Below are positions 1 through 64,000 of a stretch of DNA of 64,000 nt, piece by piece. Position numbers and translations under genes: made by a program. Origin of the DNA: Arctopsyche grandis (taxonomy: Eukaryota; Arthropoda; Insecta; Trichoptera; Hydropsychidae); assembly GCF_051622035.1 (NCBI RefSeq), contig NC_135362.1, positions 6,327,501-6,391,500 on the forward strand, given 5' to 3'. The notes under the pieces were generated by a model. The model was not told the DNA's origin. It searched no databases and was given only the letters and a program-made list of their open reading frames with translations. Numbering within the stretch: the stretch's first letter is position 1; each line of letters begins with the position of its first letter.

Positions 1-1059
1 CACGGATAATCCGCAAACCGGGTAATCCGCACCCGAATAATCTGAAATTAAACTGAAAACAAAAATTATCAACTAATTGGCTGCGTTCTACATATATATG
101 TATATATATATGTATGTACATACAATATACATAGTTATTCGTAAATCAAACAAGAACATACATTTTCCAAATACCTGATAATAACGTGATTAGAATACAA
201 ATGAATTTCCTTTGTTTCCATTGCATCATACTGGGAAAGGATATATGTATGTAAATACATACATACATATATAACACGTTCATAATATTCACATATTATT
301 CACACACATCTGAGTGAACAGAACAATTCCATGCGCTTAATACGAATGAGGATGCACTTGCGTTGTTTTCGAACAATTCATCTTAATGCAATTGCAGTTT
401 AAGACAGACATTGTATTCACCACACGGTCGCTGTGACATTTTCAACGACATACATACATACATAGATAAATATAAGGCATATGCATGTATAATATTACAA
501 TCTTATGTACATACATATGTGTTTGTTTAACTATGCATGTACGTAAATGCAACGGGAAGTTTAAATTAGAAACGATTACCCGTGGGAGTATATCTACGTT
601 AAACTCTTTTGTACGATCGATCATAACCTACTCGATTTGATATTATGACATAACGTTTATAGGTCACACTTTTCCATTATAAATACCATGACATTGTGCA
701 GGGACGTCATTTCAGCTTTTTCTAAGGTGTGGCAGGCAAAAATTAGTCAAATTGATTTTTTTTTTTATATCGGAATAAAAATGGAAAATATTCTTTATTC
801 TAATTGAGTTTTAAAATATAAAAAAATAAGTTTATTTTTGAAAAAATAATTATAAAAATATTATGTAAAAAGGCAAAAAAGCGGAAAAATTTTTGGAAAT
901 TTTTTTTTCCAAAAATCTTCACATGGTCAGCAAAAATCGTCCATCAAACTGTGTCACTAAAAAATTATCAATTAACTTAATTTCTACCGACTGTCTTTAC
1001 TTTATCTATGTACATATGTACGTAATAACAACAGATGAATTTGAGATTTTGAGATCATG
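1..1059. other. AT-rich intergenic DNA, no gene seen
   Basis: Very AT-rich sequence with short TATG/TACATA simple-repeat runs at about 95-125 and 240-275. The short open frames here have no recognisable motif and overlap one another on both strands, so none is reported as a gene. Confidence 0.6.
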
Positions 1060-1297
1060 CAAAAATTCGGCAAAAGATCGGAACTTATCGAATCTTGCCT
1101 TATCAAATTCGCCAGAAAGATTCAACTCAATTTTAATAATCACCATTTTAATAATTGCATCTGCGCACATCGAAAGGTTACTCGTCATCTGATGTGCAAT
1201 CTATCATTCAAGAAGACGAGAATTGCGTCTAAAGCTGCTGTCCAGTTTATCTGTCGTTCAGTCTGTCTGGTTGTTGTCGAGCGCTTGCACCAAACCC
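1060..1297 (+). repeat. Single arm of the Mutator-like MITE family
   Basis: This stretch matches the right arm of the two-armed elements at 14604-14997 and 40382-40764: the same GCCAGAAAG start, the same doubled TTTTAATAAT block, and the same end in TTGCACCAAACCC. No matching left arm is visible upstream, so it is a half element. Spurious short open frames cross it on both strands. Confidence 0.6.
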
Positions 1298-1898
1298 AAA
1301 AGGGACACACGCAACATTGTATGGTATCCCGACATGTACCGCCTACCATGTACGACATACCCCAGGCCAAAAAAACCCCTGGACATTAACCCCCCGTGCA
1401 AGTAACCCCCGTCATGGATAAAAATTGTTTAAAAATAGTAATAATTAATAATAAAGTAAATTAATAAATAATAATAAATTAAGTGTGGTTGTGGAGCATG
1501 TTGAATTTCAATTTATATACAATATTTAATTTCAATTTATTGTTGTAAATATAATAAATATCAATTTAATATACTTTTAGTCGCCAGTTAGCGTTTGCGT
1601 TCTGTGGTATTTAAAGTAAATGTTGATTTAAAGTAACTATTGATTACTGGCTTACCTCGATAAAATAAACGAATTTTTGTTATTAATCCACAAGAATAGT
1701 CGAAATATGATTTTTCTAAATTGAATTTTATTTAAATCTCATATAAAGACAATTTAATATATTATCCCTATTAATTCAATTCAGATTCGTGTAAATACGA
1801 GTAAATACCAGCACGCGCTTTTATCTCACAATTTTGCCGATTTAAAATTCAGCATACTTCCAATAAACCCTTTTAAACGAAAACAATGTCAATAAACA

Positions 1899-2310
1899 TG
1901 TTTCAATAGAAAATACTCAATATAAAATAGTATTAACAGTGGGAAAAAATCCCAAGTGAAAATACGTACTTTTGACTTTTGATTTGAACTGGATGACTAC
2001 TGGAGATTTGAAAGCTGAAAAGTACTACAAATGAAAGAGAAAATACCCAACTATGGATTCCAATATTTATTTGAACGGGAAATTGACAGATTTTAAGACA
2101 TCGAACAAACAATACGAAGATATAGAAAAATCGCGCGATTTAAAAAACACATATACCTATCTCCGAATCTTGAGACAATCAATATTTTTTATTACCAAAA
2201 TTCATTATTACTGGACATAGATCTATAAGAAAAGTCATATCTCGTCTCTGAACCAAAAAAAAAGTCGTAATTTTTCGAACAGTGTTATAGACGTCAATAT
2301 GTACATACAT
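1899..2310 (+). repeat. Unclassified interspersed repeat, uninterrupted copy
   Basis: About 400 bp shared with 11050-12005 and 12404-12420. Here the sequence runs straight through the two points where the second copy carries a SINE and a foldback element, so it acts as the empty-site reference. No terminal repeats or coding motifs were recognised, so the class is unknown. Confidence 0.6.
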
Positions 2311-2600
2311 ACGAGTACAGTTTATAATTGAAAATCCGGCAAGCACGATACCGTTTAATAAAAGACAAATAAAGAAATGAAGAGATTGAATGCAGCTCCA
2401 GACTCGAATTTAATGCAACTCCAGATCTTGCATCATTTGAACCGAATTTTAAAAAACATTCGTCGAACAGCATAAGAATCTCATTAAATTTATTTTATAG
2501 GGAAATTTAATTAAAAGAAAATATATTATATGTACTTTATAATTTTGTGTTTTTATTAAAACCATTTGTCAGTAATATAAGTATGACGAAATACACAGTA

Positions 2601-2604
<4 letters not shown>

Positions 2605-2655
<51 letters not shown>
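2605..2655. repeat. (TG)n microsatellite
   Basis: An uninterrupted TG dinucleotide run of about 51 bp. It generates a false His/Thr-repeat open frame on the minus strand. Confidence 0.97.
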
Positions 2656-2656
<1 letters not shown>

Positions 2657-2854
2657 TTAACGCTCGCCCAACATAATGAATGAATCGATAAAAATCGATA
2701 AAATCATTCTTCGTCGACGAGACGACTTTGCCGCGACTCGAACCAGTCATCTCAAAATAGCCTCATATAGGTCTAAACTGAGCTAATGGTCACGAACATC
2801 ACGCCAAATCCAATTCTTCATTTCGCCTTTTTTTTTTAAACATTAATTGAAAAA

Positions 2855-3345
2855 TTCCTTCTTGCTATATAAAAATACGTAATTATAATAACTTTATTTA
2901 GCGAGGTATTGAACCATATTTTTTTGTTTTCATATAAATATATATTTGTAATTAAATTGAAATTTTTTATATTTTGACGATATGTATTCGAAAAAAAATT
3001 TTGTTGTAAATACACATCATATGTATATGTACGTGATTTGCTATGTGTAATAATAATATTCAACATTACGAGGTCAATGATCATTTGTGTATAATTGGAA
3101 AATATTACATTTTGTTAACTTGTTATACGTAATAGCTAAACTTTTTTATGCATTAAATTAAAAATTAGAATACAATGTCATTACAGTTGTCTTCGACCTT
3201 ACACATGAATTATTTAGTTTACTTTTAAAATTACTGTTTCAGTTTCGATTCCGATTAATTATTATTATTCATATTGTACCTTTATTTTAAATCATGTATC
3301 AATCCGAAAGCACCAGTTGAAATTTCAACGGACTTTAAACTATTA
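2855..3345 (+). repeat. Degraded Helitron-like copy
   Basis: Shares several blocks, in the opposite orientation, with the element at 16966-17680: an ATTATAATAACTTTATTTAGCG block, a TTTCGATTCCGATTAATTATT block, and the palindromic GTTGAAATTTCAAC hairpin near 3318. The CTAG terminus expected after the hairpin is not recognisable here, so this copy is decayed at its end. Confidence 0.45.
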
Positions 3346-4379
3346 AATATAAATATTAAATTAAATATATTTAGAAGATCGAACTCATGTTCCTTCCATC
3401 CTTCGAAATATATCGAAGGATCGAACTCATGACCGATGACACATTTCTTTTAAGTTTTTTTATTTAATAACTTAATAATAACAAATTTCATGAAATACAA
3501 TCATTTTTTTTACATGGTGGTACAATTTAGTGGTACGAGAGTCAAAAAAGGTCAGGAATCGCTGCTCTAGAGTTTTAATTACGAATGTAAATTTAAATAT
3601 GTTTTATTTGAAACGAGTACACATTTTTCAGATTGGAAATATACTGAAAATTGCCAATTTAAAGGACAATTTCCAATGCTAAAATTTAATTTGAAACAAA
3701 CTAACGAGATTCAAATAACAAACGATCGATATCACATTAATTAAATGTTAGTCATTAATTTTCTATAATTTCTAATATGTAAATAGACTATGTCGTTGAA
3801 AGCATTAATAATTCACTCACGACTATTTTCTATATATGCATATATTATGTGTACAATATTATAATCACATCATAATTCATGAACGAATATGTACGTGTTC
3901 AACCATAATTAATATATTTGATTGTAAAGTATGATTAAGCCTAAAACACACAAATCGTGTTACACATAATGATTTTATGTAATTAATATAAAATATTATA
4001 ACTGAATTTCAACAGATATTCACATTGCATGTCATTTATTAATCTATAATGTTTACCCTACACCACAAAACATGTCAGAAAAAGCTATAGGATTTGTATT
4101 ACAAAACGTTTTACACGCGTTTAAATTTTTTAAACTTTAAAATGTTAATTTTTTTATTTTAATTTATCATTTTTTTTCTTTTGTCCGTCAATACGGTGCG
4201 CTATAGAGACATAATAACCAACTTTTGTTCTATATTGTGGAAAATAATTACTGGAAAAACAAAACCGCATTTAATGACAAGAAAATCGGCTTGTCACAAG
4301 CCACATTATCGTAGACCCTTCAACGCCATAACTCGGCTTCCATTCACGTAGAAAATTTTGTATTTCATTTCTTTTTTAA

Positions 4380-5337
4380 CCCTTTGGCTGCTACGAGGTT
4401 TTTCAATGTCCAAGCGAAAAATGCTAACATTTGTAATTATTTTGAAAAAAAAAAATATAATATTTTTTTTTACATACTTACTTCGCCGAACACTCGTAAT
4501 TTTTATAATACTTTATATACATTTTTAAGAAGCAGTCGTGGACTAGTGCTCTCTCTTTCTGTCTTGCTTTTACATGCGTGCGTGCGAAAGAGATACCTAC
4601 ATATATACACTAAATAAGTTTTGACGATTGTTTTCCGAGGCTTTATTCTTTTCAATAATCTATTTTTAGATATCGATGTATCCTTACAACATGCGATATA
4701 TTCGAAACAGGTAGCGGTCTCTCTCTCTTTCTTTCTTGGTTTTAATTGTGTACGTGTGAGCGAGACACACAAGGATGCGAAGTTTCTAATAATCAAATAA
4801 TTTTTCAACATGTATCATAAACATTTTGTATGCATTTCAGTTGCATTTGATTGATTGCATGAATTCGTGACGTCTCGTGACCTATATAATTGAAAGCGGA
4901 TTTCTATTGTTTTTTGCCATTTATTTTAACTCTGCAAAATGATATCGGACAGTGAAAGTGATGAAAGCGAAATAATAGCTCCTCGCCGAGGAACTCGACA
5001 AATCAGCAGCTCTACTGATTCTGAAAATGAATTTATCGACAATAATCAATTCCCAAGTAATAACTCCTTATATGACATTGACAACGAACCCGAAATTTAC
5101 TTTGATGATGAACCCGAAATTGAAGAGCTTTTATTTAAAAAATTGATAAATATTTATAAAGCTTGATTGAAAAATAAATATAAATACGTATATAAAAAAA
5201 ATGTTTCGTGCCACTGATGCGCTGGTGGCTCAAAGAAAGTATTGAAATACGACAATTAATGACGTCAACAACGATCGTCGTAGCAATCTTCGCCGATTTC
5301 AAAACAACGATTTATCGTTGTTGTAGCAGTCAAAGGG
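4380..5337 (+). mobile_element. Non-autonomous piggyBac-type element with TTAA flanks
   Basis: The left end is CCCTTTGGCTGCTAC, preceded by TTAA at 4376-4379. The right end is the reverse complement of CCCTTTGACTGCTAC, followed by TTAA at 5338-5341. Terminal repeats match at 14 of 15 bases. A TTAA duplication with termini starting in CCC is the signature of the piggyBac superfamily. At 958 bp it is too short for a transposase of about 600 residues; inside is only a short acidic reading frame (4939-5166). Confidence 0.85.
4939..5166 (+). pseudogene. Remnant of piggyBac transposase N-terminus
   Basis: A 75-residue frame opening MISDSESDESEIIAPRRG, rich in Ser, Asp and Glu and ending IEELLFKKLINIYKA. 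The acidic, low-complexity N-terminus resembles the N-terminal regions of piggyBac transposases, but the DDD catalytic core and the C-terminal cysteine-rich finger are absent. It sits between matched piggyBac-type terminal repeats. The ATG has a favourable context (GCAAAATGA), with a TATATAAT-like box about 55 bp upstream, so transcription is possible. It could be a deletion derivative making a short acidic peptide or simply a relic. The assignment rests on location plus composition, not on a catalytic motif. Confidence 0.5.
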
Positions 5338-5341
5338 TTAA

Positions 5342-6949
5342 GACACGGTCGTTCAAATGAAATCTTGACACAGTGTCATTTTCCTTATTATTCTCGTTTT
5401 TGAACGATTTTTTTTATAAAGACAATCTTAACGTATCCATTTACTATTATTTGGACCACATATCACGGTAATTTAAGTCGTTTTTTATTTCACGGTAATT
5501 TAAGTTTGAAATTTTTAAATCCCGACCCTTGAAAATGTTTTAAGATAATCTGAGCCTGTAAGTTTCCCTACATTTGCGCTCAATTTGTATCGAAAACGCT
5601 CCCATAACCGACATGTGTGAACGTGTATGTATGTTTAATTATCAAATTTTGTGTTGTGACCTTCTTATATTCCTCAAATACATAGATTAAGTCATGGGTT
5701 GGTCGCAACAGATTTTTTTATGATAATCTACCCATGGAAGAAAAAGGTTTAAACAATAGAGCTGTGGTTCTAATAATAATCAGCGGGTGCGAGAGGCGTT
5801 TCTAATAATATAAATTTAGTTTTTTAAAAAATAAATAAAATAACACATTTCATTCATATTAATAAATTCAAGTCTGAAGTCAAGACCTATTTTAATTGAA
5901 TTTCATAGTCCATAAACGGAGGGGGTGGGGGGTATGCAACACTTCATCAAAATATATAATACGTACATTTTCGAAATAAAATTGACGAACACCTATATGT
6001 ACATACATACATACATACAAAATTAGCTCGTTTAACAGTAGATGATACTTTACGAGAAAAAAATTAATGAAAAGAAAAGTATCAAAGAAGAATTCCACAC
6101 AAACTATAAGAAAAAAAAAATAAAAGCGGCTCGTTTCTTTTGGAAACAATGCGACAGTTCAGCGATCTGGAATGAAATATTCACTCAGTATGCCGAATAC
6201 TGGTAAACATTACGCTTCAATTATTTTATTTTTACAATATTTTTAAATCAATGAATTGCAAAAATATTTGAATAAAGACTGGCAAGAAATGGAGGATATA
6301 TAATTGGAAAATATACCACTAATGAACACAAAGAACCGCAAATATAACAAACAATAAAGGGAAGAAAATAGTAAATGAGAATTTAAATTTTTTTTTAAAT
6401 ACGTTTTTGGCAACCTTCTATATCGGATAGATTAACTTTATACATACATACATATGTAAGTAAGTGAACGCTTTCTGCTTTATTTTTTTGACTCAACTGA
6501 TTGTGACGCTTTTGATTTATCAAGAATTCATTCACACAGCTGGTGGGGAGGGGAGGGAAAGATGAAGTCTAATGACTTGACCCCCCCCCCCCCTATAAAT
6601 AATTTCAACTTTTGATTAAAAAATATCTACTTTTGATTAAAAAATAAGTACTGTGATATAAAATGGCATAAAAAAAGGTATTCAAATTTTAACTTTAACT
6701 TGTTCTATTTAATTTTTAACTGTTCAATATTTTTACAATTTTGATCAAATATAATATCAACAATGATATAAATTATAATGATACAAGATGAAAATGTATA
6801 AATTTGGTAAATGAAAAAAAAGTGGTCAATCTACATATACATATGTAACTATGTATGTATATGGCAAAGATTTTATCTCACAAAGGCATACATCGATTGG
6901 GCAAGATTTAAATGCGTAGGAAACTACAAAAAATTACATATACATCTTT
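5342..6949. other. AT-rich intergenic DNA, no gene seen
   Basis: No reading frame here shows a motif. Notable only for a poly-C tract at about 6581-6592 and short TACATACA runs near 6001 and 6442. Confidence 0.55.
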
Positions 6950-7885
6950 ACTTTTCTTGTTAATGCCTTGTCCGCATCCGGACGTTGGTGACCAACTCGT
7001 CGATTATTTGAAGATATCCGCATCGGTCTTCAGCGGCTCGGAACAGCTCTTCGACGCTCATATCGGTCCACATGCGCATGTTTCGAAGCCAAGATAACTT
7101 TTTCCTGCCAATCCATTTTTTTCCTTCTATTTTCTCCATGGTTATCAAACGGAGAAATTCGTATTTTGGAGCCCGTATCATGTGTCCGAGGTACTGCATC
7201 TTTCTTCGCTTGATGACAGAAACAAGTTACCTGCCTCTCCCCATCATGCCGAGGATAGCTTCGTTTGATATCTTTTTGGTCCACGGAATCTTCAGCATAC
7301 GCCTGTAGACCCACACCTCAAAAGCTTCGATGTGGCTGATCATCTTGGTCTTCAGAGTCTACGTCTCACATCCGTGTAATAATACTGTCCAGACGTAGCT
7401 CTTCGCGAATCTCAACCGCGTATGAAGATTGAGATGCTTGTTTGTAAGCGCCTTCATTTTTATAAATGCTGCTCTAGCCATCTCGATGTGGATTCTTATA
7501 TCTTCATCTGGGTCCATCTCTTCATTCAGCCAGGTACCTAGGTATTTAAATCATTCTACTCTCTCTCTATCACCTCTCCATCCAACGTTAGATCACCGGT
7601 GTCTGTTTGCATTCTATTTACTATCATAAATGTTGCCTTCTTTATATTTATGCGCAGACCTCTTCGATTGCTTTCTGGATGTACACGGTCTAGAGATCTT
7701 TGCAGGTCTGCTAATTTTTCAGCGACTAGTGCCGTGTCATCAGCATATCTTATATTGGTGATCGTCTCGCCGCCCACCTTGATGCCCTCCGCCTCTTGGA
7801 GAGCATCGTGGAAGATGGATTCGGTGTAGGTGTTAAAAAGAGTAGGTGATAGGATGCATCCTTACCTGACGCCCCGACGCTGAGT
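6950..7885 (-). pseudogene. 5'-truncated, frameshifted RTE-type reverse transcriptase
   Basis: Read on the minus strand, this is the C-terminal half of the RTE-clade retrotransposon protein seen uninterrupted at 49542-50813. It begins near the RQGC motif (about 7870). It contains the [10 protein letters not shown] catalytic motif (about 7725), the [10 protein letters not shown] block, and the conserved tail ending RTRH-stop at 6960. The frame is broken at several points, including between 7556 and 7440 and between 7320 and 7200. The 5' half and the endonuclease are missing. It abuts a foldback repeat fragment at its 5' break. Non-functional relic. Confidence 0.85.
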
Positions 7886-7889
7886 TATA

Positions 7890-8128
7890 CACCTAATATA
7901 TGGGTCTACGTGACGCACACCTAATATATGGGTCTACGTCTGCACGCGCACATTAATACGGGAGGAAAAGCTTGTTCCTCTTGTTCCTGTTGTATCCTGC
8001 TCGCGAAAATTAAGTGAGTATGTACCGTTTACCATGCACCCTTTTTTTTAATCTTTCGACTTAAGATCTTTCGATTTTCGATCTTTGCCTTCCGATATTT
8101 GCATTTTCTGTAATTTAACATTCTGGTA
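7890..8128 (+). repeat. Partial copy of the 12013-12396 foldback element
   Basis: Matches the right arm of the foldback element at 12013-12396, including CGGGAGGAAAAGC, ATCCTGCTCGCG, CGACTTAAGATCTTTCG and CTTTGCCTTCCGATATTTGC. Its left edge holds a short direct duplication of CACCTAATATATGGGTCTAC. The left arm is missing. Confidence 0.7.
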
Positions 8129-8199
8129 TAATATCGAAAGAGATATATGTATAATATTGTAAGGTTTGTTGGGAGCATCGAAAATAAATCCTAAATAAA

Positions 8200-8500
8200 G
8201 TTCCTATGACAATGATATCGATTCCAATTTGGATTTCAATTCCGTTTCCGGACTATTTTATTATTTCCGGATCTGGATGCCTTTTTAAATTCCGGATCAG
8301 AACTATTTTTTCAGTTCCGGTTCCTTTATAAATACAAAAAACTATTCGCAGTGTGTGTGTAATTTCTGATTGGCCGTCATTAAATTTTTTTGTCGATTCA
8401 AATAAATTTAATAAAAAACAAATGAATATTTACTGCTAGATTTGTCATGCTTAAGTGGTTTATATTATAAATACCGAGTGAACCCGAGTAAATCCACTAG
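8200..8500 (+). mobile_element. Helitron-like 3' part with decayed internal minisatellite
   Basis: Ends in CTAG at 8497-8500, followed by T. The preceding block (ACAAATGAATATTTACT to AACCCGAGTAAA) matches the complete short element at 45281-45490. Upstream (8215-8335) lies a degenerate array of units like TTCCGGATC, the reverse complement of the array at 46160-46560. Helitrons end in CTRR and insert between A and T, which fits; the 5' TC end was not fixed. Confidence 0.55.
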
Positions 8501-9334
8501 TACATAATAAAATACAATATAAAATAAAATTGTACAATTCGATACAAAATGAAATGCAATACAAAATAAAAATACGCAATAAATACGAAATGAAAAAAAA
8601 TACCCCTCACTTTTTACTCGTGCTTGCTGTAGGTTTTTTGAATTTCAAATCAACCCTCCTCCTCTCCAATTGTTTACCGACTCCATTTTAAGCGAATATA
8701 TACGTTTGCATATATAGGCAGAGAAATGTTATAACAATGTTATTATAACATTTATTATAAATATAATATTTCTTTGTATATAGGTACATATATATAATAC
8801 ATACGGTGCACATGTAAAAATATAAACTGAAAATTTTTATTGTGTGCGTTCGTTTGTTTTTCTTTTTGTTTCATTTGAAAACATATAAATCATTCAAATA
8901 TGCGGTTTAGTTGTTGGGTTATTTACGTAATAAATCTGTTTACAAAATTGTTATTTTCCAAAATGTAATATATCCGAAGTTATTATATTATCCTGAAAAT
9001 ATGTACAAATATCATATGCGTAATACTGATCAAAATGAAAAGTTTATTTATATTTTAGAATTAAAATGGGAACAAAAACAAGCGATGCTTTTATTTGACG
9101 TACTATTTCTACGTATGAACATATGTTATTAAAATTATTGCGAAACTATTTTCATTTTATATTCTAATTCAAATGTACGTATTATATGTAAAATTATATG
9201 TAAAAGTTCTCACAAAGTATAGATATTTTCTGTAAAATGTTTAATATCGAATTAAAGTAGTATATATGTGGATTTAGTGTTTCTGTGTACAATGTTAGAC
9301 CTGATGACATGAAAATTTTAGCGTTTCTACAATA

Positions 9335-9813
9335 CTAGTGTTGTCCCCGATGACATATCATCGCATGGGCATATTAAGTTATGAAATTAAAAATAAAAAT
9401 TTGTCAAATACCTTTTAAATATATTTAATTTATATTTAATTGTTTAATACGAAAAAAAAGGTAAAAACTATCTAACTTTCTATGTGTAAACAATATAAAA
9501 CACCAATAGAAAAATTAATTAATTAAATAAATGGCGGTTGATTCTCTGCCAAGCGGAAACATTAATAGCGATCAGTATATTTATTTATTTATTTAATATA
9601 CAAGGATACCAGTGTCTTTACAGGTCACCCCAATATGACACTGTGGCCAGACAATATATAGAAGCTTTTTTTCTTGTGTTATTGTATTCGTATATAAGTT
9701 TTGGCAGTAGTTTAGCTGTGACGTACATATGTACATATGTCGAATCGAAACGACTATTTAGTACGGCGAGCGTTATCTCAGACAGACAGACAGACAGACA
9801 GATGGAATAGCGA
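9335..9813 (-). mobile_element. Non-autonomous Helitron-like element
   Basis: On the minus strand the 3' end has a perfect six-base-pair stem (CGATGA / TCATCG), then CTAG (9338-9335), then T. The likely 5' end is TCGCTATTC, with TC at 9813-9812 and a flanking A on the minus strand. It matches the copy at 32125-34597, which has the same termini. Helitrons show a 5' TC, a hairpin near a CTRR 3' end and no target duplication. Inside lies a fragment of a SINE/LINE 3' tail (9590-9648). Confidence 0.7.
9590..9648 (-). repeat. SINE/LINE 3'-tail fragment with terminal stem-loop
   Basis: On the minus strand: a stem-loop with the loop block ATTGGGGTGACCTGTA and paired flanks around CAGTGTC / GACACTG, followed by an (ATTTA)n-type tail. 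It belongs to the conserved 3' stem-loop family described in the findings, and it lies inside a Helitron-like element. Confidence 0.65.
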
Positions 9814-10999
9814 TATTATATACATATATGATGATGATGTACACCTGTTGAAAAAAGTAAGGCTTAATACCTCTTACCCAACGATTTATCTTGAAACCTG
9901 GAAATAATTTTTCATTTGATTACTATTGTACATATTTAAAAAAAAATATCAATAACATAATACTTCAGTTTATCTATATATGTATGTATAAGTTGAGTAT
10001 GATAAATTAAGACTGGTTAGCAAGAATTGAAATTTATACATAATACTATGAGATTTTCTGGGAAACTTCACTTTTTTAATTTTCTTTTACAACTTTCATT
10101 CATCCGAACAACCCCAGGCAATTCAGCTAATGTATGCGTATTTATTTTTTTATCTTAAAATTGGGCTCAACATTTTTAATGAAAGGAAACGAGATAACCT
10201 TTTTCTGGAACAAAAAAGAAATTTATGTATTTAGGATAGAAGATTTTATATCTGCCCTCAAGTAATGATTTAACTTTATTTAACCTGCTAATAATAAAAT
10301 AAGTAAAACGAAATAATACCAATCCACCTTCAACCATGTCAAAAGAGAGGGGAGGGCAATAGTCGATTTATTTAAAAAATTTGCACTTTTGTACGAATTG
10401 CAAATATATAAAATTATTTTCCATATTACCGAGTAATATCTGGTATTGCATTTACTTACATATGTATTATATGTATGTGTGTATATGTTGGCGTTTTATC
10501 CAACTGGCCAACTGGCTTTTTGGGTCATTCATATTCGAATACAATTCAACTAATAGAATATATCTCTACAAGCGCAAATACGCTTTCAACAATGTGCGCC
10601 AGTTGTGACAGCTCTGATATTTTTACGAATGTTTTAAAATTCAATAATGCGTTAATATTTGCTAGGTATTATGAATAAAAGAAATGTGAATTTGTAGTAC
10701 GATAACTCTAAGAATGTGTCCAAAACAAAAGTGTGACTTTCCAACTCAATTTACTAGTCGAGTTACGTTTTCACGAAAGTCTAACCTCTCCATCTAACCT
10801 GGTACCAAACTATAATTGAACTGTATTTTCAGTTGTAATATATTTTGACCAGTTAGAATGTAATTCGCCATACGAAGTTGAAATAGTTCAAATATATTTC
10901 GACTGGAAGATACACTTCAACTGTAATACGAGTATATTATGTACAAAACTGTTCGACAGATGACGACTTTTTTTTTGGTTCACGAACACTTTTTTTTTG
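9814..10999. other. AT-rich intergenic DNA, no gene seen
   Basis: The open frames at 10381-10680 carry no recognised motif and have poor context. No terminal repeats were recognised. Confidence 0.5.
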
Positions 11000-11049
11000 G
11001 TTAGTGAACACGAATCTGGTAATAATAGTGTGGCCAGAAAACTATTCCA

Positions 11050-12012
11050 ATAAATATTTTTCAATAGAAAATACTCAATATAAAATAGTATTAACAATGG
11101 GAAAAAATCCCGAGTGAAAATACGTACTTTTAACTTTTGATTTGAACTGGACGACTCCTTAGAGAAATTTGAAAGCTGAAAAGTACTACAAATGAAAGAT
11201 AAAATACCCAACTATAGATTTCAATATTAATTTTGAACAGGAAATTGACAGATTTTGAGACGTCGACCGATCAACACGAAGTTATAGAAAAGTTGCCCGA
11301 TTTAAAAAACACATATTTATTTATTTATTTAATTTATTATTTTAAAATATAATGACCAGTGTGACCTGACAGGTTGCCCCAAAGCGTCACACCGGTCTTT
11401 TTTTTATTTTTTTTATTTTATTTTTTTTTATTTCATACCAGGAAGGCATTACAGGTAAACCCCAATGCGCCTTCCTGGCCAAATTACAAACAATACAGCA
11501 TTTTTTATTATATAAGTCGCTAAATTACGAGACACTGACTTAAACTCGACAATTAACGAGACATCTATGAATTGTACATACATTTTTATTGTAATATTTA
11601 CATTAATCATACTCAAATAGTGGTGACATAGTGGGTAGGAAGGATTTTTAGCCAATTTTTAATCGGGAATCGTTTCAACAATGAAATCAGAGAAAATTGG
11701 CAAACTCTGATAGGAAACGATCAACCAGGAGTCACAAATCCTGGTCTGACCAGCAGCATTACAGATATACTCAGAAAAATTATTTTCAATCGAGGTCAGC
11801 TCAAGGGATCGAACTCGGCGCCTCTCAGTGTTAAGCAGAAGCTTAACGACCGAGCCACGCTGCTGGCTTAACGTCACATATGTATATGTATCTCCGAATC
11901 TTGAGCCAATCAACATTTTTTATTACCAAATTCGTGTTTACTGGGCATAGATCTATAAGAAAAGTCATATCTTGTCTTGGAACCATCTGTCGTGTCAAAC
12001 AGTGTAATTAAT
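11050..12012 (+). repeat. Second copy of the unclassified repeat, interrupted
   Basis: Matches 1899-2310 over 11050-11311 and 11888-12006. The break at CACATAT holds a SINE, and the break after CAGTGT holds a foldback element. Sequence beyond the second insertion (ATATGTCAAT, about 12410) also matches the reference copy. Confidence 0.65.
11312..11887 (-). mobile_element. tRNA-derived SINE, minus strand, with target duplication
   Basis: The minus-strand 5' head (about 11876-11800) has a tRNA-like A box, GTGGCTCGGTCGTTAAGC, and a B box, GAGTTCGATCCC, the internal RNA polymerase III promoter. A central domain containing GATCGTTTCCTATCAGAG is shared with the SINEs at 15045, 19785 and 60100. The 3' end is a stem-loop (11480-11437) followed by an A/T-rich tail, and a second tail fragment with its own stem-loop (11397-11354) follows. 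The copy is bounded by CACATAT on both sides. Confidence 0.8.
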
Positions 12013-12396
12013 GGGTCTCCGTGACGAGACAGAATGTTAAATTACAGAAAACACAAATATCGGAAGGCAAAGATCGAAAATCGAAAGATCTTAAGTCGAC
12101 AGATCAAAAAAAAAATGGTGCATGGTAAACTCACTTAATTTGCGCGAGCAGGATACATCAGGAACAAGAAGAACAGGCTTTTCCTCCCGTATTAATGTGC
12201 GCGCGCAGAATACGGGAGGAAAAGCATGTTCCTCTTGTACCTGTTGTATCCTGCTCGCGCAAATTAAGTGAGTAAGTACCGTTTACCATGCACCATTTTT
12301 TTTTATCTTTCGACTTAAGATCTTTCGATTTTCGATCTTTGCCTTCCGATATTTGCGTTTTCTGTCGTTTAACATTCTGTCTCGTCACGTAGACCC
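12013..12396. mobile_element. Foldback element with arms of about 190 bp
   Basis: Two arms are near-perfect reverse complements: GGGTCTCCGTGACGAGACAG at the left, and its counterpart ending AGACCC at the right. They are separated by a loop of about 20 bp centred on TGCGCGCGCA (about 12200). The 7 bp AATTAAT flanks it on both sides (12006-12012 and 12397-12403). No coding capacity. The superfamily is not clear: the terminus GGGTCT and the duplication length do not match a class I am sure of. Confidence 0.8.
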
Positions 12397-12403
12397 AATT
12401 AAT

Positions 12404-13140
12404 ATATATGTCAATCCTTTCGGGTATCTCAGATATGCCGTGTTTTGCTTTGAATCCACTTATTTACCAATATCCGTTACTTTCATGAATTTTTCTTATC
12501 AAATATCCTGGAATCAATAAGAAAAAGCTTTTGCATACACGACAGAGTGCCCTAAATCGCAATTTCGAATGCTCAACTGAAAACGGTTCGAATTCAACAT
12601 TTCGCATCGATAATTTCACGAGACTGCGATTCTCCGCCTCATTACTATTCTCTGTCAGCTTTTCGCTTGATCTATCAATTCCCTCGATATCCTTTAATCT
12701 CGGAGTCACTACCTCGACTACCGACCTTTAACATCCCCTAAGGGAGATTTGCAACGACAAATATAAATATTCATTGACAACGACGGATATCCTACAAATA
12801 AATGACAAAGTATGTACCTATAGATTATTGTACATATAGATTATATACAAAACTCAGAGTAACAAGTAGTAGGAAAACTAGCTAAGACAATCTATATTTA
12901 TTTATAATTATCAAACTTTGACCTGTTACATAGTTAAACTTCGTCTGGAATATGTTAATGTGTAGAAGTCATTATTAAAGATTTCAATACGAATATATGT
13001 ATGTAGATTACAGAAGTGAAATTAATAGAATGAAGTGTCGATAGAACAATAAATGGATTTTGGGATCATGTTGTAAATATTTTTCCGCTTTATATACATG
13101 TTTGTTTGTGTTACATACATATACATATGTATACCATGTG
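12404..13140. other. Intergenic DNA, no gene supported
   Basis: Overlapping frames on both strands at 12464-12731 are balanced in composition but carry no motif I recognise. The rest is AT-rich. Confidence 0.45.
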
Positions 13141-14319
13141 TCAACAGATAAAGCTGATATTAATATGTATACCATGTTCAAGCTGATATTAACGCTGTCT
13201 TGGAGTTCAGTTCTAGTTTAGGCCTTGAACTTAATTTAAACAAATGTGCAATTATGAGCTATGGACGTGCACATTCACTCTATTGTCACGGATATTCCAT
13301 TAGATCCGTCTTGTTGAAGCGTGTGGAATCTATTGTCGATTTGGGTATCACTTTTGATCCTCAGCTCACCTTTCACAACCATATCAAAAAAGTCGCTGAC
13401 GTTTCCTTTCGTCGACTTGGATTTGTTTTGAGATATGCAAGATTATTCTCCAATCCTTTGTCTTCTCGCTTGCTTTTCAATTCGCTTGTGAGAAGTAAGC
13501 TAGAGTATAATGCGATTGTGTGGAATCCGCATGAAGCAAATTACTCTCTGATGATTGAGAAAGTGCAAAAAGCATTTCTTCGTTTCCTATATAGGAAAGA
13601 ATATGGGTATTACCCATATCTCTACCCCACTCCTTTCCTTTTGGGCATGCTTGGGTATAATTCCCTTGAACTTCGGAGAAACTTCTCATTAATTCGTTTC
13701 GTTCTCCTGCTCTTACGTGGTAATACGTCATGCCCGTTGTTGCTGGAGCAGTTGGGGCTTTATGTCCCTATTCACTATGTGCGTGGTAGACATCATCATT
13801 TGCTGGCTGTACCTCCTGCCCGCACAGTCCTTTTTCGAATGGCTCCTATTCCAAGAGCTATCCGACTTCTTAATGAAATCGTTGCTGCCGAGACTGAATG
13901 TGATATTTTCCACCTTAGTGAGCGTAAATTGTCGGAAATTACTCTAACCCATTTATCTGGTAGTCTGCGCTCATCATTGTTTTCATGATTGATTGTGATT
14001 TATGAGTGAAATTTTGATTAACTCTCTTCCATTTGGGCCTTACAGGGATGTTTTGTATTTGTAGTTGTTTCTTACATATTTATTGAAACTGGCTGTAGGT
14101 GCAAGGCATTCCTTATGCTATATTTTATTTGATATTTTTACTTTATCTGTTATTATAAATGCTATTTTTTATGTATGTATGGATGTATTTATGTTTATGT
14201 TAATTGTTATTTTGTTTTTTTTCTTTTTTGTGTTATATTTTTTGACCATTGTGGCGCTTTAGGAATTCCTGTTATGCCACAATGGTCTGTTTAAAATAAA
14301 TAAATAAATAAATAAAGTT
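13141..14319 (+). pseudogene. 3' fragment of a non-LTR retrotransposon (LINE)
   Basis: A 262-residue frame (13200-13988) is the C-terminal part of a non-LTR reverse transcriptase. It carries the thumb and connection motifs LGLELNLNKC, VDLGITFDPQLTFHNHI, NSLVRSKLEYNAIVWNPH and MIEKVQKAFLRFLY, then a tail with RGRHHHLL and MAPIPRAIRLLN. The catalytic palm is missing (5' truncation). The 3' UTR ends in a 12-base-pair stem-loop (14244-14287) and an (AAATA)n tail to 14319. A second copy is at 22155-23065. Probably jockey/I-group; the clade is not certain. Confidence 0.8.
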
Positions 14320-14603
14320 GAAAAAATAAAACTACGAAATTTTGACTAAATTGTTTCCTGGATGTTCTTTATGCTTTCTTAAATAAACATTATTATTTAT
14401 TGAGGATAACTTTGTAGATACAATAGTTCTTGTAAAGATAGTAAAATTGTATTTCTTAATATATTTTTCTAACAGGAAATAATACTTTTATTATTAACTT
14501 TTGAAGCTATTCTCTGGAAGTTTATTTTATTTCAATTTACAGATCGCTTTAAAGCGACGAGTTCACTAATACGGATACAATACAATAATACAAGCATTTT
14601 TAT

Positions 14604-14997
14604 AGGATGCGGTGCATCCGCTCTAAAATCGCCAGATTAACGGACGGCTGCTTTAAATGCAATTCTCGTCTTCTCGAATGATAGATTGCACATCAGATGA
14701 TTGGTAACCTTTCGATGTGCACAGATGCAATTATTAAAATGGTAATTATTAAAATTGAGTTGGATCTTTCAGGCGAGTTTAATAAGGCAAGATTCGATAA
14801 GTTCGGAATCTTGCCAGAAAGATCCAACTCAATTTTAATAATTACCATTTTAATAATTGCATCTGTGCACATCGAAAGGTTACTCGTCATCTGATGCGCA
14901 ATCTATCATTCGAGAAAACGAGAATTACGTTTAAAGCTGCCGTTCTGTTAATCTGTCGTTCGTTTGTCTGGTGATTTTAGAGCGGATGCACCAAACC
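14604..14997. mobile_element. Mutator-like MITE, long inverted arms, 9-bp target duplication
   Basis: The left arm (14604-14785) and right arm (14812-14997) are near-perfect reverse complements over about 185 bp, ending GGGTTTGGTGC-like. The 9 bp CATTTTTAT occurs on both sides (14595-14603 and 14998-15006). A 9 bp duplication with long terminal repeats is typical of the Mutator superfamily. It has no transposase; the similar open frames on both strands are a by-product of the palindrome. Confidence 0.75.
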
Positions 14998-15044
14998 CAT
15001 TTTTATACAATGCGAATTCATACAAACATCATCCACAGTGTGCC

Positions 15045-15237
15045 ATCTATCGAAAAGGAAATGCTAATTGACAGGAACCGTTTCAATGAAAATCAGAAAA
15101 ATTGGCACACTCTGAAAGGAAACAATCGACCTGGAGTCACAAACCAAGGTCTGGCCAACAGCTATTAGTGGAAATCGAACCGTGACCACTCCGCTCGAAA
15201 GCATAGTATGCTAACCACTAGTCCACGCTGCCGTTTA
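15045..15237 (-). mobile_element. tRNA-derived SINE fragment
   Basis: The minus-strand head has the A box GTGGACTAGTGGTTAGCA and the B box GGTTCGATTTCC, followed by the central block found in the other SINEs (reverse complement of GGAACCGTTTCAATGAAAA). The 3' stem-loop and tail are absent, so the copy is 3'-truncated or decayed. Confidence 0.75.
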
Positions 15238-15680
15238 AGTTAAATAGCAAAATATATTTGACGAACAATGCGAGTAAACTACCGACGAAGAAATGGTAGT
15301 TTATTCTCGCATTTTATTTCTTCTGTAGCAGTTTTATCGTTTATTATCTTCACAATAAAATTAAATTCCTATAGTATACAGTCATGGGAAAAATATATTC
15401 AGTTTTCATGTGTATAATATTTATGTAGTTCAACTTTCAAAATATAGCTTTGACGAATTTCAACTTCTTTTGGGATAAACGATAAGGTGAAAGGAAGTGG
15501 AAATTTAATAGAAATGTAGAAAACATTTATAAGAAAATATATATATTATAGTCAAAGGAAAAATGAGACTCACAAAATAAAATTTTCCATCAAAAAAAAA
15601 AACCAACATTGAATATATCCCTTTATATATAATACTATAGTACCTAACTATACATACATATAAGTGCTCCCATACTTCAT

Positions 15681-15682
<2 letters not shown>

Positions 15683-15770
<88 letters not shown>
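15683..15770. repeat. (AT)n microsatellite
   Basis: An uninterrupted AT run of about 88 bp. It produces alternating Ile-Tyr open frames that are not genes. Confidence 0.97.
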
Positions 15771-15773
<3 letters not shown>

Positions 15774-15819
15774 AAAAAATCATATAAATATATGAATAGG
15801 TGTAAATAAATATATGTAC

Positions 15820-16174
15820 TGTTGCGTAAGGGTGGGTAAAGAATCCAAATAAATGACCAAAGTCGCTTCACAGCATTTATTGGGTGATTAAGAAGATCCA
15901 CGCACTACCAGTTTTCCGTCCAGAATGCCTTGGTATGTCCTAAGTAGCTGCTTATAAAGGGCAGGTTGCTCAGTGCATCTTAATCGACACGTTTGTTTAC
16001 CTATTGTTATAGTCACGTACCAAGTATGCAGTTCCACGGTCTCTCGCTGTCAATTCTGATAACTCTAGCGGGAAGTGGTTGGGTGCCGTTACCAACCACT
16101 AAGTCCATTCGGGGGTCTCCATTGTAAGCCGACAGCACTTAAGCCTGGAGATAATCCTCGAAAACCAATTATAA
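15820..16174. mobile_element. Partial LTR of the TGTTGCGTA family
   Basis: Begins TGTTGCGTAAGGGTGGG and follows the family at 27318, 61071 and 62425 (GGATCC-like block, CGCACTACCAG, TTATAAAGGGCAGG, CACGTACC) until about 16174, then diverges. The conserved GTACGTAACA end is missing. Confidence 0.65.
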
Positions 16175-16965
16175 CGGCGGCTCCTTTTAGCATATGCTAC
16201 ATTAAGACCCTCTTAGGTCAAATCGTTCCGATTGACCGACAAATTATAACTGAAAAATCTACAGTGGAAGCTACATTTATCTCAGATAGCAGTCACAGTT
16301 ACTACACAGTAACTTTGATATACATAAAAGTTTAGTTTAGTAGCATTCAATCGGCACGGTGATTAACACTGAATGCTAGAACTAATAAAATTGTTCGCCC
16401 ATTCACCCGCTATGGAAAGTTTGGTTCCAAACCCATCCCTAATTTAATAAATGTAGCACATATGTACTCAAACATACATATAATCAATAATTCAAACCAC
16501 ACGAATCATCCCCGTTTCTCTAACGAGGGTCTATTCTGCACGATTCCTGAAATATTTAATCACTAAGCTTCGTCAATTGATCTTCTGATGTCCCCCTCTA
16601 ATCTTTTATACCTCGGTAAAGTCGAATTTCTTACGGAATTCCTCTTTCACCAATTCGTAGAACAATATCCAGCAAGCTTTTTTTCATCTATTGATTTTCC
16701 CTTCAATATAGTTAATATTGATTTTTTCTAAATTTCGTAGCAAGAGGAAAGGAGTAGAAAAGAAATAGCTTTTTATTGATTTTTCTTCATTTAAATGTAA
16801 AAAGCATTTTAAACATCGTGAGATGTTGACTATCAAACACGAAGAAAATAAAGTAAGATTGCCAACAAACGTGCAGCAAATATATGTAATATAATATGTA
16901 TGTCTCTAAATAGCACCACTTGACGTTAAACGGTAAGCAATGTAAAATTTAATCGTTATTAAATA
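16175..16965. other. Intergenic DNA, no gene seen
   Basis: No motif-bearing frame. The sequence after the truncated LTR could be diverged LTR or retroelement internal DNA, but I see no primer-binding site or Gag/Pol motif. Confidence 0.4.
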
Positions 16966-17680
16966 CTAGTTTTATGCCCGTTGAAATTTCAACGGGTGCT
17001 TTCGGATTGATACATGATTTAAAATAAAGATCCAATATGAATAGTAATAATTAATCGGAATCGGAACTGAAACAGAAATCGGACATGCCAATTAAATTAT
17101 GCATAAAAAAATAATAATAAAATAAATCGGGAATCGAATATGAAAAAAGAAATGTTCAAAACTTCGTAAGGAAAAAGTTGTATGAGCTTTGTATATTTAG
17201 TTTACAAAACCTAATACCTAGAATTATCAATACAACGGGAATCGGTTATGCTAATTAAATTATGCAATAAAAAATAATAATAATTGAAGCCTAAATCAGA
17301 TAATATGAAAAAGTACGTATTTTTATATCGCGTGACGTAAGCAAAAAGATTTGTGAACTACATATGTATGTATGTTTGATATACAAAACCCAATCCCCAC
17401 AATTACGTATAAACCAACTGCAGTCATTGACCTCGCAACCTTGAATATTATAAATTGTGTTATTTAAAGCATTTTGTTGATCTGGACCATAAGCCAACGG
17501 TCTGGGGTAAGTTCGATCCCTCTGTCTGGAATTAATTTTATTTTTCAAATATCGTGAAATATAAATTAATTTCAATTAAAAATATATATTTAATTGTTTA
17601 ATTATGAAAAAAAAGTGTTTCAAAGCCTCGCTAAATAAAATTATTATAATTACGTATTTTTGTATGGCGGTATTTTGTAT
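16966..17680 (-). mobile_element. Helitron-like element with perfect 3' hairpin
   Basis: On the minus strand, a perfect palindrome CCCGTTGAAATTTCAACGGG is followed by CATAAAA and then CTAG (16969-16966) and T. This is a textbook Helitron 3' end: a hairpin about 10 bases before CTRR, in an AT target. Further in, GGAATCGGAACTGAAACAG recalls the minisatellite in the 46075 element. The 5' end is approximate. Confidence 0.65.
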
Positions 17681-18021
17681 GACCCGAATTAGCTTCAATA
17701 GGTGAATATTAAATGTTTATATATTTTGAAATAGTAAAAAAACTAAATTATTCTCGAAAAAGGGACATGAAAAAAGTCAACTTCTTCAAAATTTCTGTCG
17801 AGATAAATCGATTGGTTGGAGACACAGGACATTGTTTAAAATCAATATTTTTTATTTATTATTTAACGTTCCCTTGATACAAATAAAGTTTTTCCATTTC
17901 AAAATTCGCGTTAACATACTATGAAAGACAGAAAAATTATATATTTTTTGATATAATTTTAATATAATATATTAGATATAACATATATGCATATATGAAC
18001 ATATGTACATATGCATGTATG

Positions 18022-18225
18022 GGTAAACGGATTATTCCGCATAAAGCGGTACTCGCTCAAATCACTAAAATCTCGATCGCAGAACATCTGGCACTTGAGT
18101 TCTCGTTAGTACAATATATCGTGTGGTCAACTTTCGATTGATGGAGTTCTTAGGTGCCAGATGTTCCATGATCAAGATTTTAGTGAATTGCACGAGATCG
18201 CTTTTTGCGGAATAATCACCGAACC
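18022..18225. mobile_element. MITE with inverted repeats of about 75 bp
   Basis: The left arm holds GATTATTCCGCATAAAGCG, ATCACTAAAATCTCGATCG and GAACATCTGGCAC. The right arm holds the reverse complements of GATTATTCCGCAAAAAGCG, CACTAAAATCTTGATCATG and GAACATCTGGCACC. GTATG flanks both sides (18017-18021 and 18226-18230). There is no coding capacity. A related half copy lies at 52015-52110. Confidence 0.7.
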
Positions 18226-18230
18226 GTATG

Positions 18231-19367
18231 TATGAACATGTATACATACATACATATTTCTAACAAGGAACAAAGTCATCTAGCCGACTTCAAATGTCCC
18301 AACCATTCGAATTCAATTATCAGTGAATCACAAAACAGAAATTCAATTGTGTATATGTAGCTATTGTATTCAAATTTAGTATTATCAAAGCTACGGGTAT
18401 ACATTCCACACTACATAATTCGTACTTGTTTTGATTAAGTCTCAATTGAAAGCTGAAAGTCTGAAATTTCTAATCCCCATCAAAGGAAGAAAGGATCCAT
18501 TGTATATTATTCAAAACTGAGAAATCAATAATGAGAATTGAGAAAACACAATATTCCATGACCCAAAAGTAATTTAAAAGTTTATGGTACTGAATATCAA
18601 ATGAATTTATTAAAATATTGTGGTTTTCTGTGATCCAAATAAAATGTATTCGACTCGTTGAATTTGATTGCTCTCAAAAACTAGGCAACCATTCCAATTA
18701 ATTCCGCTATATTTATAAACAAACCCATTCAAATCTTTAAGATGAATAAATCAATACATTTTCATGTAAATTGAAAAAAATCGAAATAAATCAATACATT
18801 TTATATGTTTATAGCAAACTCTCACAATATCCAAAGGAAACAAAGAGAACCTTTTATTTTTTTTCGTGTATGTACAGTAATACCTGCCATGCCCGTTCAT
18901 TGGGATTGTTTTTATTTGAAATCACCGTTATCTGAATATATTTTTCTCTGAGCAAAACATTATTTAGCGTTCAGCAGAAATGTTTATTTTATTTCAAAAT
19001 AATACTCTCAAAGGAGCCGATAAACAAGAAACAAACAAGAAATAATACTAATTACGGATGGAGTGCTCGATGATGTTAAATGTAAGTGCAAGACAAAAGT
19101 GTGTAGGTATAAACGTCTCCGAAAAAGAGAAAAAGGAAATGACGGATCTTATCTACAATATCTAACACTAAAATAATTACATTGTCATTGATTTATTTTA
19201 GGGTACCATTTAGGCCGGCAAATAAAGAGAATGCCCCTCTCCAAAATAGCTCGCACGACATATTCGGTTTTCAAAACGAACGTCAAATGGGTTGCCAGTG
19301 ACAAAAATAAAATTTGGCAAAAATAAATACCGACCCTAACAACCTCATCTTAAATTAATAGGACCAA
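18231..19367. other. AT-rich intergenic DNA, no gene seen
   Basis: No recognisable coding motif, terminal repeat or RNA gene was found. Confidence 0.5.
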
Positions 19368-19396
19368 CCCTAACTTAACCTAACCTAACCTAACCC
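19368..19396. repeat. Short interstitial (CCTAA)n telomere-like tract
   Basis: About five units of CCTAA with one variant (CTTAA), equal to TTAGG on the other strand, the ancestral insect telomere repeat. Far too short to be a telomere. Confidence 0.8.
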
Positions 19397-19784
19397 GTGG
19401 TTATGGAACGTGGGTTTTTTTAGATAGTTTTAAGCATATAGAAAAAATATAGCGTTCATGGTATCATACCTGGTACCGTCTTTTCAAAACAAAACATTTG
19501 AGCTGTTTCGTTGAAATTCTATAGTAGTGTTTATCCTTGCTTGACAGTGAAATTGTTCATATAACGGACGATTCATCAAAGGAAATAAAAAAAAAGTGCA
19601 AATCTTATTACTGTTGAGATGTTGAATTAAAATGTGGCTTAATTTTTGAACCATAAATTTGCACTGAACTATGCTTTATATATTTCTTATTCAACACATT
19701 GCATTCAGATATTTAAAAAAAAAAAAGGTTTTTTTAGAATAGTTGAATGTGAACTAAAAACGAAACTTATTTGAAATATAAATA

Positions 19785-20320
19785 TTAAGCCAGCAGTTTG
19801 GCTTAGTGGTAGCGTATATATAAAGCACCACTGAGGTCAAAGGTTCGAGTCCTCGCCATCTGCTGGTTAGATTTGGGGGTTTTGTGACTCCAAATCGATC
19901 GTTTCTCTATCAGAGTTTGCCAATTTTATCTGATCATTGCTGAAACGGTTCCTGAAAATTGGTATTAGATCTATACCTGTTGTCACAAAATCTGCCTGTG
20001 TATAATTTGTAATAATTATACACAGTAATCTGAAATCTATAGATATCTCTATAGACATTTCTATAATTTCGTATTTATTATATGTATAAAAATTGTACAC
20101 AAAAAAAATCTAAAAAAATAATCCAGAGATGTCTCTATGATTATTATTTCTGATTAATTATTATATGCTATATATTCTGATTGTATATGTATTACTGTAT
20201 TTCTGATTTCTGATTGTTTATGTATTCTGTATTTCGTTAACGTACACCCGTCGCATTGGAGCGAATCTGTAATGACGAGTGTGTATTGATTTGTAACAAT
20301 AAAATAAAATAAAATAACAA
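19785..20320 (+). mobile_element. tRNA-derived SINE, plus strand
   Basis: The head has the A box TGGCTTAGTGGTAGCG and the B box GGTTCGAGTCC (19796-19850) at tRNA-like spacing. The SINE central block follows (GATCGTTTCTCTATCAGAG, GCTGAAACGGTTCC). The 3' stem-loop is at 20244-20284, with the conserved loop pieces GCATTGG and TCTGTAAT, followed by an (AAAATA)n tail. Between body and tail is a stretch rich in GATTTCTGATT-like repeats. Likely a complete SINE copy. Confidence 0.8.
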
Positions 20321-20331
20321 CGGCCAAAATA

Positions 20332-20720
20332 CTAGTTTATGCTTATTTATCTATATGTATGTATACATATATAAAAATGAATGTCTGTGTGTGTGTCTCG
20401 AATAGACTCCTAAGCCACTGAACCGATTACGATGGAACTTTCAGAATTTGTTGTATGCATGTCCGGAAAGATTACTGTGAAAAAAAACGGGAAAAACGGG
20501 AACGGAAACGGGAAATACGGGAATGAGTGTCATTGCAACGCTATAATTTCAAATGTGAATACTTCAACACTTCATATGAACAATAAAGAAAAAGTAATAA
20601 ATATTTGTATACTGATCTTTTTTACGTGCCACAGTGCGATGAATCTAATATGTACATACATATGTATTTACAGACAGGAAATCAAAAAGTCGTTCACAAT
20701 GAAAGTTCTTACACAAAATA
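20332..20720 (-). repeat. Dispersed repeat, possibly Helitron-related
   Basis: Starts A|CTAG like the minus-oriented Helitron ends and contains ATATATAAAAATGAATGTCT, TGTGTGTGTCTCGAATAGAC and a GGGAAAAACGGGAACGG low-complexity run. No 3' hairpin was found, so the class is uncertain. The 97-residue frame here is low-complexity and not supported as a gene. Confidence 0.35.
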
Positions 20721-20942
20721 AATAAATCTGTCTCGCTTCCAAAGTGGAATTTCTCGCAAAGATATGACTATTTACACTTATCCGTTTCAAATTGAAACGT
20801 AGTTTCTATGAATGAAATATGCTTTTTACTGTAGGACAATTTAAATATATTACTTATTTAAATTGTTAGAACTTTATTTAAAAATATAAATATGTTTAAT
20901 TTAAGTGCTAATAATTTACACATGACGTACATATGTACATAC

Positions 20943-21887
20943 TTGGGATTACAATACCGGTATAGCGGTATACCGGTTTACCGGTAAATCGGCGAAATTT
21001 CGACATCGGTAAATACCGGTAAATTTTTTTAATTACTATTTTATCTATTTTATCGCAAATTAAGTACATACATATACAGGCATATTATTGCATCATGTTA
21101 CATTAAAAATCAATGCAAATGGCGTACGTGGATTAGGTTGTCTGGAATTTGTTTATTTTCAGTATTTAATGTGGCAGTTTCAAATTAATAAATTCACTGG
21201 CAGCACAGACTAACCAAATGGTAATAAATGCGATCAGACGGTTGTTTCAATTATAATCGAAACATTCAAATGATCCACACTTTAAATAAACCAAAAATTA
21301 AAATAAAATTTATTTATTATTAGATTTATTATTAATTATTTACGATTCAATCTACATAGGTTAACGTTTTTAAGAAAAGTAACAACATACAGTTATATAA
21401 TCCACTTCATTTAAGGGGAAAACACACTGAGTGGTATGGGACGTCACTTTCTCGGCTTCCCGCTGTGACCGTAAGCCAAGTGTATGTTCAGTGTGACCAG
21501 TGGGTGTTCCCCAAACCGAATTCGGGTGTAGTTGCATGTGCAGAATGCATGTGTTTGGGAGGTCGCACGTGTATGCATATCCATATGCGACCAATATTTC
21601 TTTTTTTACCAAGTATCTCCTACATTTATTCAAATATGGGATTTACCGCTATCGATCACTGTCACTACACTGTCAAATATCACCGAAAACATGGGTTGTG
21701 TACCATTTATATGGGCTAGGGGTGCTGCGTTTTTTTTTGCATGTTTAAAATTATCTAAAAAAAAATACGTAGCACGTACCACTCAGTGTGTTTTCACCCT
21801 TACCGGTAAATACTGGTGTACCAGAAGTAGGAAAAATAATTTACCGTTTACCAGTTTATGAAATTTGACGATAAATTGCAATCCCTT
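20943..21887. mobile_element. hAT-like element interrupted by a TA-flanked MITE
   Basis: The left terminus is TTGGGATTACAAT and the right terminus is the reverse complement of AAGGGATTGCAAT. Near-identical 8 bp flanks are GTACATAC (20935-20942) and ATACATAC (21888-21895). Subterminal ACCGGTAAAT-type motifs recur at both ends. An 8 bp duplication with such termini fits the hAT superfamily. No transposase remains; a second MITE occupies 21414-21800. Confidence 0.6.
21414..21800. mobile_element. MITE with TA duplication
   Basis: Inverted ends AGGGGAAAACACACTGAG at the left and the reverse complement of AGGGTGAAAACACACTGAG at the right, each bordered by TA (21412-21413 and 21801-21802). A TA duplication suggests Tc1/mariner-type mobilisation. 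It has no transposase; the 82-109-residue frames inside have no motif. Confidence 0.75.
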
Positions 21888-22154
21888 ATACATACGTGCA
21901 TATGTACATGTATAGAATAATATTACATCGTAATCATTACCTATATCATAAGACCAATATCACTAATCATTACATCATAAAAACCAAATCGAATAATTGA
22001 CATATGTAAGCGTCGAATCGAAGTGAAACCTATGTACTGAAAAATACTACTGAAAATAATAAAAATACATTTAAATCCCATTTCCAAATTTGGTGGTCCT
22101 AAATTTAAAGTTCTCGATAGCATAGAAGACAAACAAACATTCATTTATGAAATT

Positions 22155-23065
22155 ATGTGCGTGGTAGACATCATCATTTGATGGTTGTACCTCCTGCTCG
22201 TAAAGTTATTTTTCGTATGGCTCCCATTCCAAGAGCTATTCGACTTCTTAATAAAATCTTTGCTGCTGAGTCTGAATGTGATTTTTTCCACCTTAGTGAG
22301 CGTAAATTGTCGGATATTATTCTAACATATTTGTCTGGCAGTCTGCGCTCACTGTTTTCATGATTTTTTCAGTCTGTTTAGAATAATATAAAATAAAATA
22401 AAATAAATAAATGATTGATTGTGATTTATGAGTGGAATTTTGATTTACTTTCTTCCATTTGAGCCTCACAGAGATGTTTTGTATTTGCAGTTGGTTCTTA
22501 TTTATTGGAACTGGCTGTAGGTGCAAGACATTCCTTATGCTATATTTTACATATATTTGATATTTTTACGTTATCTGCTATTATTAATTGCTATTGTTTT
22601 TTATGATTATGTATAAATATATTTTTGTATGTGTATATACATATGTTTATATTTATTTTTCTTTCTCTTTTTTATTTTAAAAGACATTCTCTTCTTTGTT
22701 GTTTTTTAATAATTTGTAATTATTATTATTATCCGCTATTATTTATGATTATGTATAAATATATTTTTGTATGTGTATATACATATGTTTATATTTATTT
22801 TTCTTTCTCTTTTTTATTTTAAAAGACATTCTCTTCTTTGTTGTTTTTTAATAATTTGTAATTATTATTATTATCCGCTATTATATAGCTTATTATATTT
22901 ATGATTGTGTTAAATGTGTTGTTTGTGTATATGTATATATGTTTTATTTTTATCATGTTTAATTTCTTTTGTTAATATTTTGTTTCTTTTCTGTTATATT
23001 TTTGACCGTTGTGGCGCATTTGGAATTCCTGTAAAGCTACAATGGTCTAAACTTTAAATAAATAA
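22155..23065 (+). pseudogene. Second LINE 3' fragment with internal tandem duplication
   Basis: Matches 13780-14319: the same RGRHHHLM-like start, MAPIPRAIRLLN, the stop region and the 3' UTR. Differences: an insert of about 50 bp at 22364-22412 that looks like another element's extreme 3' tail (GTCTGTTTAGAATAA plus an A-rich tract), and a 142 bp tandem duplication starting at 22601 and 22743. It ends in the family stem-loop (23004-23047) and an AAATAAATA tail. Confidence 0.8.
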
Positions 23066-23699
23066 ATATATACCTGATATGTAAGTATATATTATTTACA
23101 GATAAAGAAAGTCGGTCGAAATACTATTGGCGAAAGTCTGAAAATTCAAGCTTTACATTGAATTGAAAACTGTTGAGTTCGTTCGTTATTTGAAGAAAAG
23201 TTTTCCTTCAATCCCCTAAATTTCCTTCGATTTGTGTGGAAAATGATTTAAACACGATTTCATCAAATGAACTTTCAGTTACATTGAAAAGACGCTGGCA
23301 TTTTAATTACGACATCATATTGATGAATAGACAAGCTTATTTATTCATAACGTGTTATGAATAAATGAAATGTTTCGATCTTAGAAATATATAAAGTACT
23401 TATGTACATGTATAAATTAAATATGTTAGAATAAGGCCTAGAAAAACCTTTTTATATAAAAATACTGAGAGGCTAGAGCGTCCATTTTTAATGTGATTGC
23501 ATTTGTTCAAAAATTTAACCCCGTATGGCACTCTAGATCTAGAGGTTAATATAATACGATTACCACTACAAAGCAGATTATGTTATTTTATTATGAAAAG
23601 TAACAGAAACACAATTCCGCGAGTTTAAATTATGATGTATAAGTAATTTTCAAGCTAGAAATATTTTTCAAATGTATGAAAATTAAAATTATCATACAT

Positions 23700-24230
23700 T
23701 TAATTTCAACTACCACAAAAGTATTATTAACCTATATATGTTTCACCTGTATGGAAAACGCCTCGAATACTAACCTTTCCAATCTCCAAATAATACAAAA
23801 TGAAGCCCTAAAAATAATTTATAATACACCCATATATACTAACATAAAAAAACTGCATGCCATAAATAATATTCCGTTTGTTACAGACATTACTAACAAA
23901 CTATCCAGTAAATTCTATGACAGAATCACTAATAACCATACTTACACACCTGTGAAGAGTTTTGGTGATTACAATAAAATGTCTATATTCTTCCGGTATA
24001 AACATAGATTAACTAAACACAATCTGCTTTAGGTCATCGACTTTAATTAATATTATGTATTAGATGTATTATGAGCATTTATAAGAATTGTAAATAGGTT
24101 TTTTTAACTCTTTTTCCTATTATGCTGTACATTAACACTAGAATAATATAATACTATGATTACTAACAAATTAAAATTAAATATTTGTCCATTATCGTTA
24201 AAATATAAAAAATAAAAATAGGTTTTCGTT
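23700..24230 (+). pseudogene. Jockey-type LINE 3' fragment
   Basis: The frame 23676-24032 carries the jockey-like C-terminus: SNLQIIQNEALKIIYNTPIY, KKLHAINNIPFVTDI, KFYDRITNNH and FRYKHRLTKHNLL-stop. This is followed by a 3' UTR (TTTTTCCTATTATGCTGTAC) also found at 43485 and 44960. The reverse-transcriptase catalytic domain is missing through 5' truncation. The upstream MKIKII residues are not part of the element. Confidence 0.8.
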
Positions 24231-25055
24231 CCGGCAAAAATAAAGAGTTTTCCGGTTTTCGGTTCGGTTCCCTGCCAGTAACAGCTGTAATCAAAGGATA
24301 TCAACCCTCAGTAAAATCCAATACTTATCTGAGAAACATCTCATCTTTCGCATCTTAAAGTTCGGCACCTTTTTCCCATAAAAACACCTCTGCTCGGCTC
24401 AAATTACAGATTAAGGTTAACTAAATTTTAGCCATCGTCAGACAGAATGGTGTTTTTCTTCGTAGCTCTTTTCATATGGATGTATGTATGTATATATAAA
24501 AAAAATGGTTATCGATAATTGGCACTATTCTTATATACTATTTTTTGATGTTATCAACGCTTGTATATGAAGCTCGTTAATCTAATTTTGGCCAAACACA
24601 ATATAATGTTAATAATAAGATAAAAATAGATGGCTCGTTCGACGAAATCTTCGTATTTAAAATACACCCCTCGATGGGGACCAACTCGATTATTTTCAAT
24701 CTTCTTATTGACATAAGACTACAGATATAAATAATTTTCTTTTAATATACAAAGAGCTTTCCTTGTATAGCTACATAGATTATTTTATATTAAGTGTAAA
24801 ATTAATTATTTTTAAGATTAAATTTTTGTCGATGGTCTATCTCTTGAGGGTTATGTCCGTATTAGCAACACCACTGTGGATTTCAAGTTCCGGAAAATTT
24901 TGATCATTGTCAAAGTTTTGTTGTTCTGTGTTAGTAACATTTAATGTATGTATGGTGAACGGATCTACCTCACGAATTAATTTTAAAATCAAAAAAAAAA
25001 TCAAAAATAGATAAATCAAAAAATAAATAAAAAAAAATCAAAAATAAAATTTGTT
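24231..25055. other. AT-rich intergenic DNA, no gene seen
   Basis: Contains an AAAATAAAT-rich stretch at 24985-25050 leading into the GC-rich minisatellite. No coding motif. Confidence 0.5.
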
Positions 25056-25315
25056 TTGCCTTCTAGGGCTTCGCCCTCAGCCCCCCTGAGTTTTTTGCCC
25101 TCTAGGGCTTCGCCCTCGGTGCCCCCTTGAGCCTTTGCCTTCTAGGGCTTCGCCCTCGGTGCCCCCCTAAGCCTTTGCCTTCTAAGGCTTCGCCCTCGGC
25201 GCCCTCTGAGGCTTTGCCTTCTAGGGCTTCGCCCCTTTGCGCCCCCATGAGCAATTGTCGTTTAGGGCTTCACCCCTCTGCGCCCCCATGAGCAATTGCC
25301 GTTAAGGGCTGCGCC
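25056..25315 (+). repeat. GC-rich minisatellite, unit of about 40 bp
   Basis: About seven units starting near 25056, 25095, 25135, 25175, 25213, 25256 and 25297. Each has the core CTTCTAGGGCTTCGCCCTC, which is self-complementary (AGGGCTTCGCCCT), then GCGCCCCC and a spacer of TGAGCCTTTG type. The last two units are diverged. It is strikingly GC-rich in an AT-rich region. No matching array was seen elsewhere in the window. Confidence 0.85.
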
Positions 25316-25394
25316 CCCACTGGGACTTTGAATCCATCGAATTGAAAAAAATCAAATCGGCGCCTATGAATCGAAAAATAAATAAATCGAATCA

Positions 25395-25580
25395 TTTGTT
25401 CGATGACGGCTGCGCCCCCCTGGGCCCCCTTCGGGGCCCCATGCGGCCAATTTGTCGTACAGGCAAATTTCTCTACAGAAAATTGCCGTACCGGAAACTG
25501 CCTAAATATTGCTCAGAAAATGCTTTTTTTTACGAGATTTGGGCAGTTTTGAGCAATATTTGGGCAGTGGATTTGGATGT
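25395..25580. repeat. GC-rich palindromic patch and adjacent inverted repeat
   Basis: GGGCCCCCTTCGGGGCCCC (about 25422-25440) is followed at 25497-25567 by inverted copies of CTGCCTAAATATTGCTCA and TGAGCAATATTTGGGCAG. Together they could form a hairpin of about 70 bases. The 121-residue frame crossing this region has no recognised domain. Confidence 0.6.
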
Positions 25581-26354
25581 GAGATTTACAGATTTAAAAT
25601 CAATTAGAAAATTCTTAGAAGAAGAAAATCCTCCAAAAGCGATAACAGATTTTTGTACGAATCCATTATCAGAACTTTATACCTTGTTTGTACACAGCCG
25701 TTTTTGATTGAAAAGCAAATTAAAAGCCTTGAAAAATCTATTACCCTCCAATATTTTAGAGCACACAAAAAAACAATTAACGGAGAGATTAAGTAGTAAA
25801 TACTTACATAGGTATTAATGCAAGCCACACATACAATAAACTGAAAAAAACATAATGATATTACGACGAGACAAGTGGAAGGAATTGAAAAAGATGTAGA
25901 GAATTTTTTCAACATTGGAATTAATTATTTGGCTAAGTGATCAGTTCGACTGGAGAAATATGTTTTTTCATGTATGCTTCTCCATGAAGTGCCCGAGTGG
26001 GAAGGTAACAGATGAGCGTAATTCGCTTTCGATTGACACAGTGAAAAGCATAATTCAATGTGTTTTAAATTATAAAATGTCATGAATTGAATTCTATAAT
26101 TATACAAACGGGGAAAAAGGAGCTGCTCCAAAACACGAGAACATCGGAAAAGTGTGATTGGGATTAAAGAGCGATGATAATGAAGTCACCGAAGTCAGGG
26201 AAGAGTGAAGGCAAGAGAAGAATGGATGAAATAAAATTTTTAGGTAATGTTCCATTTGGTTTTATTAAATTGAATCGCCTATTAATCTATACTATGTATT
26301 TTATTTTAGATTTGGTACAGACGCATTGTGTTAAAATACTGCGCAATTTTTTTA

Positions 26355-27290
26355 TAATAAAGCTATGGATGTCGATAAAAGTGGAATTTTGGGATACCCT
26401 GGGGAGAAAACCTGGAATCGGAAGATGACGTGTGACCAGTGTTCGCGAAGATCGTCGTATCAAGCACATAATGCTAGAAAATCCATTCAAAACAGCGGTA
26501 GAAATTCCAGCAGGGCTTCAAACATCAGATCATGTGACATTTTTAGAAAAAACATTGAGGAAGAAACGGCTTTTTGGCAGCCAAACCACCCTGCCAAAAA
26601 GTCGTTTCTTACGCTTAAAATGCGAAAAGATCATCTAAATTAGGCTAAGGACCATAGGCATTGGACTGTCGATGATAGGAAAAGGGTTGTAGTTTCTGAA
26701 AAATCGAAGTTCAATTTCTTTGGGCAGGATGGGATCTGCATGGAAAGTTGGCGAAAGATTCCGCACGGAATGCATTTCTCCGATCGTTGCGCATTCACCT
26801 CAATTAATGGTTTAAGGGTGTATGATCGCATATGGTTTAGGATTCCTGACCATTATTGAGAAAATAATTAATGCAGAAAAGTAAAAAAATGTGCTTTTAA
26901 ATTTTGTAATTCCAACGATCGAGAAAATAACGCAACATTCAAAAATCCGATTTATCAAGCGATTCTGCACCATGTCATCGCGCTCGAGCCGGAAGTACAA
27001 TTTCGATTTTTTTTTTGTCTAAATCTTTTACTAAATGATTAATAATATCCTTTATCACTTACAGATCACAACATTTAAGAATATCCTGGGTATCAAATCA
27101 TTAGAATGGCCGGGAGACAATCCAGATCCGAATCTATGGACTATTTTAAAGAGAAAATTGGCAAAACGACGTACATCAAATATCATAGAATTGCATAAAA
27201 ATATAACTGAAACTTGAGAGAATGATATTACGATGGAATATTTAAATTCACTGTACGAAATCAACGCATATTGGCGATTATTCAAAATCG
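26355..27290 (+). pseudogene. Decayed Tc1-like transposase
   Basis: Fragments in several frames line up with a Tc1 transposase in order. They are GRKPGIGR, then DRRIKHIMLENPFKTA (helix-turn-helix region, about 26450-26500), the HWTVDDRKRVVVSEKSKFN block (about 26660-26715; the first catalytic Asp of the usual SDES is not conserved), and the SLEWPGDNPDPNLW region (about 27100-27145; SPDLNPIE in intact elements). At least three frame changes plus stops. Terminal repeats were not identified. Clearly inactive. Confidence 0.75.
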
Positions 27291-27317
27291 AGGCGGCAGT
27301 ATGAAATATTAAAATAT

Positions 27318-27701
27318 TGTTGCGTAGGGGTGGGTGGAGGATCCAAGTAAAAGGCCAACAGTCGTCTCACAGCGTTTATTGATGATTAAGGAGATACACG
27401 CACTGGCAGTGCTCAGTCCAGAATGACATGATATCACCTACGTACCGCCTTATAAAGGGTAGATCTCTCAGGACGTCTAATCTGTTTACCTGTTGTATAG
27501 TCACGTATTCGGATATGTATTTCCACGACATTGGGTCTCCCCGTACCGATTCTGAGAAAGGCCTAATAACGGTCATTGTTTAGCCTAAATGCACTTAGAG
27601 TCCAGATATAATCCTGGAAGTAAGTGCAAGCACTTAATTAATCCTTGAACGGTCACATAGTCTCTTGGATTCTATTCGCTTAATCCGCGGCGTACGTAAC
27701 A
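27318..27701. mobile_element. Solo LTR, 4-bp target duplication ATAT
   Basis: A 384 bp unit starting TGTTGCGTAGGGGTGGG and ending GTACGTAACA (TG...CA ends). The direct repeat ATAT is at 27314-27317 and 27702-27705. A TATAAAGGG box at about 27450 suggests the plus orientation. Two further full-length relatives are at 61071-61514 and 62425-62837. A 4 bp duplication suits Ty3/gypsy-type integration. No internal retroelement sequence is present. Confidence 0.75.
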
Positions 27702-27705
27702 ATAT

Positions 27706-28600
27706 AATACGTATAAGGCCTAAAGCCCGGACCCAGAAGGTGCCGCGTATTGTTCAAATCTTGTAAATGCAGGTTTGCCGAACCTTTTTTACAAAGGATT
27801 TACAACAATGGAACAATGAGCGGCCCCTTGGCCATCCTACCTCTACGTATAACATTGTCCAAAAGTAGTTTTATTCACAAAAGATCTTTTCAATACCTCA
27901 CAAGGAATATTAGCTTTAGAAATCTAACAACAAAAATGGTGTAAGGATAGTCTGACCCTCATAAATTACATGGGCTCAACTTCGGCGCAAGTACCGTTAA
28001 TGACCGCTTTCTATTTATGCATCCATTCCAAGAATATCCTGTTAACTATTTCCATTTCTTTTTTTTTGCTTAAATTGAAGTTTACTGATTCAAGAATTCT
28101 TTGAAAATTACAATACCGAATGTAAAAATAGTCGAATGCGGCATTTTCTACGTCTGAACCAACCGAAACGCGTGTACGCAAAATTATTTACGTAATCGTA
28201 TTTTCATTGAGCAATACCGCTAATGTAGTCAAACCGCAAACCCGCGATTAATTATAAATTTTCAATCAGTATACTTATTATTTTACCTATTAAACGGATG
28301 TTTAGAGGTCCACTGGCGTATAGGGAACAAATTTATAGAAATTAATTGTAATACGTTTATATTTTATAAGTTTAAAATCCAATTTCACTTCACGTCAAAC
28401 ACAAAATAGTCGCGTCAAATAAAATTTACGAGTTTAATGAAGCGCCATTTTGAATATCAGCGATTTCCAAAGTGTATGCCACAAGAGCCGAAGAGCCTCT
28501 CGAGATATTCCAATATTTTCAATTAAATCTTTAAGAGCGTGTTTTGACATCAAAATTCTGATACAAAATTATTTTAAAAATAAAAAAGTAGCTCAAAAGT
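27706..28600. other. Intergenic DNA downstream of BBS9, no gene seen
   Basis: The 64-residue frame at 27750-27944 has no motif. The minus strand shows an AATAAA at about 28603-28608, a plausible BBS9 polyadenylation signal about 65 bp past its stop codon. Confidence 0.45.
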
Positions 28601-28671
28601 GAGTTTTATTTAATATTCTATGTATAATATATTGCACAGTGATCACATTAATTAAAACAATTTAACAATTT

Positions 28672-31600
28672 TTATTCAATTCTATTCTGCTTCTCTAGTC
28701 GGGCGGTCAAAATAGGTTGACGCTGTCCATACAAAGAACCTTCAGGAATCTGAAAAACATTATCGTCCTTATATTCCGCATCGATTTCCCCTTCTAAATC
28801 ATCAACACTATGGAGTTGTTGCTCCTCTGCAATAATATAAAAAAACGTTATTGACAATACAGTCAGTGCGATTTTGAATCACAATCTTACAATTACAACC
28901 TTTTACAACTGCGTCATTATCCGGAGAAGACTCCTGACGATTCATAACTCTTTCCAACAATAGCCGTGTATATTTAATTATATCTTTTACGTTATAGCTA
29001 ACTATAGAATCGTCACTGTTGAGCGGTACAAATTTATCACGTTCCTTTTCACTTTTGGCAAATATTGTTCGCAATAGATACAAAGCATTTAGTATAGAAG
29101 TTTCTTCCCAAGCCTGTTTGAAACGGTATTGTAATTAATATACATAAATATATAGATAAACTGAATCATATATTGTATATATAATCACTTGATGGCAGTC
29201 ATGCAAAGCATCCGTCGACAATGCATTCTTAATAATATCTAAATTTTCAATCTTCGGCTCGACCAATTCCAAAAGAGTAAATATCAAATGAATTCCACAA
29301 TTTATTTCACAGCCAAACCTAAAAATAAATTATATAGTAAATATTTATTGAAAAATCAACAGACAACACATGTAGAAATAAAAATAAAAATAAAGAATAA
29401 ATGTAACAAAAAAACATCCGAGCCCAATTATAGATTTTTACAAATTACATAAAGACAAACAAATGAAAAAGAAATGAATAAAAACTATAACATGACTAAA
29501 TAAAACAAAAATAAAGTGATATAATATTGGATAAAGATTATATAACAGAAATAGAAATGAATCAATCAATCAAAACTCTCCCGATGGCTTTGATAAATTT
29601 TAGTTAAACTTTTTCAATACAATTAATATGGGATATACAAAAAGGTGACCAAATAATTGAGGCAAATTCAAGGTGAGACCTTACAATGGAAAAATCAAGT
29701 AATTTAAGTACATGAGGATCATTAAAGGGTTTAGTTGAGCAGAGTAAGAATCCAAGAGATTTATATGCTTTATTAGTAATGAAGAAAATATGTTCAAAGT
29801 AATCGAGTTTATTATTAAGTATTACACCAAAATCCTTAATAGAAGAGGATGCATTTAGAATTGAATGGTTTAAATGGTAATGATAATGATAAAATATAAC
29901 ATATTTATAGTTATATTTCCAAGAGATTTATATGCTTTGTTAGTAATGAAGAAAATATGTTCAAAGTAATCGAGTTTATTATTAAGTATTACACCAAAAT
30001 CCTTAATAGAAGAGGATGCATTTAGAATTGAATGGTTTAAATGGTAATGATAATGATAAAATATAACATATTTATAGTTATATTTTGTTAAAAGATAAAA
30101 GTTTATGTATTTTAAAGTTTACCTAAATACATCAAGCTTCAATTTCAAAATATCTAAACTTGCTTTGTTAATCTTCGATACAGTATCTTCTAATAGAAGA
30201 GCAAGACCTTCACAACTTGTCGGGGGTCTTTCTCTATATTTTATCATTAGTCGCTTTTGAATCAGAATAAATTGTGATGATAGGACATCTAATGATTTCT
30301 AAAATATAAAATAATCAATTATAAATATTTTACATACCAAAATAGTAAGGCAATATAATATTTGGAATAAATAGCAGTGCGTTGGAATGATAGTGCCCGT
30401 TTTAACATACTTCTTACAACCTCAACATTGACGAGCTCTTGCCGTGTGACAGTATGTTGGTCGATACTACTCAAAAACGATTGCAAAATATCTTGGGATA
30501 TTCCTCCATAGAGAACAACTTTCAGCATTGCATTCTCTCCGTCTCTCAAATGCGGCCGTTTATTAAAATACATCAGCAGGCGGTGTAAGAATTCTTTAAT
30601 AACACCCTCCATTATTGATATATTATCACATTGAATCCGGTAACGCTGTGAAGATTTCGCTGATATTATAGTAACAGGAGAATCGTCAGAGTACGGACTA
30701 GAGAAAGCAACAACACCGGTCGATAGTCCTAGTTCGGTGAATGTTTCAGATTTGAAATCTAAAAGTGTAATTAATATATAAAATACCTTCAAAAATATAA
30801 AATAGTAGCGAAGTTAAGTTGAAATATTCACCGTTGAAAAGTTCTAATAGATCGACGGTTGATTTGTTTGCCGCTAACGTTACTTTGTACTTTGAATCCT
30901 TCTTCGGTGGATTCAAACGGTATACTAACTGAAACGGCAACTGCTCGTCCTTTTTCAAGATGCGAATTTGACCCAAAGAGTTTGTAAATAAAACTACAAC
31001 GCCAATATTGAGAGTTCCGATTGGCACCTTACTACGAATACATACTTCGGTTTCAACCGATATATCATCGGTTATGTCAGTAATCAATTGATTTGAATCT
31101 GAACACACAACCGGATCTTGGGTAACAAAAGTCACTTGCATCAATTCGATATTTGATCTGTCGAGAGGCTTTATTTTAACTTCGACCTTACATTTGTAGA
31201 AATCATGGGAAATAGTGTCATCTTCGGATCTAGGAAAGCTATCATCGACGATCAGATTTTTATCGATGAATATCGTGAATGGTAATTCTCTTTCAGATGC
31301 AGCTTTACTAAGGTTAATTTCTATGCATAAAAAATAAAAAATATTTATTAAAATAAAATTCAAATGTTTCAAATAAGTACATAACATATTTAATATGTAA
31401 ATACGTACCGCTTATATCATTTTGGCTGCTTATTATGACTTGAAGTTTTTCCAACTCCACCTGTGCTTCGTCAAAATTGACTTCATTACTAGGCAACGGA
31501 GGTGCGGTGAAGAGTTCCGGTTCTGTTCCCAAATAGCAACATTTAACTTCGCCGTAATCGGTGAGCATAACTAAAGAGCCGGGTAAGTTTGTAAAGAAGC

Positions 31601-34600
31601 CTCGACCGATCCAAACAGGCATAAAAGTAAGTTGACAAGACCACAAGAGAGTGGCTTGTTCATATATTAATAGTGTTGATGTCTCCGATATAACCATCAC
31701 CATAAATCGAGCATTATTCTCTGGAATGATAAATTCAGAATGTATGAATATGTATACGTTTGCGCAGAATAAAAGTTAAATATCGTGATTCTTACCATAA
31801 TACCAACCAATTAAATAAGCGTGAGAACAAATAGGTTCAAAGTCAAACTTCTTCATAAATTTAAGTAAACCATTGTCGTTTAAGCAATAAAGGCATCGTT
31901 CTCCCAATAATACAAACGCACAAATATTGTTGCTAGTCTGCAAAATTATTATAATTATGTATACAAAAAAACGTTACCATGTAAAGCTAAAGTAATGCTG
32001 ATTGTCAAAAAAATTTCAGGTATAAATGAAACATTGAGATATGATAAAGATTCACAATGTTCACTTATAAAATGTAAAAAAAATCTTTCGACATAACAGC
32101 TGGTTTATATATGTACATATGTAACTAGCGTTGTGCCCGATGGAATATCATCGCATGGATGTTGGCATATTAAGTTATTAAATAAAAATAAAATAAAAGA
32201 AATGTTTCAGTCCTGTGTTCGACCCGCACGCGATCGAATTTTGTAAATTAATGTTTATATTTAATTGTTTAATATGAAAAAAAAGGTAAAAATTACCTAC
32301 AGACCCATGACAGGTTGTTCTTACCACTAGCGTAATTTGCGAAACTTGTGACAAATTTGACAAACATGTGGGAAACACGTGTTTATTTTAACACTGGTAG
32401 ATACATTGAATAGCTGCCCACATGTGGTGGTGACAAAAAACCGAAACTTTTGAAATTGGGGTGAAAGAAACAAAGAATCAGTTCACGGTCAGTTTTCGCC
32501 CTGTTAACACGCTGCGTAAATTAACAATTATTGACTTAAAAATAGACTTAAGATTTAATTATTTTTAAATATAAGTTGTAAATTAATATTATTGTGTATA
32601 ATTTATTGTGTTTTTACGTTCGCTTTAATATATTTTTTAATTTTAATTTAGAAACTTTTTTTTTGAAATGGCTACAAAAAAAACCATTTCAGAAGATGTG
32701 AAAGTGGCTATTGCAACGCTTATTAGTGAAAAGACATATAGTTACAGACAAATTGCAAAAAAATTTCATGTTTCTCACCCTACGGTAGCCCATATTGCAC
32801 AATTGGTGCAATCGGGGGTTTCTCCAACTGCTACATTATACCACAAATGTGGGGATAAACGAAAAACCACACCGCGAACGGATCGAAAAATCATCACCAT
32901 AGCTTTGGAGAACCGTAAGGTGCCTAATAAAGGCATTCAAGCTATTCTGAAAGAAGAGGGAATCGATATTTCTACAAGAACGTTGCAACGCAGACTTCGC
33001 GAAGTTAATGTCAAGAGCCGTGAAAAAGCCAAAATTGACACCAACGATGAAAAAAAAGCTTCTGCTATGGGCTCAGGAACATCAGCAATGGACTGTTGAT
33101 GATTGGAAAAAGGTATTGTTTAAATATTAATATTTAACTAAAAAATACTTGATAACCTCCTATGTACTAATTTTTCATTCATTTTAGGTTTGTTTCTCTG
33201 ACGAATCAATTCTATGGACAATGACAGATGTTATCAAAGACATCAGAAGACGACCTTCCGAGAAGCTGTGCGATGAATGCACCATTCAAACAACAAAACA
33301 TAGTGCATCTGTGGTGGTGTGGTCGGTTATTAGCGGAAAAGGGGCTGGACCCATATATTTTGTCGAGAGTACATTGCGACAGGATCAATATAATTTTTTT
33401 TTATCACAAGTATTTTTGCCGTATTTTCAATCAGAGGGGATGAGTGCACATAATTATATTTTTATGCGAGATGGAGCCCCGTGTCATACGGCCAAAACAA
33501 TTAAAAACTACCTGACCACAAAAAATATTCCAATTTTGTTATGGCCAGGTAATTCACCGGATTTAAATCCGATTGAAAATTGTTAGGCGGTATTGAAAAA
33601 AATTGTTTATAACAGCCCTAATACTACGTTGGATAATTTAAAAGAAAAAATAATAGATACATGAAAAAATAATTCACAAATAAAAAAAACAATAGAGTCA
33701 TGCAAAGAGAGTATGCCGCGTAGAATTCGGGCTGTTATAAAAAATAGGGGAGGGACAACTAAATATTAAGTTAATTACAGTTTTTTTTTGTAAATATTAT
33801 TGATGAATATATTATGCGTGTATAATAAAAAGTTTGGATTCATTTCCTGTTCTAAAATTTAACAAAATCGACAAAAAACGAGCTTTACGCTAGTGGTAAG
33901 AACAACCTGTCATGGGTTTGTATGTACATATAAACAATATAAAACACCAATAGAAAAAATTAATTAATTAATTAAATAAATTTTCAAAAGATGGCGCTAA
34001 ATGCCCAGAGACTTAGCGCCATATATTAACCGAGAGAAAATATTGGTAGCAAACAGTATATACATATATAGGCAAAGAAATGTTATATTAATAGAAGTGG
34101 CTTTAGGCGTCATATTGTTGTCAAGTGACGATTGTCCACAGACAATCCTAAATAATTTTAGCATCAGTCGTATTTGACGCTTGGTGCTCGACGTATGTGT
34201 ATGTCCGATAAAGACTTCTCTTTTTGTTTATATTACTCGCAAGATGGGCAAGCATCGGTAAAAATTGCACAATGCATTCAAAAACACACAATAAACAACA
34301 TAGGATACATTTTTATAAGTAAATTGATCCGATTGTATTCCGTGCGTTGTAGCGTATTTATAGAGACGTACCGCGTAATATTAACAACAATTATTTATTC
34401 GTAAGGGCCCTTCTATTACTATTACATTTCTCTGTATATACATACATGAGTATATAGAAGTTTTTTTCTTTCCTTATTATATTCGTACGTTTTATTCTTC
34501 AGTATTTTAACGGTGACTTACATATGTATGTGGAATCGAAACAACTATTATAGTACGGCGAGCGTTATCTTACACAGACACACACACAGAATAGCGATAT

Positions 34601-36122
34601 TATATATGTATATGATATGATACGTACATATGTTACGATACGATATCATATATGATATTGAAATCCAAACGAGTATATATGTACAAACAAAATTTCAATG
34701 TATGATCCTGATCCAGGCAGAAGACAGAAGGGGCAATTTCCACGGGTATCACAATTTTAGGGTCTCACAATTTTAGGGGACTCGCAATTTTACAGCCCTC
34801 AATTATAGATTTTGGAATAATATCTCATTTTGTGTGGTGCTTGAGCACGAAAAGCTTTTGTCAAATAATTTTTCTTTTTAATTTTAATAAGCTTTTTATT
34901 TTTATAATATATATATATTTTTTTAAGTTTTTCTTCCCCTGGTTTTGAATATTAAAAAATAGGGGGGGGGGGCTCAAAAATATCGGTTGCCCTGGGCCTC
35001 GCATTTTTCTGAAAGACTATTTGTATCTATGTGTAAAATAACCTGAATTTTTTGCACACTAATAATATTTTCTCCAACATTATATTCCCAATCTGCAACT
35101 GGCTTTTTTACTGCAATTGATTTTCCGTCATTAGCATCTGATACTTGTGATAAATTGTGATAACTGAAAATAAATTAATAAAAATGTATTAAAATGAATT
35201 ATTTTAAATTATATATGTTGAAAAGTACATACATAAATGATTAATAAGAATACGTGAAACTACATGTAATATATACATTTACATACCTGAAAGCTTCTAT
35301 AACCCAATTTGAATTGCATGTTATAAAAGCATCGGCACAATGGCTGTAAGACATTTCCCCCGGCAGCAAAAAGTTGGGCAAAAAGCAACTAAAAGTTGCA
35401 ACATCTTGTTCGAAAAACATAAGCAAACCGTCCAAAGATTGTACGCATATGAAATCTCTTTCTTTCACATTGCCAAAAGGACCGACGACGAAGCAATAAG
35501 CAGCCCTCGGTAATTTGTGACCATACTGTTCCAAAAGTATATTCTGATTACCTATAACAAATAAGTTAAATACTATGAATATAAGAACACTACGATATTA
35601 TTTCACAAAGTGCATTAAAATCAAACCAATAAACAATAAACTGTATATAAAAATAAAAGAAAATAGCAATTGAAGGTGATTTAGTACAGTATTCATATTA
35701 CCGTATTCGGTGTGACCTTCTTTACTCGATAGCATATATACGGAAATGCTACGAGGATGTAACACAGCTATGTGTTCTATACTAGAACCACTGCAGACGA
35801 AAATCGTTTTATATATGTATATCTTGTATGACTTTCAGTACTGTACGATTTTAAATATATGTACTTACGGCATTAGTTTTCCTGTGTCGATTTGCAAGAT
35901 CGGTTTATCGGTCATGAACTCGAGGATTACATCCGTGGGCTGGTAGGCACCCTGTGGCCTGAAAATTTGTATGAGTCCATTTGGGGCTCCGAATATGACG
36001 ATGTCACCGGAGCCTTCGGGTCCGATTTGTGATACTTTTAGAGAACCGTTAAATAAATCTACTGCTGCCTCGTCGAGAGCAGTTCCACTGCTCCACCAAT
36101 CCCTGGCTTTGAATAAAGACAT
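28672..36122 (-). CDS. BBS9: BBS9 / PTHB1, BBSome subunit (12 exons)
   Basis: BBS9 is a core subunit of the BBSome, the coat-like complex that carries membrane cargo in cilia. Exons by splice signals and frame: 36122-35869, 35790-35702, 35551-35287, 35163-35043, 31937-31796, 31720-31409, 31320-30832, 30758-30334, 30298-30123, 29318-29189, 29113-28900, 28826-28672. They join in frame to 923 residues; human PTHB1 is about 890. The start MSLFKARDWWS matches the family's start. Other conserved blocks are GERCLYCLNDNG and VMLTDYGEVKCCYLGTEPEL (N-terminal beta-propeller) and ISAKSSQRYRIQ (C-terminal half). Donors of exons 8 (GTAAAA) and 11 (GTTGTA) were chosen because the stronger neighbours give stops. 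The intron after exon 4 (3.1 kb) holds a Helitron with a Tc1; the intron after exon 9 holds a reverse-transcriptase fossil. Insects keep BBSome genes mainly for ciliated sensory neurons. Confidence 0.93.
29560..30085 (-). pseudogene. Reverse-transcriptase fossil in a BBS9 intron, partly duplicated
   Basis: The minus strand (about 29840-29560) encodes KDFGVILNNKLDYFEHI, NKAYKSLGFLL and IVRSHLEFASIIWSPF, the post-palm region of a jockey-like reverse transcriptase, ending at an in-frame stop. A segment of about 165 bp (from about 29752) is tandemly repeated from about 29921 to 30085. It lies in the intron between BBS9 exons 9 and 10, in the same orientation as the gene. Confidence 0.75.
32300..33920 (+). 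mobile_element. Tc1/mariner element, 1.6 kb, TA-flanked
   Basis: Inverted ends start CAGACCCATGACAGGTTG at the left and CAAACCCATGACAGGTTG at the right, and continue GTTCTTACCACTAGCGTAA. TA borders both ends (32298-32299 and 33921-33922). The length of 1,621 bp is normal for Tc1. The transposase runs from 32668 to 33769. The target is a Helitron-like element inside a BBS9 intron. Confidence 0.92.
32668..33769 (+). pseudogene. Tc1 transposase, DD34E core kept, frame broken
   Basis: The N-terminal DNA-binding region has two helix-turn-helix-like parts: ISEDVKVAIATLISEKTYSY with RQIAKKFHVSHPTVAHI, and TDRKIITIALENRKVPNKGI with TRTLQRRLREVNVKS. The catalytic triad is visible: CFSDES (about 33197), RDGAPCH (about 33478) and SPDLNPIEN (about 33570), with 34 residues between the second Asp and the Glu. 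Damage: one frameshift near 33025, a 75 bp segment with GT...AG ends (33113-33187) splitting the block before CFSDES, a TAG in place of the usual Trp right after PIENC, and a TGA in place of a likely Trp near 33661. The 75 bp segment may be a real intron. The protein is probably inactive. Confidence 0.85.
34700..35040. other. Intronic DNA with G-rich patch, no gene seen
   Basis: Within the large BBS9 intron. A run of ten G at about 34965, followed by GCCCTGGGCCTCGC, recalls the ends of some hAT elements, but no matching partner end was found. Confidence 0.3.
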
Positions 36123-36769
36123 TTTGAGCTGTATAATATATGCTATAAGAAATTGATCTTAGAAACGGTTTGTTATGGAAATGTCAAACTGAAGTCACAA
36201 CAATGACAACTGACAGTAAAATGAAGTGCTGCTAGATTCTCTATCTTAGCTTTTTTACTCGGTCGGTCAACTTAATTGGAAGTTATTGAATAATAAACAT
36301 ATTTGACAACTTTTTGTGCCCTTAATGGTGCTCCTATTGTAAGTTAAAAATATTTGTCGTATACAGGACATTTCTTACAAAACAATATTTCTAAATATGC
36401 ATTTCAATGATTAACGGCATTGAAGTGGTGAAGTGGTGATGCACATTTATGAAAATTAATTTATTTTCTTGAATGCCCTAATGAAATTCTAAAAAATATT
36501 GGTTAAAATTATACTTAGTGATCATTACATTTTACAGTTTTAACATTTAATTGCGCTTTATCACTGAATCACAAATTTTTCATCAAAGACAAAAGTTGTT
36601 TGGTAGGTGTATTTGTTCCTGGTAAACAACTTATTCAACATCAATATTCAACTAATTTGCCAATATTTTTGTAAAAAACATCATTTTCGCCGAAGACTCT
36701 GAATATTTTAATCCATCTAATTATTAGATAAAATACGTTATATTCTTTAGTAATCACCAATTTAGTAGT
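36123..36769. other. BBS9 upstream region, no gene seen
   Basis: AT-rich sequence upstream of the BBS9 start codon. No TATA box was identified with confidence. Any ciliary X-box is too degenerate to call. Confidence 0.45.
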
Positions 36770-37308
36770 CGGTTTCCCGGCCTATGGAAATTCAGTTGAG
36801 TTTGAAAGAGGATCGTTTATTTTCGTTCAATTGTTACAATGGTTATTGTATGTACGAAGAGGTTTCTTCGGAGATGTGATCTGGTTGAACTCCAGAGATT
36901 CACTCTGGTGTTGTGGGCTGCTGCGTTGCTTTATATACGTCTTGGGTTGGAGCGTGTCGCGTGCAAATGCTTTGTCTTCGTTTCCAGAACATGTGTGTTA
37001 AAAACACGTGTGACCTATTTTCGATGCGCGTGCATTCGGTGCGTGCGTTGACCTATTTATGAGGCGCGTGCAGTATAGCTGGGGTCGGCGTCGTTCGTTT
37101 GCCACGAGTAAATGTCTTTTTATGACACGTGTGTTCGGTATCCTGATGACATCACTGTGGGGTATCGTTTGTTTTACGATCAAACGATGAACTCTTTTTT
37201 CTGGAATGGTCGAAGGGTCGTTGCCCTTGAGTTATGCGTTTTTGGACAGGATCGATGATGAGATTGCTGGTTTTGATGTATTAGCACAAGTTGTACTATA
37301 TTCCTACA
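36770..37308 (-). mobile_element. Solo LTR-like repeat, minus orientation
   Basis: On the minus strand it starts TGTAGGAATATAGTACAACT and includes a CGTATATAAAGC TATA box (about 36943-36932) and AATAAACGATCCTC (about 36820), in the order expected for LTR U3 and R. The plus-oriented relative is 40983-41515. The right boundary is approximate. No Gag or Pol sequence adjoins it. Confidence 0.65.
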
Positions 37309-37409
37309 ATTCGATAAAAAAAAGTGTACTTGTTTTATTTCACGACTTACCACGAAAACCTATAAGAATAGTTACCCGGTTTATGTTTTATTTTATTCAT
37401 TACTCGGCG

Positions 37410-37740
37410 TATACAAAATATGAAGTAAATAACGAAGGGAGATATGAAACGGAATATGTAGGTGGGAAGTATGACAAAGGTGTTCAGGTGGAGAGTGTAA
37501 AGAGATTGAAATCACAGTGGGTGGGTAACGTATCTAGAAGAACCAACGATAGATGGGCAAAATAAGTGCTCGAATGGTACTTGAGAGATTGTAAAAGGTG
37601 TAAAGAAAGACACAGGGGCAATAAGTGGACGAAATAAATAAAAATGTTTGGAATGAAATGGATGAGAGTTGCTCATGATAGAGACGTATGGAAATGTATT
37701 GGAGAATGTTGGATGGTGAATGTTGTCTCACTCGCCCTAT
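37410..37740 (+). pseudogene. C-terminal fragment of another LINE reverse transcriptase
   Basis: The frame encodes KRLKSQWVGNVSRRTNDRW, then after a stop VLEWYLRDCKRCKERHRGN, and MKWMRVAHDRDVWKCIGE. This matches the conserved C-terminal pattern of many insect endonuclease/reverse-transcriptase elements (lysine-rich block, G-H-x-x-R-R, RW, VLEW, W-x-x-x-A-x-DR-x-W). There are two in-frame stops. It lies about 240 bp upstream of the Tim9 start codon. Confidence 0.7.
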
Positions 37741-37983
37741 TCCCATAACATAAATTTATCATGAATTATCAGTGTTGTATTATTTTAATTTAAGTGGCCA
37801 ATGACTAATATGTCTTTCACAAATAACAAGAAAAAGACTTAGAATTTAAAAAATATTAATATATGTAAAGTATTTCGAGTGAGAACAGGAAGTGACGCTG
37901 TTGCTGTTATGGCCAAAACTTCAAGCTGTCAGTGTAGAAGTTAGGTTAGATTGAGTCGAGTTTTTGAATTGCAATTAATCATC

Positions 37984-38417
37984 ATGTCTCTGCCGTCCGG
38001 GCCGGAGATCACCGAAGCTGATCAGATCAAAACGGTACTCCTCATCAACTTCGAGCGATTTGATGCAATAATAATATCAAATTCAATAATAATAATATTT
38101 TTTATATAATTTTCCAGTTCAAAGAATTCCTCGTTTCGTATAACAAACTCTCCGAATTATGCTTCACCGATTGCATCCACGACTTCACATCCAGGACAAT
38201 TAAAAAATCCGAGGTTTTTATTTCACCCAATTTCGAATACATACTGTAAATACTCTTTTATTTAATTTTATGCATCGAATTTCAGGATAACTGTGCTCTC
38301 AATTGCATGGAGAAATTTTTGAGGATGAACCAAAGAATAACGCAACGGTTTCAGGAGTATCAAATGACTGCTAACGAAAATGCAATAGCCATGGCTCAAA
38401 AAGTCAATCTACAGTGA
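37984..38417 (+). CDS. Tim9: Mitochondrial import chaperone Tim9 (3 exons)
   Basis: Tim9 pairs with Tim10 in a hexameric chaperone of the mitochondrial intermembrane space that escorts hydrophobic carrier proteins to the TIM22 translocase. Exons 37984-38034, 38118-38213 and 38286-38417 all join in phase 0 through GT-AG introns of 83 and 72 bp, giving 92 residues, the usual size. The twin CX3C motif is complete: CFTDC in exon 2 and CALNC in exon 3, which form the two disulfides. The family blocks [19 protein letters not shown] and [11 protein letters not shown] are present. The start [14 protein letters not shown] is in frame directly after an ATTAATC leader. There is no targeting presequence, as expected for this family. 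The gene is convergent with the secreted-protein gene; about 410 bp separate the two stop codons. Confidence 0.95.
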
Positions 38418-38696
38418 CGAGAATGCCATATTTAATTTGTTATATAGTTACGTATCTGTCAATGTAATATTGATATGTGAAATTAGATCGTTTAAAAATA
38501 ACATTTTGCTTCGTCTAATTAGCTAATTTGCGTATGTGTTTTACAAACATTTTCAACAATATATAATAATATGATGATACTTATGTACATGTAAAATACT
38601 AATTGAAAGTGAGTTCAGTATTTAAGTTGATTAATGGTCTTTTGCAAATCGTTTAAGTGTTCTTTTATTATAAACGTTTGATTTTTTGTATCTGTT

Positions 38697-38702
38697 AATA
38701 AA
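38697..38702 (+). terminator. Probable Tim9 polyadenylation signal
   Basis: AATAAA about 280 bp after the Tim9 stop codon, in the short space shared with the convergent gene. The cleavage site was not determined. Confidence 0.45.
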
Positions 38703-38826
38703 ATGTTATAAAAATATTTATGCTTTCTTCTTGTACACTTAAATTTTATTGTTTTAAATAATACATTAAAATCTAACATTCTACACAAAATAAATATATT
38801 TTATAAATAATAAATAAATTAAATTA

Positions 38827-40068
38827 TCAGTATTCGTAATAGTAATCGTCCCGTTCGTTCTTTTTCGGCCTGTAGTGTCCAAAGTTATTTGCTCCGTCAT
38901 AGTCATGATAATGATTGAATCCTTGTCTGCTATGTTGGTTGTGATTGCTTGAATGTCCTTGTTGAATTTTCTTGGGACGTATAATGTATTTGTGCTTAAT
39001 GATGTGTCCTGTATTCTTCTTTGACCACGAATGCTTGTCGTGTCCCTTGTTCTTTTTCTCTTTGGGTTTATAGTGAATTTCTTCACTATCGTCTTCCATT
39101 CCGTGATATTCGCCGCCATGGTGATGATCAAAGTCTCCACCGCCCATCGATTTGCCGAAATGTTTCGATGTGTGGATCACCGTCTGGATCACAGGTATCC
39201 TAATTGGATATGGATGGGGTACGTTCACCTTGACTTCCTTCTCTACGTTGTAGGGCACGTGTTTTGTTATCGGGATCGGTATATTTTTAATCACCGGATA
39301 CGGTGTTATCTTTTCGAATGGTATTTGTAGTTCTTTGATGATAGAAACTGGCACTGGTTTGTAATGTGGTACTTTGATCGGGTAAGGATGAGGTATCGGG
39401 ACCAGGATTGGATAAGGCACTGAAATGTGGAATGGTTTTGAAATCCCAACTGGAACATGTTTGATCGACGGTATCGCTACCGGTTTTGTAACATCGATAT
39501 GTTCACCGAGAGTCTCAATCTTGGAAGTTTCGTAGGTATTTTGTGGACTGAAATCGGAATTGAAGTGTCCTTGGTCCTTGAACGAGTTTATGAATGGAAT
39601 ATGTAAGGCTTCGTCCTCGCCGCCGAATCCCTCTTCTCCGAATTGATGGTCGTTTCCAAACTTAGCGTAGTGTGAAAACAGATGAGTGTTACTCGAACTG
39701 GTGTCGAGGTTTGTATCGTCAAAATTATTCGAAGATTGAAGGTTCAGGTAGTTTTCACTGCTTGGGTTATTGTTATAGTCTTGTCTGCTGGAATAACTCA
39801 CCGCTTGCCAAGGATTGTCTCTGAATAAAGTATATGGATTGTAGTCTAGACTGGTCACTTTTGTTTGTAAAACAACGCATATTACAAACACCTGAAAGAA
39901 GACAACAAAAATTACATATTTATAATTTGAATGGCTGAGTCACAGTTTCGGATAAAATCAAACGGTAATAATATAAAACAATTATGTAAAGAGTGAATTG
40001 TAATTTACATTTTACACTTTTGCATTGATTATTAATTATGCTGCCGACGTATAATTTACGCGAAACAT
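38827..40068 (-). CDS. Secreted Pro/His-rich cuticle-like protein (2 exons)
   Basis: Exon 1 (40068-40060) codes only Met-Phe-Arg and is followed by a GTAAAT donor. Exon 2 (39891-38827) begins right after a TTCTTTCAG acceptor in phase 0, so the long frame's apparent GTG start is an internal Val. The 357-residue product opens MFRVFVICVVLQTKVTSLDY, which reads as a signal peptide. A Ser/Asn-rich region follows, then a repeat region with VPVG, HPYPIKVPHYKPVPV, ITPYPVIKNIPIPITK and HPYPIRIP (about residues 140-245), then a Lys/His-rich tail with PKEKKNKGHDKHSW and a YYYEY end. Alternating Pro-x-Pro repeats with basic His-rich ends are typical of insect extracellular-matrix and cuticle proteins (Vajk-like); the exact family is not certain. 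Confidence 0.85.
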
Positions 40069-40381
40069 TTGGGTCATTTTGGCGTGTCCACTAGGTGTAG
40101 CAAAACGAAATCAATTTTCCCTTTCAAATAGATTTTTTTTTGTTGCCAATTACTCTAATGTATTCCAAAATCATCGTCTCACTTTCGAGTAATTGTATAT
40201 TTTTTTTAATTTATTCGTTATTTAGGTTTAGTCACCTTTGTCAAATTACACATATGTACATGTACGTAGTTAGCGTTCACCGTTTCAGAACACTGTTCCT
40301 GTACCGTAACTAAATATGTAAGTAATTTTGTGTAAATTTTTCTTTCCAAGATTCTAGATGAGATAAGCACAACATATTTAT

Positions 40382-40764
40382 CGATGCGGTGCAAACGATC
40401 GAAAAGCGCCAGACAGACTGAACCACAGATTAACGACACGTGTACCTTATGCGTGCGCACTGCTCGCACTTACACTAAGCGAAATCTATCCGAAGTCTCG
40501 ACATACCTACCCTGTATACGTTCTGTGCTTCTGATACTTTAGTTCCGAATTATCCCTTATTAAATTATTAAAAACTCGCCAGAAAGATCCAACTCAATTT
40601 TAATAATTACCATTTTAATAATTGCATCTGTGCACATCGAAAGGTTACTCGTCATCTGATGTGCAATTTTTCATTCGTGAAGTCGAGAATTGCGTTTAAA
40701 GCAGCCATCCAGTTAATCTGTGGTTCAATCTGTCTGGCGCTTTTCGATCGTTTGCACCAAACCC
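40382..40764. mobile_element. Mutator-like MITE, second copy, 9-bp duplication
   Basis: CATATTTAT occurs at 40373-40381 and 40765-40773. The left end CGATGCGGTGCAAACGATCG pairs with the right end CGATCGTTTGCACCAAACCC over at least 50 bp (GAAAAGCGCCAGACAGA shared). The right arm (40574-40764) matches both arms of the 14604 element. The left arm is replaced by other sequence after about 40432. Confidence 0.75.
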
Positions 40765-40982
40765 CATATTTATACTTCATATTCAAAATATTTAGAATTC
40801 CACTGTGGAACTAATCCATAAATGTTTCAAATACTACTTTTACTAAACGAACCTTACTGTTACTATTTTTTATACAAGGATAATTGCAAGAAATTTAGAA
40901 TAAATACAATTTTCTTTATAGAATTTAAAATGTGCTTGTATGTTTGTTCAATGCTTGCGTGCGGGCCTTTTAGATTTAGGGA

Positions 40983-41515
40983 TGTAGGAATCTAGCACAA
41001 CTTGTGCTATTACGAATCTAAATCACTGATCTCATCATCTATCCTGTACAAATACGCATAACTCAAGGGCAACGACCCCTTCGACCATTCCAAAAGAAAG
41101 AGTTCATCGCTCGATCGTAAAACGAACGGCGATGTCATCAGGATACCCTAACACGCGTCTGAAAAGTCATTAACGCGTGACATGCCCGCATTCTCAAACG
41201 AACGACGTCCTATCGCTGACCCTATAAACCACACATGTACCGAGCACGCGCTTCGAAAATAGGCCAACACGTGTGCCCAACACACGTGTCCTGGAAACGA
41301 AGACAAAGCATTTGCGCGCGGCAAGCTCCAACCCAGAACGTATATAAAGCGACACAGCAGCTCCAGACGCCAGAGTTGACCTCTGAAGTTCAACCAGCTC
41401 ACTTCTCCGAAGCTCAACCTCTTCGTACATACAATAACCATTGTAACAATTGAACAAAAATAAACGATCCTCTTACAAACACAAACGATGTTTTCTTAGA
41501 CCGGGACACGGTCAA
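40983..41515 (+). mobile_element. Solo LTR-like repeat, plus orientation
   Basis: Starts TGTAGGAATCTAGCACAACT, containing a perfect palindrome TAGCACAACTTGTGCTA. It has a TATA box CGTATATAAAGCG at about 41339 and AATAAACGATCCTC at 41459. It matches the minus-oriented copy at 36770-37308 throughout. The 3' boundary is approximate, and no clear target duplication was found. Confidence 0.65.
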
Positions 41516-41619
41516 CACATCGGTCCCGCGTACTAAAGGGACTCAAAGGGTTTTTAAATAAAAAAATACTATAAAATTTTTCAAATAAGTCGTAAAAATT
41601 TACTTAAAATTATTCATAA

Positions 41620-41798
41620 AGGTCTGACCGCACTATGCGTCTGCGACACGAACGGCAACGTGCGGCAAAATATTGTTTGTATGAAATTGTATGACATATA
41701 ACGCACTACGCGTCACGCGACAGAGTTGCCTTTTGTATCAACTTTGCAGTGTTGTGTCGTGCTGCAGCAGTCGACGGCCGCATAGTGCAGTCAGACCT
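41620..41798. mobile_element. PIF/Harbinger-like MITE, TAA duplication
   Basis: A 179 bp element with inverted ends AGGTCTGACCGCACTATGCG and the reverse complement of AGGTCTGACTGCACTATGCG, flanked by TAA (41617-41619 and 41799-41801). A 3 bp TWA duplication is the Harbinger hallmark. Internal sequence is GC-richer than its surroundings and non-coding. Confidence 0.8.
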
Positions 41799-42149
41799 TA
41801 AGACTAATGGAAGCACTAGTTAAAAGTTTATACTCCTAATTGCGAGTCGAATTTTGACGATTTTGTACTTCTTCTCACGACATTTAATAGTTTTCCGTTA
41901 TGGTACAATTATAATAATTGTCTACAATAAAACCAAAGTTAAATTAAAAAAGTAATGGTTGGTAAAATATTTTCGTTTCATTTCTGTATTGCGAATCTTC
42001 AGATTTCTTTCTGAAACTCTAAAGACACGTTCTCGTATTTGATATCGTTCGAGATTTTCGAATTGTTATTTTATTTTAAATGAAATATTTGATAACGTGA
42101 TTTAATATAGTTTTTTTTTTCAAATAAATAAAATACTAAAAGAAATTTG

Positions 42150-42290
42150 ATGAGTCAACTCAGGCTCTGCGAATTAGCAATATTATCCATTGAACATGAA
42201 GAAGCTTCTAAAATGTCTTTGAATGATGTAAATTGCAGAATTTGCGATTTTGAAGGCAAGGAAAAAGAACATTTAAATTATGTGAGTTAA
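42150..42290 (+). pseudogene. hAT transposase C-terminal fragment
   Basis: A 46-residue frame (MSQLRLCELAILSIEHEEAS, then KMSLNDV) fits the conserved C-terminal dimerisation region of hAT transposases (LxxLAxLSIExExAxKLDxxDVIxxFA). Downstream (about 42325-42378), the minus strand reads CAGTGGCTTAACTAG, then GGGCCCAGATGCAAATG. This is the typical terminal sequence of ZMYM-type hAT elements. So this is the 3' remnant of a hAT element; its catalytic region and other end were not found. Confidence 0.65.
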
Positions 42291-42378
42291 TTATCAATTT
42301 AATTTAAAGTAAAAATACTAAAGGAGGGCCTTTTACTTACATTTGCATCTGGGCCCAATGTTTCTAGTTAAGCCACTG

Positions 42379-43484
42379 ACCTCATACCTTATTTTAAATC
42401 CAACTTATGTGTATGTAAATGGATTCACCAAAGTCTTGAACAATGCTAGAACTTTTCAACTATTTATGTAATTTAAATTATCATAATAATTTAACTACTT
42501 GGTAATAATATGCATATATAATTGTTTATTACTAGACCTTAGCAACTGCAAATATACCTAGCGTTTCCCATACCAACATTATTTAGTTCTTTATATATGT
42601 ATGTATGCAGGGCTTTTTTTTATCACATAGTGGAATGGCGTTCAGGCACTTTTTTTCGTGGAACTTTTAATGCTTCAAAAGCAATTAGTCAAAACAATGT
42701 TTGCGTATATATAATCACAATCCATATTTATATAATTCGTCAAAATTCGGCAAAGGAAAAGCTGCTTTAAATGATATTTCATTATAAATTTCCTTAGTAA
42801 AGAAAATATTGTCAAGAAGTGAGTTCTGGAACCTTTTTTTTTTTTAAATTCCCTGTTTGTACATATGTATATGTTTGCCAACAAATTAAATCGTCAGTTT
42901 TATTAAATAAATGGTCTGTAACTTAGAAAAATGTGATAATACTCTACTATATAAATAAAAATAAACGGTCAGTAGACCGCTTATTGTATAAGTATTAAGA
43001 ATTTTCTGACAAACAAAAAATAGTCAAGCAGTCAGTGACCAAATAAATCCATACCTATATATGTTTGGTTCAATTACCATATTAGCAACTGATTACTTTG
43101 ATAATAAAATTAGAAAGAGCGATTAAGTAATAGCGTAATATAAATTAAATTATTAGAACTGCAAAAAATACTAAAAATTCAATTTGATTTAATGATTTAA
43201 TACAATCACTTAAATTAATATTGAATAATGAAAACTAACTTGAAAATGTTTCAACTTATCAATAGCGACATATGGAAATGAAATAGTATCAATTCAACAT
43301 TAAAATTAAAGTATTACCCGCCACACTTTTTTTACGAACTCCATTATTCATGAATGATTAGAGATTTTGGTCACACATTGATTTTTGTCTGAATTTAGAA
43401 AATATATACTACATACATATAATGTATAGACTTCAATAATGAAATATAAAAATTTTATTTAGATACGAATACAATTTTTATAAA
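42379..43484. other. AT-rich intergenic DNA, no gene seen
   Basis: CTCTACTATATAAATAAAAA near 42950 resembles Helitron 5' ends (TCTACTATAT), but no matching 3' end was located. No supported gene. Confidence 0.35.
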
Positions 43485-43690
43485 GGAAAAAATAGGTTTT
43501 TGAGCTCTTTTTCCTATTATGCTGTAGATTAACATTAGAATAATATAATACTATGATTACTAACCAAATTAAATTAAATTGTAAAATAGAAAATGATCAG
43601 TAGATCAGTAGCTACTAAACTAGATATAAAATGTATTGCGTACATAATTTCGTAATAATAAAAAGCATTTAAAAATCAAAAAAATAAATA
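43485..43690 (+). repeat. Jockey-type LINE 3' UTR fragment
   Basis: Nearly identical to 45010-45205 (CTCTTTTTCCTATTATGCTG, AGAAAATGATCAGTAGATCA, ATAATAAAAAGCATTTAAAA) and ends in an A-rich tail. No coding part remains. Confidence 0.75.
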
Positions 43691-44639
43691 AATATAGGAA
43701 AACTACATGTACAAAATTGTAAACGTCGAGATGCAATTTCAAATGCAAAATAAGGAGAGCAAAAAACTTATTCATTTATGTACATTCAAATTAAGCGGAT
43801 TGCTTTTGATCCAATTAGTTAAAAAATGTTATGTTAAACCAATACCAATTAAAAATGAACTTGCAAGCCATTTTAATCCCATTCCCCAGTTTTATTTATA
43901 TATGTATTTAAATATATATATATTATATTTCTATACAACAACTTGAATCAAAATATTGTAAAGAAATAGACTTTCAGTCGAATATCATTTACTATTAAGC
44001 ATATTCTGATTTATTTACCAAAATCAGTATAGAAAATATTAATAATATAAAACCTTTAAAAAAACGTACCGGTGCCGATAGTCGATGCAACATGTTGGTT
44101 GTTTTAGCTTTTTGTTTGGATATGTAGCACTAGACAGCAAACAACAGTCTATGATCGTCTCAATGTGTGATATGCAGTGTACGATCTGTGATTTTATTAT
44201 ATATATGGAACATTTTAGAGAGGGGACGCAGCGAGAGCTCGGCTGAAAAATTCACTCTATTCACCTCCCCTCTCTCCCTTTCAAGTTTGCAATGATATAT
44301 TAATTACATATTAATATTTGAATTTAATTGGATTTATCATGTTAATTCAATAATGAACATATTTATGTATGTATTGAACGAGTTTCTAATTTTTGACATG
44401 ATTTGATAGATTTATGTACGAATTATTCAGTATTTTTTTCTCAAATAATGTATGTATGTTATTTGTTTTACAAAAACATATTTTTAAAACAGATATTTAT
44501 CAATATGTTCAGTTTGAACATATAAACATCCAGAGAAGATAGTTGACCCTAATATATTTCAACAATCATAATGAGATATATCAATACTTCAATATACATA
44601 TGTTAGTTTAATTATATCGCGCGCCCATATTACCATTAT

Positions 44640-45205
44640 TAACCTATGCTTCACCTGTATGGAATAACGCCTCGAATACTAACCTTTTCAAGCTCCAAAT
44701 AATACAAAATGAATCTCTAAAAATAATTTATAATACACCCATATATACTAACTTGAAAAAACTGCATGCCATATATAATATTCCGTTTGTTACAGACATT
44801 ACTAAAAAACTAACCAGTAGATTCTATGACAGAATCACTAATAACCATACTAACACACTTGTGAAGAGTCTCGATGATTACAACAAAATGTCTATACCCT
44901 TCAGGTATAAACACAGATTACCTAAACACAATCTGCTTTAGGTCATCGACTTTAGAGAGTCTTTAATTAATATTATGTATTAGATGTATTATGAACATTT
45001 ATAAGGATTATAAATAGGTTTTTGAGCTCTTTTTCCTATTATGCTGTACATTAACATTATAATAATATAATACTATGATTACTAACCAAATTAAATGAAA
45101 TTGTAAAATAGAAAATGATCAGTAGATCAGTAGCTATTAAAATAGATATAAGATGTACTGTGAACATAATTTCGTAATAATAAAAAGCATTTAAAAATAA
45201 AAAAT
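44640..45205 (+). pseudogene. Jockey-type LINE 3' fragment
   Basis: The C-terminal frame (KKLHAIYNIPFVTDI, FYDRITNNHTNTLVKSLDDY, FRYKHRLPKHNLL-stop at 44941) is very close to the copy at 23700-24230 and shares its 3' UTR. 5'-truncated just upstream of the CTATGCTTCACCTGTATGG block. RYKHRLPKHNLL is typical of jockey-clade C-termini. Confidence 0.8.
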
Positions 45206-45280
45206 ATATATATGTAAGTTTAAACAATATGGAAATTTGTTTCAATTATTCTCGAACAATCCTCGAAGTTTATAAATAAA

Positions 45281-45490
45281 TCTAATATATAATTTCGAAA
45301 GAGACTTTGTATGTAAGTATTGTTAGTTTGGGAATTTCGTAAACAAGTCAAAATTTCTGACGACAAGTCGATTTTCTTTTTTCGATTCATATAAATTTAA
45401 TAAAAAAACAAATGAATATTTACTATTAGATTCGCCATGTTTACGCTGTTTATATTACAAATACTGAGCGAAGCCGGGTAAAACAACTAG
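45281..45490 (+). mobile_element. Complete short non-autonomous Helitron-like element
   Basis: Starts TCTAATATATAATTTCG and ends AACAACTAG, with A at 45280 and T at 45491, so it lies exactly in an A|T target with no duplication, as Helitrons do. Its 3' half matches the ends at 8400-8500 and, inverted, 46075-46140. At 210 bp it is non-coding. Confidence 0.65.
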
Positions 45491-46074
45491 TACAAATAAA
45501 GACAAATTTTATTTTTTCATATAATTAAATGGATAACTTTCACCTTTTTGTTTTAATATTAATATGAATAATGTAAATTTCAAGTTCAGCATTTTTTTTT
45601 TGTTTTTTGCCAACTTAGTGTGTGGCTTTGCATGACCGTGTTTAATTAGCATAATAATTATTCTTCTGCACCTTTATAAAATTATTCGTCTTGTACAAAA
45701 ATTTACTCTCTAATGGAATATGCGTTATTATTTGGAAATAACTTTGACACGAAGTGGGAACATTCACATTAGATCGCCAAATTATAAATGTGTATCACCG
45801 TGTTATTCCACATAATGAGAAAAAGTTATTAATAATTCACAAGATGAATTATAATTGCGTTTGATTTTCATCTCATGCATTATTAACGACTGTTTGTTTT
45901 TAATTCTTATATAATAGCGTCTTCCATTAATGGTATTGATCATGTATGATAAGATAAATCTTATGTTGAATCTAAGAAACTGTGGATATTATGTTCAAAA
46001 GCCATATTTCAACGACCAAATACTTTTGAAAATTGAATATGTATTGAAAACAAAGGAATATGAATATAATACTA

Positions 46075-46655
46075 CTAGAGGTATTACCCGGCTTCGCTCA
46101 GTATTTGTAATATAAACCGCTTAAACATAAATAATCTAATTGTAACTGAAGAGTAAATAACTAATCTAATAGTAACTAATCCGGAACTGAATCAGGATTC
46201 TGGAAACAGAACTGAAAACGGAATCAGAATCCAGAACTGAAACAGGAATCGAGAACTGGAACTGAAAAGGTAATCCAGATCCGGAACGGAAACGTACCCG
46301 GATCCGAAACTGAAAAAGGGATCCGGATCCAGAACTGAAACAGAAAAAAGGAATCCGAAAACAGAACTGAAAAAGGAATCGGAACTGAAAAAGTAATCCG
46401 GATCTGGAATTCAAACAGAAATCCAGAACCCGAATTAAAAAAGGAATTGAGATCCGGAACTGAAACAGGAATCAGGATCCAGAATTGAAAAAGGAATCCG
46501 GAACTGAAACAGGAATCGGGAACCAGAACTGAAAAAGGAATCCGGATCCGGAACCGAAAAAGTAATAGAAATCGAAATCGATATCAATATTGTCTTCATA
46601 GAAAATTTTATTTTTTCGATAACGTCACGGATTCTTTAAAGATATATTAAAGATG
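46075..46655 (-). mobile_element. Helitron-like element with internal minisatellite
   Basis: The minus-strand 3' end is GCGAAGCCGGGTAATACCTC then CTAG (46078-46075) and T. The interior (about 46180-46565) is a degenerate tandem array of units like GGAATCCGGATCCGGAACTG, about 25 bp each. The same array, decayed, occurs in the 8200-8500 relative. The 5' boundary is uncertain. Confidence 0.6.
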
Positions 46656-48460
46656 CGTATTTTTAAACTCTTGACTTATAGATAATCTAATTTAATACAC
46701 CTAAATATTTAACCAAATGTATCATTTACATTCTATATATTGTGATTGTATTCATGAATTCTTATAAAATAAATAGTTATTGGCCATTTGGATTAAAATA
46801 TATTATTTTCACACCTATTGACGGTAATTAAATGTGTTGCTATCAGTTAGTGGGGAACAAGAGCACCATTGAGGGTACAAAACATATTCAGTATTATATG
46901 TACATAGTCCTCATAGTACCAATACGAAGTGAACAAAAAAAAAGATTAAAATAAGAGTTGTTTATATGTAACTACTTTGCATTTCCACCTTACACAATTA
47001 CTTACGGAAGATAATCAATAAAACCAGTACATAATTTATTTTTATCCTTTATTGTATTAAAAATATTTTCATGTTTGGAAATTTTAATACTGTAAAAATG
47101 TATTACAATATCTATTTTATTCATTACAAATACGGTTTAATTCTCTATCGTTATTTTACGTATCTGAAATACAATTTGAAAATCATTCATTCAGAGATCT
47201 GAAGATGTTTCTAGAAAGCATTAGGCTATTAAGCTGATGAATTATCACTTATAAGTAGCGAGATATGATTAGGTAACGTGTAATATTGAAATGAAAGTAA
47301 ATTTTGCCACAAGAAAGCAGCCGTTGGAAGAAGGTGTTTCTTTAAAATAAACATAACATTATATTTTAAATAGTTTATCTACGAGACATTAATTTTTAAC
47401 ATAAAATATATCAAAGTTAATACTGATTTTTTTTTTCAAAAACAAAAATATTTCCATGATACAGTTTAAGACACTAGAGAGCTATTTTTATATTAAAATA
47501 TTTTAGAAATAAACTTTGTCGACTTTATCGAAATGAAAATCTACATTTTTATTAACATAAAAAAAACGAAAAATGTTAATTAAAAAAATTAGTGAGATAA
47601 CAAGATGCAGCAATTATATTCTTAGAAAAATAAACACTATGTCTTTTAAATTAATTCACAACATTGGAAAAATAGACGGCAGTATATACACACATATGTG
47701 TACAAAATTTTAGAAAAGAAAGGGTAGAATATAATCACATTTTTTTTATTTAATATCTGGCCAATAGTCAAAATAATTATTTTTCAATTATAATTATGAA
47801 AAATAGGATGTACAAAAACAAAAACTCAAAAATGAAAATTTATTCTACTGGCCAATCTATCTACATATCTACAAAAAAAAAACAAACATTCTATTTTTCC
47901 AATTCCATTGTAAGTTTAATTACATATAATACCAACTCTTTGGTTGAATTCACAACACAATAAAAATTTATCAAACAATGAGTAACAATATTTTGAATAA
48001 TAAAGGGCGGATTGATATATATTTTTTTAATAAATATGTATATAATATACAATCCTAATACATACAATAATAATAAATTTAAAAATAAAGATTTTGATTC
48101 ACAAGTACATACTATTACATAGTAAAATATATTAAATATTTTTAATCACAAACAAGACTACATACGTATGAAAGTACACAAAGTTTCAATAAAAAACAAA
48201 CCAGGTAAATATCTTAATGCTAGAAAATATCTACATATATGTATATTGAAGTTCATATAAAGCAAAATTCACTATAAATTTTGAGCAAAATTTCTTTATG
48301 CAACATTATAAAAAAAATAATTTGAAAACAAAAAAAATGCATATAAAAGATTTTTTTAGTATAAACAAAAAATAAATTGGTATAGGAACAATTATGCACT
48401 GATATATTACATTTCATACATACAACATATATTATAATATTTAGTAAAAACATTAATTTC
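46656..48460. other. AT-rich intergenic DNA, no gene seen
   Basis: Downstream of the FAPP-like gene. Long A/T stretches; no recognised element or motif-bearing frame. Confidence 0.5.
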
Positions 48461-48466
48461 AGTAAA

Positions 48467-51400
48467 TTAATCCACCGAATGAGAATTTGAATTTTGTCTT
48501 ACAATCGGTACGGGAAGTGACGAAAACATCGGATCAAACAATTGGTCTACATAATCATTTTCATTCGACAATTTCATACATTCTTCCAGAGTCTTAATAA
48601 AGGTATCACATGTGGCACTGAGGGAGCTGGCTGCGTCGTCCATTTTCTGAAAATCCAACAAAATAAATACAACTCAACGTCCAAATTGGATTGAAAAACT
48701 ACATAATCTTTAAATACCTGGACTTCGGGACCATTTTTATTGTTGGCAGCATTTTTCACTGATTGAACGTGTTGCATAATAAGATCACAGTATAACTTCA
48801 ATTCCGATTTCTTATATTTTAATAATGAATTTCCTAAAACGACAACAATAGTTTTAATAAAAACAATAATATAAAATACACACATACAAAACATTGCATA
48901 TGAAATATAATTAACCATTTGGTTTAGGATTAATGCAAGCCTTGGCTGTTCCTAAAGCAACGAGCCATTGTTGTCTTTCTTGTGAGGTGGCCGCTTTCAA
49001 ATACATGTGTTGTTCTCCAGGAATGACAATATCTAATCTTGTACCATCGATGGGATGAACTGTGGAAAATAATATTATCATATAATTTATAACTAATACA
49101 TTTAATTTATAAAATTACAAACACGTAATTAACCCTTTGAATGCTGACTAACGCCGATCGGCGTTTTGCCAACAAGTCTATGGACCTGGAAAACGCCGAT
49201 AGGCCTTATATTTTGAGCATGTACAAAGTAAACAAGAATACTACCCGCTAAGCCTTTCCAGGTAGCATTGAAAAAAATGCATTGAACATGGGTCGTGTAA
49301 TCCGTGTCATTAATTTGTCAACGTTTATGAAGACTCGTTTACACCGGAATTTCTGAATTTATAACCATAGCAGAATTACCCAATAGAAATTCCTAACTGC
49401 TGAGTATTTTAAATTGTGGCTTGGCATTTAGATTGTGAGCATTACATTTTAACAACAATGAAGAAGATGGAACTAATTTTATAAAAATACATTCAATAAT
49501 AGACTTCTTCTGTTTATTTTATTATTATTATTATTAGCCTAATGAGTCACACATTGAAGATCCTACTAAGGATAATACAGGGCAGAATTTACTCACGGTG
49601 TGAAGAGGCGATTAGCAGTGAGCAGTTTGGGTTCAGACAAGGCTTGGGTACCCGAGAGGCCCTTTTCTGTATGAAAACACTACTCCAAAGATGCAGAGAA
49701 GTCCGTAAACCTGTGTACATCTGCTTTATAGATTTTGAAAAGGCCTTTGACCGTGTCCAACACGCTCGCCTGATGGAAACATTAAAAAATATTGGCCTGG
49801 ATGACAGAGATGTCAGATTGCTGCGAAATATTTATTGGAATCAGACTGCAGTAGTACGTGTCGATGATCAATTCACTGATGAGATTCCTATAGAACGGGG
49901 CGTCAGGCAAGGATGCATCCTATCACCTACTCTTTTTAACACCTACACCGAATCCATCTTCCACGATGCTCTCCAAGAGGCGGAGGGCATCAAGGTGGGC
50001 GGCGAGACGATCACCAATATAAGATATGCTGATGACACGGCACTAGTCGCTGAAAATTTAGCAGACCTGCAAACATCTCTAGACCGTGTTCATCAAGAAA
50101 GCAATCGAAGAGGTCTGCGCATAAATCTAAAGAAGACAAAATTTATGATAGTAGATAGAATGCAAACAGACACCGGGAATCTAACCTTGGATGGAGAGGT
50201 GATAGAAAGAGTAAAAAGATTCAAATACCTGGGTACCTGGCTAAATGAAGAGATGGACCCAGATGAAGATCTAAGAATCCGCATCGAAATGGCTAGAACA
50301 GCATTTGTAAAAATGAAGGCCGCGCTTACAAACAAGCATCTCAATCTTCGTACGCGGTTGAGATTCGCGAAGAGCTACGTCTGGACAGTATTACTACACG
50401 GATGTGAGACGTGGACTCTGAAAACCAAGATGATCAGCCGCATTGAGGCTTTTGAGATGTGGGTCTATAGGCGTATGCTGAAGATTCCGTGGACCAAAAA
50501 GATATCAAACGAAGCTGTCCTCGGCATGATGGGGAGAGGCAGGGAACTTGTTTCTGTCATCAAGCGGAGAAAGATGGAGTACCTCGGACACATGATACGG
50601 AGTCCACAATACGAATTTCTCCGTTTGATAACCATGGGGAAAATAGAAGGAAAAAAATGGATTGGCAGGAAAAAGTTATCTTGGCTTCGAAACATGCGCA
50701 TGTGGACCGATATGAGCGCCGAAGATCTGTTCCAAGCCGCTGAAGACCGATGCGGATATATTCAAATAATCGACGAGGTGGTCGCCAACGTCCGGATGCG
50801 GACAAGGCATTAACAAGAAGAAGAAGTTTATTTTATATTGTTGCAAGATATATTAGAGAGTCTAAACACACCTTTACAAAAATCGAAATCCTCGGCGGTA
50901 GTTATCTAGGGTTTGTTTGGATTAGCTACAATTTTTATACCTGCTTTCTATTGGATGTCTAAATAATTCTAGTTGGAAATGTTGGCGAAATTTTCAGCGT
51001 GGCGGGCTAGTTGACTATCACGGGTTGAAAAAGGTTGAAATAATATTTGCAGAAAATTAAATAGCGATACTTTTCAAAGAAAATAAAATTTTTTCAAATA
51101 TAATATTGACATCGCAGATAAGTATAAAATAATATAAAATAAGCATTCAAAGCAACCGGAAATATACATATACAATCACATTCATAAACAAGTATTGCGC
51201 TGAGCACAATGTGCCGAATAATCAGTTTATAAACAAAAAAATACTACCACGATAATACAAATATATTCAATTACACAAAATATGTTATCACTGTCCTACA
51301 TACATAAATAAACAGTCAGCTACACGATATGGATATACAATACAACATAATGAAAGACGTATAAGGCAATCAATAACAAATGTATATTCAAACCACGCAA

Positions 51401-51702
51401 CGTTTAAAATGGACATATGACGTAATCGATGTGATGTGATGTGAGAGTGTAGCATACCATTAATTTGGCAGGCAGTGAGTTTGAGAGATCCTTTGCATCC
51501 TTGATTGACGGTGTCTTGAGACTTGTAATATGAGAGTATGCCGTTCTCCAGGACAAACCATCTCGTCTGCCAGGCTGCAATCGAACAAAACAAAAACCAG
51601 TTCAATACCAGCTGTCAATAGACAGTCGATTTATATGTTATTGAGGGTTAGTGGTTAGAGACAGCTCCAATAGTTGGTCCACTTCCAGAGCACCCCCTCC
51701 AT
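48467..51702 (-). CDS. FAPP1/PLEKHA3-like PI4P-binding PH-domain protein (5 exons)
   Basis: FAPP proteins bind phosphatidylinositol 4-phosphate and ARF1 at the trans-Golgi through a PH domain and act in Golgi-to-surface traffic. Exons 51702-51663, 51574-51458, 49059-48916, 48833-48718 and 48646-48467 join in frame to 198 residues. The start [12 protein letters not shown] matches the family. The PH domain (about 1-95) shows [31 protein letters not shown] and [14 protein letters not shown], with the terminal helix [15 protein letters not shown] helical region follows: [17 protein letters not shown] and [20 protein letters not shown]. Human FAPP1 is about 300 residues, so the C-terminus is short; no GLTP domain (FAPP2) is present. 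The exon 1 donor would be GTCTCT, a weak site. Intron 2 (2.4 kb) contains an RTE fragment on the opposite strand. Confidence 0.88.
49133..49190 (+). repeat. Candidate lone piggyBac-type terminus
   Basis: TTAA at 49129-49132 is followed by CCCTTTGAATGCTGAC, and then the palindromic CGCCGATCGGCG. The first seven bases equal the piggyBac-type ends at 4380 and 5337. No matching right end with TTAA was found before the RTE fragment, so this is tentative. Confidence 0.35.
49540..50835 (+). mobile_element. 5'-truncated RTE retrotransposon with an intact frame
   Basis: An uninterrupted frame (49542-50813, 423 residues) covers the reverse-transcriptase core: [25 protein letters not shown] (first catalytic Asp), [15 protein letters not shown] and [12 protein letters not shown] (catalytic Asp pair), FKYLG, then the RTE tail [24 protein letters not shown] and [14 protein letters not shown], ending RTRH-stop. 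The apurinic endonuclease domain that should precede it is missing. The 3' end is a GAAGAAGAAG microsatellite, and the 5' junction abuts an ATTATTATT run. It sits on the opposite strand in FAPP intron 2. A broken relative is at 6950-7885. Confidence 0.88.
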
Positions 51703-52014
51703 GGTGGTGGGGCTGCGAGTGTGATTGCGATTGCGATGTCGACACCAACTCTTCAGGTTACACTGGCTGTAGAAACTTGAGATTTGACAGCTCCAGATGC
51801 CGAAGCAGCTGCAGCGCAACTGACAGCTGGAGTTTGTTTACACGCGACACTCGCCAGCCATTGCTGACGTATACAAAACTACACTCACATCACTTCCGCA
51901 TGTTTTTTTTTTATAATCAATGTCAGGAAATAAGTTTGTAAATATATGTATATTAAAGAAGACCATGGTGAATATATATAAGAATTAAAATTTGAATTTT
52001 CATATAACGAGAGG
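51703..52014. other. Upstream region of the FAPP-like gene
   Basis: A GC-richer patch (51730-51850) just upstream of the FAPP start codon probably holds its 5' UTR and promoter; no TATA box was recognised. The plus-strand frame there is a shadow. Confidence 0.4.
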
Positions 52015-52200
52015 GGCTCGGTGATTATTCCGCAAAAAGCAATCTCGCGCACGTCACTAAAATCTCGATCACGGAACATCTGGTACCCAAATATTGTATT
52101 GATATGCGAATCGTGCGCGCGATCACAATTTGCGCAATAGTCCGATTACTAACGAGAGCAATATCAAACTTCGCTTCGTTCTCGTTTATGCACCAAGTCC
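52015..52200. repeat. Partial copy of the 18022-18225 MITE family
   Basis: GGTGATTATTCCGCAAAAAG, CACTAAAATCTCGATCACGG and ACATCTGGTACC match the arms of the 18022-18225 element. The remainder is diverged and no second arm is evident. Confidence 0.55.
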
Positions 52201-53255
52201 CTAAATGGTGAAAAGTTTAATAAACATAGAAGTAGAATGCATAGAATCGCTCTCAGCCTCCAAAAATCTTGCTACAAAAACTCTGCGTGGCAGAGTTTGT
52301 TCATTGTTTGCTAAACTTCGTCTCTCTCTCTCTCTTTTTACTTTCCGTCTCTATCTTCGATGGCTCGCTTTTAGACGATACTTTTGTTAACAATGACATT
52401 CTACTTCTATGGTAATAAAGCTTAAATTGTCGCTTTCGGCATTTCCGACCCGGAATGAGCATCCACACTGAGCAAACGAATGAGTATTGTGAGTTTTTCA
52501 ACAAACGTTGTTCGGGTAGCATAATGATTGACAATGTATGAAGTTCTAGTTCGACGCCAATGGATTTGAAGCATGAGAATGCTAGGAGCAGGGCTTTTGT
52601 TTTGAAAAAAAGGTGTCGAAACTCACTTGTTGAGTTTTTTTTATTGGAAAAGATTATATTCAAATTATATAATATAGAATATTTGTTTGAAACATAAAAA
52701 ATGCTGGAACACTGTTCCAATGCGTCACATGAGAAAAAAACCCTGGCTAGGAGTATAATGAAAACTGAAACTCAAATAAAAAACAGAAACGTAAATGAAT
52801 GTATAACACCTATTAGATATTTATATTCATTTTTGTGTAATAGTATTGATATATTTCACAAAATCGTATTTGTCGTTGCTATTCTTTCGGACAATTATTG
52901 AAATTTAATGATATAAAACAATTATGTCCAATAAGGCAGTACTAAATTCATGTACAGAAAAGTGTTTTATAGAATATAGAATTGAGTATGTATGTATTTG
53001 TAATTTTTCCTACTTATTATATTATTTTATTATTATTATAGACTTTTATTATTTTCTCTTTCTAATTTCAATCTTAAAATTATATAAACATATTTTTAAT
53101 GAAAACACATTTTAATTTATTACTAATTTTGTAGATTTAAGTTGTAATAATTAAAATTTTATAAATTTTTAACGAATATGTCAGAAATGGTAGTTGGCCA
53201 TTATTAGCACTGTTGCGTCCACAACCGTTGACAAATATTGGGGCGTGCCGTCACG
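52201..53255. other. Intergenic DNA, no gene seen
   Basis: Includes a (TC)n run at about 52320-52338. Frames on both strands (up to 139 residues) have no motif. Confidence 0.5.
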
Positions 53256-54081
53256 ATGGCTCAACTCTGTCTGTTTATATCAGTATTTTTATTATCCTAC
53301 ACAATTTGTAAGTATAATCATCAGGAAAGCATTCAATTCTATATTATTTTTAATATACCAATGATAATTTCAAGTATAAACTTGCCAAGTATAGACTTTG
53401 GCAGTATAAATCTGACTCATCCTTAACCTGTAATGGTATAATTGAACTAATTAGTTTAAACTTATATTCCTTTGCAATATATACATAAATATAATAAAAA
53501 CAAAAAATCTTGGTTAAACTGTTTCAAATACCACAAAAATTGTTTAAATTTCTAATGTGTAATTTCATACTAAGTAAACATTATACATAGAGATATATTG
53601 ATTTTAATTATTTTGAAATCATTTCAGGCCACGCTTTGGAATGTTACGTATGCGATCAGCAAGAAGATAACAACGAAAAATGCACCAAGTCAATAAAGAC
53701 GTGTGAACAGTTCGAAGATGTTTGCATGACGGAGATCAGTTGGGGTAGCACACCTTACTGGTCTCAGGGTGCCCTCAAACAGTATTACATATCCAAGAAA
53801 TGCGCGACTAAATCGCAGTGTATCAAAACTCGCGAGCGAAACATGCAATACTGCACACACATATGGTACGAGGATTGGTCTTGTTCTGAATGCTGCCAGG
53901 GAGATAGGTGCAACTATTACATCATTGTGAGTTATCGCTGTGTAATTACCATGTCTTTATATGTCTGTACTTTCTTGAAATAATATTTTATTTTTTATTT
54001 CAGAGTGGAAGCACACCGACGAAGTCCAGCATCGTTACACTTGTTACTACCTTACTAGTATATTTGTTTTACAAATATTGA
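53256..54081 (+). CDS. Ly6/uPAR-domain GPI-type surface protein (3 exons)
   Basis: A small three-finger (Ly6/uPAR) protein of the kind insects use in septate-junction assembly, channel trafficking and neuronal signalling. Exons 53256-53307, 53628-53926 and 54004-54081 join through GT-AG introns of 320 and 77 bp to 142 residues. MAQLCLFISVFLLSYTICHA is a signal peptide. The mature part starts LECYVCDQ, carries the disulfide cysteines of a Ly6 fold, and ends with the signature CCQGDRCNYY. Exon 3 gives SGSTPTKSS followed by the hydrophobic tail IVTLVTTLLVYLFYKY, a GPI-attachment signal. The upstream in-frame TTG was rejected because the ATG begins exactly at the signal peptide. I cannot say which member of the Drosophila crok/cold/twit group is the ortholog. 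Confidence 0.9.
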
Positions 54082-54318
54082 AAAAATATTTTTTATACAA
54101 TGAAGAAGTATTGACAGTATTGTTTTCTGTACCATTTTAACTGTACAAAATATTTTTAGATTTATTCTTATTTTATGCGACAAAGATCTGATTTTTTTAT
54201 ATATTGAATGATAGATAAATCCGTCCATTGATTTTATCTTTACTTTTTATATGTTTTGTATAAATATGTTGAATATATAATATATTCCTCTGACAATTAG
54301 TAAGTTTTACCTTTCAGA

Positions 54319-54356
54319 AAATAAACATTTTTTCAATTACGAATAGTATAAATAAA
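54319..54356 (+). terminator. Probable polyadenylation signals of the Ly6 gene
   Basis: AATAAA-type hexamers at about 54319 and 54350, some 240-275 bp past the stop codon. The cleavage site was not determined. Confidence 0.4.
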
Positions 54357-54870
54357 TAATTGAACATTCGTTCAACTCGAAAAAAAATGTAGTTATGATC
54401 ATGACTTATTCTTTACATTTTAATTGTTAATTTACATATTTTGTAACAAAATATATTTTTAAGATTTTTTAATATTTTCAATATTGACTGTCAAATGTAA
54501 CTAGGCTTTACTTTTCTTTTTATTAATCTTTAAAAGTTTTATACCGTCCAATTGATATTTTTATCACAAATTATTTTATTTATACAAATATTTTTATTAA
54601 AATAATGTGCCTCATAAATATATCACATTACTCAGCAAGACTGTACAAATATTTATAAAAATTGTGCCTTCCGATAGAGATCTTTATAATTTTTTTTTTT
54701 AATATGTATATGTTTATGTACACATTGTACATGTCATATCCTAGCATGAAAAGTAACGTTTTATAAAATGAACTTTTACAAATAATATCTTAAATATGGT
54801 AAAATTATTTGACTAAATATTATTGAAAATATAATAAATTGTCATTTTCGTCACACAAAAAAAATAATAT

Positions 54871-55004
54871 ATAGGTTTTTCATTCCAAATTATTATATAG
54901 GTTTTTCATTTCAAATTGACATTGAAAAGGGGTCAATTTGAAATGAAAAACGGTCAATTGGAAAAGAATTAGTAAAAAGGGTCCATTTGGAATGAAAAAC
55001 CTGT
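54871..55004. repeat. Nested inverted repeats
   Basis: Outer arms ATAGGTTTTTCATTCCAAAT (54871-54890) and its complement near 54985-55004. Inner arms GTTTTTCATTTCAAATTGAC (54901-54920) and the exact complement at 54932-54951. It lies just upstream of the LINE at 55200-59360. It may be a small MITE, but no target duplication was recognised. Confidence 0.7.
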
Positions 55005-55406
55005 ATAAAAAAAATTATATTTTTCTTGCTAGATAAAAGTATATATGTATGTATGTATATGCAAAAAAAATCTGTTGTTAAATCATTAATCAAAAAATAA
55101 ACAATGATGATTTGTGGATTGCAATTTTTTTCCTTGTAGTATTTTTTCTCTTTTTGTATATGAAAATCAAATACCAAATACGAATTTTCAATAAATATTG
55201 TATTGATCTCGTAAAGTGAAAGATTTTTTCGATTCATTTTTCTTTCCTTACCTAATGTATCAGAATTTCCCATATCTTGTTCTTGTCGTGATCGTGTACA
55301 GACGTTGATTACGTGTGTGGCGATTTGGGCAACGAAATTGTAACAATTAAAAAAATAAAAATAAATTTGTAATATATAATTATGTGTACGTTCTAAGTGT
55401 ATAATA

Positions 55407-56345
55407 ATGGCATCAGAACGCATAAGTGAAGTAATAACGATTGAAAAAAAAATTATGGACATTTTGACCACAAAAACTAACAGTATATCAAATGACAATA
55501 AGACATTTTTAATTACATCAGTAAAAAAATTAGTTGAATATATTTGTGAAAATGAAAATAATGATAAGGAACAATTTTTGGATGTAATATGTGAGTTAAG
55601 AAGTGAATTTAAAAATTTGAAAAACAATATACAAAAAGACATAAATATATTAAAAAGCAACAGTGAATTAAACATTTTAAAAAGGGGTGTAAATAAGAAT
55701 AAAAATAATTTAAGTTATGCAAATGCACTTAACAATAAAGACGTAACAATAATAGTTCCAAAAAAAATTCAAGAAACGGACAAAACAAAAGAAGAGTGCA
55801 AAAATGTAATAAAACCCAAGGAACTAAAAATAGGAATACAAGGGATTAAAAAAATCGGTAAAGGGGGTATCGTTGTAACGTGTATCAGTGCACAGGATAG
55901 TATTAAATTAATAAAAGAAGTAGAAAATAAATTAGGGGAGAATTACAATGTTAAAAGAGGGGAATTAAAAAATCCCAAAATTAAAATTGTAGATATGTCG
56001 GAGGAACTTACAAGTGAACAGTTGGCTGAGTGTTTGATGAATCAAAATCAAGAAGTTATAAATGATGGTGAATTGAAGGTGTTAAAAATATGGAAAAGTA
56101 GAAAAAATAATAAATATAATGCGATAGTGGAAGTAGATTGCAATACATTTAAAAGATTAATTGAAGATGGAAAAGTAAATATAAATTGGGATAGATGTAG
56201 GGTTTTTGAAGAAATTAATATTCTAAGATGTCTAAATTGTTACGGATTTAATCACAAAGCGGTGGATTGTAGAAACAAGGTGACATGTGCGAAATGTGGA
56301 GAAGAAGGGCACAAAAGCGAGGGATGTAACAATAAAATGTATTAA
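55407..56345 (+). pseudogene. LINE ORF1, Gag-like protein with CCHC knuckles, frame broken at its end
   Basis: The 312-residue product binds element RNA in related retrotransposons. The N-terminal half is Lys/Asn/Glu-rich and probably helical. A central region (LKIGIQGIKKIGKGGIVVTC, KNPKIKIVDM) recalls the RRM-like fold of ORF1 proteins. Two zinc knuckles follow: CLNCYGFNHKAVDC and CAKCGEEGHKSEGC. The frame stops at NNKMY, but a third knuckle-like stretch (CINCFKSNN to TKCSVYKRN) continues in another frame to 56475, so a frameshift at about 56335 has removed it. The start codon is ATAATGG. Confidence 0.85.
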
Positions 56346-56475
56346 TTGCTTTAAGAGTAATAATAAATTAAAATTAAATTTGAACACGAATCACGGACCG
56401 TTGGACACTAAGTGCAGTGTATATAAAAGAAATATAGAATTAATGAGAAATAGAATTAAGTATAATAATATATAG

Positions 56476-57758
56476 CAACCACCAAAAGGTATCGGTATAA
56501 ATGTACAAAGTTTTTTTGCTCACAAGGATGAGGTTTGGAGTTTAATTGTAAATCAAAAACCATTATTTATAGGTTTAAGTGAAACGCATGTAACTAGTGA
56601 TTTTGAAGATTTTGAGCTGAATATAGATGGATATTGTGTTTTGAGATGTGACTCTAATTCTAGACATACGGGTGGGGTATTATTGTATTTAAGGGATGAT
56701 TTAAGTTACGGTAATGTAATAGTTAATAAGGTTGATGGTGAGTTTTGGACAATTGGTGTGGATCTGCTTGTGAATGGAGTTACTGTGTTTTTGCTAGTAA
56801 TTTACCGCTCTCCGAATGGTAGAAGTGGAAGATTTCTTAAATTTTTAGAAGAATTGAGTGAAAGAAGTATAGATGTGAGTAAAAATATAATTATGTTTGG
56901 GGACTGGAATTTTAATTGGTTACAGACAGAAGAATTTTATGTAAAAAAGTTGAGAAATTGGGTAAATGAATTGGGTTTTAAACAAAAAGTGACGGAAGCA
57001 ACGAGAGTGAATAATTTATCAAGCTCTCTCATTGATTTGGTTATAACAAATATAATGGATTTGCGGTGTGAGGTGAAAGATGTACCGAAAATAGGAGACC
57101 ATTCTATTGTCAATATGTTTTTGGGACAGCGGTTTAGTAACGGAGGACTTAAAAATATGCAGGTGACTGAAAGAGAAAACATTGATTATCAATTGATGAA
57201 TGAATTGTTAAAGGAGTGTGTATGGGGAAAGGATGGTGATAGTGTGAATGAAATGTGGGAGATAATGTATCGTAATATAACATATTCTAAAAGTAAATGC
57301 GTAAAAACCACAAGAATCATGCATAAGCATAAGCTGAAACCTTGGTTTACCAAGGAAGTAAAGGAAAGCTTAGTTGATAAGAATGTTAGTTATAAAAGAT
57401 ATAAAATTATTAAGGCTATGGATGGAATCCAATTAGAAAAGGCTTGGTTAGAGTATAAAAGAAAGAGGAATAAATGTGTGAATGTTTTACGTAATGCGAA
57501 GAGGGATTGGCATGAAAGAAATATTGATGGTGCAAAAAAAGATCCCACAAAAATGTGGCGAATAATTAAAACTTTGATTTCCGGGGGAAAAAATGTTTCT
57601 TTGAATGAATTAGAAGTCGAGGGGGTAGTATATAATGATAAAGAGGATATGGTTGAAAGATTGAATGAGTTTTACATCAATAGTGTGAATGATATAGTTA
57701 ATTCAATACAAACAAGGCATAATAGTGTGAATGATGATATTAATTTGGGTTTAAATTA
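56476..57758 (+). pseudogene. LINE ORF2, apurinic-type endonuclease part
   Basis: The frame opens directly after a TAG at 56473 and has no early ATG. It reads GIGINVQSFFAHKDEVW, LFIGLSETHV (catalytic Glu), GGVLLYLRDD, VIYRSPNG, MFGDWNFNW (Asp/Asn pair), LIDLVITN and IGDHSIVNM (Asp-His), the ordered motifs of an exonuclease-endonuclease-phosphatase fold that nicks target DNA. A linker follows with WRIIKTLISGGKN. The frame ends NLGLN-stop at 57758, and the reverse transcriptase continues in a different frame, so a frameshift splits ORF2. Confidence 0.85.
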
Positions 57759-59265
57759 GTGGAAATGGGGGGATTAAATGGTGTATTGAAGGGCATGAAA
57801 TCAGTTTCTAGTATGGATGGATTGACTCTAGATATTTTAATCAACACTTGGGACATGGTTGGACCTCAGTTACTGAAATTAATAAATGAATCGTTAGAAG
57901 TGGGATCCGTCCCGGATGCATGGAAGGTGTCTACTATTGTACCGGTACCAAAGGTTACTGGCACACATAAAGCCAGTGAAATGAGGCCCATCAATATGTT
58001 ACCAATTGTTGAGAAGATGCTGGAGGAAATCGTTATGATTCAATTGAAAGAGTTCATTAGTATAAATGATTGTTTGGTTGTGGAACAGTCTGGATTTAGA
58101 GTGAAACATTCAACAGAAACCGCTATCCAATTGGTGGTTTCTGATTGGATGGAGACGATGGATGAATCTAGCATGGTTGTTGGAGCAGTTTTTCTAGATT
58201 TTAAGCGAGCGTTCGAGACAGTAGATAGGAATATTTTATTACAAAAATTATATAAGTTAGGAATAAATGGTATAGTATTAAAGTGGCTTCAATCATACTT
58301 AAATAATAGAAGGCAAATAGTAAAAATTGATAAGGTGTTATCCTCTGAATTTGTAACACCTCATGGAGTGCCGCAAGGGTCCAAATTGGGACCCTTATTA
58401 TTTATATTATATATAAACGATATTGCTAAGGTAATTAAGATGTGTAAAATACATTTGTCTGCAGATGATACATTGATATATATAATTGGAAAGAATGTTG
58501 ATGTAATGTCTGAGATTTTAAATATAGAATTAAATTATGTGAATGACTGGTTGTGTGAAAATAAATTAAAGTTGAATGTGAATAAAACAAAAATGATGTG
58601 GTTGAATGGTAAAAATAAAAATATATTGAATGAAATTAGAATTGATGATAAGTTAATTGAAAAAGTTGAAAATATAAAATACTTAGGTGTATACATAGAT
58701 TCAGGACTAAATTTTAAAATGCACGCTGACTATATAATAAAAAAAATGGCTAGAAAAGTTGGTGTATTATGTAGATTAAGAAATATTTTAAGTAAAAAAA
58801 GTAAAATTTTAGTGTTTAATTCAATTGTCTTGCCACATGTGGTTTATTGTGCCACTGTGCTTAATTTGTTTAGTGGCCAACATTTAGAAAAAATGCAAAA
58901 AATACAGAATAAAGCTATGAGAGCTATTTTGAATGTGAGTAGATTTAAGAGTATTGGAAGTATGTTAGATGAATTAGGATGGATGAGTATTAGAATTAGT
59001 CTAAATATTAGTACATTGTCTTTTGTTTATAAGTTAGATCATAAGTTATTACCTAAGTATTTTGATTATTATATAATAAGGAATAGAGATAAACAGAGAC
59101 AAACTAGTTGTAAGTAGAGTAAGAAAGAATACGACGGCTGGGGGTGTTTTTCACAGGGGTGTGCTCATGTATAATGCCCTCCCTGAGTGCGTCAGGTCTG
59201 CTAAAAACATGGATGCATTCCTGCGAGGTGCGAAGAGACACCTCTGTGAGGGACAGTACATATAA
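57759..59265 (+). pseudogene. LINE ORF2, reverse transcriptase part
   Basis: The 452-residue frame to 59117 holds the reverse-transcriptase motifs in order: VPDAWKVSTIVPVPK, RPINMLPIVEKMLE, EQSGFRVKHSTETAI, VFLDFKRAFETVD (first catalytic Asp), PHGVPQGSKLGPLLFILYIN and HLSADDTLIYI (catalytic Asp pair), then NKTKMMWLN, YLGVYIDSGL and MQKIQNKAMRAIL. The residue before ADD is Ser instead of the usual Tyr/Phe. After the stop at 59117 the C-terminus continues in another frame (RGVLMYNALPECVRSAKN, then FLRGAKRHLCEGQ) to 59265, a third frameshift. Non-functional as it stands. Confidence 0.88.
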
Positions 59266-59579
59266 GTTATTTATAAATTTTAGAGTTAAGTATAATAATT
59301 AAGATGTATTTTTTAATTAGCTTGATAGCTAAAATATATATAAATAAATAAATAAATATCCTTCTCAAAAAAATATAACAAAAATAAAGTTAAATTTAAA
59401 ACTGATTTTGATTCAGGTATAAATTCCTTTCCACAATCAACCAGTGGAAATGTCAACGAATACAACAGTAATAAAAGTCATAGGAACTATAATTAAATGA
59501 AAATTTAGATATTTGACCATACATACTCGTATATGTCTCTATGGATATAATTGATATATATTTACTTTGTATGATTTTT

Positions 59580-60245
59580 TTTTTTATACCAGGAAGGCCT
59601 AACAGGTAACCTCAGTGCGTGTTCCCGGCCAAAAACATTGTACATTTGATACAAGTATTATTACACAAAGTAAATACATATCAATTAACATCCACGAGAC
59701 ATACATATAATATATGGCCAAATTTGTAAATTCACAGCATTTCTTTTAAATAATTCAGTAAATACATATCAATTAACATCCACAAATACATTTATGGTCA
59801 AATGTGTAAATTTGCAGCATTTTATACAATTCAGCGAAATTCGAGATTGCTGGAAACTTTGCGAGATTTGCGAGAAAATGAGAAAAGTTGCCAATTTGAG
59901 ACATCTATGGTCAAATTTATAAATTCAAAACAATTCAGTAAATACATATCAATTAACATCCATAGACATTTATGGTCAAATTTATAAATTTAAAACAATT
60001 CAGTAAATACATATCAATTAACATCCACAGACATTTATGGTCAGATTCAGCGAAATTCGAGACTTTTGCGAGAAATTGGGTAAGGTTGCCAATTTGTTGG
60101 AACCGTTTCAATGAAAATCAGACAAATTGGCAAACTCTGATAGGAAACGATCGACCTGGAGTCACAAATCCAAACCAGAATAAACCAGCGGAATTTGAAC
60201 CCGTGACCACTTTGTTCAAAGCATTATATGCTTATATAAATACTA
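59580..60245 (-). mobile_element. tRNA-derived SINE, minus strand, with internal minisatellite
   Basis: The head (60245-60180) has an A-box-like TAGACTAGTATTTATA and the B box GGGTTCAAATTCC. The shared central block follows at 60105-60160. The 3' stem-loop with ACCTGTTAGGCC is at 59630-59587, followed by a poly-T/A tail. Between them (59690-60050) the sequence AAATACATATCAATTAACAT plus TTATGGTCAAATTTATAAA is repeated about four times at intervals of about 65 bp or more. Confidence 0.75.
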
Positions 60246-60284
60246 GTCTATTCTGCTGTATAATAATACGTGTATCAAATGTAC

Positions 60285-61066
60285 AATGTTCTTGGCCAGG
60301 GAGGCGCATTGGGGCTACCTGTAAGTAGGGATCCCAAATATTCGTCGAATTCAACTATTCGAATATCGAATAGTGAATCAAGAGCTATTCGAAAATTAAA
60401 AAAAAGGTAATTACATATGTGCTAAGCATCAATTACATTATATTTGTATATGTAATATATTAAAATTAATAAAACATAATTATAAAACAATTAAAAAAAC
60501 ACAAAACTAAAATACACACACACATAAAATATAAGATAGTTTAGTAAAATTGAGAAAATTGCAATTAAAAATAAATTTACAAAATATAATATAAAGAATC
60601 TTAATTTAATTTCAGAAAATGATGTTTTCTTTTTTAATTATGATTTCTTGTAAAAATGCATATTTCGCGGGTGACTTCTTAAAGATTAGTATTATTATTC
60701 TGATATTATCTAAAATTTCGTAGAGATTATTATCGATCGAAAAGTGATTTGATTGAAAAGTGAAACATTTCTGTATTTAATGAATAAAAAACCGTTTCTT
60801 CACATGTAGGCATTTCATCTTCCGGTAAATCGTCATTTTCATCAAAATTATCCCCATTACATATTTCATTTTCTTCATTCATGTTGATTTTGGGGTTTTT
60901 TTTTTTAAACATATACATATATGTACGAATAATATTCGAATAGTTGACGAAATATTCGAATATCGAATGGCTGAAAAATCTGACGAATAATTCGAATACT
61001 CAAATATTCGATTGGGATCCGTACCTGTAAGGCCTTTCTGGTATAAGTAAAAAATAAATAAATAAA
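60285..61066 (+). mobile_element. SINE 3' tail, plus strand, split by a hAT insertion
   Basis: GGCCAGGGAGGCGCATTGGG then CTACCTGTAAG (60294-60325) resumes after the insertion as GCCTTTCTGGTATAAG and an (AAATA)n tail (61032-61066). Rejoined at one copy of the 8 bp duplication, it gives the family stem-loop. It lies head-to-head with the SINE at 59580-60245. Confidence 0.75.
60326..61023. mobile_element. Non-autonomous hAT element, 8-bp duplication CCTGTAAG
   Basis: Ends are TAGGGATCCCAA at the left and the reverse complement of TACGGATCCCAA at the right, with subterminal TATTCGAATATCGAATAG motifs in both arms. CCTGTAAG is exactly duplicated (60318-60325 and 61024-61031). An 8 bp duplication with such ends is diagnostic of hAT. 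The 698 bp interior has only a 62-residue acidic frame (60730-60918, minus) without transposase motifs. Confidence 0.88.
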
Positions 61067-61070
61067 ATAG

Positions 61071-61514
61071 TGTTGCGTAGGGGTGGGTGGAGGATCCAAG
61101 TAAAAGGCCAACAGTCGTTTCACAGCATTTATTGATGATTAAGGAGATACACGCACTGGCAGTGCTCAGTCCCGAATGACATGATATCGCCTACGTACCG
61201 CCCTATAAAGGGTAGATCTCTCAGGACGTCTAATCTGTTTACCTGTTGTATAGTCACGTATTCGGATATGTATTTCCATGACATTGGATCTCCCCGTACC
61301 GATTCTGAGAAAAGCCTAATAACGGTCATTGTTTAGCCTAAATGCACTTAGAGAACAGATATAATCCTGGAAGTAAGTGCAAGCACTTAGTTAATCCGAT
61401 AACAGATATCCGTTGGTCTAAGTGCAAGCACTAAGTTAATCCGATAACAGATAACCCTTGAACGGTCACATAGTCTCTGGGATCCTATTCGCTTAATCCG
61501 CGGCGTACGTAACA
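61071..61514. mobile_element. Solo LTR, 4-bp target duplication ATAG
   Basis: Same family as 27318-27701 (TGTTGCGTAGG...GTACGTAACA), 444 bp. ATAG lies on both sides (61067-61070 and 61515-61518). The extra length comes from a duplicated AAGTGCAAGCACT / AGTTAATCCGATAACAGATA stretch at 61373-61452. Confidence 0.8.
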
Positions 61515-61759
61515 ATAGTGTCCTGATAAATATATTCTTACAGACATACAAATAGCACGATTGTGCTCAGAACAGTTATGTATTAGCGGACGAATTGAAA
61601 CTAATATAAACCTTGTAAAAAATAGTGTCACAATGTATATTCAATGTATTCAGCAGATAATGTAAGCAAAATTGTTAAAAAAAACACCATCCGTTCAAGT
61701 TTTTAAAACTCTAAAAAAAAGTGAATGACAAATAAGAAAGTGCTTTTCATATTGTACAT

Positions 61760-61986
61760 GTATATAGAGAGGGAGTGGACATTGCGTAACGTATTGAAGT
61801 GAACCACACGCCCTCTCCCTTTCATCCCCCACCCACCCACCACCCACTCATTCCTCCCGGTCAGAGAGATCGCAGCTTCCGTTTAGCGAGGACGTGGTTT
61901 GCGTAGCGTTGGAACACGCGCGTTAAACCCCCAATTGTCACAATCGATTTTTCACATTTTCCATCCTAGTGAAAATCTTCATCAAA
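61760..61986 (+). promoter_or_regulatory. Probable promoter and 5' UTR of the right-edge gene
   Basis: A TATATAGAGAGGG box at about 61760 is followed by a C-rich patch and a GC-richer leader (CGCAGCTTCCGTTTAGCGAG, CGTTGGAACACGCGCG) leading to the ATG at 61987. The transcription start was not determined. Confidence 0.4.
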
Positions 61987-62047
61987 ATGCGAGGGAAAAT
62001 CGGCTGCTATCTGTGGTGTTTTCTGCTGACGTGCATCGCTGAAACTG
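61987..62047 (+). CDS. First coding exon of a secreted or membrane protein (partial)
   Basis: ATG in a good context (CATCAAAATGC) begins MRGKIGCYLWCFLLTCIAET, a basic start plus hydrophobic core typical of a signal peptide, then Gly split by a GTATTTG donor at 62048. The exon is 61 nt and ends in phase 1. No downstream exon was recognised before the window ends at 64000, so the gene has a long first intron and the mature product is unknown. The GC-richer, TATA-bearing upstream stretch supports a real first exon. Without the next exon this remains a prediction. Confidence 0.55.
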
Positions 62048-62424
62048 GTATTTGTTTGTTTTGTTATTGTATCTGATTACATGTTCTGTTTTCACAACAC
62101 ACCATTATATAGGTAAATAAACAAATCGTTACTAAACAACATTTTCTCACTATTATACATATTTTTAGATATATCAATAGACGTTAAATAAAACATGTTA
62201 GACGTCTGATGACTAATTTTGATTTAAGTTAGAATGTAAATCGAAATGTAAATATCTTGTTTGGTCTTTTACAAAATGCTTTTTTCTAAACAATAAACTA
62301 ACGAAAATTGTCGAAAATCTTCTTCATTTACTACTTTTGCCACATAAAGACGAATGCTTGTTATTTTGATCGCTACATAAATCCACAATTTTCAATTTCG
62401 AATTACCATACTATCTCATATTAG

Positions 62425-62837
62425 TGTTTCGTAGGGGTGGGTGGAGGATCCAAGTAAAAGGCCAAAGTCGTGTCACAGCATTTATTGGTGATTAAGGATA
62501 TACACGCACTGGCAGTGCTCCGTCCAGAATGTCTTGATATCGCCTAAGTACCGCCTTATAAGGGGCAGGTCTCTCAGGACATCTTCGACTTCCGATTCGT
62601 TTACCTATTGTTATGGTCACGTACTCGGATATGTATTCCGACGACACTCAGTCCCACGGTATCGGTCAGTTCTGAGAAGGGATCGGGTGCCGCTTACTAC
62701 GCCAATTCGATGGACATTGTTTAGCCTACTTGCAATTAGTCTGGAGATAATCCTTGAAACCAATTACAACGGTCACCCAGTCTCTGGGATGCTACTTGGC
62801 CTAGTCCTATTGCACTTACTCGGCGGTGTACGTAACA
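62425..62837. mobile_element. Solo LTR of the same family, no clear duplication
   Basis: TGTTTCGTAGGGGTGGG...GTACGTAACA, 413 bp, with CCTTATAAGGGGCAGG at the TATA position. The flanks are TTAG and GTAC, which do not match, unlike the copies at 27318 and 61071. The 135-residue frame inside is a by-product. Confidence 0.7.
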
Positions 62838-62950
62838 GTACTTTAAGACTTTATATGTATGTATATATGGGTTTTGGAATGTACCAGAACCATTGGAAGA
62901 GCTTTTTTCCAACTTTCACACACCTGAGCAACGCCGGGTGATTTGGCTAG
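62838..62950 (+). mobile_element. Helitron-like 3' terminus
   Basis: CACACCTGAGCAACGCCGGG, then TGATTTGG, CTAG (62947-62950) and T. A short CACC/GGTG stem precedes the end. It resembles the termini at 8500 and 45490. The 5' part is lost or lies beyond the LTR at 62425. Confidence 0.45.
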
Positions 62951-64000
62951 TATAAAACACATATAAAATATACTCTTGATTATCCGTCAGCAAGCCATAT
63001 GCATGAATTTCATAATATACATATGTACATATTGTATATAATAATTGTATAATGCGTGCGTGGGTGCGTGTGTACGAAGTACTGGCTGTTAACACCATGC
63101 TCCGTCTCTCTTTCTCCTCTTCGAATCGTATATCGTGGAAAAAGACACGGCATATCACTTCATTCACATGATCGGCCGGCGAAAACAAAAGAGTTTTTTT
63201 TCAAAAAAATTAATTAAATTTTAAATTATTAAATCCGTTGATCCGAATTGCGATATTTTACCGAGTGCACAATTATGTGCATACAGGTATTTATTAGGTA
63301 ATTATGTATTGTATATTGCCATTAGTGGCGATCAAGAGCACAAAAACTTCAAATCAAATCCTCAAAAAATATGTTTTAGGTCTGTATTATTATTATCACG
63401 CGGTATTTACACTTGTATTATTTACGTATTTACTTATTTATGTATTTATTTTTCATGTAACTTAGCAACTAGCACCGAATAATTTTTCTTAAATTTTGCT
63501 AAAAAATAAACAAAAAAATATTATAATAGTTTACCCCCCCCCCCCCTTGCAAAATACTTATTTATAAAGACTTTAAATTGTTATCGACAGTTGATAGAAG
63601 TTATATTTGATAACTGGTATTTGTTTATTTGGTTATCAGCTTTCAGCGCTTGCATTGTAATATGTTAATGTTTTTTTTTCAATAATAAATGAAAAACGAA
63701 ACATTGAAAACATATAAATTAGTGTTTTGTCTTTGACATGCTATTATTTTCTTTTTTTTTTGAGATAAATAAAAAAAGATAATAAATTTGACAATTATGT
63801 CTCAATCCTCAAATATATTTTGGAACCCAGAAATATATTTTTGTTACAATTAATCAATTTGAATTTAAGTTGAAAATCAAAATTTGTAAGCAAGTCAGGT
63901 GGACAGAGTTGTTGGATCAGAATTTCTCCCAGTATTCCCAGTAGATTCAACTCGCCCCTTTTGTTCGGCAGGAAATCTTAATCTAATATAAAAAGTTAGA
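62951..64000. other. AT-rich DNA, presumed first intron of the right-edge gene
   Basis: No exon with clear splice sites and motif was found. A poly-C tract lies at 63534-63546. The 90-residue minus-strand frame has no motif. Confidence 0.4.

Follow-up and report, generated by a model that had tools for sequence, protein, structure and literature searches.

A 3' hairpin with a conserved loop and changing stems shared by LINEs and SINEs of Arctopsyche grandis

Two LINE and two SINE tail families of the trichopteran Arctopsyche grandis end in a common 3' hairpin, in which the loop is conserved and the stem differs between families by changes that preserve pairing; one of the LINEs shows recent activity. 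Eight such hairpins lie in the 64,000-nucleotide stretch of DNA analysed here (the window). We consider it probable, judging from the sequence comparisons below, that the tail hairpin of related stringent-type LINEs serves as a recognition site, and that tRNA-headed SINEs took it over for use in trans. Compensating stems with conserved loops are known from monocot L1/SINE tails (PMC3747384), and the present case is a new example of known LINE/SINE hairpin sharing.

Hairpins in the window

All eight hairpins described in the initial annotation of this DNA were confirmed, with 9 to 12 of 12 stem pairs formed at each and 86 of the 96 possible pairs formed overall. Hairpins are present where that annotation had placed SINE tails, four of them on the minus strand. 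The features are as follows.

9605..9648, minus strand: C-type hairpin, weaker, with a bulged stem; 9/12 pairs ungapped; AAAT-rich stretch after it
11354..11397, minus strand: B-type hairpin, 12/12 pairs; adjoins the A-type tail; AAAT-rich stretch after it
11436..11480, minus strand: A-type hairpin at the 3' end of a tRNA-headed core SINE; 11/12 pairs; E = 1.2e-15 (its row is in the model)
about 11481-11872, minus strand: tRNA-headed core SINE body with the A-type tail
13176..14243, plus strand: 5'-truncated LINE1 copy, ORF2 residues 719-988 and 3' UTR; 99.6% by tblastn for the 270 aa of 13176-13985
14244..14287, plus strand: LINE1 3' hairpin, 12/12 pairs, then TGTTTAA(AATA)n; covariance model E = 3.3e-12 (its row is in the model)
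19789..20240, plus strand: tRNA-headed core SINE body with D-type tail; core 81-84% identical to other copies
20241..20285, plus strand: D-type hairpin, 10/12 pairs
22154..23003, plus strand: older copy of LINE1, ~77% identical to the 13776-14310 segment in two matches
23004..23047, plus strand: hairpin of the older LINE1 copy, 12/12 pairs, G-U pairs among them
59587..59630, minus strand: A-type hairpin with one arm decayed, 9/12 pairs; SINE at ~59631-60250 (minus)
60294..60323, plus strand: left part of an A-type hairpin, 5'-truncated SINE copy
60324..61021, plus strand: 698-bp insert; 8-bp direct repeats TACCTGTA at 60316-60323 and 61022-61029
61022..61043, plus strand: right part of the A-type hairpin, including the duplicated 8 bp

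The last three features represent one hairpin (60294..61043) split by the 698-bp insert between the TACCTGTA direct repeats; the joined flanks fold as one stem with 11/12 pairs. From the 8-bp repeat length we take the insert to be hAT-like. The C-type hairpin shows a 2-nt bulge in the covariance-model reading, and a model built without it still detects it at E = 3.7e-6. The repeat upstream of this hairpin has another copy at 34451-34634.

Shared loop words had also been reported, and the loop is indeed common to the tails, with the words themselves proving too strict: CCTGT is replaced by TCTGT in the tail at 20241, and ATGCC follows CCTGT in the tails at 14244 and 11436 and nowhere else among the eight. 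The RNA is predicted to form a stem of 10-12 bp, an internal loop, an inner four-pair helix (URGR with YCUG) and ~4 nt on top.

Unrelated hairpins at 26563 and 49154 reach stem-scan scores as high as the real ones; a stem scan by itself is thus unspecific, and the evidence lies in the combination of stem and loop. The pattern GGCGCNTTNGGN{3,7}CCTGTNANGCC has two matches in the window as compared with none in 100 shuffles, and the loop pattern matches 2266 times genome-wide as compared with zero for the reversed control. When the arms of the five stem types are re-paired, the true arrangement is the only one of 120 to give 54 pairs; with all eight rows, 86 pairs are reached in 12 of 40,320 arrangements, because members of the same type are interchangeable. 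Rfam returned no match at the gathering threshold. Scans of viral and genome contigs found no relatives outside this genome, and two pattern matches (L001, L002) were judged on visual inspection to lie in coding DNA of phages or bacteria and were set aside as chance occurrences.

LINEs and SINEs that carry the hairpin

The LINE copy at 13176 belongs to a young family, LINE1: 40 of the 41 genome matches listed, counting the window's own, show 99-100% identity, these counts being lower bounds from 40 scored candidates of 1502. The identical hairpin and (AATA)n end all 20 of the LINE1 copies retrieved, while their 5' ends vary by truncation, and a common 3' end with variable 5' truncation is a mark of stringent-type LINEs. 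So is a single ORF that encodes both endonuclease and reverse transcriptase; the LINE1 ORF2 (988 codons in copy L012) matches RVT_1 above the cut-off (E = 9.9e-27) and Exo_endo_phos with E = 1.8e-4 and 21.8 bits, below the cut-off of 24.5. The longest copies seen (L015 and L025, ~4.44 kb, both with both open frames begun) carry the same hairpin, so the absence of these loops from full-length LINEs, which would have spoken against the original proposal, did not arise among these putatively full-length copies.

A second, related LINE, LINE-E, ends in its own hairpin with a different stem in both copies found. One of these (L041) has 39% identity to LINE1 over 147 aa, and the other (L049) has by eye the same C-terminal peptide. 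Among the LINEs in the genome stretches examined, none carried an A or D stem. An apparent LINE-SINE chimera (L016) was dropped; its SINE-D tail resumes beyond the LINE, and therefore the LINE was inserted into the tail. A C-type hairpin in L032 (E = 0.11) was not counted as a LINE end, as the preceding LINE has its own tail. Upstream of a B-type hairpin (L040) lies a T-rich stretch resembling a LINE 3' UTR, with no coding sequence.

The SINEs begin with a tRNA-like Pol III head, whose A and B boxes are visible by eye in the SINEs of the 11436 and 20241 hairpins and in several retrieved copies; ARAGORN found no tRNA over the window. Tails with A and D stems, with a common core upstream, recur in retrieved genome DNA, and all eight of the hairpins displayed from LINE flanks are carried by core SINE 3' ends, the core being partial in L013 and some heads incomplete. 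The loop matches retrieved were uniformly A-stem (20/20), with the SINE-A body motif just upstream in 17 and below the cut-off in the remaining 3; these 20 loci come from ~100 listed (of 2266), were picked for loop variety, and all lie on contig C1. One SINE-A subfamily (L052, L058, L059), with copies 97-99% alike, is likewise young.

Pair-preserving change

In 21 hairpins placed on a tree, pairing is preserved through change more often than under a tree-based null: 8-12 double changes preserve pairing, as compared with a null mean of 0.8 and a maximum of 5 in 3000 runs. Canonical pairs fill 296 of 335 cells, the null maximum being 246; expressed as a share, 88.4% of the 335 cells pair, versus 66.0% when shuffled and at most 49.1% with partners slid. 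The set was hand-chosen, includes the rows from which the structure was read, and omits the 9606 hairpin, the A-type hairpin of L016, L045, L011 and two weak ones (L032, L043); the null models combined Fitch parsimony with a FastTree tree built on the alignment's own 46-47 columns, and arbitrary genome stretches were placed at round-number positions. G-U pairs occur at many positions, including 2-45, 3-44, 4-43, 5-42, 7-40, 8-39 and 10-37, and the inner pair 20-27 is G-C in 12 of the 21 rows and A-U in 8. Neither pairs changed on both sides (111 of 500) nor further pair types (283 of 500) were in excess over shuffles.

The inference of structural selection from paired arm changes, made in the initial annotation, holds between families and fails within SINE-A. 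There, 22 of 220 cells are changed in 20 copies and none is compensated, with 9 pairs broken and none doubly changed, so that a wider alignment shows independent variation of the arms inside this family and not between families; the constraint therefore acts on source elements. No significant covariation appeared in a column-pair test of 15 sequences using a home-made tree-based G test, in which the best structural pair had E = 24.7 over 946 pairs and the best of 16 pairs tested alone gave 0.42.

Recognition of the hairpin and source of the SINE tails

The most likely reason for a constant loop with matched stem change is that the copying enzyme grips the hairpin. We infer that the LINE protein would bind the hairpin in RNA, with target-primed reverse transcription beginning in the A-rich repeats that follow the hairpin, and that it may mobilise SINEs in trans, the tRNA-headed SINEs having presumably gained copies of the tail and used such an enzyme. 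The enzyme may read stem shape plus loop, in which case loop sequence and pairing would be kept and stem sequence would be free if both arms change. Against such freedom, altered stem sequence strongly lowered mobility in eel UnaL2 (PMC4176376).

Comparable systems are known. Monocot L1/SINE tails share a ~50-nt 3' hairpin with compensatory stems and a conserved loop and flank (Ohshima 2013, PMC3747384); the arrangement here is alike in its common hairpin, compensating variable stem and conserved loop, but involves an animal LINE whose tail is (AATA)n and whose loop sequence differs, rather than the plant L1 clade. With several stem types and at least two LINE families, the genome analysed here adds an animal to the monocots from which compensating hairpins of LINEs and SINEs have been published. 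Mobility of zebrafish ZfL2-1 and ZfL2-2 (L2 clade) requires a 3' hairpin whose loop is decisive and whose stem is replaceable if pairing is kept (Hayashi 2014, PMC4176376); that was shown by experiment, whereas our evidence is of sequence, and the elements here differ and have a two-tier hairpin of ~44 nt. Eel UnaL2 and its SINE also combine a stringent LINE, a 3' hairpin, a SINE-shared tail and a short repeat tail, although that repeat is TGTAA and stem sequence mattered there (PMC4176376, PMC3747384). The insect SINEs HaSE1 and HaSE2 of Helicoverpa, likened here by description only, have a tRNA-related head and a conserved central domain common to SINE families (PMC3272025). The presence of a young LINE alongside abundant SINE tails within a single genome provides a natural collection of loops and stems on which one could test directly what a LINE enzyme reads in its RNA.

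As to which LINE serves which SINE, there is about an even chance that each tail descends from a separate LINE subfamily (an A-LINE for one, a D-LINE for another), the stems having diverged in the LINEs and been inherited by the SINEs. Two LINE families with different stems already exist, and the LINE-like stretch at L040 fits such an origin; against this, no A- or D-stem LINE was found, the loop matches, a small sample from one contig, being A-stem throughout and mostly SINE-A.

The initial annotation had instead made one LINE family the driver of all the SINEs. Its common 3' hairpin, conserved loop and arms that change together between families are borne out. That LINE1 alone drives every SINE by reading loop and stem shape, with SINE stems having drifted, we regard as unlikely. 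LINE1 is the sole LINE with near-identical copies demonstrated, the SINE-A subfamily is young as well, and the zebrafish L2 LINEs tolerate stem swaps (PMC4176376). The proposal is nevertheless unsupported because LINE-E is a related LINE with another stem, both sides of the stem depart from those of LINE1 at 4 of 12 pairs in A and at 10 of 12 in D, and similarity upstream of the hairpin is absent. SINE tails are usually close copies of one partner, which also counts against it. SINE-A has no match to the LINE flanks upstream of the hairpin in comparisons with 2000 shuffles: a likeness to LINE-E was dropped when 1154 and 787 shuffles scored equally (1479 for LINE1), and a downstream match to LINE-E (19 and 138 of 2000) was not specific, LINE1 being equally good (16 of 2000). 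SINE-D flanks match the LINEs neither upstream nor downstream, and likeness outside the hairpin is confined to A+T-rich tails.

More doubtful still is a broader arrangement in which related LINEs would use stem shape together with the loop as a key while stem sequence changed freely along LINE lineages, one active enzyme would copy at least four stems, SINEs would follow or keep older stems, and the recurring A-U/G-C swap of the inner closing pair would be a second, hidden part of the key.

Recognition by the enzyme remains preferable to two further accounts of the hairpin, both improbable. Template switching in a near-palindrome, a mutational process and not selection, might produce matched arms, as entire stem blocks differ between families and events are few, but stepwise change predicts the many G-U pairs, the broken SINE-A pairs lack any double change, and the loop is conserved as well. 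A role in RNA stability or 3'-end formation, which a strong stem near the 3' end could serve, has equally little probability, as the hairpin occurs both in LINE RNAs, presumably made by Pol II, and in those of tRNA-headed SINEs, presumably made by Pol III, and conservation extends beyond the stem to the loop.

The hairpin and its copies in the window

The initial annotation described one hairpin at the 3' ends of a LINE and several SINEs, and a hairpin of a single design is present at every place it named. An outer stem of 10-12 bp leads, in most cases through GC(A/T)TT, to a four-pair inner helix capped by roughly four bases; CTGTNA and the second outer arm follow. The eight hairpins in the window pair at 12, 12, 12, 11, 9, 11, 9, and 10 of 12 stem positions, for a total of 86/96. 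The hairpin found in two parts at 60294 and 61032 is a single structure into which 698 bp have been inserted between two copies of the 8-bp repeat TACCTGTA, and removal of the insert leaves one 11-bp stem and the inner helix. This insert (60324-61021), lying within a SINE hairpin, is hAT-like: its target site is duplicated over 8 bp, and its ends, AGTAGGGATCCCAA and CGGATCCCAA, are imperfect inverted repeats. At 11354-11480, tandem hairpin tails, the first with the stem type designated A and the second with type B, end one SINE; ATATGTG flanks this unit, ahead of the SINE head and again beyond the second tail, and the two tails may therefore belong to one insertion.

A scan of the window for stems alone was weak, with unrelated hairpins at 26563 and 49154 scoring as high as real ones; a pattern combining stem and loop matched twice in the window versus zero times in 100 shuffles. 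When arms were re-paired among the five stem types, 54 pairs were reached by the true arrangement only (1/120). With all eight rows, 86 pairs were reached by 12/40,320 arrangements, because members of the same type are interchangeable. A covariance model built from 15 hairpins, including six from the window and excluding that at 9606, recovered seven window hairpins in full, six of them model members, at E values between 1.2e-15 and 3.7e-6. The 9606 hairpin was recovered from outside the model at E=3.7e-6, and the left part of the split hairpin at E=0.0019.

LINEs ending in the hairpin

The genome (475.7 Mb, 189 contigs), in which the window occupies 6327501-6391500 of contig C8, was searched with a 460-bp query from the copy of LINE1 at 14244, and 40 of the 41 matches listed, self included, were 99-100% identical; 40 of 1502 first-look candidates were scored, making these counts lower bounds. 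This identity indicates that LINE1 is young and recently active; youth was shown for no other LINE, in a small sample of them. All 20 copies sampled from the 41, each with 6 kb upstream, share one 3' terminus, an unchanged hairpin followed by TGTTTAA and (AATA)n, and vary at the 5' end. Target-primed reverse transcription predicts a common 3' end and varying 5' ends. The longest copies, L015 and L025, align over ~4.44 kb, and their first open frame spans 340 codons; ORF2 is broken in both and open for 988 codons in a third copy, L012. ORF2 matches RVT_1 in Pfam (E=9.9e-27) and Exo_endo_phos below the cut-off, and among solved structures L1 and R2 proteins are nearest to it in sequence. The older LINE1 copy contains, at 22600-22880 in its 3' UTR, a tandem duplication of ~120 bp seen by eye.

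A second family, LINE-E, is represented by two stretches from the same genome, L041 and L049, in which a coding end is followed by a 3' UTR and a hairpin with a stem unlike that of LINE1. L041 encodes a C-terminal LINE region with 39% identity to LINE1 across 147 residues, and in L049 the same C-terminal peptide is recognisable by eye, together with a 29-residue match. The LINE-E stem is GGCCACAGTGAC (or ending -GAG) against GTCAC(T/C)GTGGCT, and its loop is GCGTTAGAGCTCTCTGTAAT or a variant of it. Stems have therefore changed between LINE families as well as in SINEs. Other LINEs were also observed. That at 55380-59350, with endonuclease and RT and a first frame zinc-knuckle-like by eye, shares 28% identity with LINE1 across 433 positions and terminates in TTAGCTTGATAGCTAA and an AAAT repeat; another, on the minus strand of stretch L032, has a terminal inverted repeat of a different kind, its 3' end reading CTTGGGCCTATCGGCTTTGCCGCCTCCCCCAAG before an AAATA-rich tail.

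SINEs carrying the hairpin

A core of ~76-97 bp with 81-88% identity is common to the window SINEs at 11436, 20241, and 59587 and a copy near 15074, and a tRNA-like head precedes it wherever the head is retained. DNA flanking the 20 LINE loci supplied eight further hairpins, chosen for their loop and stem; each lies behind a core SINE (partial in L013), and the stem is of type A in five cases and type D in three; a ninth, in L011, has an insert within its loop. In L016 (oriented ~5580-6430), a young LINE1 copy sits in a SINE-D tail, which resumes beyond it. Twenty arbitrary 4-kb stretches (80 kb) yielded eight covariance-model hairpins at E<0.01, ~1 per 10 kb. Four are core SINEs (L037 with the A stem; L045, L046, and L048 with the D stem), and the others are two LINE-E copies, an old LINE1-type tail (L034), and a B-type hairpin (L040). 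Scaling from this sample gives about tens of thousands of hairpins genome-wide, with a large error.

A SINE-A subfamily (L052, L058, and L059) shows 97-99% mutual identity; it is thus young, and some enzyme must have mobilised it recently. TTAA stands directly before the heads of the core SINEs at 11436 and 20241 and just before that of the 15074 copy, a possible insertion-site preference, in these inspected SINE regions:

11300-11900, SINE region inspected for TTAA
14980-15300, SINE region inspected for TTAA
19780-20340, SINE region inspected for TTAA

Stem changes and the proposed mechanism

In an alignment of 21 hand-chosen hairpins, 88.4% of 335 cells were paired versus 66.0% (sd 1.6) with 3' letters shuffled, and 33.5-49.1% with partners slid. 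Both sides had changed in 75 cells versus 25.9 in shuffles; the number of pairs changed on both sides (111/500 shuffles as high) and of further pair types (283/500) did not exceed shuffles. When substitutions were redistributed along the tree in 3000 replicates, the 21 rows gave 8-12 pair-preserving double changes versus 0.8 expected (maximum 5) and 296 canonical cells versus 167 expected (null maximum 246). The 15-row version gave 4-9 double changes versus 0.96 (28/3000 nulls reaching at least 4) and 211/238 canonical cells versus a null maximum of 177. Relative to LINE1, SINE-A differs on both sides at 4/12 stem pairs and SINE-D at 10/12. In the inner helix a single pair, 20-27, has changed on both sides: 12 rows have G-C, and eight, those of SINE-D and LINE-E, have A-U. 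The initial annotation proposed an R-scape test; a home-made one of that type, blind to complementarity, found no significant column pair in 15 sequences (for the best structural pair, E=24.7 when all 946 pairs are counted and 0.42 when only the 16 are), which we attribute to there being only ~5 independent lineages.

The loop-only pattern GCATTGGGGN{2,5}ACCTGTAA had 2266 genome matches and its reverse none. Twenty of ~100 listed places, selected for loop variety, all carried the A stem, 17 with the SINE-A body motif just upstream and three with it below the cut-off. Over 11 pairs in each of these 20 copies, 198 cells were unchanged, 13 had one-sided changes and still paired, nine were broken, and none was compensated. 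Copies thus decay freely once inserted, and it is in the source lineages that the matched changes arose. Independent arm variation, which had been named as counting against selection on structure, does occur inside SINE-A, in dead copies where it is expected, but between families the arms change together.

The hairpin is likely to be the tail by which a group of stringent-type LINEs is recognised, taken up in turn by SINEs. Experiments on zebrafish L2 LINEs support the steps of this mechanism in another clade (PMC4176376): hairpin deletion abolishes mobility, loop replacement reduces it strongly, and stem replacement is tolerated (~half rate in one case) where disruption is not. The same paper reports strongly lower mobility of eel UnaL2 with an altered stem sequence, which argues against a wholly free stem. 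Upstream of the hairpin, no sequence link of the SINEs to LINE1 or LINE-E was found; downstream, SINE-A resembles the A+T-rich repeats of both.

The same phenomenon is described in Ohshima 2013 (PMC3747384) for monocot L1-clade LINEs and SINEs, with a common 3' hairpin, compensatory stem changes, and a conserved loop; here, in contrast, loop and tail differ and the host is an animal, as read from genes and repeats. Helicoverpa SINE families have a head and central domain in common, according to PMC3272025. The terms "hairpin" and "stem-loop" are absent from the text of a lepidopteran SINE paper, and a word search of open-licence papers turned up no recognised description of this hairpin. On the minus strand, 30746-31411 contains part of a PTHB1/BBS9-like gene, marking the DNA as eukaryotic. 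Long inverted repeats noticed by eye at 12016-12396 and 14580-14940 look like foldback elements or MITEs.
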